Assembly (NCBI RefSeq): GCF_000004825.1
Contig: NW_008805076.1
Location: 930,001 to 994,000 of the forward strand
Reading direction: 5' to 3'
Source of the DNA: Heterostelium album PN500
Taxonomy: Eukaryota; Evosea; Eumycetozoa; Acytosteliales; Acytosteliaceae
DNA length: 64,000 nt
Part shown: piece by piece, positions 1-64,000 of the stretch
Layout of the letters: every line of letters begins with the position of its first letter
Numbering within the stretch: position 1 is the stretch's first letter
Translations under genes and position numbers: made by a program
Notes under the pieces: model-generated
Seen by the model: the letters and a program-made list of their open reading frames with translations, nothing else
Databases searched by the model: none
Told to the model about the DNA's origin: nothing

Positions 1-2348
1 AATATAATAATAAAATGTATAAATGAATGCAACTTACCAAAAATAATTTTAGTAATATCATTATAAGACTTTAGATAGTGGGAATCATCTTTACCAAGGA
101 ATTTTGATATTTTTGCAAGTGATTTCGAAGCGAATGCCATCCACGATGAGAGATCTACGTGAACTTCAGAAACGGATGGTGGGTTTGCACGTGGATAGTC
201 ATCGAGTCCCGATGCCAGAGTGTGGTTTACTTTACGTCCACGCCAACGGAATGCATTTTCAATGTGAGCTGGCTGTGTCTTCCAGTAGAAGCTGTAGAAT
301 CTAACGATTCTTGGATAGGCATCCTCGAGGAATGAGCTGATCAAATCAATCTCTACCTTGTGTTTCTCTGGTGATTCGCTCTTCTTGAAGGTATCAACCA
401 TATCGATCAGCTTATTGATAGACATGAGAAGAGTTGGTGGATTTGCAATTCTAGGTGATTGAACCTGGAACTCTGGCGGCACCATAGAGAGTGCTTCTTT
501 TCCTAGGATCTGTTCTCTTGGAATCCAACCATTCTCATCGACCAAATTGAACCAATGTGCCAGTGTTTCGATAGTCAACTCGATATCCCAACTGGAAACA
601 ACCATTTGATGGAATCCTTCATCCCATAAGAATCCTCTTGGGAATGCTGGTCTTGATGGTGATGCTGAATATAATGCCTATAAAATAAATATCGAACGAT
701 TCGAAGGTTTTGTTAATATAATCGAAATGGTTGTGTTATATTAGTTTATAACGACATACATGAGGTGCTAATCTAATTGATCTATTTGGTTGGTCAGGAT
801 GAACAGAGATGGTTCGGCCATACCAATAACCGAAACCTCCTAATAAATTGGAAAGTACCATCTTTGAGAAACCTTTATATCCTTCTTTATAGTACTTTGG
901 TAATGGGAATTTAACATCGAATCTCTCTAAAAATGATTTATCGTATTTTTCGAATAATTTATCAAATTCATCACCTGTAATCTCTTTGGCTACTTTAGAA
1001 ACCTGTGAACTAGATAATTGTTGATGTTGATTGTTGTTGTTGTTGTTGTTTTGATCATCTTGATCATGTGAATTGTGTGAAATAAATGTGATTTCAACCT
1101 ATAAATTTAAAATAATATTAATAAAAATGATGATCATTTTTATGTGAAATGTTCATTTACTTACTTCAAATGGTACTTTCATAACTCTTTGAATTACAAC
1201 TAAATTTGATTGATCATTGATTGTATTTGGTAATGTTGGAACGAATGGTGGTACTGAACGTGAGGTCTTGGCAAACTCATGCCACTCACCATAGTAACTG
1301 GATACATGTTGTTTGGTTGTTTCGTCAAAGATATTTGGTACCATATCCCAGTTATCGTCATCGAATCTAGCTTTACCATAAAAGTGCCATTTCGAAAGTG
1401 ATGGTTGATTCTTTAAAAACTTTGCATCTGGATTTACACTTGAAGAAACTATAGATAACATGAAGACAATACATACATATTAATATCAAAAAGTATCTAT
1501 ATATATATATATATTTATAAACCTATTAAAACTATTTACCATCATTAAATAATAAGGTATATTTTCCAATTTCAGGATGTTCACCATTGATGTGAATGTC
1601 ACCTTCCAATCCGGATGCAGATGAAGGTGGTAGGTTGTCGAGCTTCAATGAGTTCTGTGAGGTTTTTGTTATGCTTTCGTCGTGGATGTAGTACATCATC
1701 GAGAAGTAGGGAGCGGTCAACGATTGGTTGAGTGCGCGTCCCGACAATCGCACGGTCCAGTCACCTCCACCTGGCTGTGAAGAGTGACCCTTCTTGACGA
1801 AGCTGGTTGTCAGCAGTAGGTTGCCCGGACGATCGACCAACTCTTGCTCACCAAAGTTCTTGCCGTCGTGACGCTTCCACTCGTAACGCACTACACCGTC
1901 ACGACCTTGCTGTGTGCGGTAGAGATACCGAGCGAACAGGTTATCGACGTTCGGTGTCGACCAAACTAGACCGGTATTGACTGGTTGCTTGCTTCTCGTT
2001 TTCATACCAAAGTAGAGATGAGGTTTGTACGTACCCCAATATAGTGTATTGTTTAGTGAATTCCTTCCTGTCTTTATCAAAGGCATCGGTCCTTCATTTT
2101 GTGGCTCTAAATGTATATTTCCTAATCATTAAGAACAAAAAGAAAGAGAAAGAAAGAAAGAGAAAGAAAGAAAGAAAAAACATTCAAATCAAATCAATAT
2201 AAAAAAGCTCATTTTACAAATCATCAATTTAATTTAAAAAAAAAAACAAAATAAATTTACCTTGATTCAAATGAACATCTATTGCATAAACTATATTTAT
2301 AAATATTAATGATAATGATATTACCAAAATATAGTAATATTTCATCAT
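1..2348 (-). CDS. Mannosyl-oligosaccharide glucosidase (glucosidase I, GH63), 3' end outside the window
   Basis: This is ER glucosidase I, which removes the terminal alpha-1,2-glucose from newly transferred N-glycans. Five exons are visible: 2261-2348, 1540-2121, 1165-1448, 760-1098 and 38-677; a donor at 36-37 shows the gene continues past the edge. Exon 1 encodes a hydrophobic signal/anchor ending in INIVYA, which fixes the start. The family signatures follow: NTLYWGTYKPHLYFGMKTRS, then GGFGYWYGR, then FPRGFLWDEGFHQ and LDDYPRA, all matching eukaryotic GH63 glucosidase I in order. An Asn/Gln-rich insert (from about 1028) is a typical dictyostelid low-complexity addition. The catalytic C-terminal end lies outside the window. 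Family assignment is firm; exon joins are inferred from splice consensus and frame. Confidence 0.93.
2132..2180. repeat. GAAA-rich microsatellite
   Basis: A purine-rich run of GAAA/GAGAAA units lies in intron 1 of the glucosidase I gene. It is low-complexity sequence with no visible coding role. Confidence 0.7.
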
Positions 2349-3910
2349 TATTTATATATGTATATTTTTCTTTTCCTTTTTTATTTGAAAATCTTCAACT
2401 TTTTACTATTATTTTATATTTCTATAATTATTGTTATTATTATTATTATTATTTATATTCGAAACTTCAACTAAAAACTGATGATATATACTATAAATAA
2501 TATTAAAAATATAAATAATATAAAAAGTGCTATTAAAAAATTAAAAACTAATAAATATGTCAACTATTTTAATTCTATCTATCTATAATAATAAATTAGA
2601 AATCACAAATAAATGTTAGTTTTTTTTTTTTTTTTTTTTTGACAGTCTAAAAATAATAAAATCTACTAAAATTATGTGTCTTTGTTTAATGTGTTGAATG
2701 ACTTTGAGAGGAGAGTGTAAGTGAGTTGTGGGTGTTGGTGAGAATGTAAAACAAAACTGTGTGTTTAATATATTATGTTGTTGATTGAATTGATTTTAAC
2801 CAAAAAGAGAATTTGTCAATTTATTTAATTTTTCGAAATGAATGAAATGCAACAACAATTTTCGTAGAGTGCTTAATCTTATTTTATTTTATTTTTTAAA
2901 AAATGGTGATGATGAAGTGCAAGCAATTCATAAAAAAAAAATGAAATGATTGAGAGTGATTGTCAATTATATATATAGATAAAACAATCTGAAACTATTA
3001 ATAAATAAATAAATAACTAATAACTTGTATAATCTAATACTATCACTGTATATCTATATTAAATTATGATTAATTGCGAAATGATTGATTATACCCTTTT
3101 TACTTAAATGATGATGCAATATATAATTATATATTTGTTGATTGCTGACCGTTGATTGATTTTCAGAATTAATTTTAAATTAAATAAATTAAAAAAAAAC
3201 AAATAGTTTGTTGTTATTGTTGTTTAAAGAATTTGGAATGCTTGAATTTTTGCTAAAGAGGTTCCAAATTTCATTTATCCGTTTAAAAACAAAAAAAACA
3301 AAAAATTTACTAATTTTTGGTGGTTGATGTTCTCTCAACTTAAATCTTTTTTTTCTTTTTAAATTTTTTAGTAAAAATTATCTTTGCACTATGATTATTA
3401 TTCGCTTGATCACACCACACAATTTTAAATTTATTATTTTATTTTTTTAATCTAGAATATCTTTTGTTTTTTAAATTTTAATTAATTTTTAATCTTAAAA
3501 AAATAAAATAATCTACCACCAGAACCATTTTGTTTGTTGATTCCAACTTTGAGTTGATAAATAATCTTACAAGTCAAATCAATCAAATTTGGAATCACTG
3601 TTGTTTTAGAATTTATAATGATAGTGTAACTTTATAAAGTTTGCGTTGTAAATATAGTGCAACTGCAATGCCTAGATTCATGGACTGTATCCTAAGAATT
3701 CATAGATTAGAGTTATGAGAGGATCTTGAACTGTCAAAATTATTTCTTTTTCAAAGTGTTTTAACAAGAGAATAACTCACTACACTGAATAGGTAGGGAT
3801 TTATTGAGTTTATTTTAGTTTGTTATTTAATTAATTAGTCGACATGTTTTTTTTTTAATCATAGATCATAGCAAATGTTCACTTTATTGGAACTATAGCT
3901 TAGTATACTA
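2349..3910. other. A/T-rich intergenic region
   Basis: No credible gene is seen here. The stretch is very A/T-rich, with homopolymer runs (for example the T-run near 2621-2640) and short unconnected ORFs without recognisable motifs. It should contain the glucosidase I promoter at its left end. Confidence 0.6.
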
Positions 3911-5070
3911 ATGGAAACATACATTGACTTACCTCTTGAAAACAAGAATGACAACAATTTAGATAGTGAAACGTATGATGATGTTAGCAGCAAGGTACGT
4001 CTATTTTTTCGTAAGGCAACTTACATTGATAAGGAGTAAGAATTACCAGCTTTTTCGTAGCGAGCTCGATCAACAGCCTCTCTGGAGTTAAGACAGCAAA
4101 AGGTGTTATCTACAGCGGTCTTGTTCTTACCAAAAACCTCGATCGATTGCATGATTTCTACCTGGAAGAGTTGTCTATCGACAAGCAAATGCGGTTCCAA
4201 CCAATCTTCCTTGACTTTCATTTTATCAGCATCAGCAAGATGACAAATGTCAGAGGACTGAATCTCGATAAAAGTTACACTCTCTACAGCAAAGCACTAG
4301 TCGATCTGGTTGGTGGTGAAGAATTGCGTGTCAGTGAAGCTGCAGTCGTATTACGAACGGTCATGCCTGAAGTCTTGGAGGGCGATCATCCACTAAACAA
4401 GATATCGATGTGGGCTCTATTTGACAAATCGATAACGGTCGGAAACGAGGTGAGATCGGTAAAGGATAAGAATTAGGCCTTCGAATTTAAATTCTTTCCA
4501 CACTCACCGTCACCGGAGGCCAATGAGGCGTGCAAGAAAACCGAGACTGCTATCAATAAATCACCAAAGAGATGAGCACACCATTTTGAGGCTTACTGTG
4601 GAGTGCGTCTGTAGTTATCTGGTAAGACACGATTTTATTTGCTCAAAAGATCTCCTTGACAAACAGATGCCACTGCGGTTATGCTGCCCCCTTGGATTTA
4701 CTGATTAATGTACTTGTTGGTCACCACTCGCTTGGAGATTTCGACGAGGTCGATAGTAAAATCAATTGGTCGTTGTACTTAGCTTCAGAGGTATGACCAC
4801 TACTTAAATATTCGTTTATTAAATTATCATAGGTTTATTCAATGGATAGCAAATCAAATTTTTGATTCTTACGATTAAATAAACTGAAACAAATAAATGA
4901 TACTTATCCAATTAGTTGTCAATAGCGAAGGCATGGCCGGCGTCAAAATCCTGGGTGATACAATTAACTGTTAATGACCTTGAATTCGTAGTGCTAACCG
5001 CCTACCATGGGGAGATTCTTCGAGATGGCTCACAACTCTCTACATAGTGATTATTTTTCAGTTTCAGTCA
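3911..5070 (+). pseudogene. Unrecognised coding remnant, relatively GC-rich
   Basis: Several open stretches on the plus strand read like real protein, including a 4033-4476 stretch with SKALVDLVGGEEL and MPEVLEGDHPLNK, a short one around 4668-4790 with GDFDEVDSKINWSLY, and one ending near 5047 with EFVVLTAYHGEILRDG. Base composition is visibly more GC-rich than the flanks and codon use looks protein-like. The pieces are not in one continuous frame and the whole looks broken, although some interruptions could be introns. I do not recognise the family. A minus-strand ORF over 4021-4221 overlaps it and makes strand assignment of the left part less certain. Confidence 0.4.
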
Positions 5071-5491
5071 GTCATTCCTAGAATGGGTTTATCGTCACTG
5101 AGCATTTATTAGCCATTTGTTTGGGCATTAATGACTAGGTTTACATAGACAGGACGACTTGTTACTGCTAGCAGTAACAATCAGAATCGGCGGCGTGTGA
5201 TCAATACAACACAAAAGACTCATCGTCATTAATAATAAAAAATAATAAATAGATCTTTTGGTTTGTAATTTTAATTAAATACTATAGTTACAGTATTTTT
5301 ATTTGGTTGACAATATTTGTACAGTTATTTGTAGAGAATAATACAATGGTAAATTATTTAATTAGTGGCAGAGAGCAGAAGTGAATAGAATTCAAGTCTA
5401 TCCAAAATAGTTTTATACTTACTATTGTGGACCTCCAAGGTTAGAACCATTGGAATCGTTGACATGTAGCGATAGTAGTTACTCAATAAAC
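5071..5491. other. Intergenic, no gene seen
   Basis: A/T-rich sequence with no supported gene. Its right end carries the 3' side of the minus-strand exonuclease gene. Confidence 0.5.
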
Positions 5492-6107
5492 TTAAAGATA
5501 TTGTGTTTTTTTTTTGTCAATTATATACCTTTCCCAATCGACACTGTGTTTGTTGTAGATCATCATTGAAGCGAGTGAATCTTCCTCTGCACTGTGTTCG
5601 TATGTTTGTATATCAACAGCTAGATACTTCTTTGCCAATTTCTTTAATGCTTGTGGATAGAGTCTCTTTACGGTTTCATATTCTACCACTACCGGTTGTT
5701 GATCTTCTTCCGACTGCTCTTGAGCAATACTACTTTTCTTCTTTACAACGATATCTCTTTCAGACATCAAGGGTTCATAACAGTAACTATCTCTAACTCT
5801 CTCGGGATCATCGTGTTGGTAATCCAACACTTGAAAGTCTTTCTGCAAGTTATGCCCGACCACTATCTTGTTGCGTAGGATCATTGCAACATCTCTTTTC
5901 ACTGAAGCTGCAGGTGGTGCTCTTTCAAGCATTCCATAGGTCAGTCCAGACCATCTTGTTCGGTAGTTCGTTATAAAACTCTCTGGTTTAGCATAACTCT
6001 TATAGATTGTATTACCATATGAATTGACTATACATACACTTCCAAGAGCCTCTTTTCTACCCTCGACCTCTACCATCTCACAATCTATTGCAACAATAGG
6101 TGTTTGA
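5492..6107 (-). CDS. REXO4/ISG20-like DEDDh 3'-5' exonuclease (5' exon unresolved)
   Basis: This exon encodes about 204 residues of a DEDDh-family RNA exonuclease of the REXO4 type, usually nucleolar and involved in rRNA processing. All three exonuclease motifs are visible: Exo I as AIDCEMVEVEG, Exo II as VGHNLQKDFQVLDY, and Exo III as HSAEEDSLASMM with the H-x(4)-D spacing. The lysine-rich C-terminus ends in KKKTQYL. The reading frame upstream of 6107 is closed by a stop, and an acceptor-like AAAG sits there, so a short 5' exon is expected. None of the nearby ATG/donor combinations I tried gave the right phase, so the start is not annotated. Catalytic residues look intact. Confidence 0.85.
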
Positions 6108-6352
6108 CTTTATATATTATATATAACCATGATTTGATAGAATGAATAAGTATAAGACTTCTATACCGCTAACGATATTAATCATATTTTTAAAAAAATC
6201 ATTCTTACGATATATCATATTTATTCGTTCTTAAATCATATACAGTCTGATAATAATGAGACATTAGGTTTAAGTAATAAAATTTATTTGTAATAATTGC
6301 ACACAAATAAATTTGTGTTTAATTCCATTCAATGACAGATGGAACAAAATTA

Positions 6353-6416
6353 AAATTTGATTTATTAAAAAAAATCAAATTAAAATTTTAATAAAATTTG
6401 ATTTATTAAAAAAAAT
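6353..6416. repeat. Two direct copies of a 23-nt A/T-rich unit, period 41
   Basis: The 23-nt sequence starting AAATTTGATTTATT occurs at 6353-6375 and again at 6394-6416. Confidence 0.75.
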
Positions 6417-6811
6417 AATTGTCCTTGTTAAACTACTTAAAGAGGAGTGTATGGATTCCTTGATTGATGATATCTAGATATTTTATTATTATTATTCATT
6501 CTGTTATTGAAACTTTAATTTTTGAAGAATCTAGATTATTAAAATAATTCAACCAAACAAAAGATATTAATATAGTTTAAAAAAAGAATTTTGGATCTTA
6601 ATAATTAAAACTAAACCAACATTATATACCGTTTCAAAACAAAGTATTTGTAAAAATCCAAACAGTTCTTTGAAACAAACATCATTACCAATGATAAAAC
6701 AATTTTTAAATTGATACCACAAATAATCAAGAATAAAATGATTTTGTAAAATATAATTAACCTTTTTTAGATAAAAAATTTTCATCAAAATAACATCATA
6801 TTTAATTTTTT

Positions 6812-6930
6812 CTATGGTTGTTTGATATCGGGATTGTGTGTTGCAAATTCGACAAATAATATTTATTTTGTTTACTATGGTTGTTTGATATCAAGATTGT
6901 GTGTTACAAATTCGACAGATAATATTGTTT
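6812..6930. repeat. Imperfect tandem duplication, period 63
   Basis: The sequence starting CTATGGTTGTTTGATATC recurs 63 bp later (6812 and 6875) with a few substitutions. Because 63 is a multiple of three, one frame stays open across both copies, but the translation resembles no gene. Confidence 0.75.
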
Positions 6931-7179
6931 TTTTTAGAATAAATAGATTACTAAATTTATGGACTCTAATAAGAATGAACACCTTTTCATTTTCTTATAC
7001 TTGTTCTATTCTTTTATCAAGAACTATAATCTTTTATTTTTAAAAATTATTTTTTATCAGTTTACTCAAATATAATTGATTTATTAAATAGTTTTAATTT
7101 TTTAGAAACAATGGTTTATATACTAGACCTGGCAAAAACGACTTAAATCTACAGATTCAACAACATTCAAGTTTTATAT

Positions 7180-7446
7180 ATGGATATCAAATCAGAAAAT
7201 CACATTCAATTAAACGATCTCTTTGAATATGTTAGCAAATTCACAGCCCTTAAAAAATTAGTTATTTCAACTGAAAGTTGGTCTTTGTTAGGCGAAATCA
7301 AAAACAAGTTTCCAACTTTACTTCTTTATGTATACTTTAAGGAACTTAGTTTTAACCTATATCCTATCCTCTATCCTGAATTGTATAATAAAATAAAAGA
7401 AGGTATCAATTTTCTATATATTCAAGAAATTCCATTAAATAAATAA
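7180..7446 (+). CDS. Small hypothetical ORF, possible fragment of a repeat-protein family
   Basis: An 88-codon ORF (start MDIKSENHIQLND) with a leucine/aromatic pattern, such as FTALKKLVIS, that resembles the tail of dictyostelid leucine-rich or F-box-type repeat proteins. No second exon or promoter could be supported. It could be a 3' fragment left from a larger gene. Function unknown. Confidence 0.3.
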   Translation: MDIKSENHIQLNDLFEYVSKFTALKKLVISTESWSLLGEIKNKFPTLLLYVYFKELSFNLYPILYPELYNKIKEGINFLYIQEIPLNK

Positions 7447-7741
7447 ATCAATATTTGTTTTAATAAAAAATGGTTTTGTTTTAAATGTCTCTATTCATAT
7501 TTATTAGAAAACTTAATATACCGATGAGTAAGGGTGATATAGAGTTTGATTAAATATAAATTAAATCTTATTATATTTTGTAATCAATTCAATGATGCGC
7601 TCGATCTCATTTAATTCTAGTTTAACATTGTAAGATAACATAATTTTACTCAAACTTAACTTTTAATTTTCATTTAGAATCAAAATTTTTTTTTTCTTTA
7701 AATTGCTTTTTTTATTTTAAACAAATAAATAATATTTAGAA

Positions 7742-8220
7742 TTAGGAGTATTTATATTTATATTTAAATATATTATTTTTATTATAAGTAGCTTGTTTCG
7801 AAACAACACTAACATAACCATTGTTGTGAGAAAAGAATCCAACCGGTACTATTTTCTCAATTGAATCATTATTTCTAAATTTGTTGGCGTTGACAACATT
7901 CATCAATTGTATTGTATTGTACAATTCCAAAGAATTCGGGTTCTCTTGATCTCTAACAAATGTGAAGTGCAACCAACATTTTGAATATCCATTTCGCTAA
8001 CTTTGTGGATTCTTCTTCAATTATCAGCATGCCACCATTGATTGGACCACTAAAAAATGACGGTTTACCCTTTTTGTCCAAAGAAAATAGATAGATCGGT
8101 CGATGATCAACTACATAAGGGTGATTTTCATTTAAAATCGACCTTTTAACAAATGCTACTAATTCAAAAGTAGAACTATTCTTTACAACGATCGAACAAC
8201 TTTTGTATATATCATCAGCA
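7742..8220 (-). pseudogene. Unrecognised broken ORF
   Basis: Two adjacent minus-strand open stretches read like one protein in different frames, with strings such as FSGPINGGMLIIEEES in the first and VVNANKFRNNDSIEKIVP in the second. There is no plausible intron between them, so the gene looks broken. I do not recognise the family and could not find a start codon with a sensible upstream context. Confidence 0.35.
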
Positions 8221-8648
8221 AGTTATTGAATGAATTATGTTATATTATGATTGAATATCTTTGTGCTCATAGAATTAATTAAAGTGACCAGAAATGTGAT
8301 TTTAACCAACAAAAATATAATAAACTGTACCGAAAATGATTTCTCAGCATATTATTTTAAAGTGTGATGTTATAAGCAGGTTGTTTATATATTTATAATA
8401 AAAGTAAATAAGATAATTATAAGTAAAACAAAGATAATTATTTATTTATAAGTTATTTGTTGAGTAAAAGACGACTTGTTAAACAGCTAACAACGACGAC
8501 TTAAATACTATAGTATGACGAATCTTGAGGACACCAAATTAGCAATACGGGGAACACACCACTGGGGTTAACACCATGTTGTGTTAACACTACATTGAGA
8601 CGTAGGAGATCTTTACCATAGTTGGATATCTATTAGTACCCTTTAACA
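8221..8648. other. Intergenic upstream of the tRNA region
   Basis: No gene is seen. The right part is less A/T-rich and contains an inverted repeat at 8568-8589 with 8-bp arms (GTTAACAC and its complement) around a 6-nt loop. It may include older mobile-element debris, but no family can be assigned. Confidence 0.4.
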
Positions 8649-8668
8649 ACGGGAAATAACCTAAATCT
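8649..8668. repeat. 20-nt direct repeat, left copy (possible target-site duplication)
   Basis: ACGGGAAATAACCTAAATCT, identical to the copy at 8897-8916. The flanks of the two copies do not match beyond the 20 nt. Confidence 0.85.
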
Positions 8669-8896
8669 CATTATACACACATACAACAACAAGCAATCAC
8701 TCACCTCTACATTTTAAATCAACAATCCTCTTCGTTTTTCACCAACACAACCTCTATTCCATTTTATATTTCACTTACAACATTCATATTAACAAAAAAA
8801 TAAAAAAATAAAAACCAAACCCAAACCATAGACTTAAATTTTCAAATCTACACAACTTTTGAAGCATTTCATAAAGTTCTATTTTAAAAATAAAAT
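8669..8896. mobile_element. 228-bp insertion between direct repeats, possibly a truncated retroelement or processed copy
   Basis: The segment is bounded by perfect 20-nt direct repeats, ends in an A-rich stretch on its right side, and lies immediately upstream of a tRNA gene. Those three properties fit insertion by a non-LTR retrotransposition mechanism; dictyostelid TRE5 elements are known to target sequences upstream of tRNA genes. No coding sequence of a retroelement is visible, so family assignment is inference only. The C/A-rich, G-poor composition also resembles a 5' UTR, so a short retroposed cDNA is an alternative. Confidence 0.4.
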
Positions 8897-8916
8897 ACGG
8901 GAAATAACCTAAATCT
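8897..8916. repeat. 20-nt direct repeat, right copy
   Basis: Second copy of the repeat at 8649-8668. It ends 20 bp before the tRNA-Leu gene. Confidence 0.85.
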
Positions 8917-8936
8917 TTTCATAAAGAAACATTAAA

Positions 8937-9017
8937 GCAAGCTTAGGAAAGTGGTTAAATCCGCTAGACTCAAGTTCTAGTCCGCAAGGTTCGGGAGTTC
9001 GAATCTCCCAGCTTGCA
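8937..9017 (+). tRNA. tRNA-Leu (anticodon CAA)
   Basis: A type II tRNA: acceptor stem GCAAGCT pairs with AGCTTGC (9010-9016) and is followed by discriminator A. The D-arm region contains the A-box-like AGTGGTTAAAT. The anticodon stem CTAGA/TCTAG encloses loop CTCAAGT with anticodon CAA at 8971-8973. A variable arm follows, then T arm GGGAGTTCGAATCTCCC. No intron is present. A T-run near 9030 is a likely Pol III terminator. Confidence 0.95.
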
Positions 9018-10631
9018 TACATTATATAATTTTTTATATTACCGCATGCGGAAATAGGTATTCCATAATCGACTCTGAAGATGGCCATAGTCAAAAGCTA
9101 ATCTCACCTACAATGAAAATAAAGCACCTATATTTGGTAAAAGTAGGTAGTTACTTTTGAACCCCCTTGCAAGATTCTCAGTGTTGTTTTTTCAAATTTT
9201 TTTTCACAATAGACACTTATTACCAAAAAAAATTGTTGTTTTGCTCTATTGAGTTTAGAATGAATGACATCTGGTATATTTATCTCATGAATACCCAGGA
9301 ATTTTAAAAAACATTCAGGTCCTAACAGGTTGTTTGTATATCAAATTTAGTTAAGTATTAATTTTAAGTAAAAAAAAAATATATTGTGTTTTCGAATGTT
9401 GATGAAAAGTGAGATGTCTTGTACAGTTGTCGAATACACTAAAATTAGTTAAACAAAATTATAGATCTAATACTAATTTATAATACAACTCTAAAATTTC
9501 CAAAAAAAACTGGGAATCTAGAGCTCCTTACAATCTTAGATAAGATTGTTTGTCTAAGTATCTGGTTCCATAAAATATTAAATCGAGTAAAGATTGAATT
9601 TGAATCTACTTTCAACTTAATGATAGAAAATAATTTTTCTATAATCGTGAACTCCTTTAAATAATAACCTTTCTTTATACTATATTCTCCTTGTTTTATT
9701 TTCGTTTCATCTGTTAAATTACTTTTCTAGAAAACAATATCTTTGTAAAATCAGTTAAAAACCTTTACATTTTGAATAGGAGTCTAAAAAGTTTTTTTTT
9801 TGTATTATTTCTCAAGTAATTCCCTTAATCCTTTATTGTTCTTCTAATAATGTTATAGATTTATCATTTTAAAAATATATTGATATCCTTTTTTTTTCAA
9901 TGATTTAATTGTTTTTTAAAAAATTATTTTAAAATTTTATTGTAAATATAATTGTTTATACAAATAGTACTATCTCACTGTGATGAGTTTGTTTTTTTCT
10001 TTAGTCTTGAAATTGTTGCAAATTATATTTGAATTTTAAACCAATAACTTCTTGTGCAATTCAGGAATCCAAATCAAGTATTCCAAAATCTTTTATCTTT
10101 CTGTTAACATTTTACTTGGTATCATTCTTTGTTATGATATAATTAAATATTTCAAAATAAATTTATGTATATGTTTTTTTTTGATCAGCTAACACATTTA
10201 GTCCGACTGATGAATTAGGGATTTATTAAATTTGAATTACTTCGGACTTGATTATTTTTGTTGTTTAAGTTTTGAGTTTGAATTTACTTAGTTGTCAATT
10301 TGGTGAGTGGTCGCCAGTTCGAATCTCAGCGTAGACCAGCTTATAAAATACGGAAATTGATGTATGTTAATAAGAAATAGAATCCGGTTTACAAAAAATT
10401 CAATAACCAAAAAATAAATAAGATAGCTAGATCAAATCGATTAGAGTTCTACTTCTTAAAAAAAAGTTTTTTTTTCTTTAGTACATGACTGAAATATATT
10501 TCACAGCAAACACTCTGAAAAAGTTTAAAAAAAAATATAATAGAACTCACTTAATATATGTCCTGGAAAATTTAGATGCCTATATTCACTTTGTTTTTAA
10601 ATGTTTTGTTAATAGTTTATTTAATATTTTA
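9018..10631. other. A/T-rich intergenic region
   Basis: No gene is supported. A degenerate tRNA-like B-box (GTTCGAATCTC) occurs near 10317 but the molecule does not fold. This region holds the 3' side of gene A. Confidence 0.55.
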
Positions 10632-13600
10632 TTATTTAGTGAGTTGTAAATATTTTATAGAGTTTGCAGTCCAAGTGATTCTTCCATCGATGTTGGTAGC
10701 AATGAATTCAGGAACACCAGATGGTGCTTGAATGTAGTAGGTTGTAAGTGGGAACTTTTGACACCAATACGATAGAAATGTACACGAACTAGCTACAGTA
10801 GAAGAATACACACAAAGACTAGGCATAGCTGGAGTAAAGTAAATACCAAAATCAGCATAATATCTTCCACATAGTTTCTGTGGTATGTTGGTGGTTGGAC
10901 TTGTCCATAGAACTTCACCTGTTTGAGAGTCTTTTGCTGCAATAATTCCAGTTTGGTCATCCCATTTGACACCGAAGTATCCATTTGCAAAATTCTTTAG
11001 AGGATTATTTTCGATTTGTTGGTAGTTTGACCATACTCCAGGTTTTGACAAGTATCCATCAATAATCTTTGTATCCTTGATGAAAGAGAATCCCCAATCA
11101 TCAGAACGAGTGGAACCCATCCAATTCATTTGGAATGCGGTTGCACTTGCAACATTTAGTTTGCCTGCTAAGTAACGAACGTTGGCACCAACCACAACAA
11201 TACCAGTGGATTCAAGTTGAGCATAGAATGGTCTTGTCGGTGCAACAGCTGGTAAATCTGATCTCCAGAGTACTATTGGTTGTGGTGTAACTGCATTATA
11301 TGGATTCGAGTCATATACAGCAAGTTGACCGTTACTCTCCAACCTGATATATGATTTTCCATTTGTCAAAACACCTCCTTCATTGATAATTCTATCTTCA
11401 GTCTCTGGATAATACTCTTGATTGTTTGCAACAATGAAACTTCCTGGGATCATCTTCAGGTTTGATCTTTCTTGTAGTGATGTGAATCTACCGTACACCA
11501 TTCTACCTTTGGAATTGAGGACATAGAAACCAATTTGGGTTGTTGTAAAGGCAGGTGCCAATCCAAAGTATCTTCCATCAAGCTGATGCGAATATGTACA
11601 CCATGAAACTTGTCCACTAAGTGTTTGTGCACAAAGATTTCCATCAGTACCAAAAACCAACTTGCAATTAGTTGTTGGAACATTAGGCATGTTGGTATAA
11701 TCTGATGTGTATATTGGATTACCACTTATCTGGACGTTGTCATATATCTTGAGTTGACATTGGTTTTTGTCCATTATCAAATAGTGGACACCATTGGTGA
11801 GAACACTTGGAAGGTACTCCGACTGCCAAGAATAGAGTACATTATTTGATCCTGTATTGTCAAGGACAATTGGTGCATAAACCAATGGATTGACAAAGTT
11901 TTCTTAAACTCAGTACCTGCAAGATTGTTGATATAAGAAGAATGATATTTGAACCAAACAATTTGTCCATTGGCATTTTGGAGAACAACACCATATGGAA
12001 TTAATTTGAGGTATCTAGCTTTGGAGTGGTGACTAGAGAGACACCATCTGGGACATGATTTATCAGAGATAACATTGTTAATGCAGAGATTACCATCGGG
12101 TTGAATGAAAAGTCGGTCCTCTCCATTGCAACTGCTTGAAAGGTAAAGAGATGATGACACAGAGAAAAGAGTGGTTCCCATCGATGAAATTGTCAAACCA
12201 CTTGAAGTCAATGATATTTGGGAAGTAATAGATGATCCAGATTGAATTTGGAGATTTTCATTGATTTTCAAAGAATTTTTAGTTGAAGACTGTGAATCGA
12301 GTGTTGGATATTGTCCTTCATCTCCATATGGTGATGTGTATTGAATGGAGTATGTTTTTGATAGTTGAGCATCGTTGTACTTGATAGTAAGTGTTTTGGT
12401 ACCAATATCAGATTTGAAGTAACATTGGGTTTGAGAACATTTCAAATTTTCACCTATTTGTAAATTGAATATTAGTAAATCGATTTAAAGATAATCAATA
12501 TATCTCGATTACTTACTTCCGATGTAGTATTTAATAAGTGAGGGATTTGGATATTGATTAAGAATATTATGGTATCCACCTGCAAAACTAATTCTATCAA
12601 ACATTGCTGTTTATAAATATAAAGATTATTAGAATATAAAATATTTTTGGGATTTTTGATTTATAGGTACTTACTTTGATAAGAAAGATCAAATTTAGTA
12701 AGTTGTATATTCACAGAGGAATATCCTGGATTAAAAATAAGATTGGTATTGAGAACACATTTCTCTGGGACAACCAATGATTGAACAATTTTGGACCATC
12801 CAATATGAGTGAGATCTCCCTGAGTGTAATATCCCACAGGTAATGTGAGTGATGAACCCAATTTGTTTGGTTTTTCATAAAAGTTAACTGTTGGGAATAT
12901 TCCAGAGTACATTGGGAGAGTCTTTGTTGTTGGTGATAGAACATCAAAATTGTTGATGATTGGCCATGTATTTTGATTCGGTGTTTGGATATTGACGACA
13001 CCAGTGATTCCAACCGGTAATTTAAATAAAATTTGACCATTCCTATTGTATTGTTTGAATAAGTAATCCTTTTGAAGGTAGGTAAATTTAATCTCTGCAA
13101 AAGTTAATGAATCATAGTATACAGCAGTATTATAATTTGGTGGGACCAAGTTATCTAATTTTAGATTCAATGAGACAATAGATGCTATTAAATAATTTTT
13201 GGTTAGTATAGATATTCTATCAATATCCTAAATGGACATGTTATTACTTACAATATGAGATAGATAGTTTGGTTCCAGTTAGAGTAGCTGCACAATCATT
13301 ACCATTCGTAGTCTTTATAGAAAAAATAAATTAGTATTTTCAAATTTAATAAAATTTTGTTGAATTAAATAGTTACAATTGAGGAAACCTGGAATTTACA
13401 AGTACTGGGTGGTGATTGACACATTTCATATGATAAAAGGTCATACTCACCATATGGTAATACCATTGTTGAAGATTGAAAAGTTGTTAATGTTGCGAAA
13501 CAATTGTATCCTGTGTCTTCAATAACACTAATATCTCTTTGGATGATTTGATCTTTGAGAATATCAAAGAAATGTGATGAAACCACAACGAAATATTTGG

Positions 13601-16600
13601 TTGGACTGTTGATAGTTGATGTAATTTCATAAGTTGCAGGTGCATCAAGTGATGCAAATGAATAGTATCCATTGGAATCACAAGATGCAACATATTTGGC
13701 AACAGAGTTAACAGACAAGGTAACTTTGCAGTTTGTGAATACTTGTTCACTAGAATCTCTAACATTATTAAAATTCTTGTCCAAATAAACATAACCATGT
13801 ACAAACGTAACTTTTGCCATAATTGTGTTTGATTTTTGATTTCCAATGTCAACATAAGCATAAATTTGGTTGGTACCAAGTGCAGGCATTTCATTGCAAT
13901 TGATTGTACTTTCATCGGTAAAAACTGGACTTAAACATGGCTTCCAATCAATTTGATTATTACTAAAGTAGATATTGGATGTTGCTGGTGCAACTCCTTT
14001 TGGAACAAAGTTTTTACCAAAGATTGTAAATGTATTTCCAGAGTTTACATAGTTTCCAATGGTTGGTACTTCATAAGAAATATATTTCAATGGTGAAACA
14101 ATATTGATTGAGTTGATTGTTGCACTAACTGAATAATCTGCACCAATTCCAGGTGGAACCAAACATTCAATAAAGAATTGATAACGGTGACATCCAATAA
14201 GCTTGACACCATTACTCAATTTGATATTGTCAAGTTCACTTGATGATATTCCAAATGAATCACCATCAAAAATTACATACCATCCTTTCGTTGGAACAAT
14301 CATCGGTGATGTTGTTGGGATGAAGTAACCTCTTGATAAACTGAATGTTGAGGTGGCAATCGAATTTCCAACTTTTACTTTTAATGGAATTTGTTTTGTT
14401 GGAATCAACATATCATCTGGAATAGTGATTCTTAATGTTTCGGAACTGAATAATTCAAATGGATATTCTTTGTCAAAGAGGAATAGTTTGGTGTTTTCAA
14501 TTGTTCCAAATGATTTTCCATTGATCAAGATAGAATCTCCTGGGAATGTTAACAATGGGTCGCTTGGAATAACCGAGAGGATAACCGGTGATTCATATGA
14601 TACTCTTTGATTATTATCCATTGATTGAACAAATGGACAATTTCTAAGTTGAATTCCAATTGGGATATTCTGACCAGTGTATGAAGGTGTTATACAGGTG
14701 ATTGAAGACTCTTGAATTTTAATGATGAAACACTCTTGGTGACCAATAAATGCTTGAATATCAGAGAATGATGAACCAAAGAACATTCCTTTAATTTCAA
14801 CAATATCACCACCTGATACTGAAAGAAGTTTGTTTGTTGTTCCTACATCAACTTCATTGATGATTGGACATTTGTTGGTGACATAGAATGAGTGATCATT
14901 GATTGAATTATCAACTTTAACAATATTATTGATATCGTTTAGTTTTGGTAATTCACAAAGAATGTTTGTACTGTTGAGAAGATGTTTCGAAATACATCGA
15001 TATCCATTGGAAATTGTAACTTGGGTGGATGAATCGAAATGAGTTCCACTGATCGTAATAATACTATTTGATGTTGGTATGATGTTGTTGATTATTGGAA
15101 TTCTACAGATATCGATTGATTCAATATTGCTGAGTTCTGTTTGTTTGACAAGTTTGATATCACATAGTTTCGAATTGATTGTGGCAATTAAAATACCATC
15201 AAATGTTGTCTTATCCAAAAAGATCGATTGGAAAGTTGATGGATATGCTGAATAATAATATTCGAGCTCGCCAAAAGAATATTTGATTGATTTTGTAGAT
15301 AATTGTGTGTGTTTGATAATGTTGGTGAATTCAACAATCGACATTGGTCTGCAAATTTCATAATGTGTAATTGAGGTTGGTGAATATTGTGGACATATTT
15401 CATTTGTCAAAAAGAATCTAAATCTTTCTTGGAGGTATTTGACTTCGTTGGAACGTGATAATCCGAGGAGTGTCGAGATCATTCTGTTTTCAAGCCACAT
15501 ATCCAATGATTCTGTCAATTGTTCAGTTTCAAGAGTATCCAATTCAAATATTTCATTTGATTTGAAATGATTCGATTGTAAAAGTGAAACTAAAAGTGAT
15601 GAACTTGCATGTTTGATTTGAGATTGAAGTTTGAATGAACGTGAATTTGAAGATCCTCCATTATTATTGTTATTATTGTTGGTAGCGGGTCTGAATAAAT
15701 TCTCAATTGCTGGATCTGCTGGAACAATTCTAATTTTGAACTTATCATAAACATCGACTGCTGATGTAAGTTGGAATGTTGTGAGATCTGAGAAAAGTTG
15801 AGCATATGTCAAAGGATTGGTGCTTTGAGACATCAATTTCCAGAACAAATAGGTAACTTTGGTAAATTCATTATCATTTACATCACTAATTGAAAAGATT
15901 TGGTTAGAATTTGGATTAAATTGAAAGTTCAATTAAATTCATCATTAACTTACGGTAGTGTGTTGATTGTATTCTTGGATTTAATTGGAATTGTAAAAGT
16001 AATGCCTAAAAGATCTGCTGTTGGAAGTGGAGGAGTAGCAATGTTGGTTGGAGTTATCATTCTCATATGAATGAATTTCGATGCAACCAATAATACAGCA
16101 TTTCCCAATTGATCATTGTTGTCTGAAATCGTTGGGTATCTAGTAACACTCATTAATCTTTGAGTCAATAGATAGTAAACCAATACTAAATCATCTGGAA
16201 TATTCGAAGTTTGTGAATAAATATATGGATATCTATATTGAGATGCTGTGCTGAGTGTTGGATCAATGATGATATTGTATCTTGATGTATCGCCCATTGC
16301 GGTTTGGAACTTTTTGGTGAAAGCAATTGTTCTAAATTCAATATTGGTTGTTTCAGTCAAATCATATATTCTTGTGTTTGCTTGGGGATTGGAACGTCTT
16401 GCATCACTATTTCCGTTTAATTGAGTTGGTTGATTGTCAACAAAGACTGCGTTGGCTCCAGTATAGGTGATAGTTGAGGTTACAGCATTTTGATCAAGAC
16501 ATTGTCTGACTTCATTTGATATCTGAGCTGTTCGATCGTTGGTACATGTATGAAGTGTATTGATTGAAGTGATGGTTGCTCCAGTAACATCTAATGCTTT

Positions 16601-19600
16601 GTATTCAACTGTTAAATGTGTTGGTTCACTATAAATCTTCAATGACCTGGATTGGAGTGGTGTTATTGGTGTCCATAGGTAACTTGATACATATGGTTTA
16701 AGTTGGGAGACTTCCTCTTCATTTGGGCTCTGAGCATCTGTTGTATATGGTGATGTTGTTCTTACAATTCTGATTTGTCTCGTGATATCGTGAGTTGGGG
16801 TGGCCGCGGTGATTGTGAGTGTTTGTAAAGGAATTTCAGGGATAAAGTGATGTCCGTTTCCTTTCTTGACTAAAAGTTGAACTTGACCAACAAAGTTTGG
16901 AACATTGATCCTAATTATTTGATCAACTAAATGTGAAATAACTCTACTACGAAGTTTATAGTTTTCACTCTCATCTGTACCTGCAATTTTGACTGAATAT
17001 GATCTAATAAAACTATGCATCTCTCGTGAAAGCTTTTCGTCTTCAAAACATGTGCAACCTCCACCTCTATGTGGCTACATCATTAAATTATTAATGTTAG
17101 TGAACTTAATATCAGTTTAATTAAAAGAATCAGTCATACCTGGAATGCATGTCGATTTGATTCTCCAAAACAAATTGTTGGATTTGGAACATCATATGGG
17201 AACATGTCGATCATAAATTTCGAGTGATCTTGTTTATATCCAGAATATGATTGGTATTCCCAATCATTTGCTGGTGTGACAGGAGTTCCAAGTGCATCTC
17301 TTCTTACCAAGAGTTCAGAGGTTAATTCTATTTAAAGTGTTAATGATTGCATCGTAAAAGTGATTTATAATTTTTGGTCAACTTACGAAGAAAACCAACT
17401 TGAGCAAGGGTTGCAACTTGGTACAAAGGTATCTGAGCACCTCCCACTAAAATCGGAATGGATATTTATTGTTAGCTCTTTTGCATTGTATTGACTTGGA
17501 AATGTAGTACTTACTGTTATAAGTGGCGACAAAGAATTTTCTTTTATAGTAAACTGAAGCAATAACTTCATGAATATCAACACCGTCAAATTGTGATGCT
17601 CTCGGTTTTTGGATTAGCTCCCAAGGTAATAATGGATTGATGAATTTATAATTATGTCTACCTCTTGTTGACAAAATATTTTTTTCCAAAGCTGGAATTT
17701 CAATATTAGTTTTAGCGAATGATTTGATGACTTTGGAAACTAATGGCTTTTGAAGACCTTTGATTCTATGTTCAATCATCCAATAGCAATGATCCTGTAA
17801 ATTTTGATATCTTTGAATTGGAAAATCATCATTTAATTTTTCAATTTCAATATCAGTCAAAGTATTCGCTTGTAACCTTTGCATGAAATTAGGAATTCTC
17901 TGAGTTTCGATTTCTGCCAATCTTTGATCATAGATTGCTTGTATTCTATTGGTACATTGCTAAAGTTGAAGAATTGATTAATTAATATAAATAAAATAAA
18001 TATACATTCAAATGATTTGCTTACAGTTATATAGAATTGAGATCTAATTTTAAATGTAGGTACATCAGTGAGTCTATAGAGATTAACACAAGGTATTCCA
18101 CGACACATGACTGTGTCCGCTGGTATTCTTTGACCATTTTGGTGGTTACTCATATATACCTTGTTTTTCACCATTGTATCAATAACATCAGAGAGATCTT
18201 CAAAGTTGTAACAAAAGAAATTCTGTCCTGCATCTGCTTTACCAAGCCAACCAAGAAGATGTGCACCTGTTCGAGTGAAATGTTCATAGAAGTCTCTATT
18301 TTTTGCTGGGAAATGAGGATTTGTATGTGTGACATGAATTCCTTTGGCAACACCATCCTCGATATCATAAATAACAAATCCTTTGGAATGAGCATAAGAA
18401 AGTGAACTCTCTGTGGCTCCTCTTCCACCTTCTTTTTCTCTTGGACCTGTTTGGTCGTTCCAACTGGATGAGTTCAAAAGATTTCTCATTCATTAATAAT
18501 CTTCAATCATTTATAGCTTGTTTTGATAATGAATATACATACACGTAATAGTAGGAGTTGGTTGTACTCAATTGTTTAAAGGTGGCTGCAAGTGGTGAAA
18601 GTTTTTGGTTTAGGTCGATATTATAACTTGCAGCTGGATTTTTTACATAATCTCCTTCTGGTGTGAGATGATCTCTCATAATCATACTATCCATTGATTC
18701 ATCGGTGTATAAATAACTGTTGGTTGTATGTTGGTTAAATTTTTGTTTGTTTCCTAATTTATAAGTGAACCACCATGAAACTGGTTTATTATTATATTGA
18801 TTAATTGGTCCATCTGCTTGGTCCTAAGCATGAAATACCTTTTAAAAAATTAAAAAACAAAAAAAAAAAGAAATAAAAATGGTTAATATATCATGTTCAT
18901 TATGATTCAGTATTTGTTGCTTACCATAGTTATTGAAATAAATTCTCTCCAATGAATAAGCGGATAGAGTTGGATCGAATACTTGAATCAAATATTTTCC
19001 ACTTGCTTGACCTGCTGGTTTGGCACATGATTTTTGGAACTGATTATTACCAAGTGCAGTCTCGGGATCACAAGTGAGAGTAATCGTTACACCAGAAAGT
19101 TTAACAAGTCTGATTTGAACAGCTGTTGAGTCACCTTTGGTATAGGAAATCGTCAATCGATCATCATTATATTTTGAACCAAATAATGGTGTTGCATTGA
19201 TGATTCTCGGAACTCTAAATTGAAGAATTTGATTGGTGATTGTTCTGCCTCCAACGGTGTATCGAAGTGCTCTTGTGTCTAAATCAGTGGTCTTTGGTTC
19301 TGGGAGTGAACATATCATCGATTGTTTGAGTGGAGCTGTTGGATTGATGAGAAGACATCCACTTTCTTTGATATTCTCAAGATCTGCACTCACTGTGAAT
19401 GAATGTTCTGAAGGGAAAGTAATTTCATTGTTGGTAAAAGTGACACCAATCACTTCGATTTCAATGAATTCTCTTGGTGGATTGGGTGGGAATGTGTTTG
19501 TTGTTGGATCTAATCCAAGAGTACTTGATGTGATTGAGTAGACTGGTTTTACTCTCTTGGCTTTGTCGATTTCATACTCATCAGTTCCAACTGTGAGAGT

Positions 19601-22415
19601 AAATGTATCGTAGTTGAATTGTCCTTCGACCACAATAGTGCAAATCGAATCGACATGACCAACATATATACCATCTACAACATAGTTGGTTATAAGCTCT
19701 TCATGAGTAAGAGGATCTACCTCAAACATTGTAACTGCATTTGCAGTATGGCTACTATAAACACCAACGAACGACACCGTGAATAGATCTTGTGAATAAT
19801 TAACAGTTTGTTTATCGATGAGCATTCTCATTCTCTGGGTTGCAGTGTCATAGTTTAATACTCTTCCAGTTACATATAAATCGTTGGCATTTCCTCTTCT
19901 GATAGTTAGAACATGGTCAAAAGGTATTGGGGCATCACCAATTGAAAGAGATTCAATACGATTAAGTTCTACTCCATTTAGCATTCTAAAGTATCCTCCA
20001 TAAGTACTTTGGATAACATTAGCCAAGAGACTTTGAACATCAAATACAAGTCCTGAATTGAAATAAATTAGTTTTGTGAAACAATAATAAATAAATGATT
20101 ATATGATAGTTACCAGTGTATTTGAATTTGAGAGTGGAATCAATTGTCTTGATAAAACCTGGTTTGGCATTGTTTGGATCAAATACAATTGAAATCGGGA
20201 ATTCAGTTGGTAGATTGGCCAATGATAAATCTTGGATACCACTACATTTGATTGGAGTTGGTGCAGAAGTTGTTTCTGGAGCACAATTCAAGTTGTAGGT
20301 TCCAATTTTAATCAAATAATCTTGTTTCTCTGGGAAATCTGTGAGATCAAAGATAATTGATTTACTGGCTGCGTCATCCAAGAAGTACAATGAAAGTGTA
20401 TTATCATCTTTGGCCTTGATTGTCGGTGCTATTATAGATCATTAATAATCAATTTATCAATAATATTTATAACTGATTAATGATAGTTACCAAGTAATTT
20501 CATTTCAATATCGGGTTTAACTTGATATGAATGTTCAACGACAGTTCCATCATTCGAGGTTAGACTCTTCTCAACAAAGAACTTGATTGTTTGATCACCA
20601 ACCAATGCAGTACTAACAATTTCAATTGAAAGAGTATTGTCTACAATCTGGAAGTCATTGGTATTCAAAGCGATATCATTCAATGTAATCTTGTTTATGA
20701 TTTCCAAGTTTTTACCTTTGAGTGTACTTATTGAATGTCCGGTATTGATAATCTTAATCGATTGAGTTGGTGTCAAATCAAATTCAGGATCTGTATGAAA
20801 TTAAAAGATTAAATTAGATATTGACTCTTTAAGAAAGATAATCTAAACTTTACATACAATTAAATATATAGGTATATCCAGTCGGGTAGTCTCTTCCATA
20901 CATCTTTGTATTGATTTTATACTCCCAAACAGGTGGATTTGTAGCATCTGGGAAATACGAGAGTGAAAGACATTCGTATTGGTCCAATGTCGATGGTGGT
21001 ACAGCTGCTTTATATTGACATTTCAGTTTTATATGACTTGTACCAATGAAAACAGATCCAGATGGGTCAAGATGCTCACCATCAATCACAAACTTTACAT
21101 CTCCTGTCATAGGACCCGAAATATCAACTCCCATACTTGGGAAACTCGGAACTAATAAATAAAAAAAGAAGGAGAAACACAGAGTTGTAAATAAAGCGAT
21201 CATTTAAAAGATTCTTTAATCTATAAAACAATTTGATAATTACCAAAAAAGTTATACTTTTGTGAACCAGTAATTGTTTTACCAAGTACATTGACGTAAG
21301 CATTGACAATACCTGAAGGGAAGTTGGTTGGGACATCCAAAGAACATATGATTTGATTATCATCTTTCGAAAGTTCTTTAACAGTACACTTTACAGTTTT
21401 AGATTGATCTTCATTAATAAAGTTCACTTCAACCTGATCGGGTTTAAGACTTGAAATGAGTGAATCAGTCTTGATAATAATGGCATCATATGATAGATGT
21501 GAGTTTAAAGAGAGTTCCGTTGTTGGGATGATCTTTGCTAAAAAATTATAATTAAAATTAAAATTATAAAAAATAATTTAATCAAATTTGATGAACTTAC
21601 GAAGTGCTGTGATTTTGAATAGAAATTTTGGGATGTGATTCGAATCAGCATATTCAAAATTAAAAAAATAATCACCGAATGGAACTACTTGAGTGGTGGT
21701 ACATTCGATTTCATCTTTTGAAATGACTGCCGTGATTAAACATTCATACTTGACAACTGGTACACCTTGGGGAATAGGGACTAGAGTTATCTTTGGAGCA
21801 TAGTTTGGAAAATGGAGAGCATAACCTTTAAACTTGAAGGTTTTTGTTCCTTCTAGAATCACAGTATCATCATAAATGATAGAAGGAACTTTATTGAGTA
21901 AAAAATTTGAAATATTAGAAAATCATTTTCAACACATTTTTGAATAATAAGATATATACATACTTGTGAATTTCATATAAAAAGGATTGTGGTGGGTTCA
22001 TTGTTGATTGATCCAAGATGACAAGAGAGTAACTATTGGTAATTGATGATTTACCTCGTTTGAGTGGACGGGTAGACTTAGGACGATCATCACTACCATC
22101 ACTACCAACCATACCATCACTACCATCACTACCATCATCATCATCATCATCAATGTCAAATACTACTCTCAGATTTGGAATTTTGTAAACCACTACATTA
22201 GTACCAACTCTTTCAACAAAAGTACATGGTTTAACATTAGTTCCATCTTCAGCAGTAACCTTGAATTTATCCTTGTCAAAAGCATATCCATCTGGAAGTT
22301 TGATCGATACCCTAAAACCATCTTGATAGATTTCATTATCAAATTCGAATTTTACCTGATCAGTTGTCCAAACAACAATAAATGATAAAAATAATAATAT
22401 TATTATTTCTTTCAT
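10632..22415 (-). CDS. Gene A: giant secreted TIG / DNase II / SdrD_B / lectin-type protein (about 3,540 aa)
   Basis: Eighteen exons: 22415-21964, 21888-21601, 21537-21244, 21151-20858, 20790-20491, 20428-20114, 20052-18925, 18838-18543, 18484-18025, 17959-17515, 17446-17387, 17327-17140, 17074-15954, 15885-13377, 13312-13252, 13184-12675, 12606-12517, 12453-10632. The start is set by a signal peptide (MKEIIILLFLSFIVVW). Domains in order: TIG/E-set-like repeats (about residues 150-1020), a DNase II domain (about 1025-1520), a region of unknown fold, about five TIG domains plus one SdrD_B-like domain (DKNFNNVRDSSE) to about 2740, a beta/gamma-crystallin-like segment (VNFYEKPNKLGSS), then B-lectin-like repeats (FGTDGNLCAQ). 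DNase II signatures are present: HSKG (18382-18390), GQNFFC, DHSKF (17218-17226), HRGGG. The frame needs single-base slips at about 21979-21983, 18818 and 11899-11902, so it is either lightly damaged or mis-sequenced. A two-gene model split near 18,900 is possible but gives no signal peptide for the second gene. Confidence 0.75.
17074..18838 (-). other. DNase II domain of gene A with both HxK motifs
   Basis: Alignment by eye to animal DNase II: ISCLGP and SWWFTYKL at the N-terminus, SSWNDQ at the LYNDQPP position, AHSKGF at the first catalytic His-x-Lys, IHVTHTNPHFP at the LVHSVPNFP position, AGQNFFC at GQTLLC, QDHSKF at the second HxK (DHSKW), CFGESNR at CVGDMNR, and PHRGGGCTC at the RGGG motif. 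Every landmark is present in order across six exons. Predicted to be an active acid endonuclease domain if expressed. Confidence 0.8.
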
Positions 22416-23330
22416 CTTTTATTTTATAATATATAGAATTATTTGAATTATTTTTATATATTATTATATAATGAAGATTTGTAAATGATTAAAAAACTAT
22501 TGTATTTTGTAAAGTATGAATTAAAGAAAAACGAGTGATTGGTTAACTATTGAAAGTAATCATTTTAAATGACCAAGCTGATTTAGGCGATTAACCAGTG
22601 AAAAATAAGACTTTAATAGTATTGAATTGAATCCCATTCTCTAAAAGTAATAGCAAAGGTTTATTCGGTTAAATGAAAAGAATGAGGGATCAATCAAAAA
22701 CCAACTTTGAACCTTGTTGTTTTCACAAAGTTTGCACATTTTCAATATTTTGAAAAATATGAATCATTTTTCTAATTTTGGCACGCTAAAAGTTTATAGC
22801 CTGGGATTAAATCGTTCTAAGTTACTCGTGTACGGAGTGTTTTCTTCGACCTTTCCGTACCTATTTTTAAAAGAATTCGACAGACTGACTACGTGGTAGA
22901 TTTTGCAAAAGATAGAACTTAAAAAAAAGTAAAAAAATCAACTTTGAGATTAGACGCAAAATAAAAAATTTTGGACCCTCTAAAAACATGTACATTTTTA
23001 CTCGTTGTGAGTTACAATTCTCGAATCAAAATTTTGTTTAAATCCTTTTTTAGGAAAAAGATTATCAACAATCTTTTTCGAATCATTTTTGCACTTTTAT
23101 TCCCCAAAAGGTAATAAACATTAGGCACCATCAGAAGTAAAATGATTCCGTTGAGAGACAAACCGTGATCGCTAAATATCTAGCTTTTGTATAATAGTTT
23201 TTCAAAAAAAAATAAATAAATTTTTTTATTAGTTTGAAACGAGTGATTGATTGGACGAGTTTCATCTGGATATCTAATCACATGTAAAATTTTATTAAAA
23301 TCAATAATAATATTATTATTTAAAAAAAAT
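22416..23330. promoter_or_regulatory. Divergent intergenic region between genes A and B
   Basis: The 915 bp between the two divergent start codons is the only promoter space for both giant genes, so co-regulation is possible. The middle (about 22,540-23,170) is less A/T-rich than the edges. I could not identify specific transcription-factor sites with confidence. Confidence 0.5.
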
Positions 23331-24430
23331 ATGAAGAATAAATATTTATATATTTATATATTAATTATATTTATTTGTAATAATATTTCTTTTATTACAG
23401 CTATTCCAAGTTGTTTGTCACCTGACAACAATAATGTGCAATGGTGGTATATCAAAAAACTACCATTAACCAATGCATATTTGTACATGGACGAGCATAA
23501 TGTAATTTTTCTTAGTGATATCACTCTGGCTGAAAGTGCACTTGGAAGAACGCTTGAGAGTATCAAAACCAATGAAGTTTTGATGTTCAATGACAAGCCT
23601 TGGCAGTTTGGTGACAAAAATGAAAATCAAGAGACACCTCTAAATGGCCAGTGGCAACCTGATCAGTATGGTACATCCAAAGGATTTGTTGCACTTACCA
23701 GTTCTGGAAATGGAATTCACGTAAAACACACTATGCCTGGTTTTCCTGCCATTTTGCCCACTAATAATGAGGTTGCAATGCCTTCAAGCTATCCAGGAAA
23801 GTGGTTCCCTCAAGACTACCATTTGGCTGATGAACAATCGATTAATTTGAATATCGGTCATTCATTTTTATGTCATACTCTTATCGGCCTTAGCAATTTA
23901 GAGATGACTGCATTTTTTAATACTTTAGTGCCATTGGTTCCAAAGATTTATTTTAACACATTCAGTGAAAGAAATCTAAGATTCTTGAATAATATATTTG
24001 AAGGATCAATCGTTGATTCCTCAGCCAAACAGTACATCAGCCCAACTATTGAAATCCACAGTGGTTTACAATCAAGTGCTTGGCAATCTTTCTTTGGATA
24101 CACTACCGTTCCTGTAAGTAAATAGATGATATTGAATTACACTGTAACAAAGTTAATATAAATATAAATACTAATGATTCTATTGTATTAATTAGAGAGA
24201 TGCCGTTGCAACTGCTAGTTTTAGTAGTTTGGTCGAGAATAGATTGCCAATTGATTTTTCAAATCAATACAACATACCTTTGGAGAGTAGACATTGGATA
24301 TCGGATGTCGAGGCACCAGGATTTGCATTTGACAAACTCAGAATATGTCTTGGTGATTACCATCCAACTTTGTCTTCATCACCTGCCTCGTTTGTGTGTG
24401 TTGTTACCTCGAGTGCTGCCAATACTTTCC
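23331..24430 (+). other. DNase II-like domain of gene B, catalytic histidines replaced
   Basis: Family landmarks are present: SCLSPDNNNVQWWYIKKLP, IHVKHTMPGFP, IGHSFLC, ICLGDY. However, the first His-x-Lys is Thr-Ser-Lys (23673-23681) and the second is Phe-Asp-Lys (24328-24336), and the RGGG motif is absent. Known DNase II activity depends on both histidines, so this is predicted to be a nuclease-dead domain kept for binding or structure. Confidence 0.75.
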
Positions 24431-27400
24431 TAATCAATACTGCCTACAAACTTAGATCAAGTATTTGCTCGTCACTTGATTGTGAGACTAAACTGCAGAG
24501 TGATTTCAATGGAAAAGGTCAAGTTAGATTCCAAGTCAACACTGTCAGTACCAATATCGGTTCACTCCTTTCTCGTACTCCATTCGATTCAAGTCTTCCT
24601 GATACTGAATTGACTGTTGTACCTGCTTCCGATCCGTCATGTCAGAGTGATTGTGGTATCTTTGAATATCAAACCAATGAATTTGCTTCTGTTGATATTG
24701 TCAAGTATTACACTCCTGAGATTAGATTGTATCTGAAGGATAATAAGAGAGGTATTAGTATTCAATACTATTCTGAAGACTCTGAATACATTGTATACTC
24801 TACCATTCTAAAGTATCAAGACAATCTATTTTCACCAGAGACTGTCAGTACTTACGATACAAATGTATTAATGTTTTATCGTACTTTACAAATGTTGGTA
24901 GATTTGTATCCAATTGTCAACACTGATAGCACTTTCACACAACCACAAATTACAGTTAAAATTAATAATCAACACACAGCAATAATCAACGATAACAACA
25001 ACTACGGAATACAAATCGATAACTTGTGTATTGATGATTTGTTCCTTTCATATTCTTATCACTACATAACATCATTAAATAATAACTATAAATTAGATTC
25101 TCTAAATATTAATGATCGAATTCAACAACAAGAATCAGATGAATATGCAGAACAATTGGCAACAAGCAAAGCATTGATTTATTCTTTCGCGCTCAAATTC
25201 AAACAGGTAAGAATGAAAAACCCCGCTCTTTTTATATTTTTTGATTGATCGTTAAATCAAAATATCTTACTAACTATTTTTTTATTTATTTTATTTATTT
25301 TTTATTTAATTTATTTTGATTATTTTTCTTATTTTTTTATTTATTTTTATTTATTTATTTTTATTTTTATTTTATTTTATTTTTCAAAATTAACAGGATA
25401 TTTTCCCATATCTGAGATCAGATATAAAACAAATCATTCATTGTGATTCACCTGTTTCACTTGAAATCTATCAAAAGAATGGAGTTGTTCAACCAGTTGC
25501 TCGTTCTTCAGGACTCATTGCATCATTCCTTTGGGATATCATCGATAACCAAGCTGATCAAGATGAGATATTCTATCAAGATAGCTTTACCAGTGGATTA
25601 GATTCCTTATCATTCCCACTGATCAAAGAGATCATCAAAGAGAATGTTCCATCCGATATATTCACAGTCATTGATGTTCTAAAGTCAAAGATTCAGAGTT
25701 CTGTCATCGACACAACAATGATTTTTGACAACTTAGATCGTGTCATGAATTTAAATTATATTTACAAATGTAATTTCTGTTTGGATGTAAGTAATATTTA
25801 ATTTATTATTTTATGAATATCATTCTAACAATCAAACTTTTTAATTTTCAGAGTCCAACAAATCCACCAACAGACCCAATTTATGAGATATTAGGAAGAT
25901 ATCAAGTTTGTGAATCGAATTTCCAAACACTTTCACTCAGTAAACTTTATGAAACTGTTGGAAAATGGGTTCAATTTGATGAACATCAAATATCATCCAA
26001 TGTTATTTGGGATTCAATTTACGAATCTCCATTGATCAGATATTTACGTAGTTCACAATATTTGAAGAATCAGATTGGTATTCGAGATAGATATTACTGT
26101 AATAATCCAATGCACCAAGGTGATCCATTCTCTTCGATCACTCCACTTGGTCTTGATATTATCACGGAATTGATTGGTGTGTTAACTCAAACAGAAACAG
26201 TTATCACCTATGGAGACCACCTTTCAACCTATTTTATTCCATTGGAGAATGAACCAGAGGAAGGTTTTGGAATTGTCATGTTTGATGGAAAGATCTGTAG
26301 CTTTACTCATTCAACAAAAGTTGAGTTTGAAAGTGGAGAACTTCTTCAAAGTTGTCCAGTTGATCCATTCATTCTCTCCGTTGGACCATTGACAGGTGAC
26401 ACCAAAGATGAAACAACACTCATCATCAAAGGTCGAAATCTTCAATATCTCCTAGTAAAGTTTGGTGACATTTACCTCGAAGACTGTGACTATACCAATG
26501 AAGATGATCTCCACCAAAAGCAATGTACAATTCCATCTGGACTTGGAACCAAATCGATTTCAATCACTACACCAAAAGAACCTTCACTTAGACTTCCAAA
26601 CACATTCCAATTCCAATACAATGCACCAACAATCAGTTCTCCACGACCATCTGAACAATTCAACACAGTAGGTTCAGAGATTACACTTTATGGAAGCAAT
26701 CTTTTCTCCATGACATCAACAGTAAACGACATTAAGTTAAAGATTGGTGGAGTCTCAATCGCATTGATCTCTGGTGGCATCCAAGATTCAAAAGAATATA
26801 TTACATTTAAAACCAGAGGATCTGGATGGAACAAAAATATTTCAATTGAAGTTGGTGGTCAAATTTATGAACAACTTGACTTTATTGATCATAAAGCACC
26901 AAACATCGATTCAATCTCCAAAGTAATGTGGAAAACCGATGGAGAAGAAGATATAATTATCACTGGTTCTCAATTTGGTGATGAATCTCTGACAATTGAT
27001 GAATCACCAATCTCGAGTTTGACCTGCAATAGTCTCATTCGTGTCAGTGACAACAAGATTACTTGTAAATCTGTCATTGGTGGTGGAAAGAATCTTAAAT
27101 TCAGTATTCATGTCGATTCACAACAATCCAACTTTTTACCTTTCGATTATATTGCACCAACTATTCTTCAAGTTGTTCAAGAACCATTCGTCAACACATC
27201 ATATGGAGGTAATTTCTGGGTTGTTGGTCTCAATCTTGCAACAATGACCGAGTTTGTTCCATCAGTTAATATGTCCAATGATCATTATCAACTTTATGAG
27301 TGTATTGTAGATGAAGAAAGTGTTTGTTTTCCAAACAAGTTATATTCAAATGAAGATGGTCAAGTAATTGAAGTACCAACACAACAAACACCAGATAAAG

Positions 27401-30400
27401 ATTTCGATCCATACATTGAAATAGATAAGGAATTCAGATCAATGGAATTTGATTGTATTAAGTGTAGACTACCAGCAGGTGTTGGAAATGACAACATTGT
27501 CATTCTTGAAGTTCTTCAACAACTATCTGGAAATTCAACAGACTCACTCGTTTTCCCAAGACCATTAATCTCCAAAGTAATCAACAATACATCTGGAACT
27601 GATGGTTCAGTAACACTCTCAATTTTTGGAACGAATTTCTCACCAAAAGAACAAAAATTCGTTTATGATGAAGAATCTGAGGATTATTATGAAGTTCCAC
27701 TTATCGAATATGAACGTGGATTTGACAGAAGTAATATTTCCATTGGTCACTACCATTTTAAGAATATCACATGGGTGAATTCATCATTGGTACACACAGA
27801 GATCTATGCTGGTGTTGGTGCCAATCTTACAATTTCTCTCTTCTTGGGAAATCAATCAATGTTAAACATTGAACCAAATCAAATTCTATTTAATTTCTCA
27901 TATGAAAGTAAGTTTTAAAAGTTTATATAATATTATTCTTATAAATTTGATAGATATTAACTTTATACACTCTCTTTCTATATTTTATTTTATATTTTAG
28001 GACCAAATATCTCGGCGATTGTTGGAAATTTGAATACAAGTGCCAACAATGAAATTACAATCAATGGTTTCAATTTCATTCCCAAAAATCAAACGTTTTT
28101 GAAACAATCAGATTTCGACACCAGTTATTTAACAATCGGAGAAAACAATTGCACAACACCAACTTGGACAAACTCAACTTCATTTACATGCACTCTCCAC
28201 CCAGGAATTGGTGCCAACTTGACATTAACCGTTTTCATTGGAAATCAATCGAATATCGATGGAGTCAAGAATTTCTCTTATTCTGAACCTCACATTAAGA
28301 GTGTAGATTCAAGTGATACCAAAGGAGGATCAGTCATTACAATTCATGGTGTCAACTTTGTTCCGAAAGATGTTGATCCAAAAGACTCTAAAGTTTTAAT
28401 CGATGACGTTGAATGTAAAAATATCAATTGGATTGATCAAGACAGAATCGAATGCACTCCACCACCTGGAATTGGTAAAAATATATCGTTGGAAGTTGGA
28501 ATCGCCAATCAAAATACAACTGAAAACATATTCAAATACAATGAACCAAGCATTGAAGAGATTCCAAATGTTTTGACGCATGGTGAATTGATCACAATCA
28601 AAGGAACCAATTTCGTTCCGAAAGATGTTGATCCAAAAGGTTCCAATCTCACCATTAATGACGAACTTTGTGATGATATCACATTCATCGATGAAACACA
28701 AATATCATGCAAATTCCTCAAAGGTATCGGAAAAGACCAACCATTATCGATATCGATCGATTCACAAAGTGTCAAAGCTAAATTCAATTACAAAATACCA
28801 GAGATTACAGAAATACCAAACAGTGATACATCTGGATCAACGATCACAATCAAAGGAGATAACTTTGTTCCAAAAGATGTTCAAGATGGTGGACCAACCT
28901 CGAGTTATGTCGAAGTCAATGGAAAGAAATGCACAGATTACGATTGGATCGATCACAATCAACTTTCATGTAAAATACCAATTGGTATTGGAAAGAATGT
29001 TCCATTTAAACTTTACATTGGAAAACAAACACATTCAAACAATCAACATATCGATTATAATCGTAAGTTTAAAAAATACAAATATTTAAACAATTATTGA
29101 TATTAATACTAATATTAATATCAAACTATAATAATAGCACCTTCACTGCCAAGTGATTCAGATTATTCGGGACCAACCAATGGTGATTTGACTTTGATGA
29201 TCACAGGATCAAACTTTGTACCTTCTGATTTGGCATCATCAACACCAACCAATGATCAAAACAATTATGTAAAGATTGGTGGTAAATCATGTCAATCACT
29301 GACTTGGAAAGATTCGAACTCATTACAATGTAAGATTCCAATTGGTACTGGTGTCAAGAAATCAATTGAAATCAAAGTTGGAGGTCAATTAAATCAACAA
29401 AATACCTATTTCTCTTATGACAGTATGTTAAAATTATTTTACAATCAACAATAATAATTATAATTATAGTATATTTTTATTAATATGATAACTTGTTTCT
29501 ATTTCTAACTTTAGAACCAACAATACGTGAAATAACACCAGAGAAAGGAAGAATGGCAAGAAATACAATCGTCACTATCAAAGGAACCAATTTTGGAAAT
29601 GTCCAAGATAAAGTCAGCATCGATGGTAAAGATTGTAATGTTTTCACATGGAATCATGAACAGATTGTATGTGTTGCTCCTCAATCCAGTTCTGAAGGTG
29701 AGAAAACAGTTTCAGTAACAGTTGACTCACAACAATCGAATCAAAACATCAAATACACCTATTATGACAAACCAAAGATTGAGAGAATCGAACCAAAAGA
29801 AGGATCAATCGATGGAGATGAACAATTGACAATCTATGGATCGAATTTGATTGAAGATGGAAGTACATTGAAGGTATACTTTAAGAAACAAGAATGTCCA
29901 GTTGTTTCTTCAACAAAAGATCAAATCGTATTCACCAACAAGAAAGGAGCTGGTCAAAACATTGAAATTTATATCAAATTGGTAAATTCAAAACTTTCTG
30001 ATCAAATTTCAAATACAAACACTGAATTCTCTTTCACTGGTAAGTTTTTATTGAATAATAATCAATTAATTATCATAGAATTATATCTAACTTTTCTTGC
30101 TTTTTTAGGTCCATCTATCAGCAAAATTAATCCAGAATCTGGAGATAAGAACACGAAACAACCAATTGAAATTACTGGTACAAATCTTGGACTTGTTGGA
30201 GATGAACCATCTGTCATGATTGGCTCGAAAGAATGTTCCAATGTCAAAGTGATCTCATCATCAAAGGTGACATGCATTGTTCCAACTTCTTCAACTGCAA
30301 AAGTAGAACCAGTCAAGTTAACCTTTTATTCTAAAGAAGCCACCTCATCCTATGAGTACACTGAAGAAGAAAGCAGCAGTGAAAGTGAAAGTAGCAGTAG

Positions 30401-33400
30401 TGACAGTGTATCTGATAGCACTGAAGAGCCTGAGCCTGAGCCTGAAGAAATTATCACCCAAATGTTCTATATTATTGGAGTTCCACCAATTGTTTGGCCA
30501 GTACCACCAGGTCCACCTCCAATCATCCCAGTTCCTGTTATGGTTGTAAATGTTCTAAAAGGATCGACTGCATTCGAAATCTTTAGAAAAACGATGATAT
30601 TGAAAACACCAGACAATTTTGAATTCCCATTCTCAGACTTTGACTCTATCAAGATCGATTGGGGAAAGATCACATCCTCTAGTCTCACCAAATCTAAATT
30701 TAAAATTAAAATTAGATTCAAGATTAGTTTCAAATTAAAGAGTGGAAAATCATGGTCATGCGAATCTGACAGCTCTGATGAAGATGATAATGATTCAGAT
30801 GGATGGACTCGACCAACAGTAGAAGGAGGTCCACCTCAAGGTAAATTCCCACAATGGTTATTGCCAGCTGGAAGCGATCCAAATCAAATTCCAACTGAAT
30901 TACCAAACCCTCCAGCACTCCTCCTCAAATCTAAAATCAAAGGTCGTCTCTTTGAAGACAAGAATCAAAACATGAAATTTGATGGTGATGATACTCCAAT
31001 CACCAATAATCAAACGTTTATGATTGGAATTGTCAATGATGATGGAGATTACACCAATGGTAAAGTCAACTCTGATGGAACATATGAAGTGGAGACTGAC
31101 AAACAACTTGGTCTTTACACTTTGGTTGTGACATCAATACCAATATTTAGCAATGCAAACTACTTCCTTCCACAAACCAGATTCCATATTCCATTCACTT
31201 TTGAAGGATATGAACAGAATATTCCTGTTTTCACCAAATCACCACTTGGATGTTTGGGAACTGTCGAAACCTATTCAAAGAAGATCACATTACAATATGG
31301 TGAATATAATTTGTTGGATTTCGGAGTCTACATGTTTGAAACTTCCACTCCTAAATTCCCAGATTATTGTCAAGTCAATCTCTTTGCAAATAAGATTGCC
31401 ATCAAATATAGTAAGTAGTTTAAAATAAAAGTAAATATAAATGATCATATACTAACGATGGTTCGATTAATTTTCAACAGAGACAACATCAGATTTAACA
31501 TTATTCTTGGATACCAATTTAGATGGAAGTCCAGATAGCTCAATATCTTCAGTTGATTACGATGTTTTATCGACTGTTGATGGAAAACAGTTAATTCGTA
31601 GCTATTCTTATAAGGATAAGAAATCATTTGATTTACCATCGAGTTCATACATTCGATTCAAAGAAAGTACAGAAATGACACCAATCATCAACAACTATTA
31701 TGTTAAAGTTGAAGATCCAAATAAGATTTCAACAATTTCAAGCAAACTTGGATTCATAAACATTGCACCATCAAAGACGATCTCATTCACTGGTTCCAAT
31801 TCACAAATACTTTCACTCACCTTTGGAAAGTTCACCAAACAATTCTTTACCAATATCGAATGGACTGACACCACATTATCATTCACACCAAAGACCAATC
31901 AAACTGTAATTTTCAGCAAAGATGATGAAGACACCAATGGTCGAATCGCCTCACCAAATGGAAATCAATATGTTCTCAACAAAATCACTTTTGGAAATGT
32001 TGAAATTGTCAATCAATGTATGTTTATTTTTTATTTTATATATTTTGTTAAAAAGTACTCATTTATTAACAAAATTTATTCTATTTATTATTTAGATCTA
32101 TTCTCAAATGTAATTCCAAGTACTGGTGATAAGATTGTGATATCGAATGATTACCCATTCAAAACAGCATCCTATTTTATTGATTCCGTTCAAATTAAAT
32201 GTGATGTTCTTGATTCACTCCATTATAAATGTGATATCCCAGCGTCAACTGGAGGAGTAAATACCAAACAAATTACATCCAAATGGAATGATATGAATCT
32301 TTATAACATTCATACTCTCACCTATTCTCAATCACAAACCACCACAACATCATCAACAACATCCAGCACTGGAACTTCATCAACTACTGGTGGAGTAACC
32401 ACCACTGGTGAGATAACTACAAGCTCATCAACTACTGGTGGAATAACCACCACTGGTGAGATAACAACAACTTCAACAACATCAACAACTGGTGGTGGTG
32501 GTTCATTTTCAAGCTATATCTATGGTTATATTCACGATGACAGAAATTATAACAATCAATATGATCAAGGTGAACCATTCTTGACAAACTTCAAAATTCA
32601 AGTTATTGGAAATAATAACTTTGATTATAGAACCACAAGTAATGAAAGTGGAATCTTTGAATTCAGAGTTGTCGAACCTGGAACTTACAAGATCACAATT
32701 GATTCAGATATCGATGAAATACCATACTTTATTCCAATACAAACTGTTTATGTCAGAGTTTCCAATCAACTCACAATTGTTTCAAATATTACTGTTTTCT
32801 CGAAATGTAAGTAATTTCTTCCACTTCAACCACATTGTACCATATTAATAATATTATTTATTAAATTAGCAAATTATGAATGTTTCGGAACAATATCCAA
32901 TGCAGAACGAGAAACACTTTCAATTCAATATGGTTCATTTGATTTATCAAACTTTAACTATAATTTTAATTCATATTATCAAACCTATTCAGTAAGTGAC
33001 CATTTATAATTTATAAATTCCTCAAAAAAAAAAAACTAATTGTATTTTTAAACTATTAGTTCCCACCAATTTGTAATGTAATCTTGGAAGACTCAATTAT
33101 TACAGTTAAATATAGTATGTATATTCACAATAATAACTCGAATTCAATTATTTATTTATTTACTAATATTAATAATAACTTTTAGAATCAATGTTAAATT
33201 TATCAGTTTTCTATGATGAGAATTTCAATGGATTAAATGATGATAATGCAACATACCCAGTGAATATATCAGTTTTAGTTCAATCGAATTTGAAAGGTAA
33301 ACAATTGGAAAGATCGTTTATCATTGATAAAGCTCCATACTTTATTGTGACGGATATTCCAGGTGACTCTTTTATCAATATGACACAAAGAACAGATTCA

Positions 33401-36379
33401 TGGAATACAACAATCGGATTCAACACCAAAAACTATTCAATTCCAGATGCAACATTATTCTCAACAATCGATGACAGTTTAATATTGTTTACATCGAATC
33501 CAAACAACACAATATCATTATTCAATGACAGAACTATCTCAAACAACACTCTTATCATTCCATTTGGCAAATACAATTCAACATTCTTTGATAATCTTTC
33601 ATGGAATACTTCAAATTTGACATTGACCACAATGCCAGATCAAATTGTTGTAATAACATTGAACAATGGTTCATCGATAGTCATTGAAAACAATCAAACA
33701 GCCAACTTTATTAATTTCAATATTACAACAATTGAATTGATCTATTTAGATCTTTTCAAAGAACTCCCATTGATCCCATTGGTTGGTGGTTCTATTAAGT
33801 TATTCAATGTTTATTGGAATTATTCGATTCAACCAGAGTTATCAATTGAAGGATTCAAGATGAACTGTTTAATTTCATCAATTGACTCATCTTTTGTTGA
33901 TTGTTCAGTTCCACCATATTTGATTGGTGATCTCAAGAAAGCAATCAAAGTTACTTGGAATGGAATGGATTTGTACCAAAATGGATTTATTACCTATGAA
34001 ACACCTTTGACAACAACGTCAACAACATCAACCAGCACCACTGGAATTCCAACAACAACTGGTGGTTCTGACACAACAACGACTGGTGGTTCTGGTTCAA
34101 CTACGACTACATCGACAACTGGTGATTCAACAACAGCCGGAAGTACAACAGCTGGAAGTACAACAGGAGGCACAACTCAAACAACTTTACTTGTTGGATA
34201 CCTATTTAATGACACCAATTTCGATGGAATCTTTGATTCTTCCGAAAAACCAATGAGAAATATCAAAGTTGAAATTGTTGGACCTGTCAATTCAAGTACA
34301 ACAACCTCATCGACAGGTCAGTTTAGTTTCATCAATTTGATTCCAGGATCATATGAAATCAAAGTCGATTTCAATGAATCATCAAAGTTCTACAATCCAA
34401 TTGGAAATTATACAATGCAGGTCACCAATCAATTTATGATCCAAAGAAACATTGCACTATTCTGGAAATGTATGTATTTTCTGCTATAATTAATCATTTG
34501 ATACAAAATATTAACACTTTTTTTAATTTTTAAACTCAAGCACCTCTTGGATGTGTCGGATCAGCAACAACATCAGATTGGACATATTTGGTTCAATATG
34601 GATCACACAACTTGACAATATTCAAGTTGAATACCACAAATATCAATTCAACAGCATTTGTTCTTCCAGACTATTGTGTTGGAACTGTTGTCAACAATGA
34701 AACAATTGAAATCAAATACAGTAAGTAATTACTATAAAAAAAAAATTTTTACATATAATAATAACATTAATATTAACTATTAATTTTAAAACTCATAGAA
34801 ACTTCAATCAATTTAACATTGTATTATGATATTAATATCAACGGAACACTCGATGAATCAGATCTCAAAGTCAATAACACTGTCAATTCAACAATCATGA
34901 TCACATCGATTGTCAATAATCAAACAATCATCAGAAACATGACATCATTGATGATTCCATCGACATTGTTGATTGATCTTCCATCGAATTCAACATTCAC
35001 AATCATTTCAGATCCACAATCCAAAACATCAGCAATTCTCAACAACCATCAAATCAGTTTATCAAACTTCACAACATTACACACAGTTAATCAATCATTT
35101 GCATTCTATAATGAATATCAAAACAACACATTGACACTTGGAAATAATGAAACAATCTCAACATTCACAATTCCATATGGTAAATACAATGTATCGTACT
35201 TGGCAACACTTGGATTCAATTCAAGTTCCATTAAATTCAGAACCAATGTCAATCAATCAGTATTACTAAACTATGAGACTGAAACATTAAACATCTCAAA
35301 TAGTACCATTCAAGTGTTTAACACATCAGGTCTTGATTCAATCGAACTTTATGATCCAAGTAAGTAAAATTAATAGATTTTAATATTGTTTATTCGCTAT
35401 ACTAATATTCATAACAATAATTTAAATAGATCTATTCAATATTTCATTCATTCCAAGTCATGGATCATCAATCAATCTAACCAACAGATATTGGAATTTG
35501 AATCAAGCAAATATTTCAATTGAAGGAGTCAATATCGATTGTCATAAACTCAATGATACTGACCAATTCGTATCATGTTCAATTCCAAGATATATTGTTG
35601 GTAACTGGACAAGATCAGTTTCGATTTCAATGAACAACCACACACTTTATCCAAACTACACAATCACCTATCAAAACAATTGTTCGAATTGTACTCTTGA
35701 ACAAAAGTTACTCTCCCAATGGACTGTTGATAATGTTAACTATTACCAATATGAAGCGAATATCACCAATTATGGAAGTCACGATCTTTCATTCATGGAG
35801 ATATCAATTGGTAATGATGAAAGCATTTCAAATATGTGGGGTGCCACCAAACTCCAACAATATCTCTACTCATTGAACATTGAAGGTGTATTTAAGAGCA
35901 ATACAAGTGACAATCTTGTTTACATCACCAACTCAAGTAAACCACTTGATCTTTTCATTGTTTATTGCACAGAGTTTATTTCAACACCAATACCAACAAC
36001 ACCAATAACACCAGAACAAAGTTCAAACAAAGTCAGAACATCATCTTTTAGAAGCATGTCCAACAACAACAATGACAACAACTGTAACTTTGAGATCACA
36101 CAAACAATCATGAGTAATTGGACAACAGGTGATCAACATTATACACTTTACTACATGGTAATGAAGAATATCGATAACACCACCACCAATAAGCACCAAC
36201 ATGTCGAAATCACAATCGACACAAACATTGAATCGATCTATGGAATCAAAGAACAAACAACAACAAACAACTATTCAATCGATATCGACACTGACAACAA
36301 ACAATTACAAAAAGAATTTGTCATCATTACAACCAACACTGACATTGATCCAATCATTTCAATCAATCAATGTTCTTAA
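23331..36379 (+). CDS. Gene B: giant secreted DNase II-like / TIG / SdrD_B / CBM49-like protein (3,937 aa)
   Basis: Sixteen exons: 23331-24113, 24196-25206, 25397-25786, 25852-27907, 28001-29062, 29138-29422, 29515-30039, 30109-31410, 31481-32017, 32096-32806, 32870-32991, 33060-33114, 33186-34469, 34541-34720, 34799-35359, 35430-36379. All junctions keep frame and no internal stop remains. The chosen start gives a signal peptide (LYIYILIIFICNNISFITA); an in-frame upstream ATG at 23247 would bury it. Order: DNase II-like domain (about 25-400), a region of unknown fold, about 13 TIG domains (about 900-2125), an acidic Ser/Glu stretch followed by Pro-rich and Lys-rich segments, then SdrD_B-like domains with Asp/Asn-rich loops (DDRNYNNQYDQGE, NDTNFDGIFDSSE), two Thr-rich mucin-like stretches, and two CBM49-like modules at the C-terminus. 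N-glycosylation sequons are very dense in the last 1,000 residues. There is no transmembrane segment, so secretion is expected. Confidence 0.85.
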
Positions 36380-36414
36380 TTATTTTTAAATTAATCAATA
36401 AATACAATCAAATT
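26662..36414 (+). repeat. Left arm of a large inverted repeat (genes B/C)
   Basis: This segment is matched, in reverse complement, by 54237-64000, with exons, introns and about 35 bp of 3' flank conserved. Example divergences at protein level: 2 of 182 residues differ in the exon at 34799-35359, and 7 of 432 in the ORF spanning the exon at 33186-34469. The true outer end is unknown because the right arm reaches the window edge. Confidence 0.95.
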
Positions 36415-36667
36415 ATTTCATTTAATCTTAGAAAATTTTAGAATATTCACCTACAAAAATTCTTATTATCATTCTAAATACAAAGATATATCGTTCTTAA
36501 ATTCTATACTTGAACTAACCTATAGAGTTTACAAAACACACTTTCAAAAACTATTTTGTTTCGTAGATGTATCTGAATCAGAATCTATTGTTCAAATAAA
36601 TGTGTTTGTAAAGGTATCCGCATGATTTTTTTTTTTTAAGAATCAAGATTCTTTTTTATTAATTATT

Positions 36668-38761
36668 TTAGTTTGTAGATGGAGCTGGAGTTGGAGTAGT
36701 TGTGGTTGTAGTTGGTGTTTGTGGTGATTCTTCATTCTTGACTGGCTTCATTGCTGGGAATAAGATAACCTCCTTGATATTGTAAACGTCACATAGAAGC
36801 ATAACGAATCTGTCTACTCCCAGACCTAATTATTATAATTAAATTAAAAAGATTAGTATATTAAAAACACTTCCAACCTTTTTTTTTTTTTTTATATTTG
36901 TACTTACCCCATCCTCCAGTTGGTGGTAAACCGTATTCAAGTGAAGTAGTGAAAACATTATCAATGAGTTGTGCTTCATCATCTCCCATTGCCTTGGCCT
37001 TGGCTTGCTCTTCGAATCTATCGAGTTGAGTGAATGGATTGTTGAGTTCGGTGTAGGCGTTACAGGCTTCACGAGTGTTAATGAACAATTCGAATCTCTC
37101 AGTTAAACCTGGGATGGTTCTGTGATGCTTGGCCAATGGACTCATAATTTCTGGATGATTGATAATAAAGGTTGGGTTGATACATTGGACTTCCAAGAAG
37201 TGACCGACCAATTTGTCCAAAAGACGAGCAGTGGTTTGTGGAGCGCTGCACTCTACCTTGAATTCCTTGCACTTCTCGGCGAGGAAGAGACGACATTCGT
37301 CGGAGGAGTATGGAGTTGGGATCTTACCGATGTGTGATTCCAATTCGGAAATCATATCGATACGACGCCATGGAGCGGTGAAATCGATTTCGATTTCCTT
37401 TCCTTCTGGACCATCTGGATGATACTTGATCTTCTTGGATCCGTGAATATCCTCAACGATTCTAGCCAACATCTCTTCGGTGATGGTCATCAAATCGTTG
37501 TAGTCGGCGTATGCCATATAGAACTCGCAGGTTGTAAACTCTGGGTTGTGAGTGTGATCGATGTCTTCATTACGGAATTGCTTTCCAATCTCATAGACAC
37601 GGTCCATACCACCGACGACAAGTTGCTTTAAGTAGAGCTCTGGAGCGATACGCATGAACAAATTCAAGTTCAAACAGTTGTGATGGGTGACGAATGGCTT
37701 GGCTGCGGCACCACCAGCAATCATGTTCATCATTGGTGTTTCGACTTCGACGAATCCCAAGTTATCGAGATAACGACGAACTCCTTGAATAACCTTGGAA
37801 CGAATAACAAAGTTACGCTTTACATTGTTGTTGACGATCATATCGAGATAACGCTGACGGAATCTGGTCTCTTGATCGGTCAAACCTTGACCTGGCTTTG
37901 GCAACATATGAAGACATGGCGAGAGGAGTACAACCTCTGTTGTGAACAAAGAGAGTTGTCCGGTCTTTGCACGACCTGGTCTACCCTTGGCACCAACGAT
38001 ATCACCACGACGCAACAAATCGTTGATTTGGTCTACACTGTCACCCATGTTGCCTCTGTTGACAAACAATTGAGTCTTGACACCGTCTTGAACGATATCG
38101 TAGAATGCCAAATGCTTACCATTCAATCTCTTTGAGAGAACACGACCAGCAATGCTAATCTCTGGTTGAGCGTTCGAGTCGTCTTCAATGGTCAAGTGTG
38201 AATAGGTCTTTTCAAACTCTGCAATTGTAGTTGAAACGTGGAATTTATGTGGCCATGCATCAGTACCATTAGTCTTTGCATCATTCAACTGCTTGGTACG
38301 ATTCTCCAAGTAAGCGGCTGGATTGAAATCCTCCTCTTCATTCTTACTATAATTATTTTATAAATATTATTATTTTTATATTAATATTGCAAATTTAATA
38401 AAATAATCGATTTTTGTTTTTTTTTTCCAAATCAAATTCCAAAAAACCCTTTAGATATTATCTGTTTGCAAATCATTTTTTTTATTCTTATTCGTTTGTG
38501 AGAATTTGTCGATATATCTGATAAATCTGAATTAAAAAGTGGTAATCAAACGTGATTTCGATATTATTTTTCGAAATGCTGTTAATTCCATTATTAAAAC
38601 TAAATTTATGTCTATTTTATTATTATGATTGATTATGTTGTTATTATTATTATTATTAAAATGCTAAACTTAAGATATCTTTAATGATGATTTTAAATGG
38701 AGTCTGTGGAAGATTTGGTTATTCATAAATATACATACATTCCTGATGGCTTTGGTGGCAT
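36668..38761 (-). CDS. Cytoplasmic-type lysyl-tRNA synthetase (class II), 539 aa
   Basis: Charges tRNA-Lys with lysine. Three exons: 38761-38739, 38346-36908, 36825-36668, all in frame. The first exon encodes only MPPKPSGI before a 392-bp intron. An OB-fold anticodon-binding domain ([18 protein letters not shown]) is followed by the class II core: motif 1 [10 protein letters not shown], motif 2 [20 protein letters not shown], and motif 3 [10 protein letters not shown] in the last exon. The C-terminus is a Pro/Thr-rich tail. The basic N-terminal extension common in animal cytosolic LysRS is short here. It is convergent with gene B, 288 bp away. Confidence 0.95.
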
Positions 38762-39235
38762 TTTACTACAAAAACAAAAGTATAATTATACAAAAGTATA
38801 AAGTAAGTATTTTTATAAATAAATAGAATAAAAAAATTGGTTTCGAACCTTCTGTTTATAATTTAGTTATGAACTCAATTTTTTTTTCGTTAAAAAAAAA
38901 AAAAAAAAGAAAAAAAGAAAAACTTAAAAAATTTTTTTCAACCGATGAAGATTGTTGTTGGTCGTGCACGACCCCAATTCATATGATACCACAACGTTAC
39001 ACATATAGAAATAATCAAGATATTATAATTCTAAAAAGAATAGAATAATTCTTGTGTATTTAACAATAATGATTAATTCAAACACACATACACACAATCT
39101 ATTTTATTTTTTTAGAGATGAAAAATGAGAAAAATTATTAAATCTAATATGTAAAAATATTTTTATTTCTGTCGAAAATTTTTTTAATTTGTTGTAATAT
39201 TCATAAAATTTTAATTTATCTATCTATCTATCTAT
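38762..39235. other. Intergenic, no gene seen
   Basis: A/T-rich sequence with A-runs (about 38895-38910) and a TATC microsatellite at the right end. It contains the LysRS promoter and the 3' side of the GH38-like gene. Confidence 0.55.
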
Positions 39236-39240
39236 CTATT
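39218..39240. repeat. TATC microsatellite
   Basis: Five uninterrupted TATC units that run into the stop codon of the GH38-like gene. Confidence 0.8.
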
Positions 39241-42200
39241 CAACTTTACTTTCTTGATGTGAAATACCACTAAAGTATGAGAGTGTTGATTTAACAGGGT
39301 TGTTGGGGTGACCTGATACCGAGGTGTGAATTGGTGATTTGTAGTCTTTGTGTTGATGTCGACGTCTTGTGTATACCCAGAACACGTAGACAACCATCAG
39401 AACAATAGCGAGTGCAATAAACACGTAGAAGTAGTCATCTCCCGATTTAGTTGCGTCAAACTTTCTTGGGTAGCCAGGCTGCATTTTTCTGCCCAGCAGG
39501 ATCTCGCCATCGTAAACATCCTCCAACTCTAGCATTCCCACCTCTGGATTCTCGGCGATCTGCTTTCGCATGCCCTCAATGAGATCGAGCTGCTCTCTCA
39601 ATCTCTTGATGTGCAACTCACGTACGGTCACTTTACCGGGGTTGGGTGGTTTCTTCATGAGAGTTTGAATCTCTTGTTTCATGCCTCGAATACGCATGTT
39701 GATATCGGATTCGATGGCATTCAATATCTTCTCAAGTGGCAGCAACGGTTTTGGTGGAGTGGTCACCTCGTTTGGCATGATATCCATCTTGGATAGCTTC
39801 TCCAAGAGTCGTCCAAACAGTCCTGGTGTTGGTTTGATTGCATCTTCCAACTCCTTGACACGCACCATGTTGAAAAGATTCTCCTTGGCTGCCATTACAC
39901 CGATCTCCTTGGTGTCCTTACTCTGTTTCTGAAGATCGTTGAGCTGTTGTTGTTTCTCATCGAGCTGCTTACGATAGTAGCTATTCAACTCTTCCTTCTG
40001 TGAACGTTGTTGTTCCTTTTGTGCTTCAAACTGTGAGTGTAGTCGCTTCATGTCATCTCTAGTCTTGGAGAGTAGATCGAGATTCACTTGGTGTTGAATC
40101 TTTAACTCTTCATGTGACTTGATGCTCATTCTCAGTTGTTCCAACATTCTGTCTCTCTCCATCTTTACATCTTCCATCGACATCTTTTGGAGCATAAGAT
40201 CTTGCTGTAACATAGAGTAGGCAGACTTGATCTTCTTCAACTCCTCCATCTCCTTGATCTCTGATTGTTTATTGAGATTCAACCAGTCCAGTGCCTTGTC
40301 ATCCATTTGAATATTGATCTTTTCTTGTTTTGGCTGACCATCAATCAATCTCCTTGAAACCAATTCATTGTTGATCTTATCATAGTTTTCATTGACTTTG
40401 ATATATGGATTGGATTGATATTCATTATTATTATTATTATTATTACTAATTACTTCATTATTTTTGTTTAGGTTATTTAAAGACATTTCTTTTGCTTGCA
40501 TTTGATTCTGTTGTTGTAGAATTTGTTGATATTGTTGTTGACGTAATAATTGTTGATTATTATCTTGTTGTTGAAGTTGTTGGATTGGTTTTTGTTGTTG
40601 TTGTTGTTGTTGAAGTTGTTGGATGAGTTGTTGTTGTTGTTGAATTTGTTGTTGCTGTTGTAAATTTGTTTGTTGATCATGAACCTCCTTCTCAACTTTC
40701 TTCTCTTTTAATTTCTCTTTTTCCAATTTCTTTCTCTCTAGAATTTGTTTTTGAATTTCCATCAGGTCTTTGGCCTTTTGCTTCTCAATCTCTGGGTTGT
40801 GCTCTTGTGCCTCGGGAGCTGCATTTGGATCGATATGAGTCTTAAAGAGGTCCTTAATGGCATCCTTACTGAGTGGACCTTGGTTGACTGATTTCTGGTT
40901 GAAAGCATTCTGGTTGAATGCTTGTGGTTGCTGCTGTTTAATATACTCCTTGGCCGGATCTACTTTCTTATTGGAATGTTGTTGATTCTTGACAGCCACA
41001 TGGTGTTCAGTGGCAACTTCATTCTCATTGACTTTGCCGGCGAGTTGATCTTGGATTCTACGTTCTTTGGTCTCAGTTCCACTTTCGATGACCGGTATCA
41101 TTTCAACTGGCTGATTGTTATTATTGATAATGTTTTCATATGGACCTTTGACGTGTGGAGAATTGAACTTGGGTGGTGCGTTGTCTGGAACGAAACTCTG
41201 TTGTTTCAAATTGAGATCTTTGGCCAGAGTTTGTTGCTTGACACGCACTTCAGTGTCTTGGAATTGCTGAGTGAATGACTTGGGTACTGAATCAACTTCA
41301 TTTTGCTCTTTGACTTTAGATGGTTGGTATTTGAGTTTGGCGATCATCGTTGTCAATCTACCGGGTGGCAAGACAATCGACATATTATTGCCATCCAAAA
41401 ATTGAACCAATGTCAAGTCCGAGGTGAATACATGATCGACATCGAATGCTGGGAATAACTTGGCCAACTCAATACTGACTGGTCGTGAATGTTCAGTGTT
41501 GAGGTATCTCAGGTAGTTTACGTCGTCTTCGAGTGGACCGAGAGAAATCATTTGGAGATTCGATGGAATGTGTATATTCGGTTGGAAGGAACCAGCGCAT
41601 TCCGATGCAGCCGATTTAATTGATGCAGAGATCAATGGTGATTGGATAGTTCTTACCAGTTGGAATGGGAATTGTGGTGATGACATCTCCATACCTTGTT
41701 GGATGGTCAGCCAGAGTGGAATAGTAATTGGACCTTCGTTGGTTGCCATACGATGACTTCTAACCATGACATCGAGGATACCTTCATTGACACCGGCCAC
41801 ACCCAATGGAATTCTTGTCAACACACCCAGTTTCAATCCAGAGACAGAGTTGGATTCACCAATATAGGCAATTGCAGAGATTGGATAGAATTTCGTTTTA
41901 TAACTCTGGAACTGTGAGATCTTTCTCTGGACAAGTGAAATTCCATTCTTGTCGGTGTAGTAGACAACTTTCTTGTTGAGATCGGACGATGTTGTTGGAT
42001 TAATAGAGAATCTGACAATTGGATCATGTGTATAATCATTCTTCTCGACAGTGGTGGCGAAAAGTATGGTCTTGGAGACATCGGTGCACTCATGCTTCAG
42101 CGCATCCATACAGTTGATTAGTTGAATATTTTGTTTTCTAAATGGACTGAGTGTAGAGTTTTTGTAGGAAATGATTTCTTGTACGATTGGACCTTTGATT

Positions 42201-44671
42201 AGACGCATTAGAATGGTTGGTTGTTTAATGGGTTGAACCTCTCCCGGTGGAAGAATTGGCACCGCTGCATTGGAGCTCGAGTGAACGTAATACATGTTCT
42301 GACTCATCAGAGGCATCTCAATCTCCTTACCCTTGATGTAAAGACGTTCCATTGAGCCAGAGGTATGTCTCAAACGCAAACGATACATTGAGTTCTCAAG
42401 ATTCAGCTCCTGTGAACCGATTCTTACTTGGTTGATAACGAACGGTTCGAAATCACTGGTTTCCATTGAGAGATAGCTAGTGGTGAGGATTGTAGAGGTG
42501 GCTGGAATGGTGGTGTCTGGTGACTCTGAGTATTGGAGTTTGTAGGTGGACATACCGAGTGGATTGACTTCAACGAAAAACAAGAGTTCATAGATGCTGG
42601 CTTCTGGAATAATAGAGGTATCGGTATCGGACCACACCGGATTGACTTGAGCGACAATCGGTGTATTTAAATGGTTGCGAACCATAACCTTTGGTGTATT
42701 GACAAAGAGTCGATAGACCTCTTCTCTCTTCACTTCCAAAGGATTATAGAATACCAATGACTGGTCAGAATTCTCTGATATTTCAATGGTTGGTTTTGGT
42801 GCACCATTGGAAACTTCACCTTCCAATTTAATTTCAATTGGTTTTTTACAAGAAATTCCAATATTTGTTAATCTCTGTAATAATAAAATAATAGGAATAA
42901 TTATTCGTTAATTAGTTATTTTATGAAATATAAAATTAAAAATAAAAAGTTTACACTTACACTTAATGAGTTTGTCAAGTTTGATTGACAATTTCTCATA
43001 TTATCCATTATAGTTTGATAATGTTCTTTTGTACCCATTCCAATTAATGATTGATCACGTTGGAAAAGATAAATACTTTGTTTACATTCATCAATTGTAT
43101 TAAAATCTTTTACTTTATCAACAATATTCTTTAATTATTTTATTTTTTTAAAAGTAAAAGAATTAAAATTTGAAAATAAAAAAAAGAATAAGGATAAATA
43201 ATATATTACTTACATTTTGTAACATTGAATGATAATGTTCAATAGATTTCATAATATTTGTAGTATTTTTTACTAATATCTAAATTATTTACAATAATTA
43301 AATTAGAAAATAAATATTAAATAAATAAAAAAGTAATAACATACTCTAATATCTGAAATTGATGAATAATGAGAGGTATAATATTCTTCTTCAATATTAC
43401 CGTAGGAGAATAAATCACCACGGTAAATATTAAATTCTCTAGAGTCTGGGATGATTGGGGATCCTGGTGGAACTTGTTCATGGTTTTGCTCGGACAACTC
43501 GGCGTCACCAAATGTCTTGACTGGTGCTAATCCAATTGGGTATTGCGAGTGATGAACACCTCTAAAGTAATCGGCAAGTGTACTCCATCGGATCGATGTC
43601 TTTAGCGATGGATTAGAGTTGATTTCATCAAACATCGCTTCGTAGAAATTGATCATCTTTGAGGCATACTCCATGTCCTTGAAGAATTCGATATCACCAA
43701 AAGGAATCAGTAGTTGGTTGGTACGGAATCCCAAGGCTTTCGAACGGTGTTGGTCGAGTAGTTGATGTGCCATCTTTTTCAATTGTTGTTCGCTGACATC
43801 GCTGACCGACTTGTCGACAAAAGTAAACAGTTTGCACACCTCTGGATCGGGACCACACGACTGACCAATTCCAATCTCGTCATTCGGGGTGACATGAGTA
43901 AAGATACTGAAGGAGGTATTGGTGTGGCGACTGTGTGATTCTTTCCAAAGGAACTCCAAATGCTTATTGGAACTCATTTGATTCTTGATCTCACGAGAGA
44001 TTCGGTTGACAACCATATTCTCAATACCCATCGAAGCAAGAACGTATGCAATTCCCTCGGAATGACCATAGCTATTGATATTGAAAGCATTCTTTGGTTT
44101 CACATGGAATGTCTTTGTAATGAATTTGACACCGTCCACCAATTGATCAATATACTCGTTGTAATCAATCAAACCTTCATCCATTATTGTCATACCACCA
44201 TTTACAAATTCAATATGACCATCTTTAACCAATCTATTAATTATTTATTAAATGTTAGTAACATAATAAAAGGTTAGTTTTTTTTTTTTTTTTTTTTCTT
44301 TTTACATACTGTTTAACTTTACTGGAGATTGTGGTTTGCGAAGAAATTTTATTCCACCAAGACTTGAAATTGTAAACTTCAGGAATAATGATTTTTCTTT
44401 TTATATTCGAATGAATATCTTGTGATAATAATTGATATGCATTGTTTATTATTCTTTCATTATCCTGTTAAATATTTTATTTATATTAGAAATTTGTTTT
44501 TTATTTTATTTTATTTTATTAACTACTTACTATCTCATTTGATTTAAATAATGTAAAAGGCACTACATGAATATCTAAATGTTGACCTTCTGTCCAAGCC
44601 AATGACAAACGTGATAACAATAATAAGGTACCAATAAACAATATAAATTTAATAAAACTATTCATTGCCAT
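39236..44671 (-). CDS. GH38 alpha-mannosidase-like membrane protein, catalytic residues missing (1,685 aa)
   Basis: Six exons: 44671-44531, 44464-44310, 44233-43345, 43279-43214, 43128-42961, 42874-39236; all junctions keep frame. The N-terminus is a signal peptide (FILFIGTLLLLSRLSLA). GH38 topology is clear: DIHVVPF, SWWNKIS, HIEFVNGG, INSYGHSEG, a middle-domain equivalent FQRDQSLIGMGTKEH, then the beta-rich C-terminal half. Catalytic positions are altered: the HxHxDxGW zinc motif is absent, the nucleophile Asp of the IDPFGHS motif is Asn (44074-44076), and the HHD zinc histidine of the middle domain is gone. After the GH38 part come a Gln/Asn-rich stretch, a long coiled coil, one transmembrane helix (FIALAIVLMVVYVFWVY, near 39,400) and a basic tail of about 50 residues. 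Likely a lumenal or cell-surface pseudoenzyme, perhaps glycan-binding. Confidence 0.85.
44387..44414. repeat. 28-nt direct repeat, copy 1 (inside GH38-like exon 2)
   Basis: AATGATTTTTCTTTTTATAT followed by TCGAATGA; it recurs at 45187-45214, exactly 800 bp away in the same orientation. Confidence 0.85.
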
Positions 44672-45243
44672 TTATTAATGTTCTAATATATAAATGGATT
44701 AAGAAATAGTATTATTTGTTTATTTTATATAATTATATATATAATAATAAAGAAATATATATTGAAGAAAATATATTGACCAAAAGTTGTACTTTTTACA
44801 TTAATTAAAATAACAATGATTTAATTTAATCATTGTTATTGTGTGTGTGTGTGTGATTGATTATATGACATTTTATGTGAGAATGCACAGTGCTTTGTCA
44901 GCTAAAGTAGTGTACCTTCTCTTTACTAAATAAAACATAAAAGTAATATTTATGTTGATAAGTGATTGTATTCTAACTTCAATTTAAATTAGATTTGTAA
45001 CACAATAACACACACTAACACACATACATTAAATTGACTACTGCTATTATTTTTATTCATATTAACACACCTATTGTTCATATTATAAATTCAAAGTCCA
45101 TGAAAGTTTATCATTTTAATAATTATAAAAATCACCTTTGTTTTTTGGAGGGAACCACAACCAAATGTGGTTTTTTTTAAATTAACAATGATTTTTCTTT
45201 TTATATTCGAATGATTAACTAAATTTACTAGTAGCAATTATTT
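44672..45243. other. Intergenic, promoter side of the GH38-like gene
   Basis: No gene is seen. It contains a GT-repeat near 44840 and the second copy of the 28-nt direct repeat. Confidence 0.5.
45187..45214. repeat. 28-nt direct repeat, copy 2 (intergenic)
   Basis: Identical to 44387-44414. It lies just downstream of the TTL gene stop codon. Confidence 0.85.
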
Positions 45244-47042
45244 TTATTTATTTAATGCAGGTTCAATAGAGAATCTCTTTTTCTTTGGTTTGATTTCTAA
45301 TTGTTTAATGTTTGGATCGTATTCACCAATATATATTGGATCCCATGCACCAAAGAGTTGTGTTTTTTGTTGTTTACTTTGATCATTTATCCACTGATAG
45401 CTATTGTCATTATTTTTGTTGTTGTTCCATCTATCTTGATTATCTAATACAACTTTAAATAGATCTCTTATAGCATTTGGATGATGAACTTTTACTATAT
45501 CGGTAATTAAATGTAGACCTGGATTAGTGTTGACCTCTATCAAAATAGGTTGAAGGTCTTCTGTCAACATGATATCGAATCCAAGCAACTCGAAACTATT
45601 CTTTCTATGTCCTTCCTGGGGCCACGACTTGATTGTCTTTATAACCAAATCCTTTATTCTAGAGTAAATTATATCGTTCCAAATATCTTTACCTTGATTA
45701 TTTCTTTAAAGATATGAGTTAGTTAATAGTTTTTTTTTATAAAAATTAAAGAATAATAAACCTAATAATTATGTTCTTACTCTTTTAGATATGATTTAAA
45801 TTGTGAAAGTGACCATTGATTGAATGGAATGGTTAACTCTTCGGTGAACTCCTTTTGGACTTGATGGTTGCTGAGATGTGCAAATTTGTCGTCGATATTT
45901 GCGGTGGAGTATTCGACACTGCAGAAACGTAGATAATTGTCTTTATTGAGGAATATGACCAATGGATTCAAACTCTTCACCAAAACAAACTGTCTAATAT
46001 CAAACTTTTTCTTCATAATCAACAATGGTTTCTCCAAATATTTCTGTACAATGAATTCATTATTGAATGTCTCTGAATAATTTAATAGACTCTTTAGATC
46101 TTTAAATATTTTAATACCAACTCCTCTTGCCACTAAAAATATATAAATTATTGAAAAAAAAAAACAATTAATATTATAGTTAATACTTTTACTTTTAAAT
46201 ATTAATCATTATTGTTTTTCTAATTAATTATACATACTTGTTGATGGCTTTACAATCCAAATATTTTCATTTCCATCGATTGACGGTTGTTCAGGATAAA
46301 CTAGAGTATCGACATTGGTTGTAATTCCAAATTGTTCGAGTGTATCGATATCGTTGAGTTGGTGGTGGTTGATGGGATTGGTGTCGTGAGGTTGCTGTGA
46401 TTGTCTATTGAAATCGATGATAAAACTATTCTTTTCGTTTGGGTTCGATAGAACGTATGACCTTGGGAAGAATGATTCAATATGCAAGTCAGGTTGTTCT
46501 TTTCTCAGTCTATTTAGATTTCTAGTCAATCCACTTTTCGTTCCTATTTCATCGTAGGTTGGGAAATGATTTACAATTTGATAGTCATTTACAACATACA
46601 TTGTTTCCCATGACCATCCCCATTTAAAATTAAAATTACTAGTATTAAATAAATAAATAAATAAATAAATAAAAAAGTTAAAACAAATATACTTTTTTAG
46701 AAGTCTTATAAAAACTGATACATACTTTGATCTCTTAGACTCTATTAGACCACGTTTCTCTAGTTCGGCAATGACCAATGTCTGATTAGACTGTAATCTA
46801 TCTACTTTATAGTATCTCCTCATCGAATTCTTTTGTAGATCCTCTTTCAGGTGATCATATTTATGCTCTTTTGAAAATGTTTGTGTGGTGTCATGTGCTT
46901 TTTCGAGCATTGGGGTAACATTGTCTTTATTATTATCATTGTCAATGTTTACTACTATAGTATCTTCTCCAACAACAATATGTAAAATTACAAAAATAAG
47001 CAGTAGATATAAAGTATTATTTGATATTAACTTTTTATACAT
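45244..47042 (-). CDS. Tubulin-tyrosine-ligase family protein with N-terminal signal peptide (509 aa)
   Basis: Four exons: 47042-46726, 46638-46238, 46132-45781, 45703-45244, all in frame. The ATP-grasp TTL core is well preserved: WGWSWETM, NHFPTYDEIGTKSGL, FFPRSYVL, IWIVKPS, ARGVGIKIF, KKFDIRQFVLV and FELLGFDIMLTEDLQPI with ILIEVNTNPGLH, which are the ATP and Mg2+ binding elements of TTL/TTLL ligases. The family usually adds Tyr, Glu or Gly to tubulin or other cytosolic proteins. Unusually, the first 25 residues (LYLLLIFVILHIVVGED) form a strong signal peptide, pointing to the secretory pathway. The next Met is at about residue 45, so a cytosolic form from a later start is possible. Confidence 0.88.
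46645..46673. repeat. AAAT microsatellite in TTL intron 1
   Basis: Uninterrupted AAAT units inside the first intron of the TTL gene. Confidence 0.7.
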
Positions 47043-47197
47043 TATTTATTTTATTATAATCAATATTCCTTAAATCTATAATAATTGAATTGTGTATAAT
47101 ACTATCATAAATAAGAAAATATAATATAATGTTGTTGATGTCTTTTTTTTTTTTATTGATTGTTACATTGAACTTTTTTAATCTTAAAGATATTTAT

Positions 47198-47566
47198 TTA
47201 ATAAGATTTTACTTTAAATTTGAAATTTATCCGAGCTAACATGGGGTCAGGTACACGATAATAGCGATCTAGCATGTATTTAAGTAACTCCATGTTGTTT
47301 TGCTCGATGATCATTTTGATTGTTGATGTTGAAATTGCGGTATTATCGTATAAAAACTTATCAATATAGAGTTTAACCATGTTGAGACCATGTTTACATG
47401 CATAATTGATTGCTATCTTTGATTGATTACAATTTCTAAAGCTACAAGCTAATAGATAATCTATCAACTTTATATTACCTGTTTTAAATGAATAGGTGAT
47501 AATATCACCGATAGTACTTTCATTGAAGAATCGGTGGTTGTCGAGTATCAGTTGTATAATCTCCAT
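47198..47566 (-). CDS. Small ankyrin-like repeat protein (122 aa)
   Basis: Single-exon ORF. The pattern of paired helices (GNIKLIDYLLACSFRNC, then KIAINYACKHGLNMVKLYID, then NNMELLKYMLDRYY) matches degenerate ankyrin repeats typical of large dictyostelid ankyrin/F-box families. It is much shorter than those relatives and may be a fragment. It diverges from TAF5, sharing the 47567-47842 upstream region. Function unknown. Confidence 0.6.
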   Translation of the reverse strand: MEIIQLILDNHRFFNESTIGDIITYSFKTGNIKLIDYLLACSFRNCNQSKIAINYACKHGLNMVKLYIDKFLYDNTAISTSTIKMIIEQNNMELLKYMLDRYYRVPDPMLARINFKFKVKSY

Positions 47567-47842
47567 GGCTGACTCTGATTCATCTCTTAATTAACAACAA
47601 TCAACAATTTCTGTGATAAAAAAAAAAAAAAAAAAGAGGGTTTTTGTTTTTTTTTTTTTTCTTTTTATATCAGATTAGTGATGATCAATTTATGTCAATC
47701 ATATTCATTATAGTTAAAATTATCAATTAATATGTTGTAAATCTAGTCATTCGATCGTTTGAAATAAGAATAGAGCAAAAAAAAAAAAAAAAAGAAATAT
47801 ATAGTTTATTTAAAATTAGACTAAGTCGATTATTAGGTAGTT

Positions 47843-50538
47843 ATGTCAAGCAAGGATAAAGAAAAAGAAAAAGATAAAGATAAAGATGCAAGTCAGAGCA
47901 ATGGTCACCATCTAAAGGAGAAAGAGATAGATCTAGCGGTGTTGGAGTATCTCAAGAAGCGAGGTTACTCCAACTCTGAGAATATATTTAAACAGGAATC
48001 GAATGTCGTAGATATCAGACGTGGTGAGACTGCATCGATTGAACTCGACCAATCGAATATCGCTCAGTACCTGTTGTTCTATAATCAACAGGAGTATCTG
48101 AACCCACAGAAGTATCTAGAGTCCTACGAGAAACTGAGGAATTGGATACATCTGTCACTCGATATCTACAAACAAGAGTTCCTCTCTATTCTCTACCCTA
48201 TATTCGTACATTGCTACATAGATCTAATATCAAAAGGTTATCCTAATGAAGGTAGAGTATCTATATCTATATTTTTTAATATCTAAATTAGATCAATGTT
48301 TGTAAAAGTTACTAACTTTTATTGTTTGTTTCGTTATTATTCATAGCATTTGAATTAATGGAGAAACTAGGACCTGAACATGAAGATTTCTACGACGATG
48401 ACTTAAAGCTATTGAGAGGTATTAGAAACTCTGATCATCTAAAAAGAAAATGAAGTATGTTACAAAACATCTATCTAGTAATGTATCATTTATTGTTGTT
48501 TATTAATACTGATATCTTAATTATATTATAAATAGTTGGCTAGCACATTTAGAAATAACAGATGGAATTTAAAGATGTGTGCGTATTCATTCGAGCTGTT
48601 AATGTCGTTCTTACATGAATCAAAGTTTATTTTGATTATCAGTATTATAAATCAATATTTCAATATTAAAGGTAATTAATACTTTTGAAAAGGATTTCGT
48701 CGTCGTTGTAATTAATTATTAACATTCACGTGTTATTTTTATAATTAGTTACAAATACAAGACCAGGTTTAATAGATGATGAATCATTGTCAGGTCAATC
48801 TGAAATCGATACGAGTGGAGTAAACTCTACACCTATAATGACTGGTCTATTCAAGACAGAGGAAGATGAAGACTCTGTTGAGGATGAAAAAAAGAAGTTA
48901 AAGAAAAAGAAAACAAGAGAAGATGCCGAGAGAATGAGTAGATCGAAATCAAATGTACCTTTACCTAAATTGTAACTATAAATATATCATATTAAACAGT
49001 GTTATTATTATTATTATTATTTTATTAACATCTTTATCTTTATCATTATTTTAGTAGTGACGCCTTTGAAACAGAGTTAAATAATGATATATCAAGATGT
49101 GTAACATTATCATCATCTTCATTACCATCCATTTGTTGTTATACTTTCTTTAATACATATCAAGGGTAGATAGATATCAATAATATAAAGAATATTAATA
49201 TTAATATTATATTAACAACACTCTATTATTTTCATTATATATATATATTTATAGATTAAATAGTGTAGAAATATCAAAGGATGCAAGTATTGTTGTTGGT
49301 GGATTCGATGATTCATCTATTAGAATGTGGAATCTAAAGGAAATAGCAGAAAGAAATTCAAATAGTGGAAGCGGTACAAAAGATAATGTTGGTGGTGGTG
49401 GTGGTGTTGAATCAACCTCTGCTTCGACTGGTACGAATGCATCTTTGTCATTGTCGGCATCGACAACCTCCACTGCATCTAGCATGCCAACAGGAAAGTC
49501 AACATTTACACAGCAGAAAATGGATTCTGAATTCCGTACATTCATTGGACATTGTGGACCTGTCTATGGCTGTTCGATCAGTCCTGACAATCAGTTTATC
49601 ATGTCGTGCTCCGAAGATAATACCGCTCGGCTCTGGAGTCTCGAGACAATGTCGAACCTCGTTTGCTACAAAGGTCACAACTACCCGATCTGGGATGTAA
49701 ACTTCAGTCCATACGGATACTACTTTGCCACTGCATCTCACGATAAAACAGCACGTCTCTGGTGTACCAACTATATCTCACCAATGAGAATATTCGCCGG
49801 TCATCTTTCAGATGTCAATGTATTTATTAATGAATAATAATATCACCAAACTATTTATTTAATGTTTGTACTAATATATATGTTTTATGTTATGTAGTGT
49901 GTGAAATTCCATCCAAATATAAATTATGTAGCAACAGGATCAAGTGATAAGTCAGCAAGATTGTGGGAGTGTCACACTGGAAAGTGTGTGAGAATATTCA
50001 TGGGACATCGTGCACCCATTTACAGTGTATCGATATCGCCAGATGGCAAGTATTTAGCGACTGCCGGTGAAGACACCAGCATCATTCTCTGGGATCTTGG
50101 AAGTGGAAAAAAGATTAAAAAGATGGACGGACACAACAAAACTATTTATTCATTGGATTTCAGTATGGATGGATCCATTCTTGCTTCGGCATCGGCCGAC
50201 TGCACCGTTAGACTTTGGGATGTAAATGCTGCCAGCTCCACCTCTACCAATACCAACATTGAAGATACCGTAAGCAAAACACCAAGTAAAAAAGCAAGAC
50301 TAAAACAAAAACGGTAAGAGATTTTAAATAACATTTATTATTATTTTTTAAATTAAACAATTGTCAATACACAATATTAACATATATGTTTTATTTCTTT
50401 TGTTCAAAAAAAAGCATTTCACCTGAATTACTAGAGACTTATCCAACAAAACAAACACCAGTATTCAATGTTACATTTTCAAGAAGAAATCTTTTATTAT
50501 CATCGGGACCATATCAAATTGAAAAATCACTCTTTTAA
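47843..50538 (+). CDS. TAF5: TFIID subunit TAF5 (WD40), about 696 aa
   Basis: TAF5 is a WD40 scaffold of the Pol II factor TFIID. Eight exons: 47843-48251, 48347-48454, 48536-48671, 48749-48971, 49055-49165, 49255-49819, 49898-50313, 50415-50538. Order: Lys/Asp-rich start, LisH ([19 protein letters not shown]), the TAF5 NTD2 helical domain ([20 protein letters not shown] ... [10 protein letters not shown]), then WD40 repeats with clear GH...WD spacing ([50 protein letters not shown]) and a basic tail. Exon 2 ends with an apparent one-base slip: its last codons read as a stop in the A-rich stretch at 48441-48450, whereas one A fewer restores LKRNE and the correct phase. As TAF5 is essential, a sequence error is likely. 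Confidence 0.93.
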
Positions 50539-50610
50539 AAAATAAAATAAAATAAAAGTAAATGATAGAATATATATATAGCTTCTTTATTACAAATTGA
50601 TCAAATGTGA

Positions 50611-52212
50611 TCATTTACAGGTTTCTAGTTTCCTTTTTTTTGATTCCATTAAAAGTTGACTATTATTAAAAAAGCTGTTATTATTATAATTAAAAAGATA
50701 ATGATGATGATCATTATCGGTTATAGTGTTGTTATTTGTATAATGTTGAATAGTATGTTTGTTAAGGTTATTAAGATTATGAATATATATTTGTTGTTGT
50801 TGTTGGTGTTGATATATATGATTATTATTACTACTACTACTACTACTACTACTAATATTATTGTTATTCATATTTATATTATTTTTATTGTGATAGTATT
50901 GTGATTGTAATATAGGTGATTGTCGTGGTGATTGTTGTAATGGAGATAGCTGAATTGATTGATATTGAGGTAGTACTTGAGCTTGAACTTGTACTGGTTG
51001 GTTATTTGTTTGTTGTTGTTTTATAGATTGTTGATTTTGTAGAAAGTTGATTGGTACTTCATTATCCAAGAGGATGTTGACGTCGGGTGGAATAGAAATG
51101 TTGATAAATTCGACCAACAATCTCGATTGGAAGTAGTTACCTCTGATGTCTAGTTGCTTCAGTGTCTTGTTGGTGCTGAAACAATGGATCAGCGAGAGTG
51201 CACTATCCATCGACAGGTAGTTATTATCGAGCGATAGATGTGTCAACGACTGGTTGCGCTTCAGTGCGTTGGTGATGGCGAGCGTTCCGTTCTGTGCAAT
51301 CATATTGTTCGATAGATAGATCTCGGCGATACGCGGGCTCTCTTCGATCAAGACGCTGATTGCTTTGCCGCCTTCGTCTTGCAGCTGGTTTCTACGCAAG
51401 CTGAGCGACTTGAGTGAAGACGACGACTTGATGGCATGTACGATGATAGAGCAGTCAGAGTCACGTAGATTACAATGATCGATGACCAATGTCTTTAGGT
51501 ACACAGAGTTTAGCAGATAGTTTACAAAGCCAATCGATCTAAAGTTGACACACGACACAATCTCCAAGCAGGTGATCGACACTATCTCGTTTTCGTCGGC
51601 AATTAAATTGATTCTATCTTCTATACTCGAGGAATGTGGTGATATTACGGGTGATCTTGATTGTGATAACAATGTAACCGGTGCGTAGTCACTAACTGGT
51701 TCTATTAATAACATCTGTTGTTGTTGTTGTTGCTGTTGTTGTGGATGATGATTGTTGTTTAAAGATGTTGTTGTTTGTGAAAGTGATAATGGTGGTATTG
51801 ATGATGATGATGGTGTTACTTTGTTGTAGGTTGACCTTACGAAATGAAAGAAAGAAAGGTGAACACTCTTGACTGAGGGGAATTGCTTTAATACCTTTAC
51901 GAGAAGATCAGTGTCAAACTCTCGAATGAAAGCATTATTCTTTGAGGCATTGTATTTGCGTAGTTGATAGAGTACATAGGGATTCAGCTCGAGTATATAC
52001 AGATTCTTCAGTACGATCTCTCTCCACTTCTTACAGACACTAGCAATGTTGATCGTATTAATCAGTATGCTGTAGTGTTGTTGCTGTTGCTGCATCTCAC
52101 GGTAGTTGAACGGACGTTCGTGGTCATGTCTGCTCGAAGGTCTAGTCAACGCTCTTAGATTTAATGCGAGCCTAATGATATACTCTAATATATAACTTGG
52201 TAATCTTATCAT
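50611..52212 (-). CDS. F-box/LRR (RNI-type) protein, 533 aa
   Basis: Single-exon gene. The N-terminus, LPSYILEYIIRLA ... NIASVCKKWREIV, has the F-box pattern interrupted by a Gln-rich insert, suggesting an SCF ubiquitin ligase adaptor. RNI-type leucine-rich repeats follow (LKTLVIDHCNLRDSDCS, LKSLSLRRNQLQDEGG, LTHLSLDNNYLSMDSA, LKQLDIRGNYF). Poly-Gln, poly-Ser (an ACT trinucleotide run on the plus strand near 50830) and Asn-rich low complexity make up the C-terminal 120 residues. It is tail-to-tail with TAF5, with only 72 bp between stop codons. Confidence 0.8.
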   Translation of the reverse strand: MIRLPSYILEYIIRLALNLRALTRPSSRHDHERPFNYREMQQQQQHYSILINTINIASVCKKWREIVLKNLYILELNPYVLYQLRKYNASKNNAFIREFDTDLLVKVLKQFPSVKSVHLSFFHFVRSTYNKVTPSSSSIPPLSLSQTTTSLNNNHHPQQQQQQQQQMLLIEPVSDYAPVTLLSQSRSPVISPHSSSIEDRINLIADENEIVSITCLEIVSCVNFRSIGFVNYLLNSVYLKTLVIDHCNLRDSDCSIIVHAIKSSSSLKSLSLRRNQLQDEGGKAISVLIEESPRIAEIYLSNNMIAQNGTLAITNALKRNQSLTHLSLDNNYLSMDSALSLIHCFSTNKTLKQLDIRGNYFQSRLLVEFINISIPPDVNILLDNEVPINFLQNQQSIKQQQTNNQPVQVQAQVLPQYQSIQLSPLQQSPRQSPILQSQYYHNKNNINMNNNNISSSSSSSSNNNHIYQHQQQQQIYIHNLNNLNKHTIQHYTNNNTITDNDHHHYLFNYNNNSFFNNSQLLMESKKRKLETCK

Positions 52213-52984
52213 TCTATTACAAAAAAAATAAACAAATAAAAAAAAAACTATTTCTGTCTAACTAACAATCTCTTTTTCATAATTTTTAATATAATAAAAT
52301 ACAATTAATAATGTGAAAAAAACAGCAACTATTTTAGTAAAAGAAAATCAAAACTTAATTTTTTTTTTTTTTTCTTTATTTTTGTTTTTTTTTTTTGTCT
52401 TTGCTCACGTATTTTCAACTGTGGTAGAATTTTTAAAAAACAAATAAATTACATGTATTGTGAGCTCAAATTTATTTTGTTATGTATATCTTCTACTTAT
52501 AATATTTGTTATTTATTTTAGATATTATATCATTTTAGAAAATGTTGTTGTTTTTTTATCGACAAATATCTTAGCAAAAATGTGTTCGGATATCGCAAAC
52601 ACCGATGATAACATTGATCAAAAAAAAAAAGTGAATTTTTCGTAGATTAATGGGCAATGAAGTGTGACCTCGCATTTTCTATAATAGGTTGCCTCAAAAT
52701 CAACAAACACTGGTAATACACAGTTTTTTATTAATTTGATTTATTAATTTGATAGACCCTACTATTGGGCAAAATAGATTCAAACTTTTTTAATTCTTTA
52801 TGTACCAAATTTGATATTATTTAATATTAGATTCGTTTTTTGCAAATAAATGAAAAATATTTTGGGGCAAACCTATTTTGAAAACTATAAATATGACACA
52901 GTGGAACCAATTTCTAATTCAAATCACAAACAAAACAAATATTCAATTCAACAATTATCTTTTAATATATAAATTTAACAACAA
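52213..52984. other. Intergenic, divergent promoters
   Basis: A/T-rich, with T-runs near 52362-52400 and no supported gene. It lies between the LRR gene (minus) and the following plus-strand gene. Confidence 0.55.
52886..52893 (+). promoter_or_regulatory. TATA-like element upstream of the 52985 gene
   Basis: TATAAATA, 92 bp before the start codon, in a region that is otherwise relatively G/C-containing. Position fits a TATA box with a leader of about 60 nt. Confidence 0.45.
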
Positions 52985-54049
52985 ATGGATACTCCATCAG
53001 TAAAATTAAATATTCCCCAAATCACTTCACATGTTGAAGATGCTTCCACTCCAAAGGCAAACAAGAAGGTCTTTAAATTCATCCAGGTACCTGATTACAC
53101 TGGAGCTGGAATTATTCATGTCAAGGTTAAGAACTATAACACAACCAACGTTTCCATCATGCTTTACTGTTTGGAAGACAATCATGATACCAACATGACA
53201 TTGACCTACACAACCACCATTCCATGCACCACCGCTCGTCATTACAGATACACACCAACTCAAATGACCTGTGCCGCCTACTATGCTATTTTGGTTCACA
53301 ATCAACAGAGTTATCCAGCAACTTTGCCAGCTTCCAACATCATGTCATTCCCAGGATATATGGTATTTGCTGCATGTAAGTATAATAATTATAAAATATT
53401 ACAACATTGTAAAATATTAATAAATATTTTAAATTGAACTTTAAAAATACCAGCTGGACCATACACTCCACCAGACGTTGTAACTTCGGTTAATACTGGA
53501 GTAAAGTCTTGGGTTACTTCACAACAAGATTCATCACTCAAGAGATTGACAACTGGTGATGATCCACAACTTCCATCACTCACCCAAACTATTTCTGAAT
53601 TAAAGACTTCTGGTGTACCAGCAAATTTCTTTACTACCGATGTTACCAATAATCTACAAATCTTGTTGAATCAATACAATGATTCTTTCACTCAGTTAAA
53701 GGCAGCAGTGAAGGCAAACGGACCACACGCAACAATTGCAACAAAGCATGATCAATCTGTTTCCTGGGGATGCTGGTGGTGTCAAGTAGGATTCGGTATC
53801 ATCATTACACTCCTAACTTGTGCAATCACAGTAGCTCTATTGGCATTGATTCCCACTGGATTTGGAGCTGCTGCCGCTGGTGGTATTGCAGCCTATCTTG
53901 TTGTTTGGTTCGATCTCGCTGCCGCTACTGCATCTACCGTTGCCACTGGCCTTATTAGCACTGTTGTTACTGTTGGGTCTGTTTCAATCGGTACCATTCT
54001 GCTCAATTTACCAAACCTTATCTGTGAAGCCATCGGAACTTGCAAATAA
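52985..54049 (+). CDS. Unrecognised protein with hydrophobic C-terminal tail (328 aa)
   Basis: Two exons: 52985-53375 and 53454-54049, in frame. No signal peptide. The N-terminal 130 residues look like a beta-rich domain (KFIQVPDYTGAGIIHVKVKN; conserved-looking cysteines). The middle is polar and Thr/Ser-rich. The C-terminal 90 residues begin with a Trp/Cys cluster (WGCWWC) and then have three to four Ala/Gly/Val-rich hydrophobic segments, suggesting membrane insertion. C-ending codons (ACC, ATC, GCC) are frequent, as in highly expressed dictyostelid genes. I do not recognise the family and propose no function. Confidence 0.75.
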
Positions 54050-54236
54050 TTATAAAAAGAAAACATTTTCAATTATAATTAAATAAAAAAACACAATATT
54101 AATTCTCACAATTATTTTTTGACTTTTAAAATTGCTAAAATTGTTTATTTTTATTTAACAAAATTGAAGTGTAGATTCATTCTGTATAATAAAAACCCAT
54201 CACCTATTTTTTTTAATAATTTGATGTTAAGAATTG

Positions 54237-57200
54237 AATTTGATTGATTTATTGATTAATTTAAAAATAATTAAGAACATTGATTGATTGAAATGATTGG
54301 ATCAATGTCAGTGTTGGTTGTAATGATGACAAATTCTTTTTGTAATTGTTTGTTGTCAGTGTCGATATCGATTGTATAGTTGTTTGTTGTTGTTTGTTCT
54401 TTGATTTCCATAGATCGATTCAATGTTTGTGTCGATTGTGATTTCGACATGTTGGTACTTATTGGTGGTGGTGTTATCGATATTCTTCATTACCATGTAG
54501 TAAAGTGTATAATGTTGATCTCCTGTTGTCCAATTACTCATTATTGTTTGTGTGATCTCAAAGTTACAGTTGTTGTTGTCATTGTTGTTGTTGGACATGC
54601 TTCTAAAAGATGATGTTCTGACTTTGTTTGAGCTTTGTTCTGGTGTTATTGGTGTTGTTGGTATTGGTGTTGAAATAAACTCTTTGCAATAAACAATGAA
54701 AAGATCAAGTGGTTTACTTGAGTTGGTGATGTAAACAAGATTGTCACTTGTATTATTCTTAAATACACCTTCAATGTTCAATGAGTAGAGATATTGTTGG
54801 AGTTTGGTGGCACCCCACATATTTGAAATGGTTTCATCATTACCAATTGATATCTCCATGAATGAAAGATCATGACTTCCATAATTGGTGATATTCGCTT
54901 CGTATTGGTAATAGTTAACATTATCAACAGTCCATTGGGAGAGTAACTTTTGTTCAAGAGTACAATTCGAACAATTGTTTTGATAAGTGATTGTGTAGTT
55001 TGGATAAAGTGTGTGGTTGTTCATTGAAATCGAAACTGATCTTGTCCAGTTACCAACAATATATCTTGGAATTGAACATGATACGAATTGGTCGGTATCA
55101 TTGAGTTTATGACAATCGATATTGACTCCTTCAATTGAAATATTTGCTTGATTCAAATTCCAATATCTGTTGGTTAGATTGATTGATGATCCATGACTTG
55201 GAATGAATGAAATATTGAATAGATCTATTTAAATTATTGTTATGAATATTAGTATAGCGAATAAACAATATTAAAATCTATTATCTTTACTTACTTGGAT
55301 CATAAAGTTCGATTGAAACTAGATCTGATGTGTTAAACACTTGAATGGTACTATTTGAGATGTTTAATGTTTCAGTCTCATAGTTTAGTAATACTGATTG
55401 ATTGACATTGGTTCTGAATTTAATGGAACTTGAATTGAATCCAAGTGTTGCCAAGTACGATACATTGTATTTACCATATGGAATTGTGAATGTTGAGATT
55501 GTTTCATTATTTCCAAGTGTCAATGTGTTGTTTTGATATTCATTATAGAATGCAAATGATTGATTAACTGTGTGTAATGTTGTGAAGTTTGATAAACTGA
55601 TTTGATGGTTGTTGAGAATTGCTGATGTTTTGGATTGTGGATCTGAAATGATTGTGAATGTTGAATTCGATGGAAGATCAATCAACAATGTCGATGGAAT
55701 CATCAATGATGTCATGTTTCTGATGATTGTTTGATTATTGACAATCGATGTGATCATGATTGTTGAATTGACAGTGTTATTGACTTTGAGATCTGATTCA
55801 TCGAGTGTTCCGTTGATATTAATATCATAATACAATGTTAAATTGATTGATGTTTCTATGAGTTTTAAAATTAATAGTTAATATTAATGTTATTATTATA
55901 TGTAAATTTTGTTTTTTTTTTTATAAGTAATTACTTACTGTATTTGATTTCAATTGTTTCATTGTTGACAACAGTTCCAACACAATAGTCTGGAAGAACA
56001 AATGCTGTTGAATTGATATTTGTGGTATTCAACTTGAATATTGTCAAGTTGTGTGATCCATATTGAACCAAATATGTCCAATCTGATGTTGTTGCTGATC
56101 CGACACATCCAAGAGGTGCTTGAGTTTAAAAATTAAAAAAAGTGTTAATATTTTGTATCAAATGATTAATTATAACAGAAAATACATACATTTCCAGAAT
56201 AGTGCAATGTTTCTTTGGATCATAAATTGATTGGTGACCTGCATTGTATAATTTCCAATTGGATTGTAGAACTTTGATGATTCATTGAAATCGACTTTGA
56301 TTTCATATGATCCTGGAATCAAATTGATGAAACTAAACTGACCTGTTGATGAAGTTGTTGTACTTGAATTGACAGGTCCAACAATTTCAACTTTGATATT
56401 TCTCATTGGTTTTTCGGAAGAGTCATAGATTCCATCGAAATTGGTGTCATTAAATAGGTATCCAACAAGTAAAGTTGTTTGAGTTGTGCCTCCTGTTGTA
56501 CTTCCAGCTGTTGTATTTCCGGCTGTTGTTGAATCACCAGTTGTCGATGTAGTCGTAGTTGAACCAGAACCACCAGTCGTTGTTGTGTCAGAACCACCAG
56601 TTGTTGTTGGAATTCCAGTGGTGCTGGTTGTTGTTGTTGACGTTGTTGTCAAAGGTGTTTCATAGGTAATAAATCCATTTTGGTACAAATCCATTCCATT
56701 CCAAGTAACTTTGATTGCTTTCTTGAGATCACCAATCAAATATGGTGGAGCTGAACAGTCAACAAAAGAAGAGTCAATTGTTGAAATTAAACAGTTCATC
56801 TTGAATCCTTCAATTGATAACTCTGGTTGAATCGAATAATTCCAATAAACATTGAATAACTTAATAGAACCACCAACCAATGGGATCAATGGGAGTTCTT
56901 TGAAAAGATCTAAATAGATCAATTCAATCGTTGTAATGTTGAAATTAATAAAGTTGGCTGTTTGATTGTTTTCAATGACTATCGATGAACCATTGTTCAA
57001 TGTTATTACAACAATTTGATCTGGCATTGTGGTCAATGTCAAATTTGAAGTATTCCATGAAAGATTATCAAAGAATGTTGAGTTGTATTTACCAAATGGA
57101 ATGGTAAGAGTGTTGTTTGAGATAGTTCTGTCATTGAATAATGATATTGTGTTGTTTGGATTCGATGTAAACAATATTAAACTGTCATCGATTGTTGAGA

Positions 57201-60200
57201 ATAATGTTGCATCTGGAATTGAATAGTTTTTGGTGTTGAATCCGATTGTTGTATTCCATGAATCTGTTCTTTGTGTCATATTGATAAAAGAGTCACCTGG
57301 AATATCCATCACAATAAAATATGGAGCTTTGTCAATGATAAACGATCTTTCCAATTGTTTACCTTTCAAATTCGATTGAACTAAAACTGATATATTCACT
57401 GGGTATGTTGCATTATCATCATTTAATCCATTGAAATTCTCATCATAGAAAACTGATAAATTTAACATTGATTCTAAAAATTATTATTAATATTAGTAAA
57501 TAAATAAATAATTGAATTCGAGTTATTATTGTGAATATACATACTATATTTAACTGTAATAATTGAGTCTTCCAAGATTACATTACAAATTGGTGGGAAC
57601 TAATAGTTTAAAAATAAAATTAGTTTTTTGAGAACTTTATCATTTATAAAAGTAAATGATTACTTACTGAATAGGTTTGATAATCTGAATTAAAATTATA
57701 GTTAAAGTTTGATAAATCAAATGAACCATATTGAATTGAAAGTGTTTCTCGTTCTGCATTGGATATTGTTCCGAAACATTCATAATTTGCTAATTTAATA
57801 AATAATATTATTAATATGGGTACAGTTATATTTTGAAGTGAAGGAAATAACTTACATTTCGAGAAAACAGTAATATTTGAAACAATTGTGAGTTGATTGG
57901 AAACTCTGACATAAACAGTTTGTGTTGGAATAAAGTATGGTATTTCATCGATATCATCGGAATCAATTGTGATCTTGTAAGTTCCAGGTTCGACAACTCT
58001 GAATTCAAAGATTCCACTTTCATTGCTTGTGGTTCTATAATCAAAGTTGTTATTTCCAACAACTTGAATTTTGAAGTTTGTCAAGAATGGTTCACCTTGA
58101 TCATATTGATTGTTATAATTTCTGTCATCGTGAATATAACCATAGATATAGCTTGAAAATGAACCACCACCAGTTGTCGATGTTGTTGAAGTTGTTGTTA
58201 TCTCACCAGTGGTGGTTATTCCACCAGTAGTTGATGAGCTTGTAGTTATCTCACCAGTGGTGGTTACTCCACCAGTAGTTGATGAAGTTCCAGTGCTGGA
58301 TGTTGTTGATGATGTTGTGGTGGTTTGTGATTGGGAATAGGTGAGAGTATGAATGTTATAAAGATTCATATCATTCCATTTGGATGTAATTTGTTTGGTA
58401 TTTACTCCTCCAGTTGATGCTGGGATATCACATTTATAATGGAGTGAATCAAGAACATCACATTTAATTTGAACGGAATCAATAAAATAGGATGCTGTTT
58501 TGTATGGGTAATCATTCGATATCACAATCTTATCACCAGTACTTGGAATTACATTTGAGAATAGATCTAAATAATAAATAGAATAAATTTTGTTAATAAA
58601 TGAGTACCTTTTTAACAAAATATATAAAATAAAAATAAAAATAAACATACATTGATTGACAATTTCAACATTTCCAAAAGTGATTTTGTTGAGAACATAT
58701 TGATTTCCATTTGGTGAGGCGATTCGACCATTGGTGTCTTCATCATCTTTGCTGAAAATTACAGTTTGGTTGGTCTTTGGTGTGAATGATAATGTGGTGT
58801 CAGTCCATTCGATATTGGTAAAGAATTGTTTGGTGAACTTTCCAAAGCTGAGTGAAAGTATTTGTGAATTGGATCCAGTGAATGAGATCGTCTTTGATGT
58901 TGCAATGTTTATGAATCCAAGTTTGCTTGAAATTGTTGAAATCTTATTTGGATCTTCAACTTTAACATAATAGTTGTTGATGATTGGTGTCATTTCTGTA
59001 CTTTCTTTGAATCGAATGTATGAACTCGATGGTAAATCAAATGATTTCTTATCCTTATAAGAGTAACTACGAATTAACTGTTTTCCATCAACAGTCGATA
59101 AAACATCGTAATCAACTGAAGATATTGAGCTATCTGGACTTCCATCTAAATTGGTATCCAAGAATAATGTTAAATCTGATGTTGTCTCTGTTGAAAATTA
59201 ATCGAACCATCGTTAGTATATGATCATTTATATTTACTTTTATTTTAAACTACTTACTATATTTGATGGCAATCTTATTTGCAAAGAGATTGACTTGACA
59301 ATAATCTGGGAATTTAGGAGTGGAAGTTTCAAACATGTAGACTCCGAAATCCAACAAATTATATTCACCATATTGTAATGTGATCTTCTTTGAATAGGTT
59401 TCGACAGTTCCCAAACATCCAAGTGGTGATTTGGTGAAAACAGGAATATTCTGTTCATATCCTTCAAAAGTGAATGGAATATGGAATCTGGTTTGTGGAA
59501 GGAAGTAGTTTGCATTGCCAAATATTGGTATTGATGTCACAACCAAAGTGTAAAGACCAAGTTGTTTGTCAGTTTCCACTTCATATGTTCCATCAGAGTT
59601 GACTTTACCATTGGTGTAATCTCCATCATCATTGACAATTCCAATCATAAACGTTTGATTATTGGTGATTGGAGTATCATCACCATCAAATTTCATGTTT
59701 TGATTCTTGTCTTCAAAGAGACGACCTTTGATTTTAGATTTGAGGAGGAGTGCTGGAGGGTTTGGTAATTCAGTTGGAATTTGATTTGGATCGCTTCCAG
59801 CTGGCAATAACCATTGTGGGAATTTACCTTGAGGTGGACCTCCTTCTACTGTTGGTCGAGTCCATCCATCTGAATCATTATCATCTTCATCAGAGCTGTC
59901 AGATTCGCATGACCATGATTTTCCACTCTTTAATTTGAAACTAATCTTGAATCTAATTTTAATTTTAAATTTAGATTTGGTGAGACTAGAGGATGTGATC
60001 TTTCCCCAATCGATCTTGATAGAGTCAAAGTCTGAGAATGGGAATTCAAAATTGTCTGGTGTTTTCAATATCATCGTTTTTCTAAAGATTTCGAATGCAG
60101 TCGATCCTTTTAGAACATTTACAACCATAACAGGAACTGGGATGATTGGAGGTGGACCTGGTGGTACTGGCCAAACAATTGGTGGAACTCCAATAATATA

Positions 60201-63200
60201 GAACATTTGGGTGATAATTTCTTCAGGCTCAGGCTCTTCAGTGCTATCAGATACACTGTCACTACTGCTACTTTCACTTTCACTGCTGCTTTCTTCTTCA
60301 TTTTACTCATAGGATGAGGTGGCTTCTTTAGAATAAAAGGTTAACTTGACTGGTTCTACTTTTGCAGTTGAAGAAGTTGGAACAATGCATGTCACCTTTG
60401 ATGATGAGATCACTTTGACATTGGAACATTCTTTCGAGCCAATCATGACAGATGGTTCATCTCCAACAAGTCCAAGATTTGTACCAGTAATTTCAATTGG
60501 TTGTTTCGTGTTCTTATCTCCAGATTCTGGATTAATTTTGCTGATAGATGGACCTAAAAAAGCAAGAAAAGTTAGATATAATTCTATGATAATTAATTGA
60601 TTATTATTCAATAAAAACTTACCAGTGAAAGAGAATTCAGTGTTTGTATTTGAAATTTGATCAGAAAGTTTTGAATTTACCAATTTGATATAAATTTCAA
60701 TGTTTTGACCAGCTCCTTTCTTGTTGGTGAATACGATTTGATCTTTTGTTGAAGAAACAACTGGACATTCTTGTTTCTTAAAGTATACCTTCAATGTACT
60801 TCCATCTTCAATCAAATTCGATCCATAGATTGTCAATTGTTCATCTCCATCGATTGATCCTTCTTTTGGTTCGATTCTCTCAATCTTTGGTTTGTCATAA
60901 TAGGTGTATTTGATGTTTTGATTCGATTGTTGTGAGTCAACTGTTACTGAAACTGTTTTCTCACCTTCAGAACTGGATTGAGGAGCAACACATACAATCT
61001 GTTCATGATTCCATGTGAAAACATTACAATCTTTACCATCGATGCTGACTTTATCTTGGACATTTCCAAAATTGGTTCCTTTGATAGTGACGATTGTATT
61101 TCTTGCCATTCTTCCTTTCTCTGGTGTTATTTCACGTATATTTGGTTCTAAAGTTAGAAATAGGAACAAGTTATCATGTTAATAAAAATATACTATAATA
61201 ATTATTATTATTGTTGATTGTAAAATAATTTTAACATACTGTCATAAGAGAAATAGGTATTTTGTTGATTTAATTGACCTCCAACTTTGATTTCAATTGA
61301 TTTCTTGACACCAGTACCAATTGGAATCTTACATTGTAATGAGTTCGAATCTTTCCAAGTCAGTGATTGACATGATTTACCACCAATCTTTACATAATTG
61401 TTTTGATCATTGGTTGGTGTTGATGATGCCAAATCAGAAGGTACAAAGTTTGATCCAGTGATCATCAAAGTCAAATCACCATTGGTTGGTCCCGAATAAT
61501 CTGAATCACTTGGTAGTGAAGGTGCTATTATTATAGTTTGATATTAATATTAGTATTAATATCAATGTTTAATGAATGTTTAAAAATATTTAAACTTACG
61601 ATTATAATCGATATGTTGATTGTTTGAATGTGTTTGTTTTCCAATGTAAAGTTTAAATGGAACATTCTTTCCAATACCAATTGGGATTTTACATGAAAGT
61701 TGATTGTGATCGATCCAATCGTAATCTGTGCATTTCTTTCCATTGACTTCGATATAACTCGAGGTTGGTCCACCATCTTGAACATCTTTTGGAACAAAGT
61801 TCTCTCCTTTGATTGTGATCGTTGATCCAGATGTATCACTGTTTGGTATTTCTGTAATCTCTGGTATTTTGTAATTGAATTTAGCTTTGACACTTTGTGA
61901 ATCGATCGATATCGATAATGGTTGGTCTTTTCCGATACCTTTGAGGAATTTGCATGATATTTGTGTTTCATCGATGAATGTGATATCATCACAAAGTTTA
62001 TCATTGATGGTGAGATTGGAACCTTTTGGATCAACATCTTTCGGAACGAAATTGGTTCCTTTGATTGTGATCAATTCACCATGCGTCAAAACATTTGGAA
62101 TCTCTTCAATGCTTGGTTCATTGTATTTGAATATGTTTTCAGTTGTATTTTGATTGGCGATTCCAACTTCCAACGATATATTTTTACCAATTCCAGGTGG
62201 TGGAGTGCATTCGATTCTGTCTTGATCAATCCAATTGATATTTTTACATTCAACGTCATCGATTAAAACTTTAGAGTCTTTTGGATCAACATCTTTCGGA
62301 ACAAAGTTGACACCATGAATTGTAATGACTGATCCTCCTTTGGTATCACTTGAATCTACACTCTTAATGTGAGGTTCAGAATAAGAGAAATTCTTGACTC
62401 CATCGATATTCGATTGATTTCCAATGAAAACGGTTAATGTCAAGTTGGCACCAATTCCTGGGTGGAGAGTGCATGTAAATGAAGTTGAGTTTGTCCAAGT
62501 TGGTGTTGTGCAATTGTTTTCTCCGATTGTTAAATAACTGGTGTCGAAATCTGATTGTTTCAAAAACGTTTGATTTTTGGGAATGAAATTGAAACCATTG
62601 ATTGTAATTTCATTGTTGGCACTTGTATTCAAATTTCCAACAATCGCCGAGATATTTGGTCCTAAAATATAAAATAAAATATAGAAAGAGAGTGTATAAA
62701 GTTAATATCTATCAAATTTATAAGAATAATATTATATAAACTTTTAAAACTTACTTTCATATGAGAAATTAAATAGAATTTGATTTGGTTCAATGTTTAA
62801 CATTGATTGATTTCCCAAGAAGAGAGAAATGCTAAGATTGGCACCAACACCAGCATAGATCTCTGTGTGTACCAATGATGAATTCACCCATGTGATATTC
62901 TTAAAATGGTAGTGACCAATGGAAATATTACTTCTGTCAAATCCACGTTCATATTCGATAAGTGGAACTTCATAATAATCCTCAGATTCTTCATCATAAA
63001 CGAATTTTTGTTCTTTTGGTGAGAAATTCGTTCCAAAAATTGAGAGTGTTACTGAACCATCAGTTCCAGATGTATTGTTGGTTACTTTGGAGATTAATGG
63101 TCTTGGGAAAACGAGTGAGTCTGTTGAATTTCCAGATAGTTGTTGAAGAACTTCAAGAATGACAATGTTGTCATTTCCAACACCTGTTGGTAGTCTACAC

Positions 63201-64000
63201 TTAATACAATCAAATTCCATTGATCTGAATTCTTTATCTATTTCAATGTATGGATCGAAATCTTTATCTGGTGTTTGTTGTGTTGGTACTTCAATTGCTT
63301 GGCCATCTTCATTTGAATATAACTTGTTTGGAAAACAAACACTTTCTTCATCTACAATACACTCATAAAGTTGATAATGATCATTGGACATATTAACTGA
63401 TGGAACAAACTCGGTCATTGTTGCAAGATTGAGACCAACAACCCAGAAATTACCTCCATATGATGTGTTGACGAATGGTTCTTGAACAACTTGAAGAATA
63501 GTTGGTGCAATATAATCGAAAGGTAAAAAGTTGGATTGTTGTGAATCGACATGAATACTGAATTTAAGATTCTTTCCACCACCAATGACAGATTTACAAG
63601 TAATCTTGTTGTCACTGTCACGAATGAGACTATTGCAGGTCAAACTCGAGATTGGTGATTCATCAATTGTCAGAGATTCATCACCAAATTGAGAACCAGT
63701 GATAATTATATCTTCTTCTCCATTGGTTTTCCACATTACTTTGGAGATTGAATCGATCTTTGGTGCTTTATGATCAATAAAGTCAAGTTGTTCATAAATT
63801 TGACCACCAACTTCAATTGAAATATTTTTGTTCAATCCAGATCCTCTGGTTTTAAAAGTAATATATTCTTTTGAATCTTGGATACCACCAGAGATCAATG
63901 CGATTGAGACTCCACCAATCTTTAACTTAATGTCGTTTACTGTTGATGTCATGGAGAAAAGATTGCTTCCATAAAGTGTAACCTCTGAACCTACTGTGTT
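54237..64000 (-). repeat. Right arm of the large inverted repeat (genes B/C)
   Basis: Reverse complement of 26662-36414, continuing past the window. The inner boundary is sharp: similarity ends about 35 bp beyond the gene stop codon on both arms. Confidence 0.95.
54271..64000 (-). pseudogene. Gene C: damaged near-identical copy of gene B, 5' part outside the window
   Basis: Exons mirror gene B exons 4-16: 64000-62755 (partial), 62661-61600, 61524-61240, 61147-60623, 60553-59258, 59187-58651, 58566-57856, 57789-57668, 57599-57545, 57473-56190, 56118-55939, 55855-55295, 55224-54271. All splice sites are conserved. Two disabling differences from B are visible: a TAC-to-TAA change at 60303-60305 between the TIG repeats and the acidic stretch, and an extra A near 54411 that shifts frame inside the last CBM49-like module, giving an early stop at 54356. 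A 6-bp deletion in a GAGCCT repeat and several three-base length changes keep frame. If translated, C would give a protein ending after the TIG region. The DNase II part, if present, lies beyond the window. Confidence 0.85.

Follow-up and report, generated by a model that had tools for sequence, protein, structure and literature searches.

What is a DNase II domain doing inside two giant modular proteins of the dictyostelid Heterostelium album PN500? We analyzed a 64,000-nucleotide window (contig NW_008805076.1, positions 930,001 to 994,000) that contains two adjacent, divergently transcribed, multi-exon genes, here called A and B, each of which joins a DNase II domain to TIG and SdrD_B-like modules. 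The reading we favor, to which we give about an even chance, is that A is a matrix-tethered acid nuclease and that B is a scaffold bound to cellulose, its DNase II fold having degenerated.

Gene models and module order

Gene models were built with a dynamic programme on splice sites and codon usage (Table 1). The programme permits only GT..AG introns, and these ends are thus present by construction in all modelled introns. Intron composition is independent of this rule. The 15 introns of B span 63-190 nt and are 77-89% AT, and the 18 introns of A span 59-127 nt and are 65-91% AT, with exons of about 65% AT. The B model has zero stops across 3,930 codons, and exon 14 of A is long and clean (about 837 codons). 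The splice sites of the first intron of A (GTATAT..AAG) and of its last (GTACTG, 64.6% AT) are poor, and both may mark frame breaks rather than introns; an alternative first intron gave a wrong reading frame with 127 stops and was rejected.

Both models fit the coordinates of a first-pass annotation that had described two divergent giant genes. Its 16 exons for B stand (3,937 residues then, 3,930 now), and its 18 exons and 3,540 residues for A become 19 exons and 3,489 residues. A search of the intergenic region against Rfam returned nothing at the gathering threshold. An excess of phase-1 introns (23 of 33 in A and B; in rough models of neighbouring genes, 11 of 24) was considered as a sign of exon shuffling and dropped. 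GH38 alpha-mannosidase-like ORFs are also present in the window.

Table 1. Features of the A and B locus, with positions counted from the first nucleotide of the window.
Feature	Position	Strand	Details
Gene A	22415-10632	-	19 exons, about 3,489 aa
A DNase II domain	16998..18813	-	residues about 1007-1500; Pfam DNase_II PF03265
A four TIG domains	13815..15080, outer limits approximate	-	Pfam PF01833, four stretches, E 9.4e-22, exon 14
A SdrD_B-like domain	13593..13793	-	Pfam PF17210, E 9.2e-6, 26.3 bits, below cut-off 29.7
A beta-gamma-crystallin-like segment (weak)	12757..12903	-	exon 16; protein S 1prr, E 0.0036
A bulb-type lectin-like segment (weak)	11565..11843	-	last exon; lectin 1kj1, E 0.01
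Intergenic region between A and B start codons	22416..23330		915 bp, 74% AT
Gene B	23331-36379	+	16 exons, about 3,930 aa
B DNase II domain	23403..24447	+	residues about 25-345; Pfam PF03265
B TIG array	26383..30332, outer limits approximate	+	Pfam stretches 4+4+1+2+1 in exons 4-8
B further SdrD_B-like domain	exon 8	+	BLAST to A only
B further SdrD_B-like domain	near 32527-32706	+	Pfam 23.5 bits, below cut-off 29.7
B SdrD_B-like domain	34199..34375	+	Pfam 38.7 bits (cut-off 29.7)
B two CBM49 modules (cellulose-binding)	35693..36379	+	Pfam PF09478, 46.9 bits (cut-off 23.4), two stretches
Second copy of B, 3' part	54237..64000	-	inverted; 98.4% identical to 26662-36414; extends past window end

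Protein A consists of a signal-peptide-like start, about 1,000 residues unmatched by Pfam, the DNase II domain, a middle region, four TIG domains, an SdrD_B-like domain and a crystallin-like and bulb-lectin-like tail. Protein B has a signal-peptide-like start, a degenerate DNase II domain, a middle region, 12 TIG stretches, SdrD_B-like domains with Thr/Ser/Gly-rich linkers and finally two CBM49 modules. Pfam was queried with single exons or with spliced pieces, not with the complete proteins. These queries recovered DNase_II in both proteins above the gathering score of 23: in A with 109.7 bits (E 2.1e-31, two stretches) and in B with 79.2 bits (E 4.1e-22, positions 1-204 only of the 326-position profile). 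The domain is N-terminal in B and about 1,000 residues in for A, as the first-pass annotation had it, and its many TIG domains were likewise recovered. Overall, the content and order of domains, the protein sizes and the divergent arrangement given there are borne out.

Other modules are less uniform. Only one of three SdrD_B Pfam matches over the two proteins, in B, exceeds the cut-off; the A match and the second B match lie below it. The A domain aligns by BLAST to SdrD-type regions of B (E 3e-13 to 1e-9), and A 2543-2941 matches B 2314-2725 (E 2e-10). C-terminal carbohydrate-binding modules had been proposed for both proteins; Pfam finds them in B and matches no family to the crystallin-like and lectin-like parts of A. 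The top solved-structure match of A exon 16 is development-specific protein S, a Myxococcus beta-gamma crystallin. Eight of the nine such matches listed for the last exon are named lectin or agglutinin, and the ninth is gastrodianin-4, a relative. The classical mannose-binding residues are not kept in the lectin-like repeats, as judged by eye. Assignment of the A tail to bulb-lectin and crystallin-like modules is thus weak.

The N-terminal 1,000 residues of A may be Ig/TIG-like, as suggested by their size and one weak BLAST match to the B TIG array (A 221-358 and B 1674-1797, E 0.003). Searches against solved structures returned nothing usable for A exon 7, the B N-terminus or B exon 2, and an AlphaFold model made from just that B exon was discarded (mean pLDDT 33.8, pTM 0.21). 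Homology of the A and B middle regions is suggestive at most: shuffle tests give z -0.3 for the N part, 2.2 for the C part (4 of 200 shuffles as high) and 1.9 for the whole (9 of 200).

Each protein has one N-terminal hydrophobic stretch, from which we predict secretion, the form in which the earlier description of the proteins as secreted survives. No further hydrophobic segment was found in either (19-residue window, mean hydropathy above 1.5). N-glycosylation sequons differ sharply, with 3 in A, where about 41 are expected, and 85 in B.

The fusion does not depend on many introns, because few separate DNase II from the other modules. In A, DNase II motif 2 is encoded in exon 12. The RGGG loop opens exon 13, which goes on into the middle region; exon 14 completes that region and carries the TIG domains and the SdrD_B-like domain. 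Only two short introns, of 65 and 68 nt, separate motif 2 from TIG. In B, the second DNase II lobe continues into the middle region within exon 2, with no stop. We give little credence to the fusion in A being an annotation artefact in which residues 1-1006 and the protein from DNase II onward belong to separate genes. The proposed boundary does fall on an intron (18814-18924), and immediately before the DNase II exon, but out of frame, an SCLGP-like string can be made out by eye that looks like the beginning of a DNase II. Against a split, the DNase II start has no in-frame ATG ahead of it, and the first one follows the conserved VSWW segment. Even such a split would leave the DNase II-TIG fusion in place, since only one 68-nt intron lies between the RGGG end of DNase II and SdrD_B, and two if counted from motif 2.

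Catalytic residues of the DNase II domains

Profile alignment places the A motifs at H1122-S-K1124 (AHSKG), H1143, D1445-H1446-S-K1448 (DHSKF) and RGGG 1477-1480. A thus keeps both HxK motifs, the third His and the RGGG loop, which are all of the catalytic residues tested. Motif 2 also aligned, weakly (E 0.1), to the solved bacterial DNase II 5i3e. According to titles among the references of PMC11430429, human DNase II alpha requires two HxK motifs, and in the porcine enzyme His115, His132 and His297 are crucial.

We compared these sites with a reference set of 28 bacterial relatives (reading frames kept from 30 loci) and human DNase II. All 29 references share the H and K of the two motifs, the third His, the N-R of GDxNR and the R-G-G of RGGG, an invariance that for the HxK residues is by construction, since the bacterial relatives were selected by two HxK patterns, and for the other positions is not. 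The last G of RGGG is present in 27 of 29. A agrees with the references at these conserved sites, and its enzyme looks intact. The domain spans about 490 residues, with its middle unmatched to the 326-position Pfam profile, and the retained residues are therefore no proof of activity.

B departs from this pattern. In its first motif, T115-S-K117, an aligned T replaces H, and the third His (H133) is retained. In its second, H294-W-I296, I replaces K, and RGGG is absent. The second motif was located by Cys spacing alone (His-to-Cys distances of 18 and 35, identical in A and B), as the second lobe of B gave no significant alignment to A (Smith-Waterman z -0.5) or to the bacterial profile. With one residue of each HxK motif lost and the RGGG loop gone, B is a fold member of the DNase II family that we predict to be catalytically dead. 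The nuclease system proposed in the first-pass annotation thus persists, as a prediction, for A only. Since the enzyme looks intact in A and dead in B, the pair seems to consist of one tethered nuclease and one scaffold.

Relatives of A DNase II, B exon 1 and B TIG exon 4 were sought in viral contigs with single-protein queries that reach close relatives only, and none was confirmed. A tblastn search of phages with one 89-residue A DNase II exon found none.

A recent partial duplication of B

The last 9.75 kb of B is a duplicated segment, and the earlier account of a gene pair, correct for the divergent A and B, omitted this broken second copy of part of B in the same window. The duplication is recent. 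B and the copy differ at 0.9% of exon positions (79/8,790) and 6.3% of intron positions (58/919). Where B has codon 2121 the copy carries an in-frame stop, and its last exon contains a one-base insertion. Because exon divergence is about sevenfold below intron divergence, B from 26662 onward is under coding constraint, and this divergence also backs the gene model there. The 40 synonymous and 36 non-synonymous codon differences give a rough dN/dS of 0.25, which indicates purifying rather than diversifying selection. This constraint applies to B residues from about 1,000 on and excludes the B DNase II domain and all of A.

The copy's stop and insertion and the two poor junctions in A would fit an unstable locus in which some members are dying and the loss of B catalytic residues likewise reflects relaxed constraint. 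B without a stop in 3,930 codons, its low exon divergence and the long clean exons of A, such as exon 14, argue against such decay, which we consider very unlikely.

The locus also invites comparison with the dictyostelid adhesins TgrB1 and TgrC1, whose paired diverging genes share one common promoter in a locus rich in local duplications (PMC12324515, available in part). A and B, with their TIG arrays, likewise form a divergent pair near a recent inverted duplicate and might be partner adhesins with purely structural DNase II folds. According to the same excerpt Tgr proteins are transmembrane, whereas A and B have no second hydrophobic segment; a structural fold would not need every tested catalytic residue, as kept in A; and selection on B is purifying. 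We regard such a recognition role as unlikely.

Known relatives and possible roles

A resembles DNase II family members (PF03265; human DNase II, 5i3e) in its two-lobed HxK motifs, third His and RGGG, and B, which shares the Pfam match, differs in having lost catalytic residues. Known family members are small (298-440 codons stop to stop in the 28 bacterial frames), whereas here the domain lies within proteins of about 3,500-3,900 residues. An expanded, partly secreted DNase II-like family is described in Trichinella spiralis, with 125 predicted genes of which only one is said to hold the HKD motif; the available part of that paper mentions no fusion to TIG, SdrD_B or CBM49 (PMC4148230). In dictyostelids, 'deoxyribonuclease II activity' is among the functions enriched in lineage-specific expansions, and DNase II expansion is thus already reported (PMC8535579, in part).

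Large modular TIG or Cna_B-type proteins similar to A and B include the IPT/TIG-EGF-C-type lectin family OG5_153020, which is expanded outside D. discoideum, Tgr proteins and colossins (PMC4334915 Table 2 and PMC3188802, in excerpt). The word DNase has 0 occurrences in the main text of these two papers. Tgr proteins share the TIG repeats and have a membrane anchor (PMC12324515, in part) that A and B lack. Single-CBM49 proteins of D. discoideum bind cellulose, and amoebae have CBM49-hydrolase fusions (excerpts of PMC6541295 and PMC12821622), among them an Acanthamoeba CBM49-metalloprotease and a D. discoideum CBM49-cysteine proteinase and GH9 (PMC6541295). B shares this join of hydrolase and CBM49 but differs in that its fold is that of a nuclease, is predicted dead and is separated from CBM49 by a long TIG/SdrD stretch. 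Among the titles and abstract openings listed, mostly of non-subscription papers, there is no description of a DNase II-TIG or DNase II-CBM49 fusion, and none was found on DNase II, Dictyostelium and TIG domains together. The earlier statement that no described protein with such an architecture is known is thus uncontradicted by the literature listed.

A might instead be a feeding enzyme sent to phagolysosomes. There its lectin-like and TIG modules would attach to the surfaces of bacteria or to biofilm while its DNase II broke down the DNA of the prey, and B would be a non-catalytic capture protein. DNase II belongs to the acid enzymes of lysosomal type (PMC11430429 and PMC9208542), bacteria are dictyostelid food (excerpt of PMC5758549), and alpha-mannosidase, represented by the GH38-like ORFs, is also enriched in dictyostelid expansions (PMC8535579, in part). 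CBM49, however, indicates a cellulose matrix, a modular protein of 3,500 residues is in our judgement an unusual digestive-lysosome cargo, and gene neighbourhood is no evidence for function. We consider this digestive role improbable, if worth serious attention.

The tethered nuclease and scaffold that we favor would both be giant secreted modular proteins of the extracellular-matrix or adhesin type. A, with DNase II placed between other modules and lectin- and crystallin-like segments at its end, is most likely a nuclease anchored to glycans or matrix, predicted to cleave DNA without metal ions under acid conditions. B is most likely a cellulose-bound scaffold or adhesin composed of a TIG array, SdrD-type spacers and two CBM49 modules, and its former nuclease fold is predicted to bind DNA or a partner without cutting.

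Social amoebae cast DNA nets against bacteria (excerpt of PMC4773522) and have cellulose-containing coats with many CBM49 proteins (excerpt of PMC12821622); the available parts of these papers name no tethered nuclease or DNA-holding matrix protein made by the amoebae themselves. A bolder proposal, which we think quite unlikely, casts A and B as a co-regulated pair of enzyme and pseudoenzyme. A would be an active DNase, tethered to glycans and hardly N-glycosylated; B would be its dead, heavily glycosylated, cellulose-anchored partner, holding extracellular DNA for A, either bacterial DNA or the DNA traps of the amoeba itself. Such a pair would constitute an extracellular DNA-handling system assembled from adhesin parts. 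Should A prove active and B prove to bind DNA, the two would offer a concrete, testable protein pair for extracellular DNA handling and an example of an enzyme fold converted to an adhesin module. Otherwise, they still document a DNase II domain inside giant modular proteins.

Gene models and the second copy of B

We rebuilt gene A and gene B with a dynamic programme that scores codon usage and splice sites and allows only GT..AG introns, and moved the start of B upstream by hand to the first in-frame ATG. The models differ little from the two divergent giant genes proposed in the first-pass annotation (18 exons and 3,540 aa for A; 16 exons and 3,937 aa for B), and 915 bp lie between their start codons. 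Introns are 59–190 nt long, with an AT content of 77–89% in B and 65–91% in A, compared with ~65% in exons. Incorrect gene modelling is one rival explanation. The first intron (GTATAT..AAG) and last intron (GTACTG, 64.6% AT) of A have poor splice sites, so a frame break at either is possible.

Features of the gene pair and its surroundings
Feature	Position	Strand	Description
Gene A	22415-10632	-	19 exons, 3,489 aa, dynamic-programme model
Gene B	23331-36379	+	16 exons, 3,930 aa, dynamic-programme model
Four consecutive exons of A	20114-21537	-	294-315 nt each; by size one Ig-like module apiece
Second copy of the 3′ part of B	54237-64000	-	inverted, 9.75 kb, 98.4% identical to 26662-36414 (+)
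GH63 N-terminal domain	1532-2125		Pfam
Exonuclease RNase_T	5492-6109		Pfam
tRNA-Leu (CAA) gene	8937-9017	+	
Class II (D/K/N) tRNA synthetase	36861-38357		Pfam
1,223-codon ORF	39236-42907	-	lysosomal alpha-mannosidase-type domain, weak (22.2 bits, under cut-off)
GH38 N-terminal domain	43303-44244		Pfam
Tubulin-tyrosine-ligase family	45244-47045		Pfam; one of two ORFs under cut-off
WD40 protein	49205-49837		Pfam

The inverted second copy of B supports the B model independently from 26662 onward; the comparison includes neither A nor the DNase II part of B. Differing positions number 79 of 8,790 in exons and 58 of 919 in introns (Fisher p 1.3e-24), four of the five indels in exons have a length divisible by three, and rough dN/dS is 0.25. 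Gene decay is a further rival explanation, and the second copy carries an in-frame stop, with one base inserted in its last exon. This copy runs past the window edge, so a second A may lie there beside it.

The protein-coding neighbours with Pfam assignments (tRNA synthetase, GH63, RNase_T, GH38, tubulin-tyrosine-ligase and WD40) are ordinary by this measure. The alpha-mannosidase-like ORF adjoins the GH38 N-terminal ORF.

Domain architecture

A profile search matched DNase_II in both A (Pfam, E 2.1e-31) and B (E 4.1e-22). Both proteins also contain TIG arrays and SdrD_B-type domains (one of three Pfam matches exceeds the curated cut-off), and B contains two CBM49 domains. In A, motif 2 of DNase II lies in exon 12, exon 13 opens with the RGGG loop and continues into the middle region that separates DNase II from the TIG array, and exon 14 encodes the remainder of this region, four TIG domains and an SdrD_B-like domain; the two intervening introns measure 65 and 68 nt. 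Exon 2 of B encodes the second DNase II lobe and ~250 further residues. No in-frame ATG lies ahead of the DNase II start in A, the first one following the conserved VSWW segment. Directly before the DNase II exon of A, positions 18814-18924 can be read out of frame as a Phe-rich stretch plus SCLGP. This looks like a DNase II start and may be the remnant of a stand-alone gene, or may have arisen by chance.

The tail of A has no Pfam match. Compared with solved structures, eight of nine matches to its last exon are named lectin or agglutinin (best E 0.01), and the ninth is gastrodianin-4, a relative. Exon 16 best matches protein S (E 0.0036), presumably a beta-gamma crystallin. The earlier domain list was right, with the crystallin-like and lectin-like modules of this tail as weak calls. 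The dictyostelid origin stated in the first-pass annotation fits the base composition, the presence of CBM49 and TIG, and two further Pfam matches: DUF7498 just at cut-off (27 bits, no individual stretch above threshold) and a ComC domain under cut-off, both of them dictyostelid families. The Ig-like-sized exons of A gave no Pfam match at cut-off and have phase-1 introns on all boundaries. Of the 33 introns of the two genes, 23 are phase 1, against 11 of 24 in rough neighbour models, so that no clear excess is seen.

Published work reports expanded dictyostelid TIG families (OG5_153020, for which four species have 9, 43, 35 and 50 members; PMC4334915, Table 2), colossins (PMC3188802) and amoebal CBM49-hydrolase fusions (PMC6541295). 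DNase II-annotated expansions are already known at gene-ontology level, because 'deoxyribonuclease II activity' is among the functions enriched in lineage-specific dictyostelid expansions (PMC8535579). Among the titles and abstracts listed, which cover part of the matching literature, none describes a fusion of DNase II with TIG or CBM49; eukaryotic proteomes fell outside this search.

Catalytic residues of the DNase II domains

We compared both domains with relatives of 5i3e, a bacterial DNase II of known structure, from 30 bacterial loci, 28 of which gave a reading frame with both motifs (298–440 codons stop to stop), and with what we take to be the human DNase II sequence. Tested positions are identical in 29 of 29 sequences (28 bacterial plus human), apart from the final G of RGGG (27 of 29); frames were selected on the two HxK patterns, so this holds by construction for H and K of these patterns and not for other positions. 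Protein A keeps every tested position: AHSKG (H1122, K1124), the third His (H1143), DHSK (H1446, K1448), GESNR and RGGG. Protein B retains the third His (H133), and its motif 1 reads GTSKG by profile alignment and pairwise with A (z 9.2, 0 of 200 shuffles). Sequence alignment did not place motif 2 of B (pairwise with A, z -0.5; no profile match). Spacing from His to Cys is equal in the two proteins (B H294 to Cys312 and Cys329, 18 and 35 residues; A H1446 to Cys1464 and Cys1481), and motif 2 placed in this way reads H-W-I, with ASFV where RGGG is expected. One residue of each HxK pair is thus lost in B. According to titles cited in PMC11430429, human DNase II alpha requires both HxK motifs and three histidines are crucial to the porcine enzyme, so the B domain is predicted to be enzymatically inactive. 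Trichinella offers a parallel: among its 125 predicted DNase II-like genes, the HKD motif is said to be present in only one (PMC4148230).

N-glycosylation sequons and proposed roles

Protein A contains 3 N-X-S/T sequons, compared with 41.0 ± 5.5 in shuffles (0 of 2,000 as low) and 48 reversed S/T-X-N motifs (binomial p 2e-11). Protein B contains 85, compared with a mean of 65.2 in shuffles, of which 4 of 2,000 reach this count. B residues 1–905 (DNase II and middle region) have one sequon, within the signal peptide, where composition predicts ~10.7 (Poisson p 3e-4), although against seven reversed motifs p is only 0.07; residues 906–3930 contain 84 sequons compared with 40 reversed motifs (p 1e-4). 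A looks shaped for N-glycan avoidance, and the TIG-to-CBM49 part of B for N-glycan carriage. Five neighbouring ORFs (36861, 43303, 46224, 49205, 50611) together contain 20 sequons against 23.1 expected. The alpha-mannosidase-like ORF, with 2 sequons where 9.9 are expected and 7 reversed motifs, is likewise low; depletion may therefore be a more general trait of certain secreted enzymes in this region.

Secretion of A and B is a prediction made solely from the hydrophobic stretch at each N-terminus. Tgr-like pairing of A and B is a rival explanation: Tgr genes are described as diverging TIG-protein genes with a common promoter at an unstable locus (PMC12324515), but neither A nor B has a second hydrophobic segment. 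Digestion of prey is another rival role. What the sequence shows is the architecture, the state of the catalytic residues, the duplication and the sequon counts; any statement on activity, ligand, site or timing is inferred. Most likely, A would be a secreted acid nuclease whose tail holds the protein on glycans or matrix, and B a cellulose-bound scaffold in which the former nuclease fold would bind without cutting.
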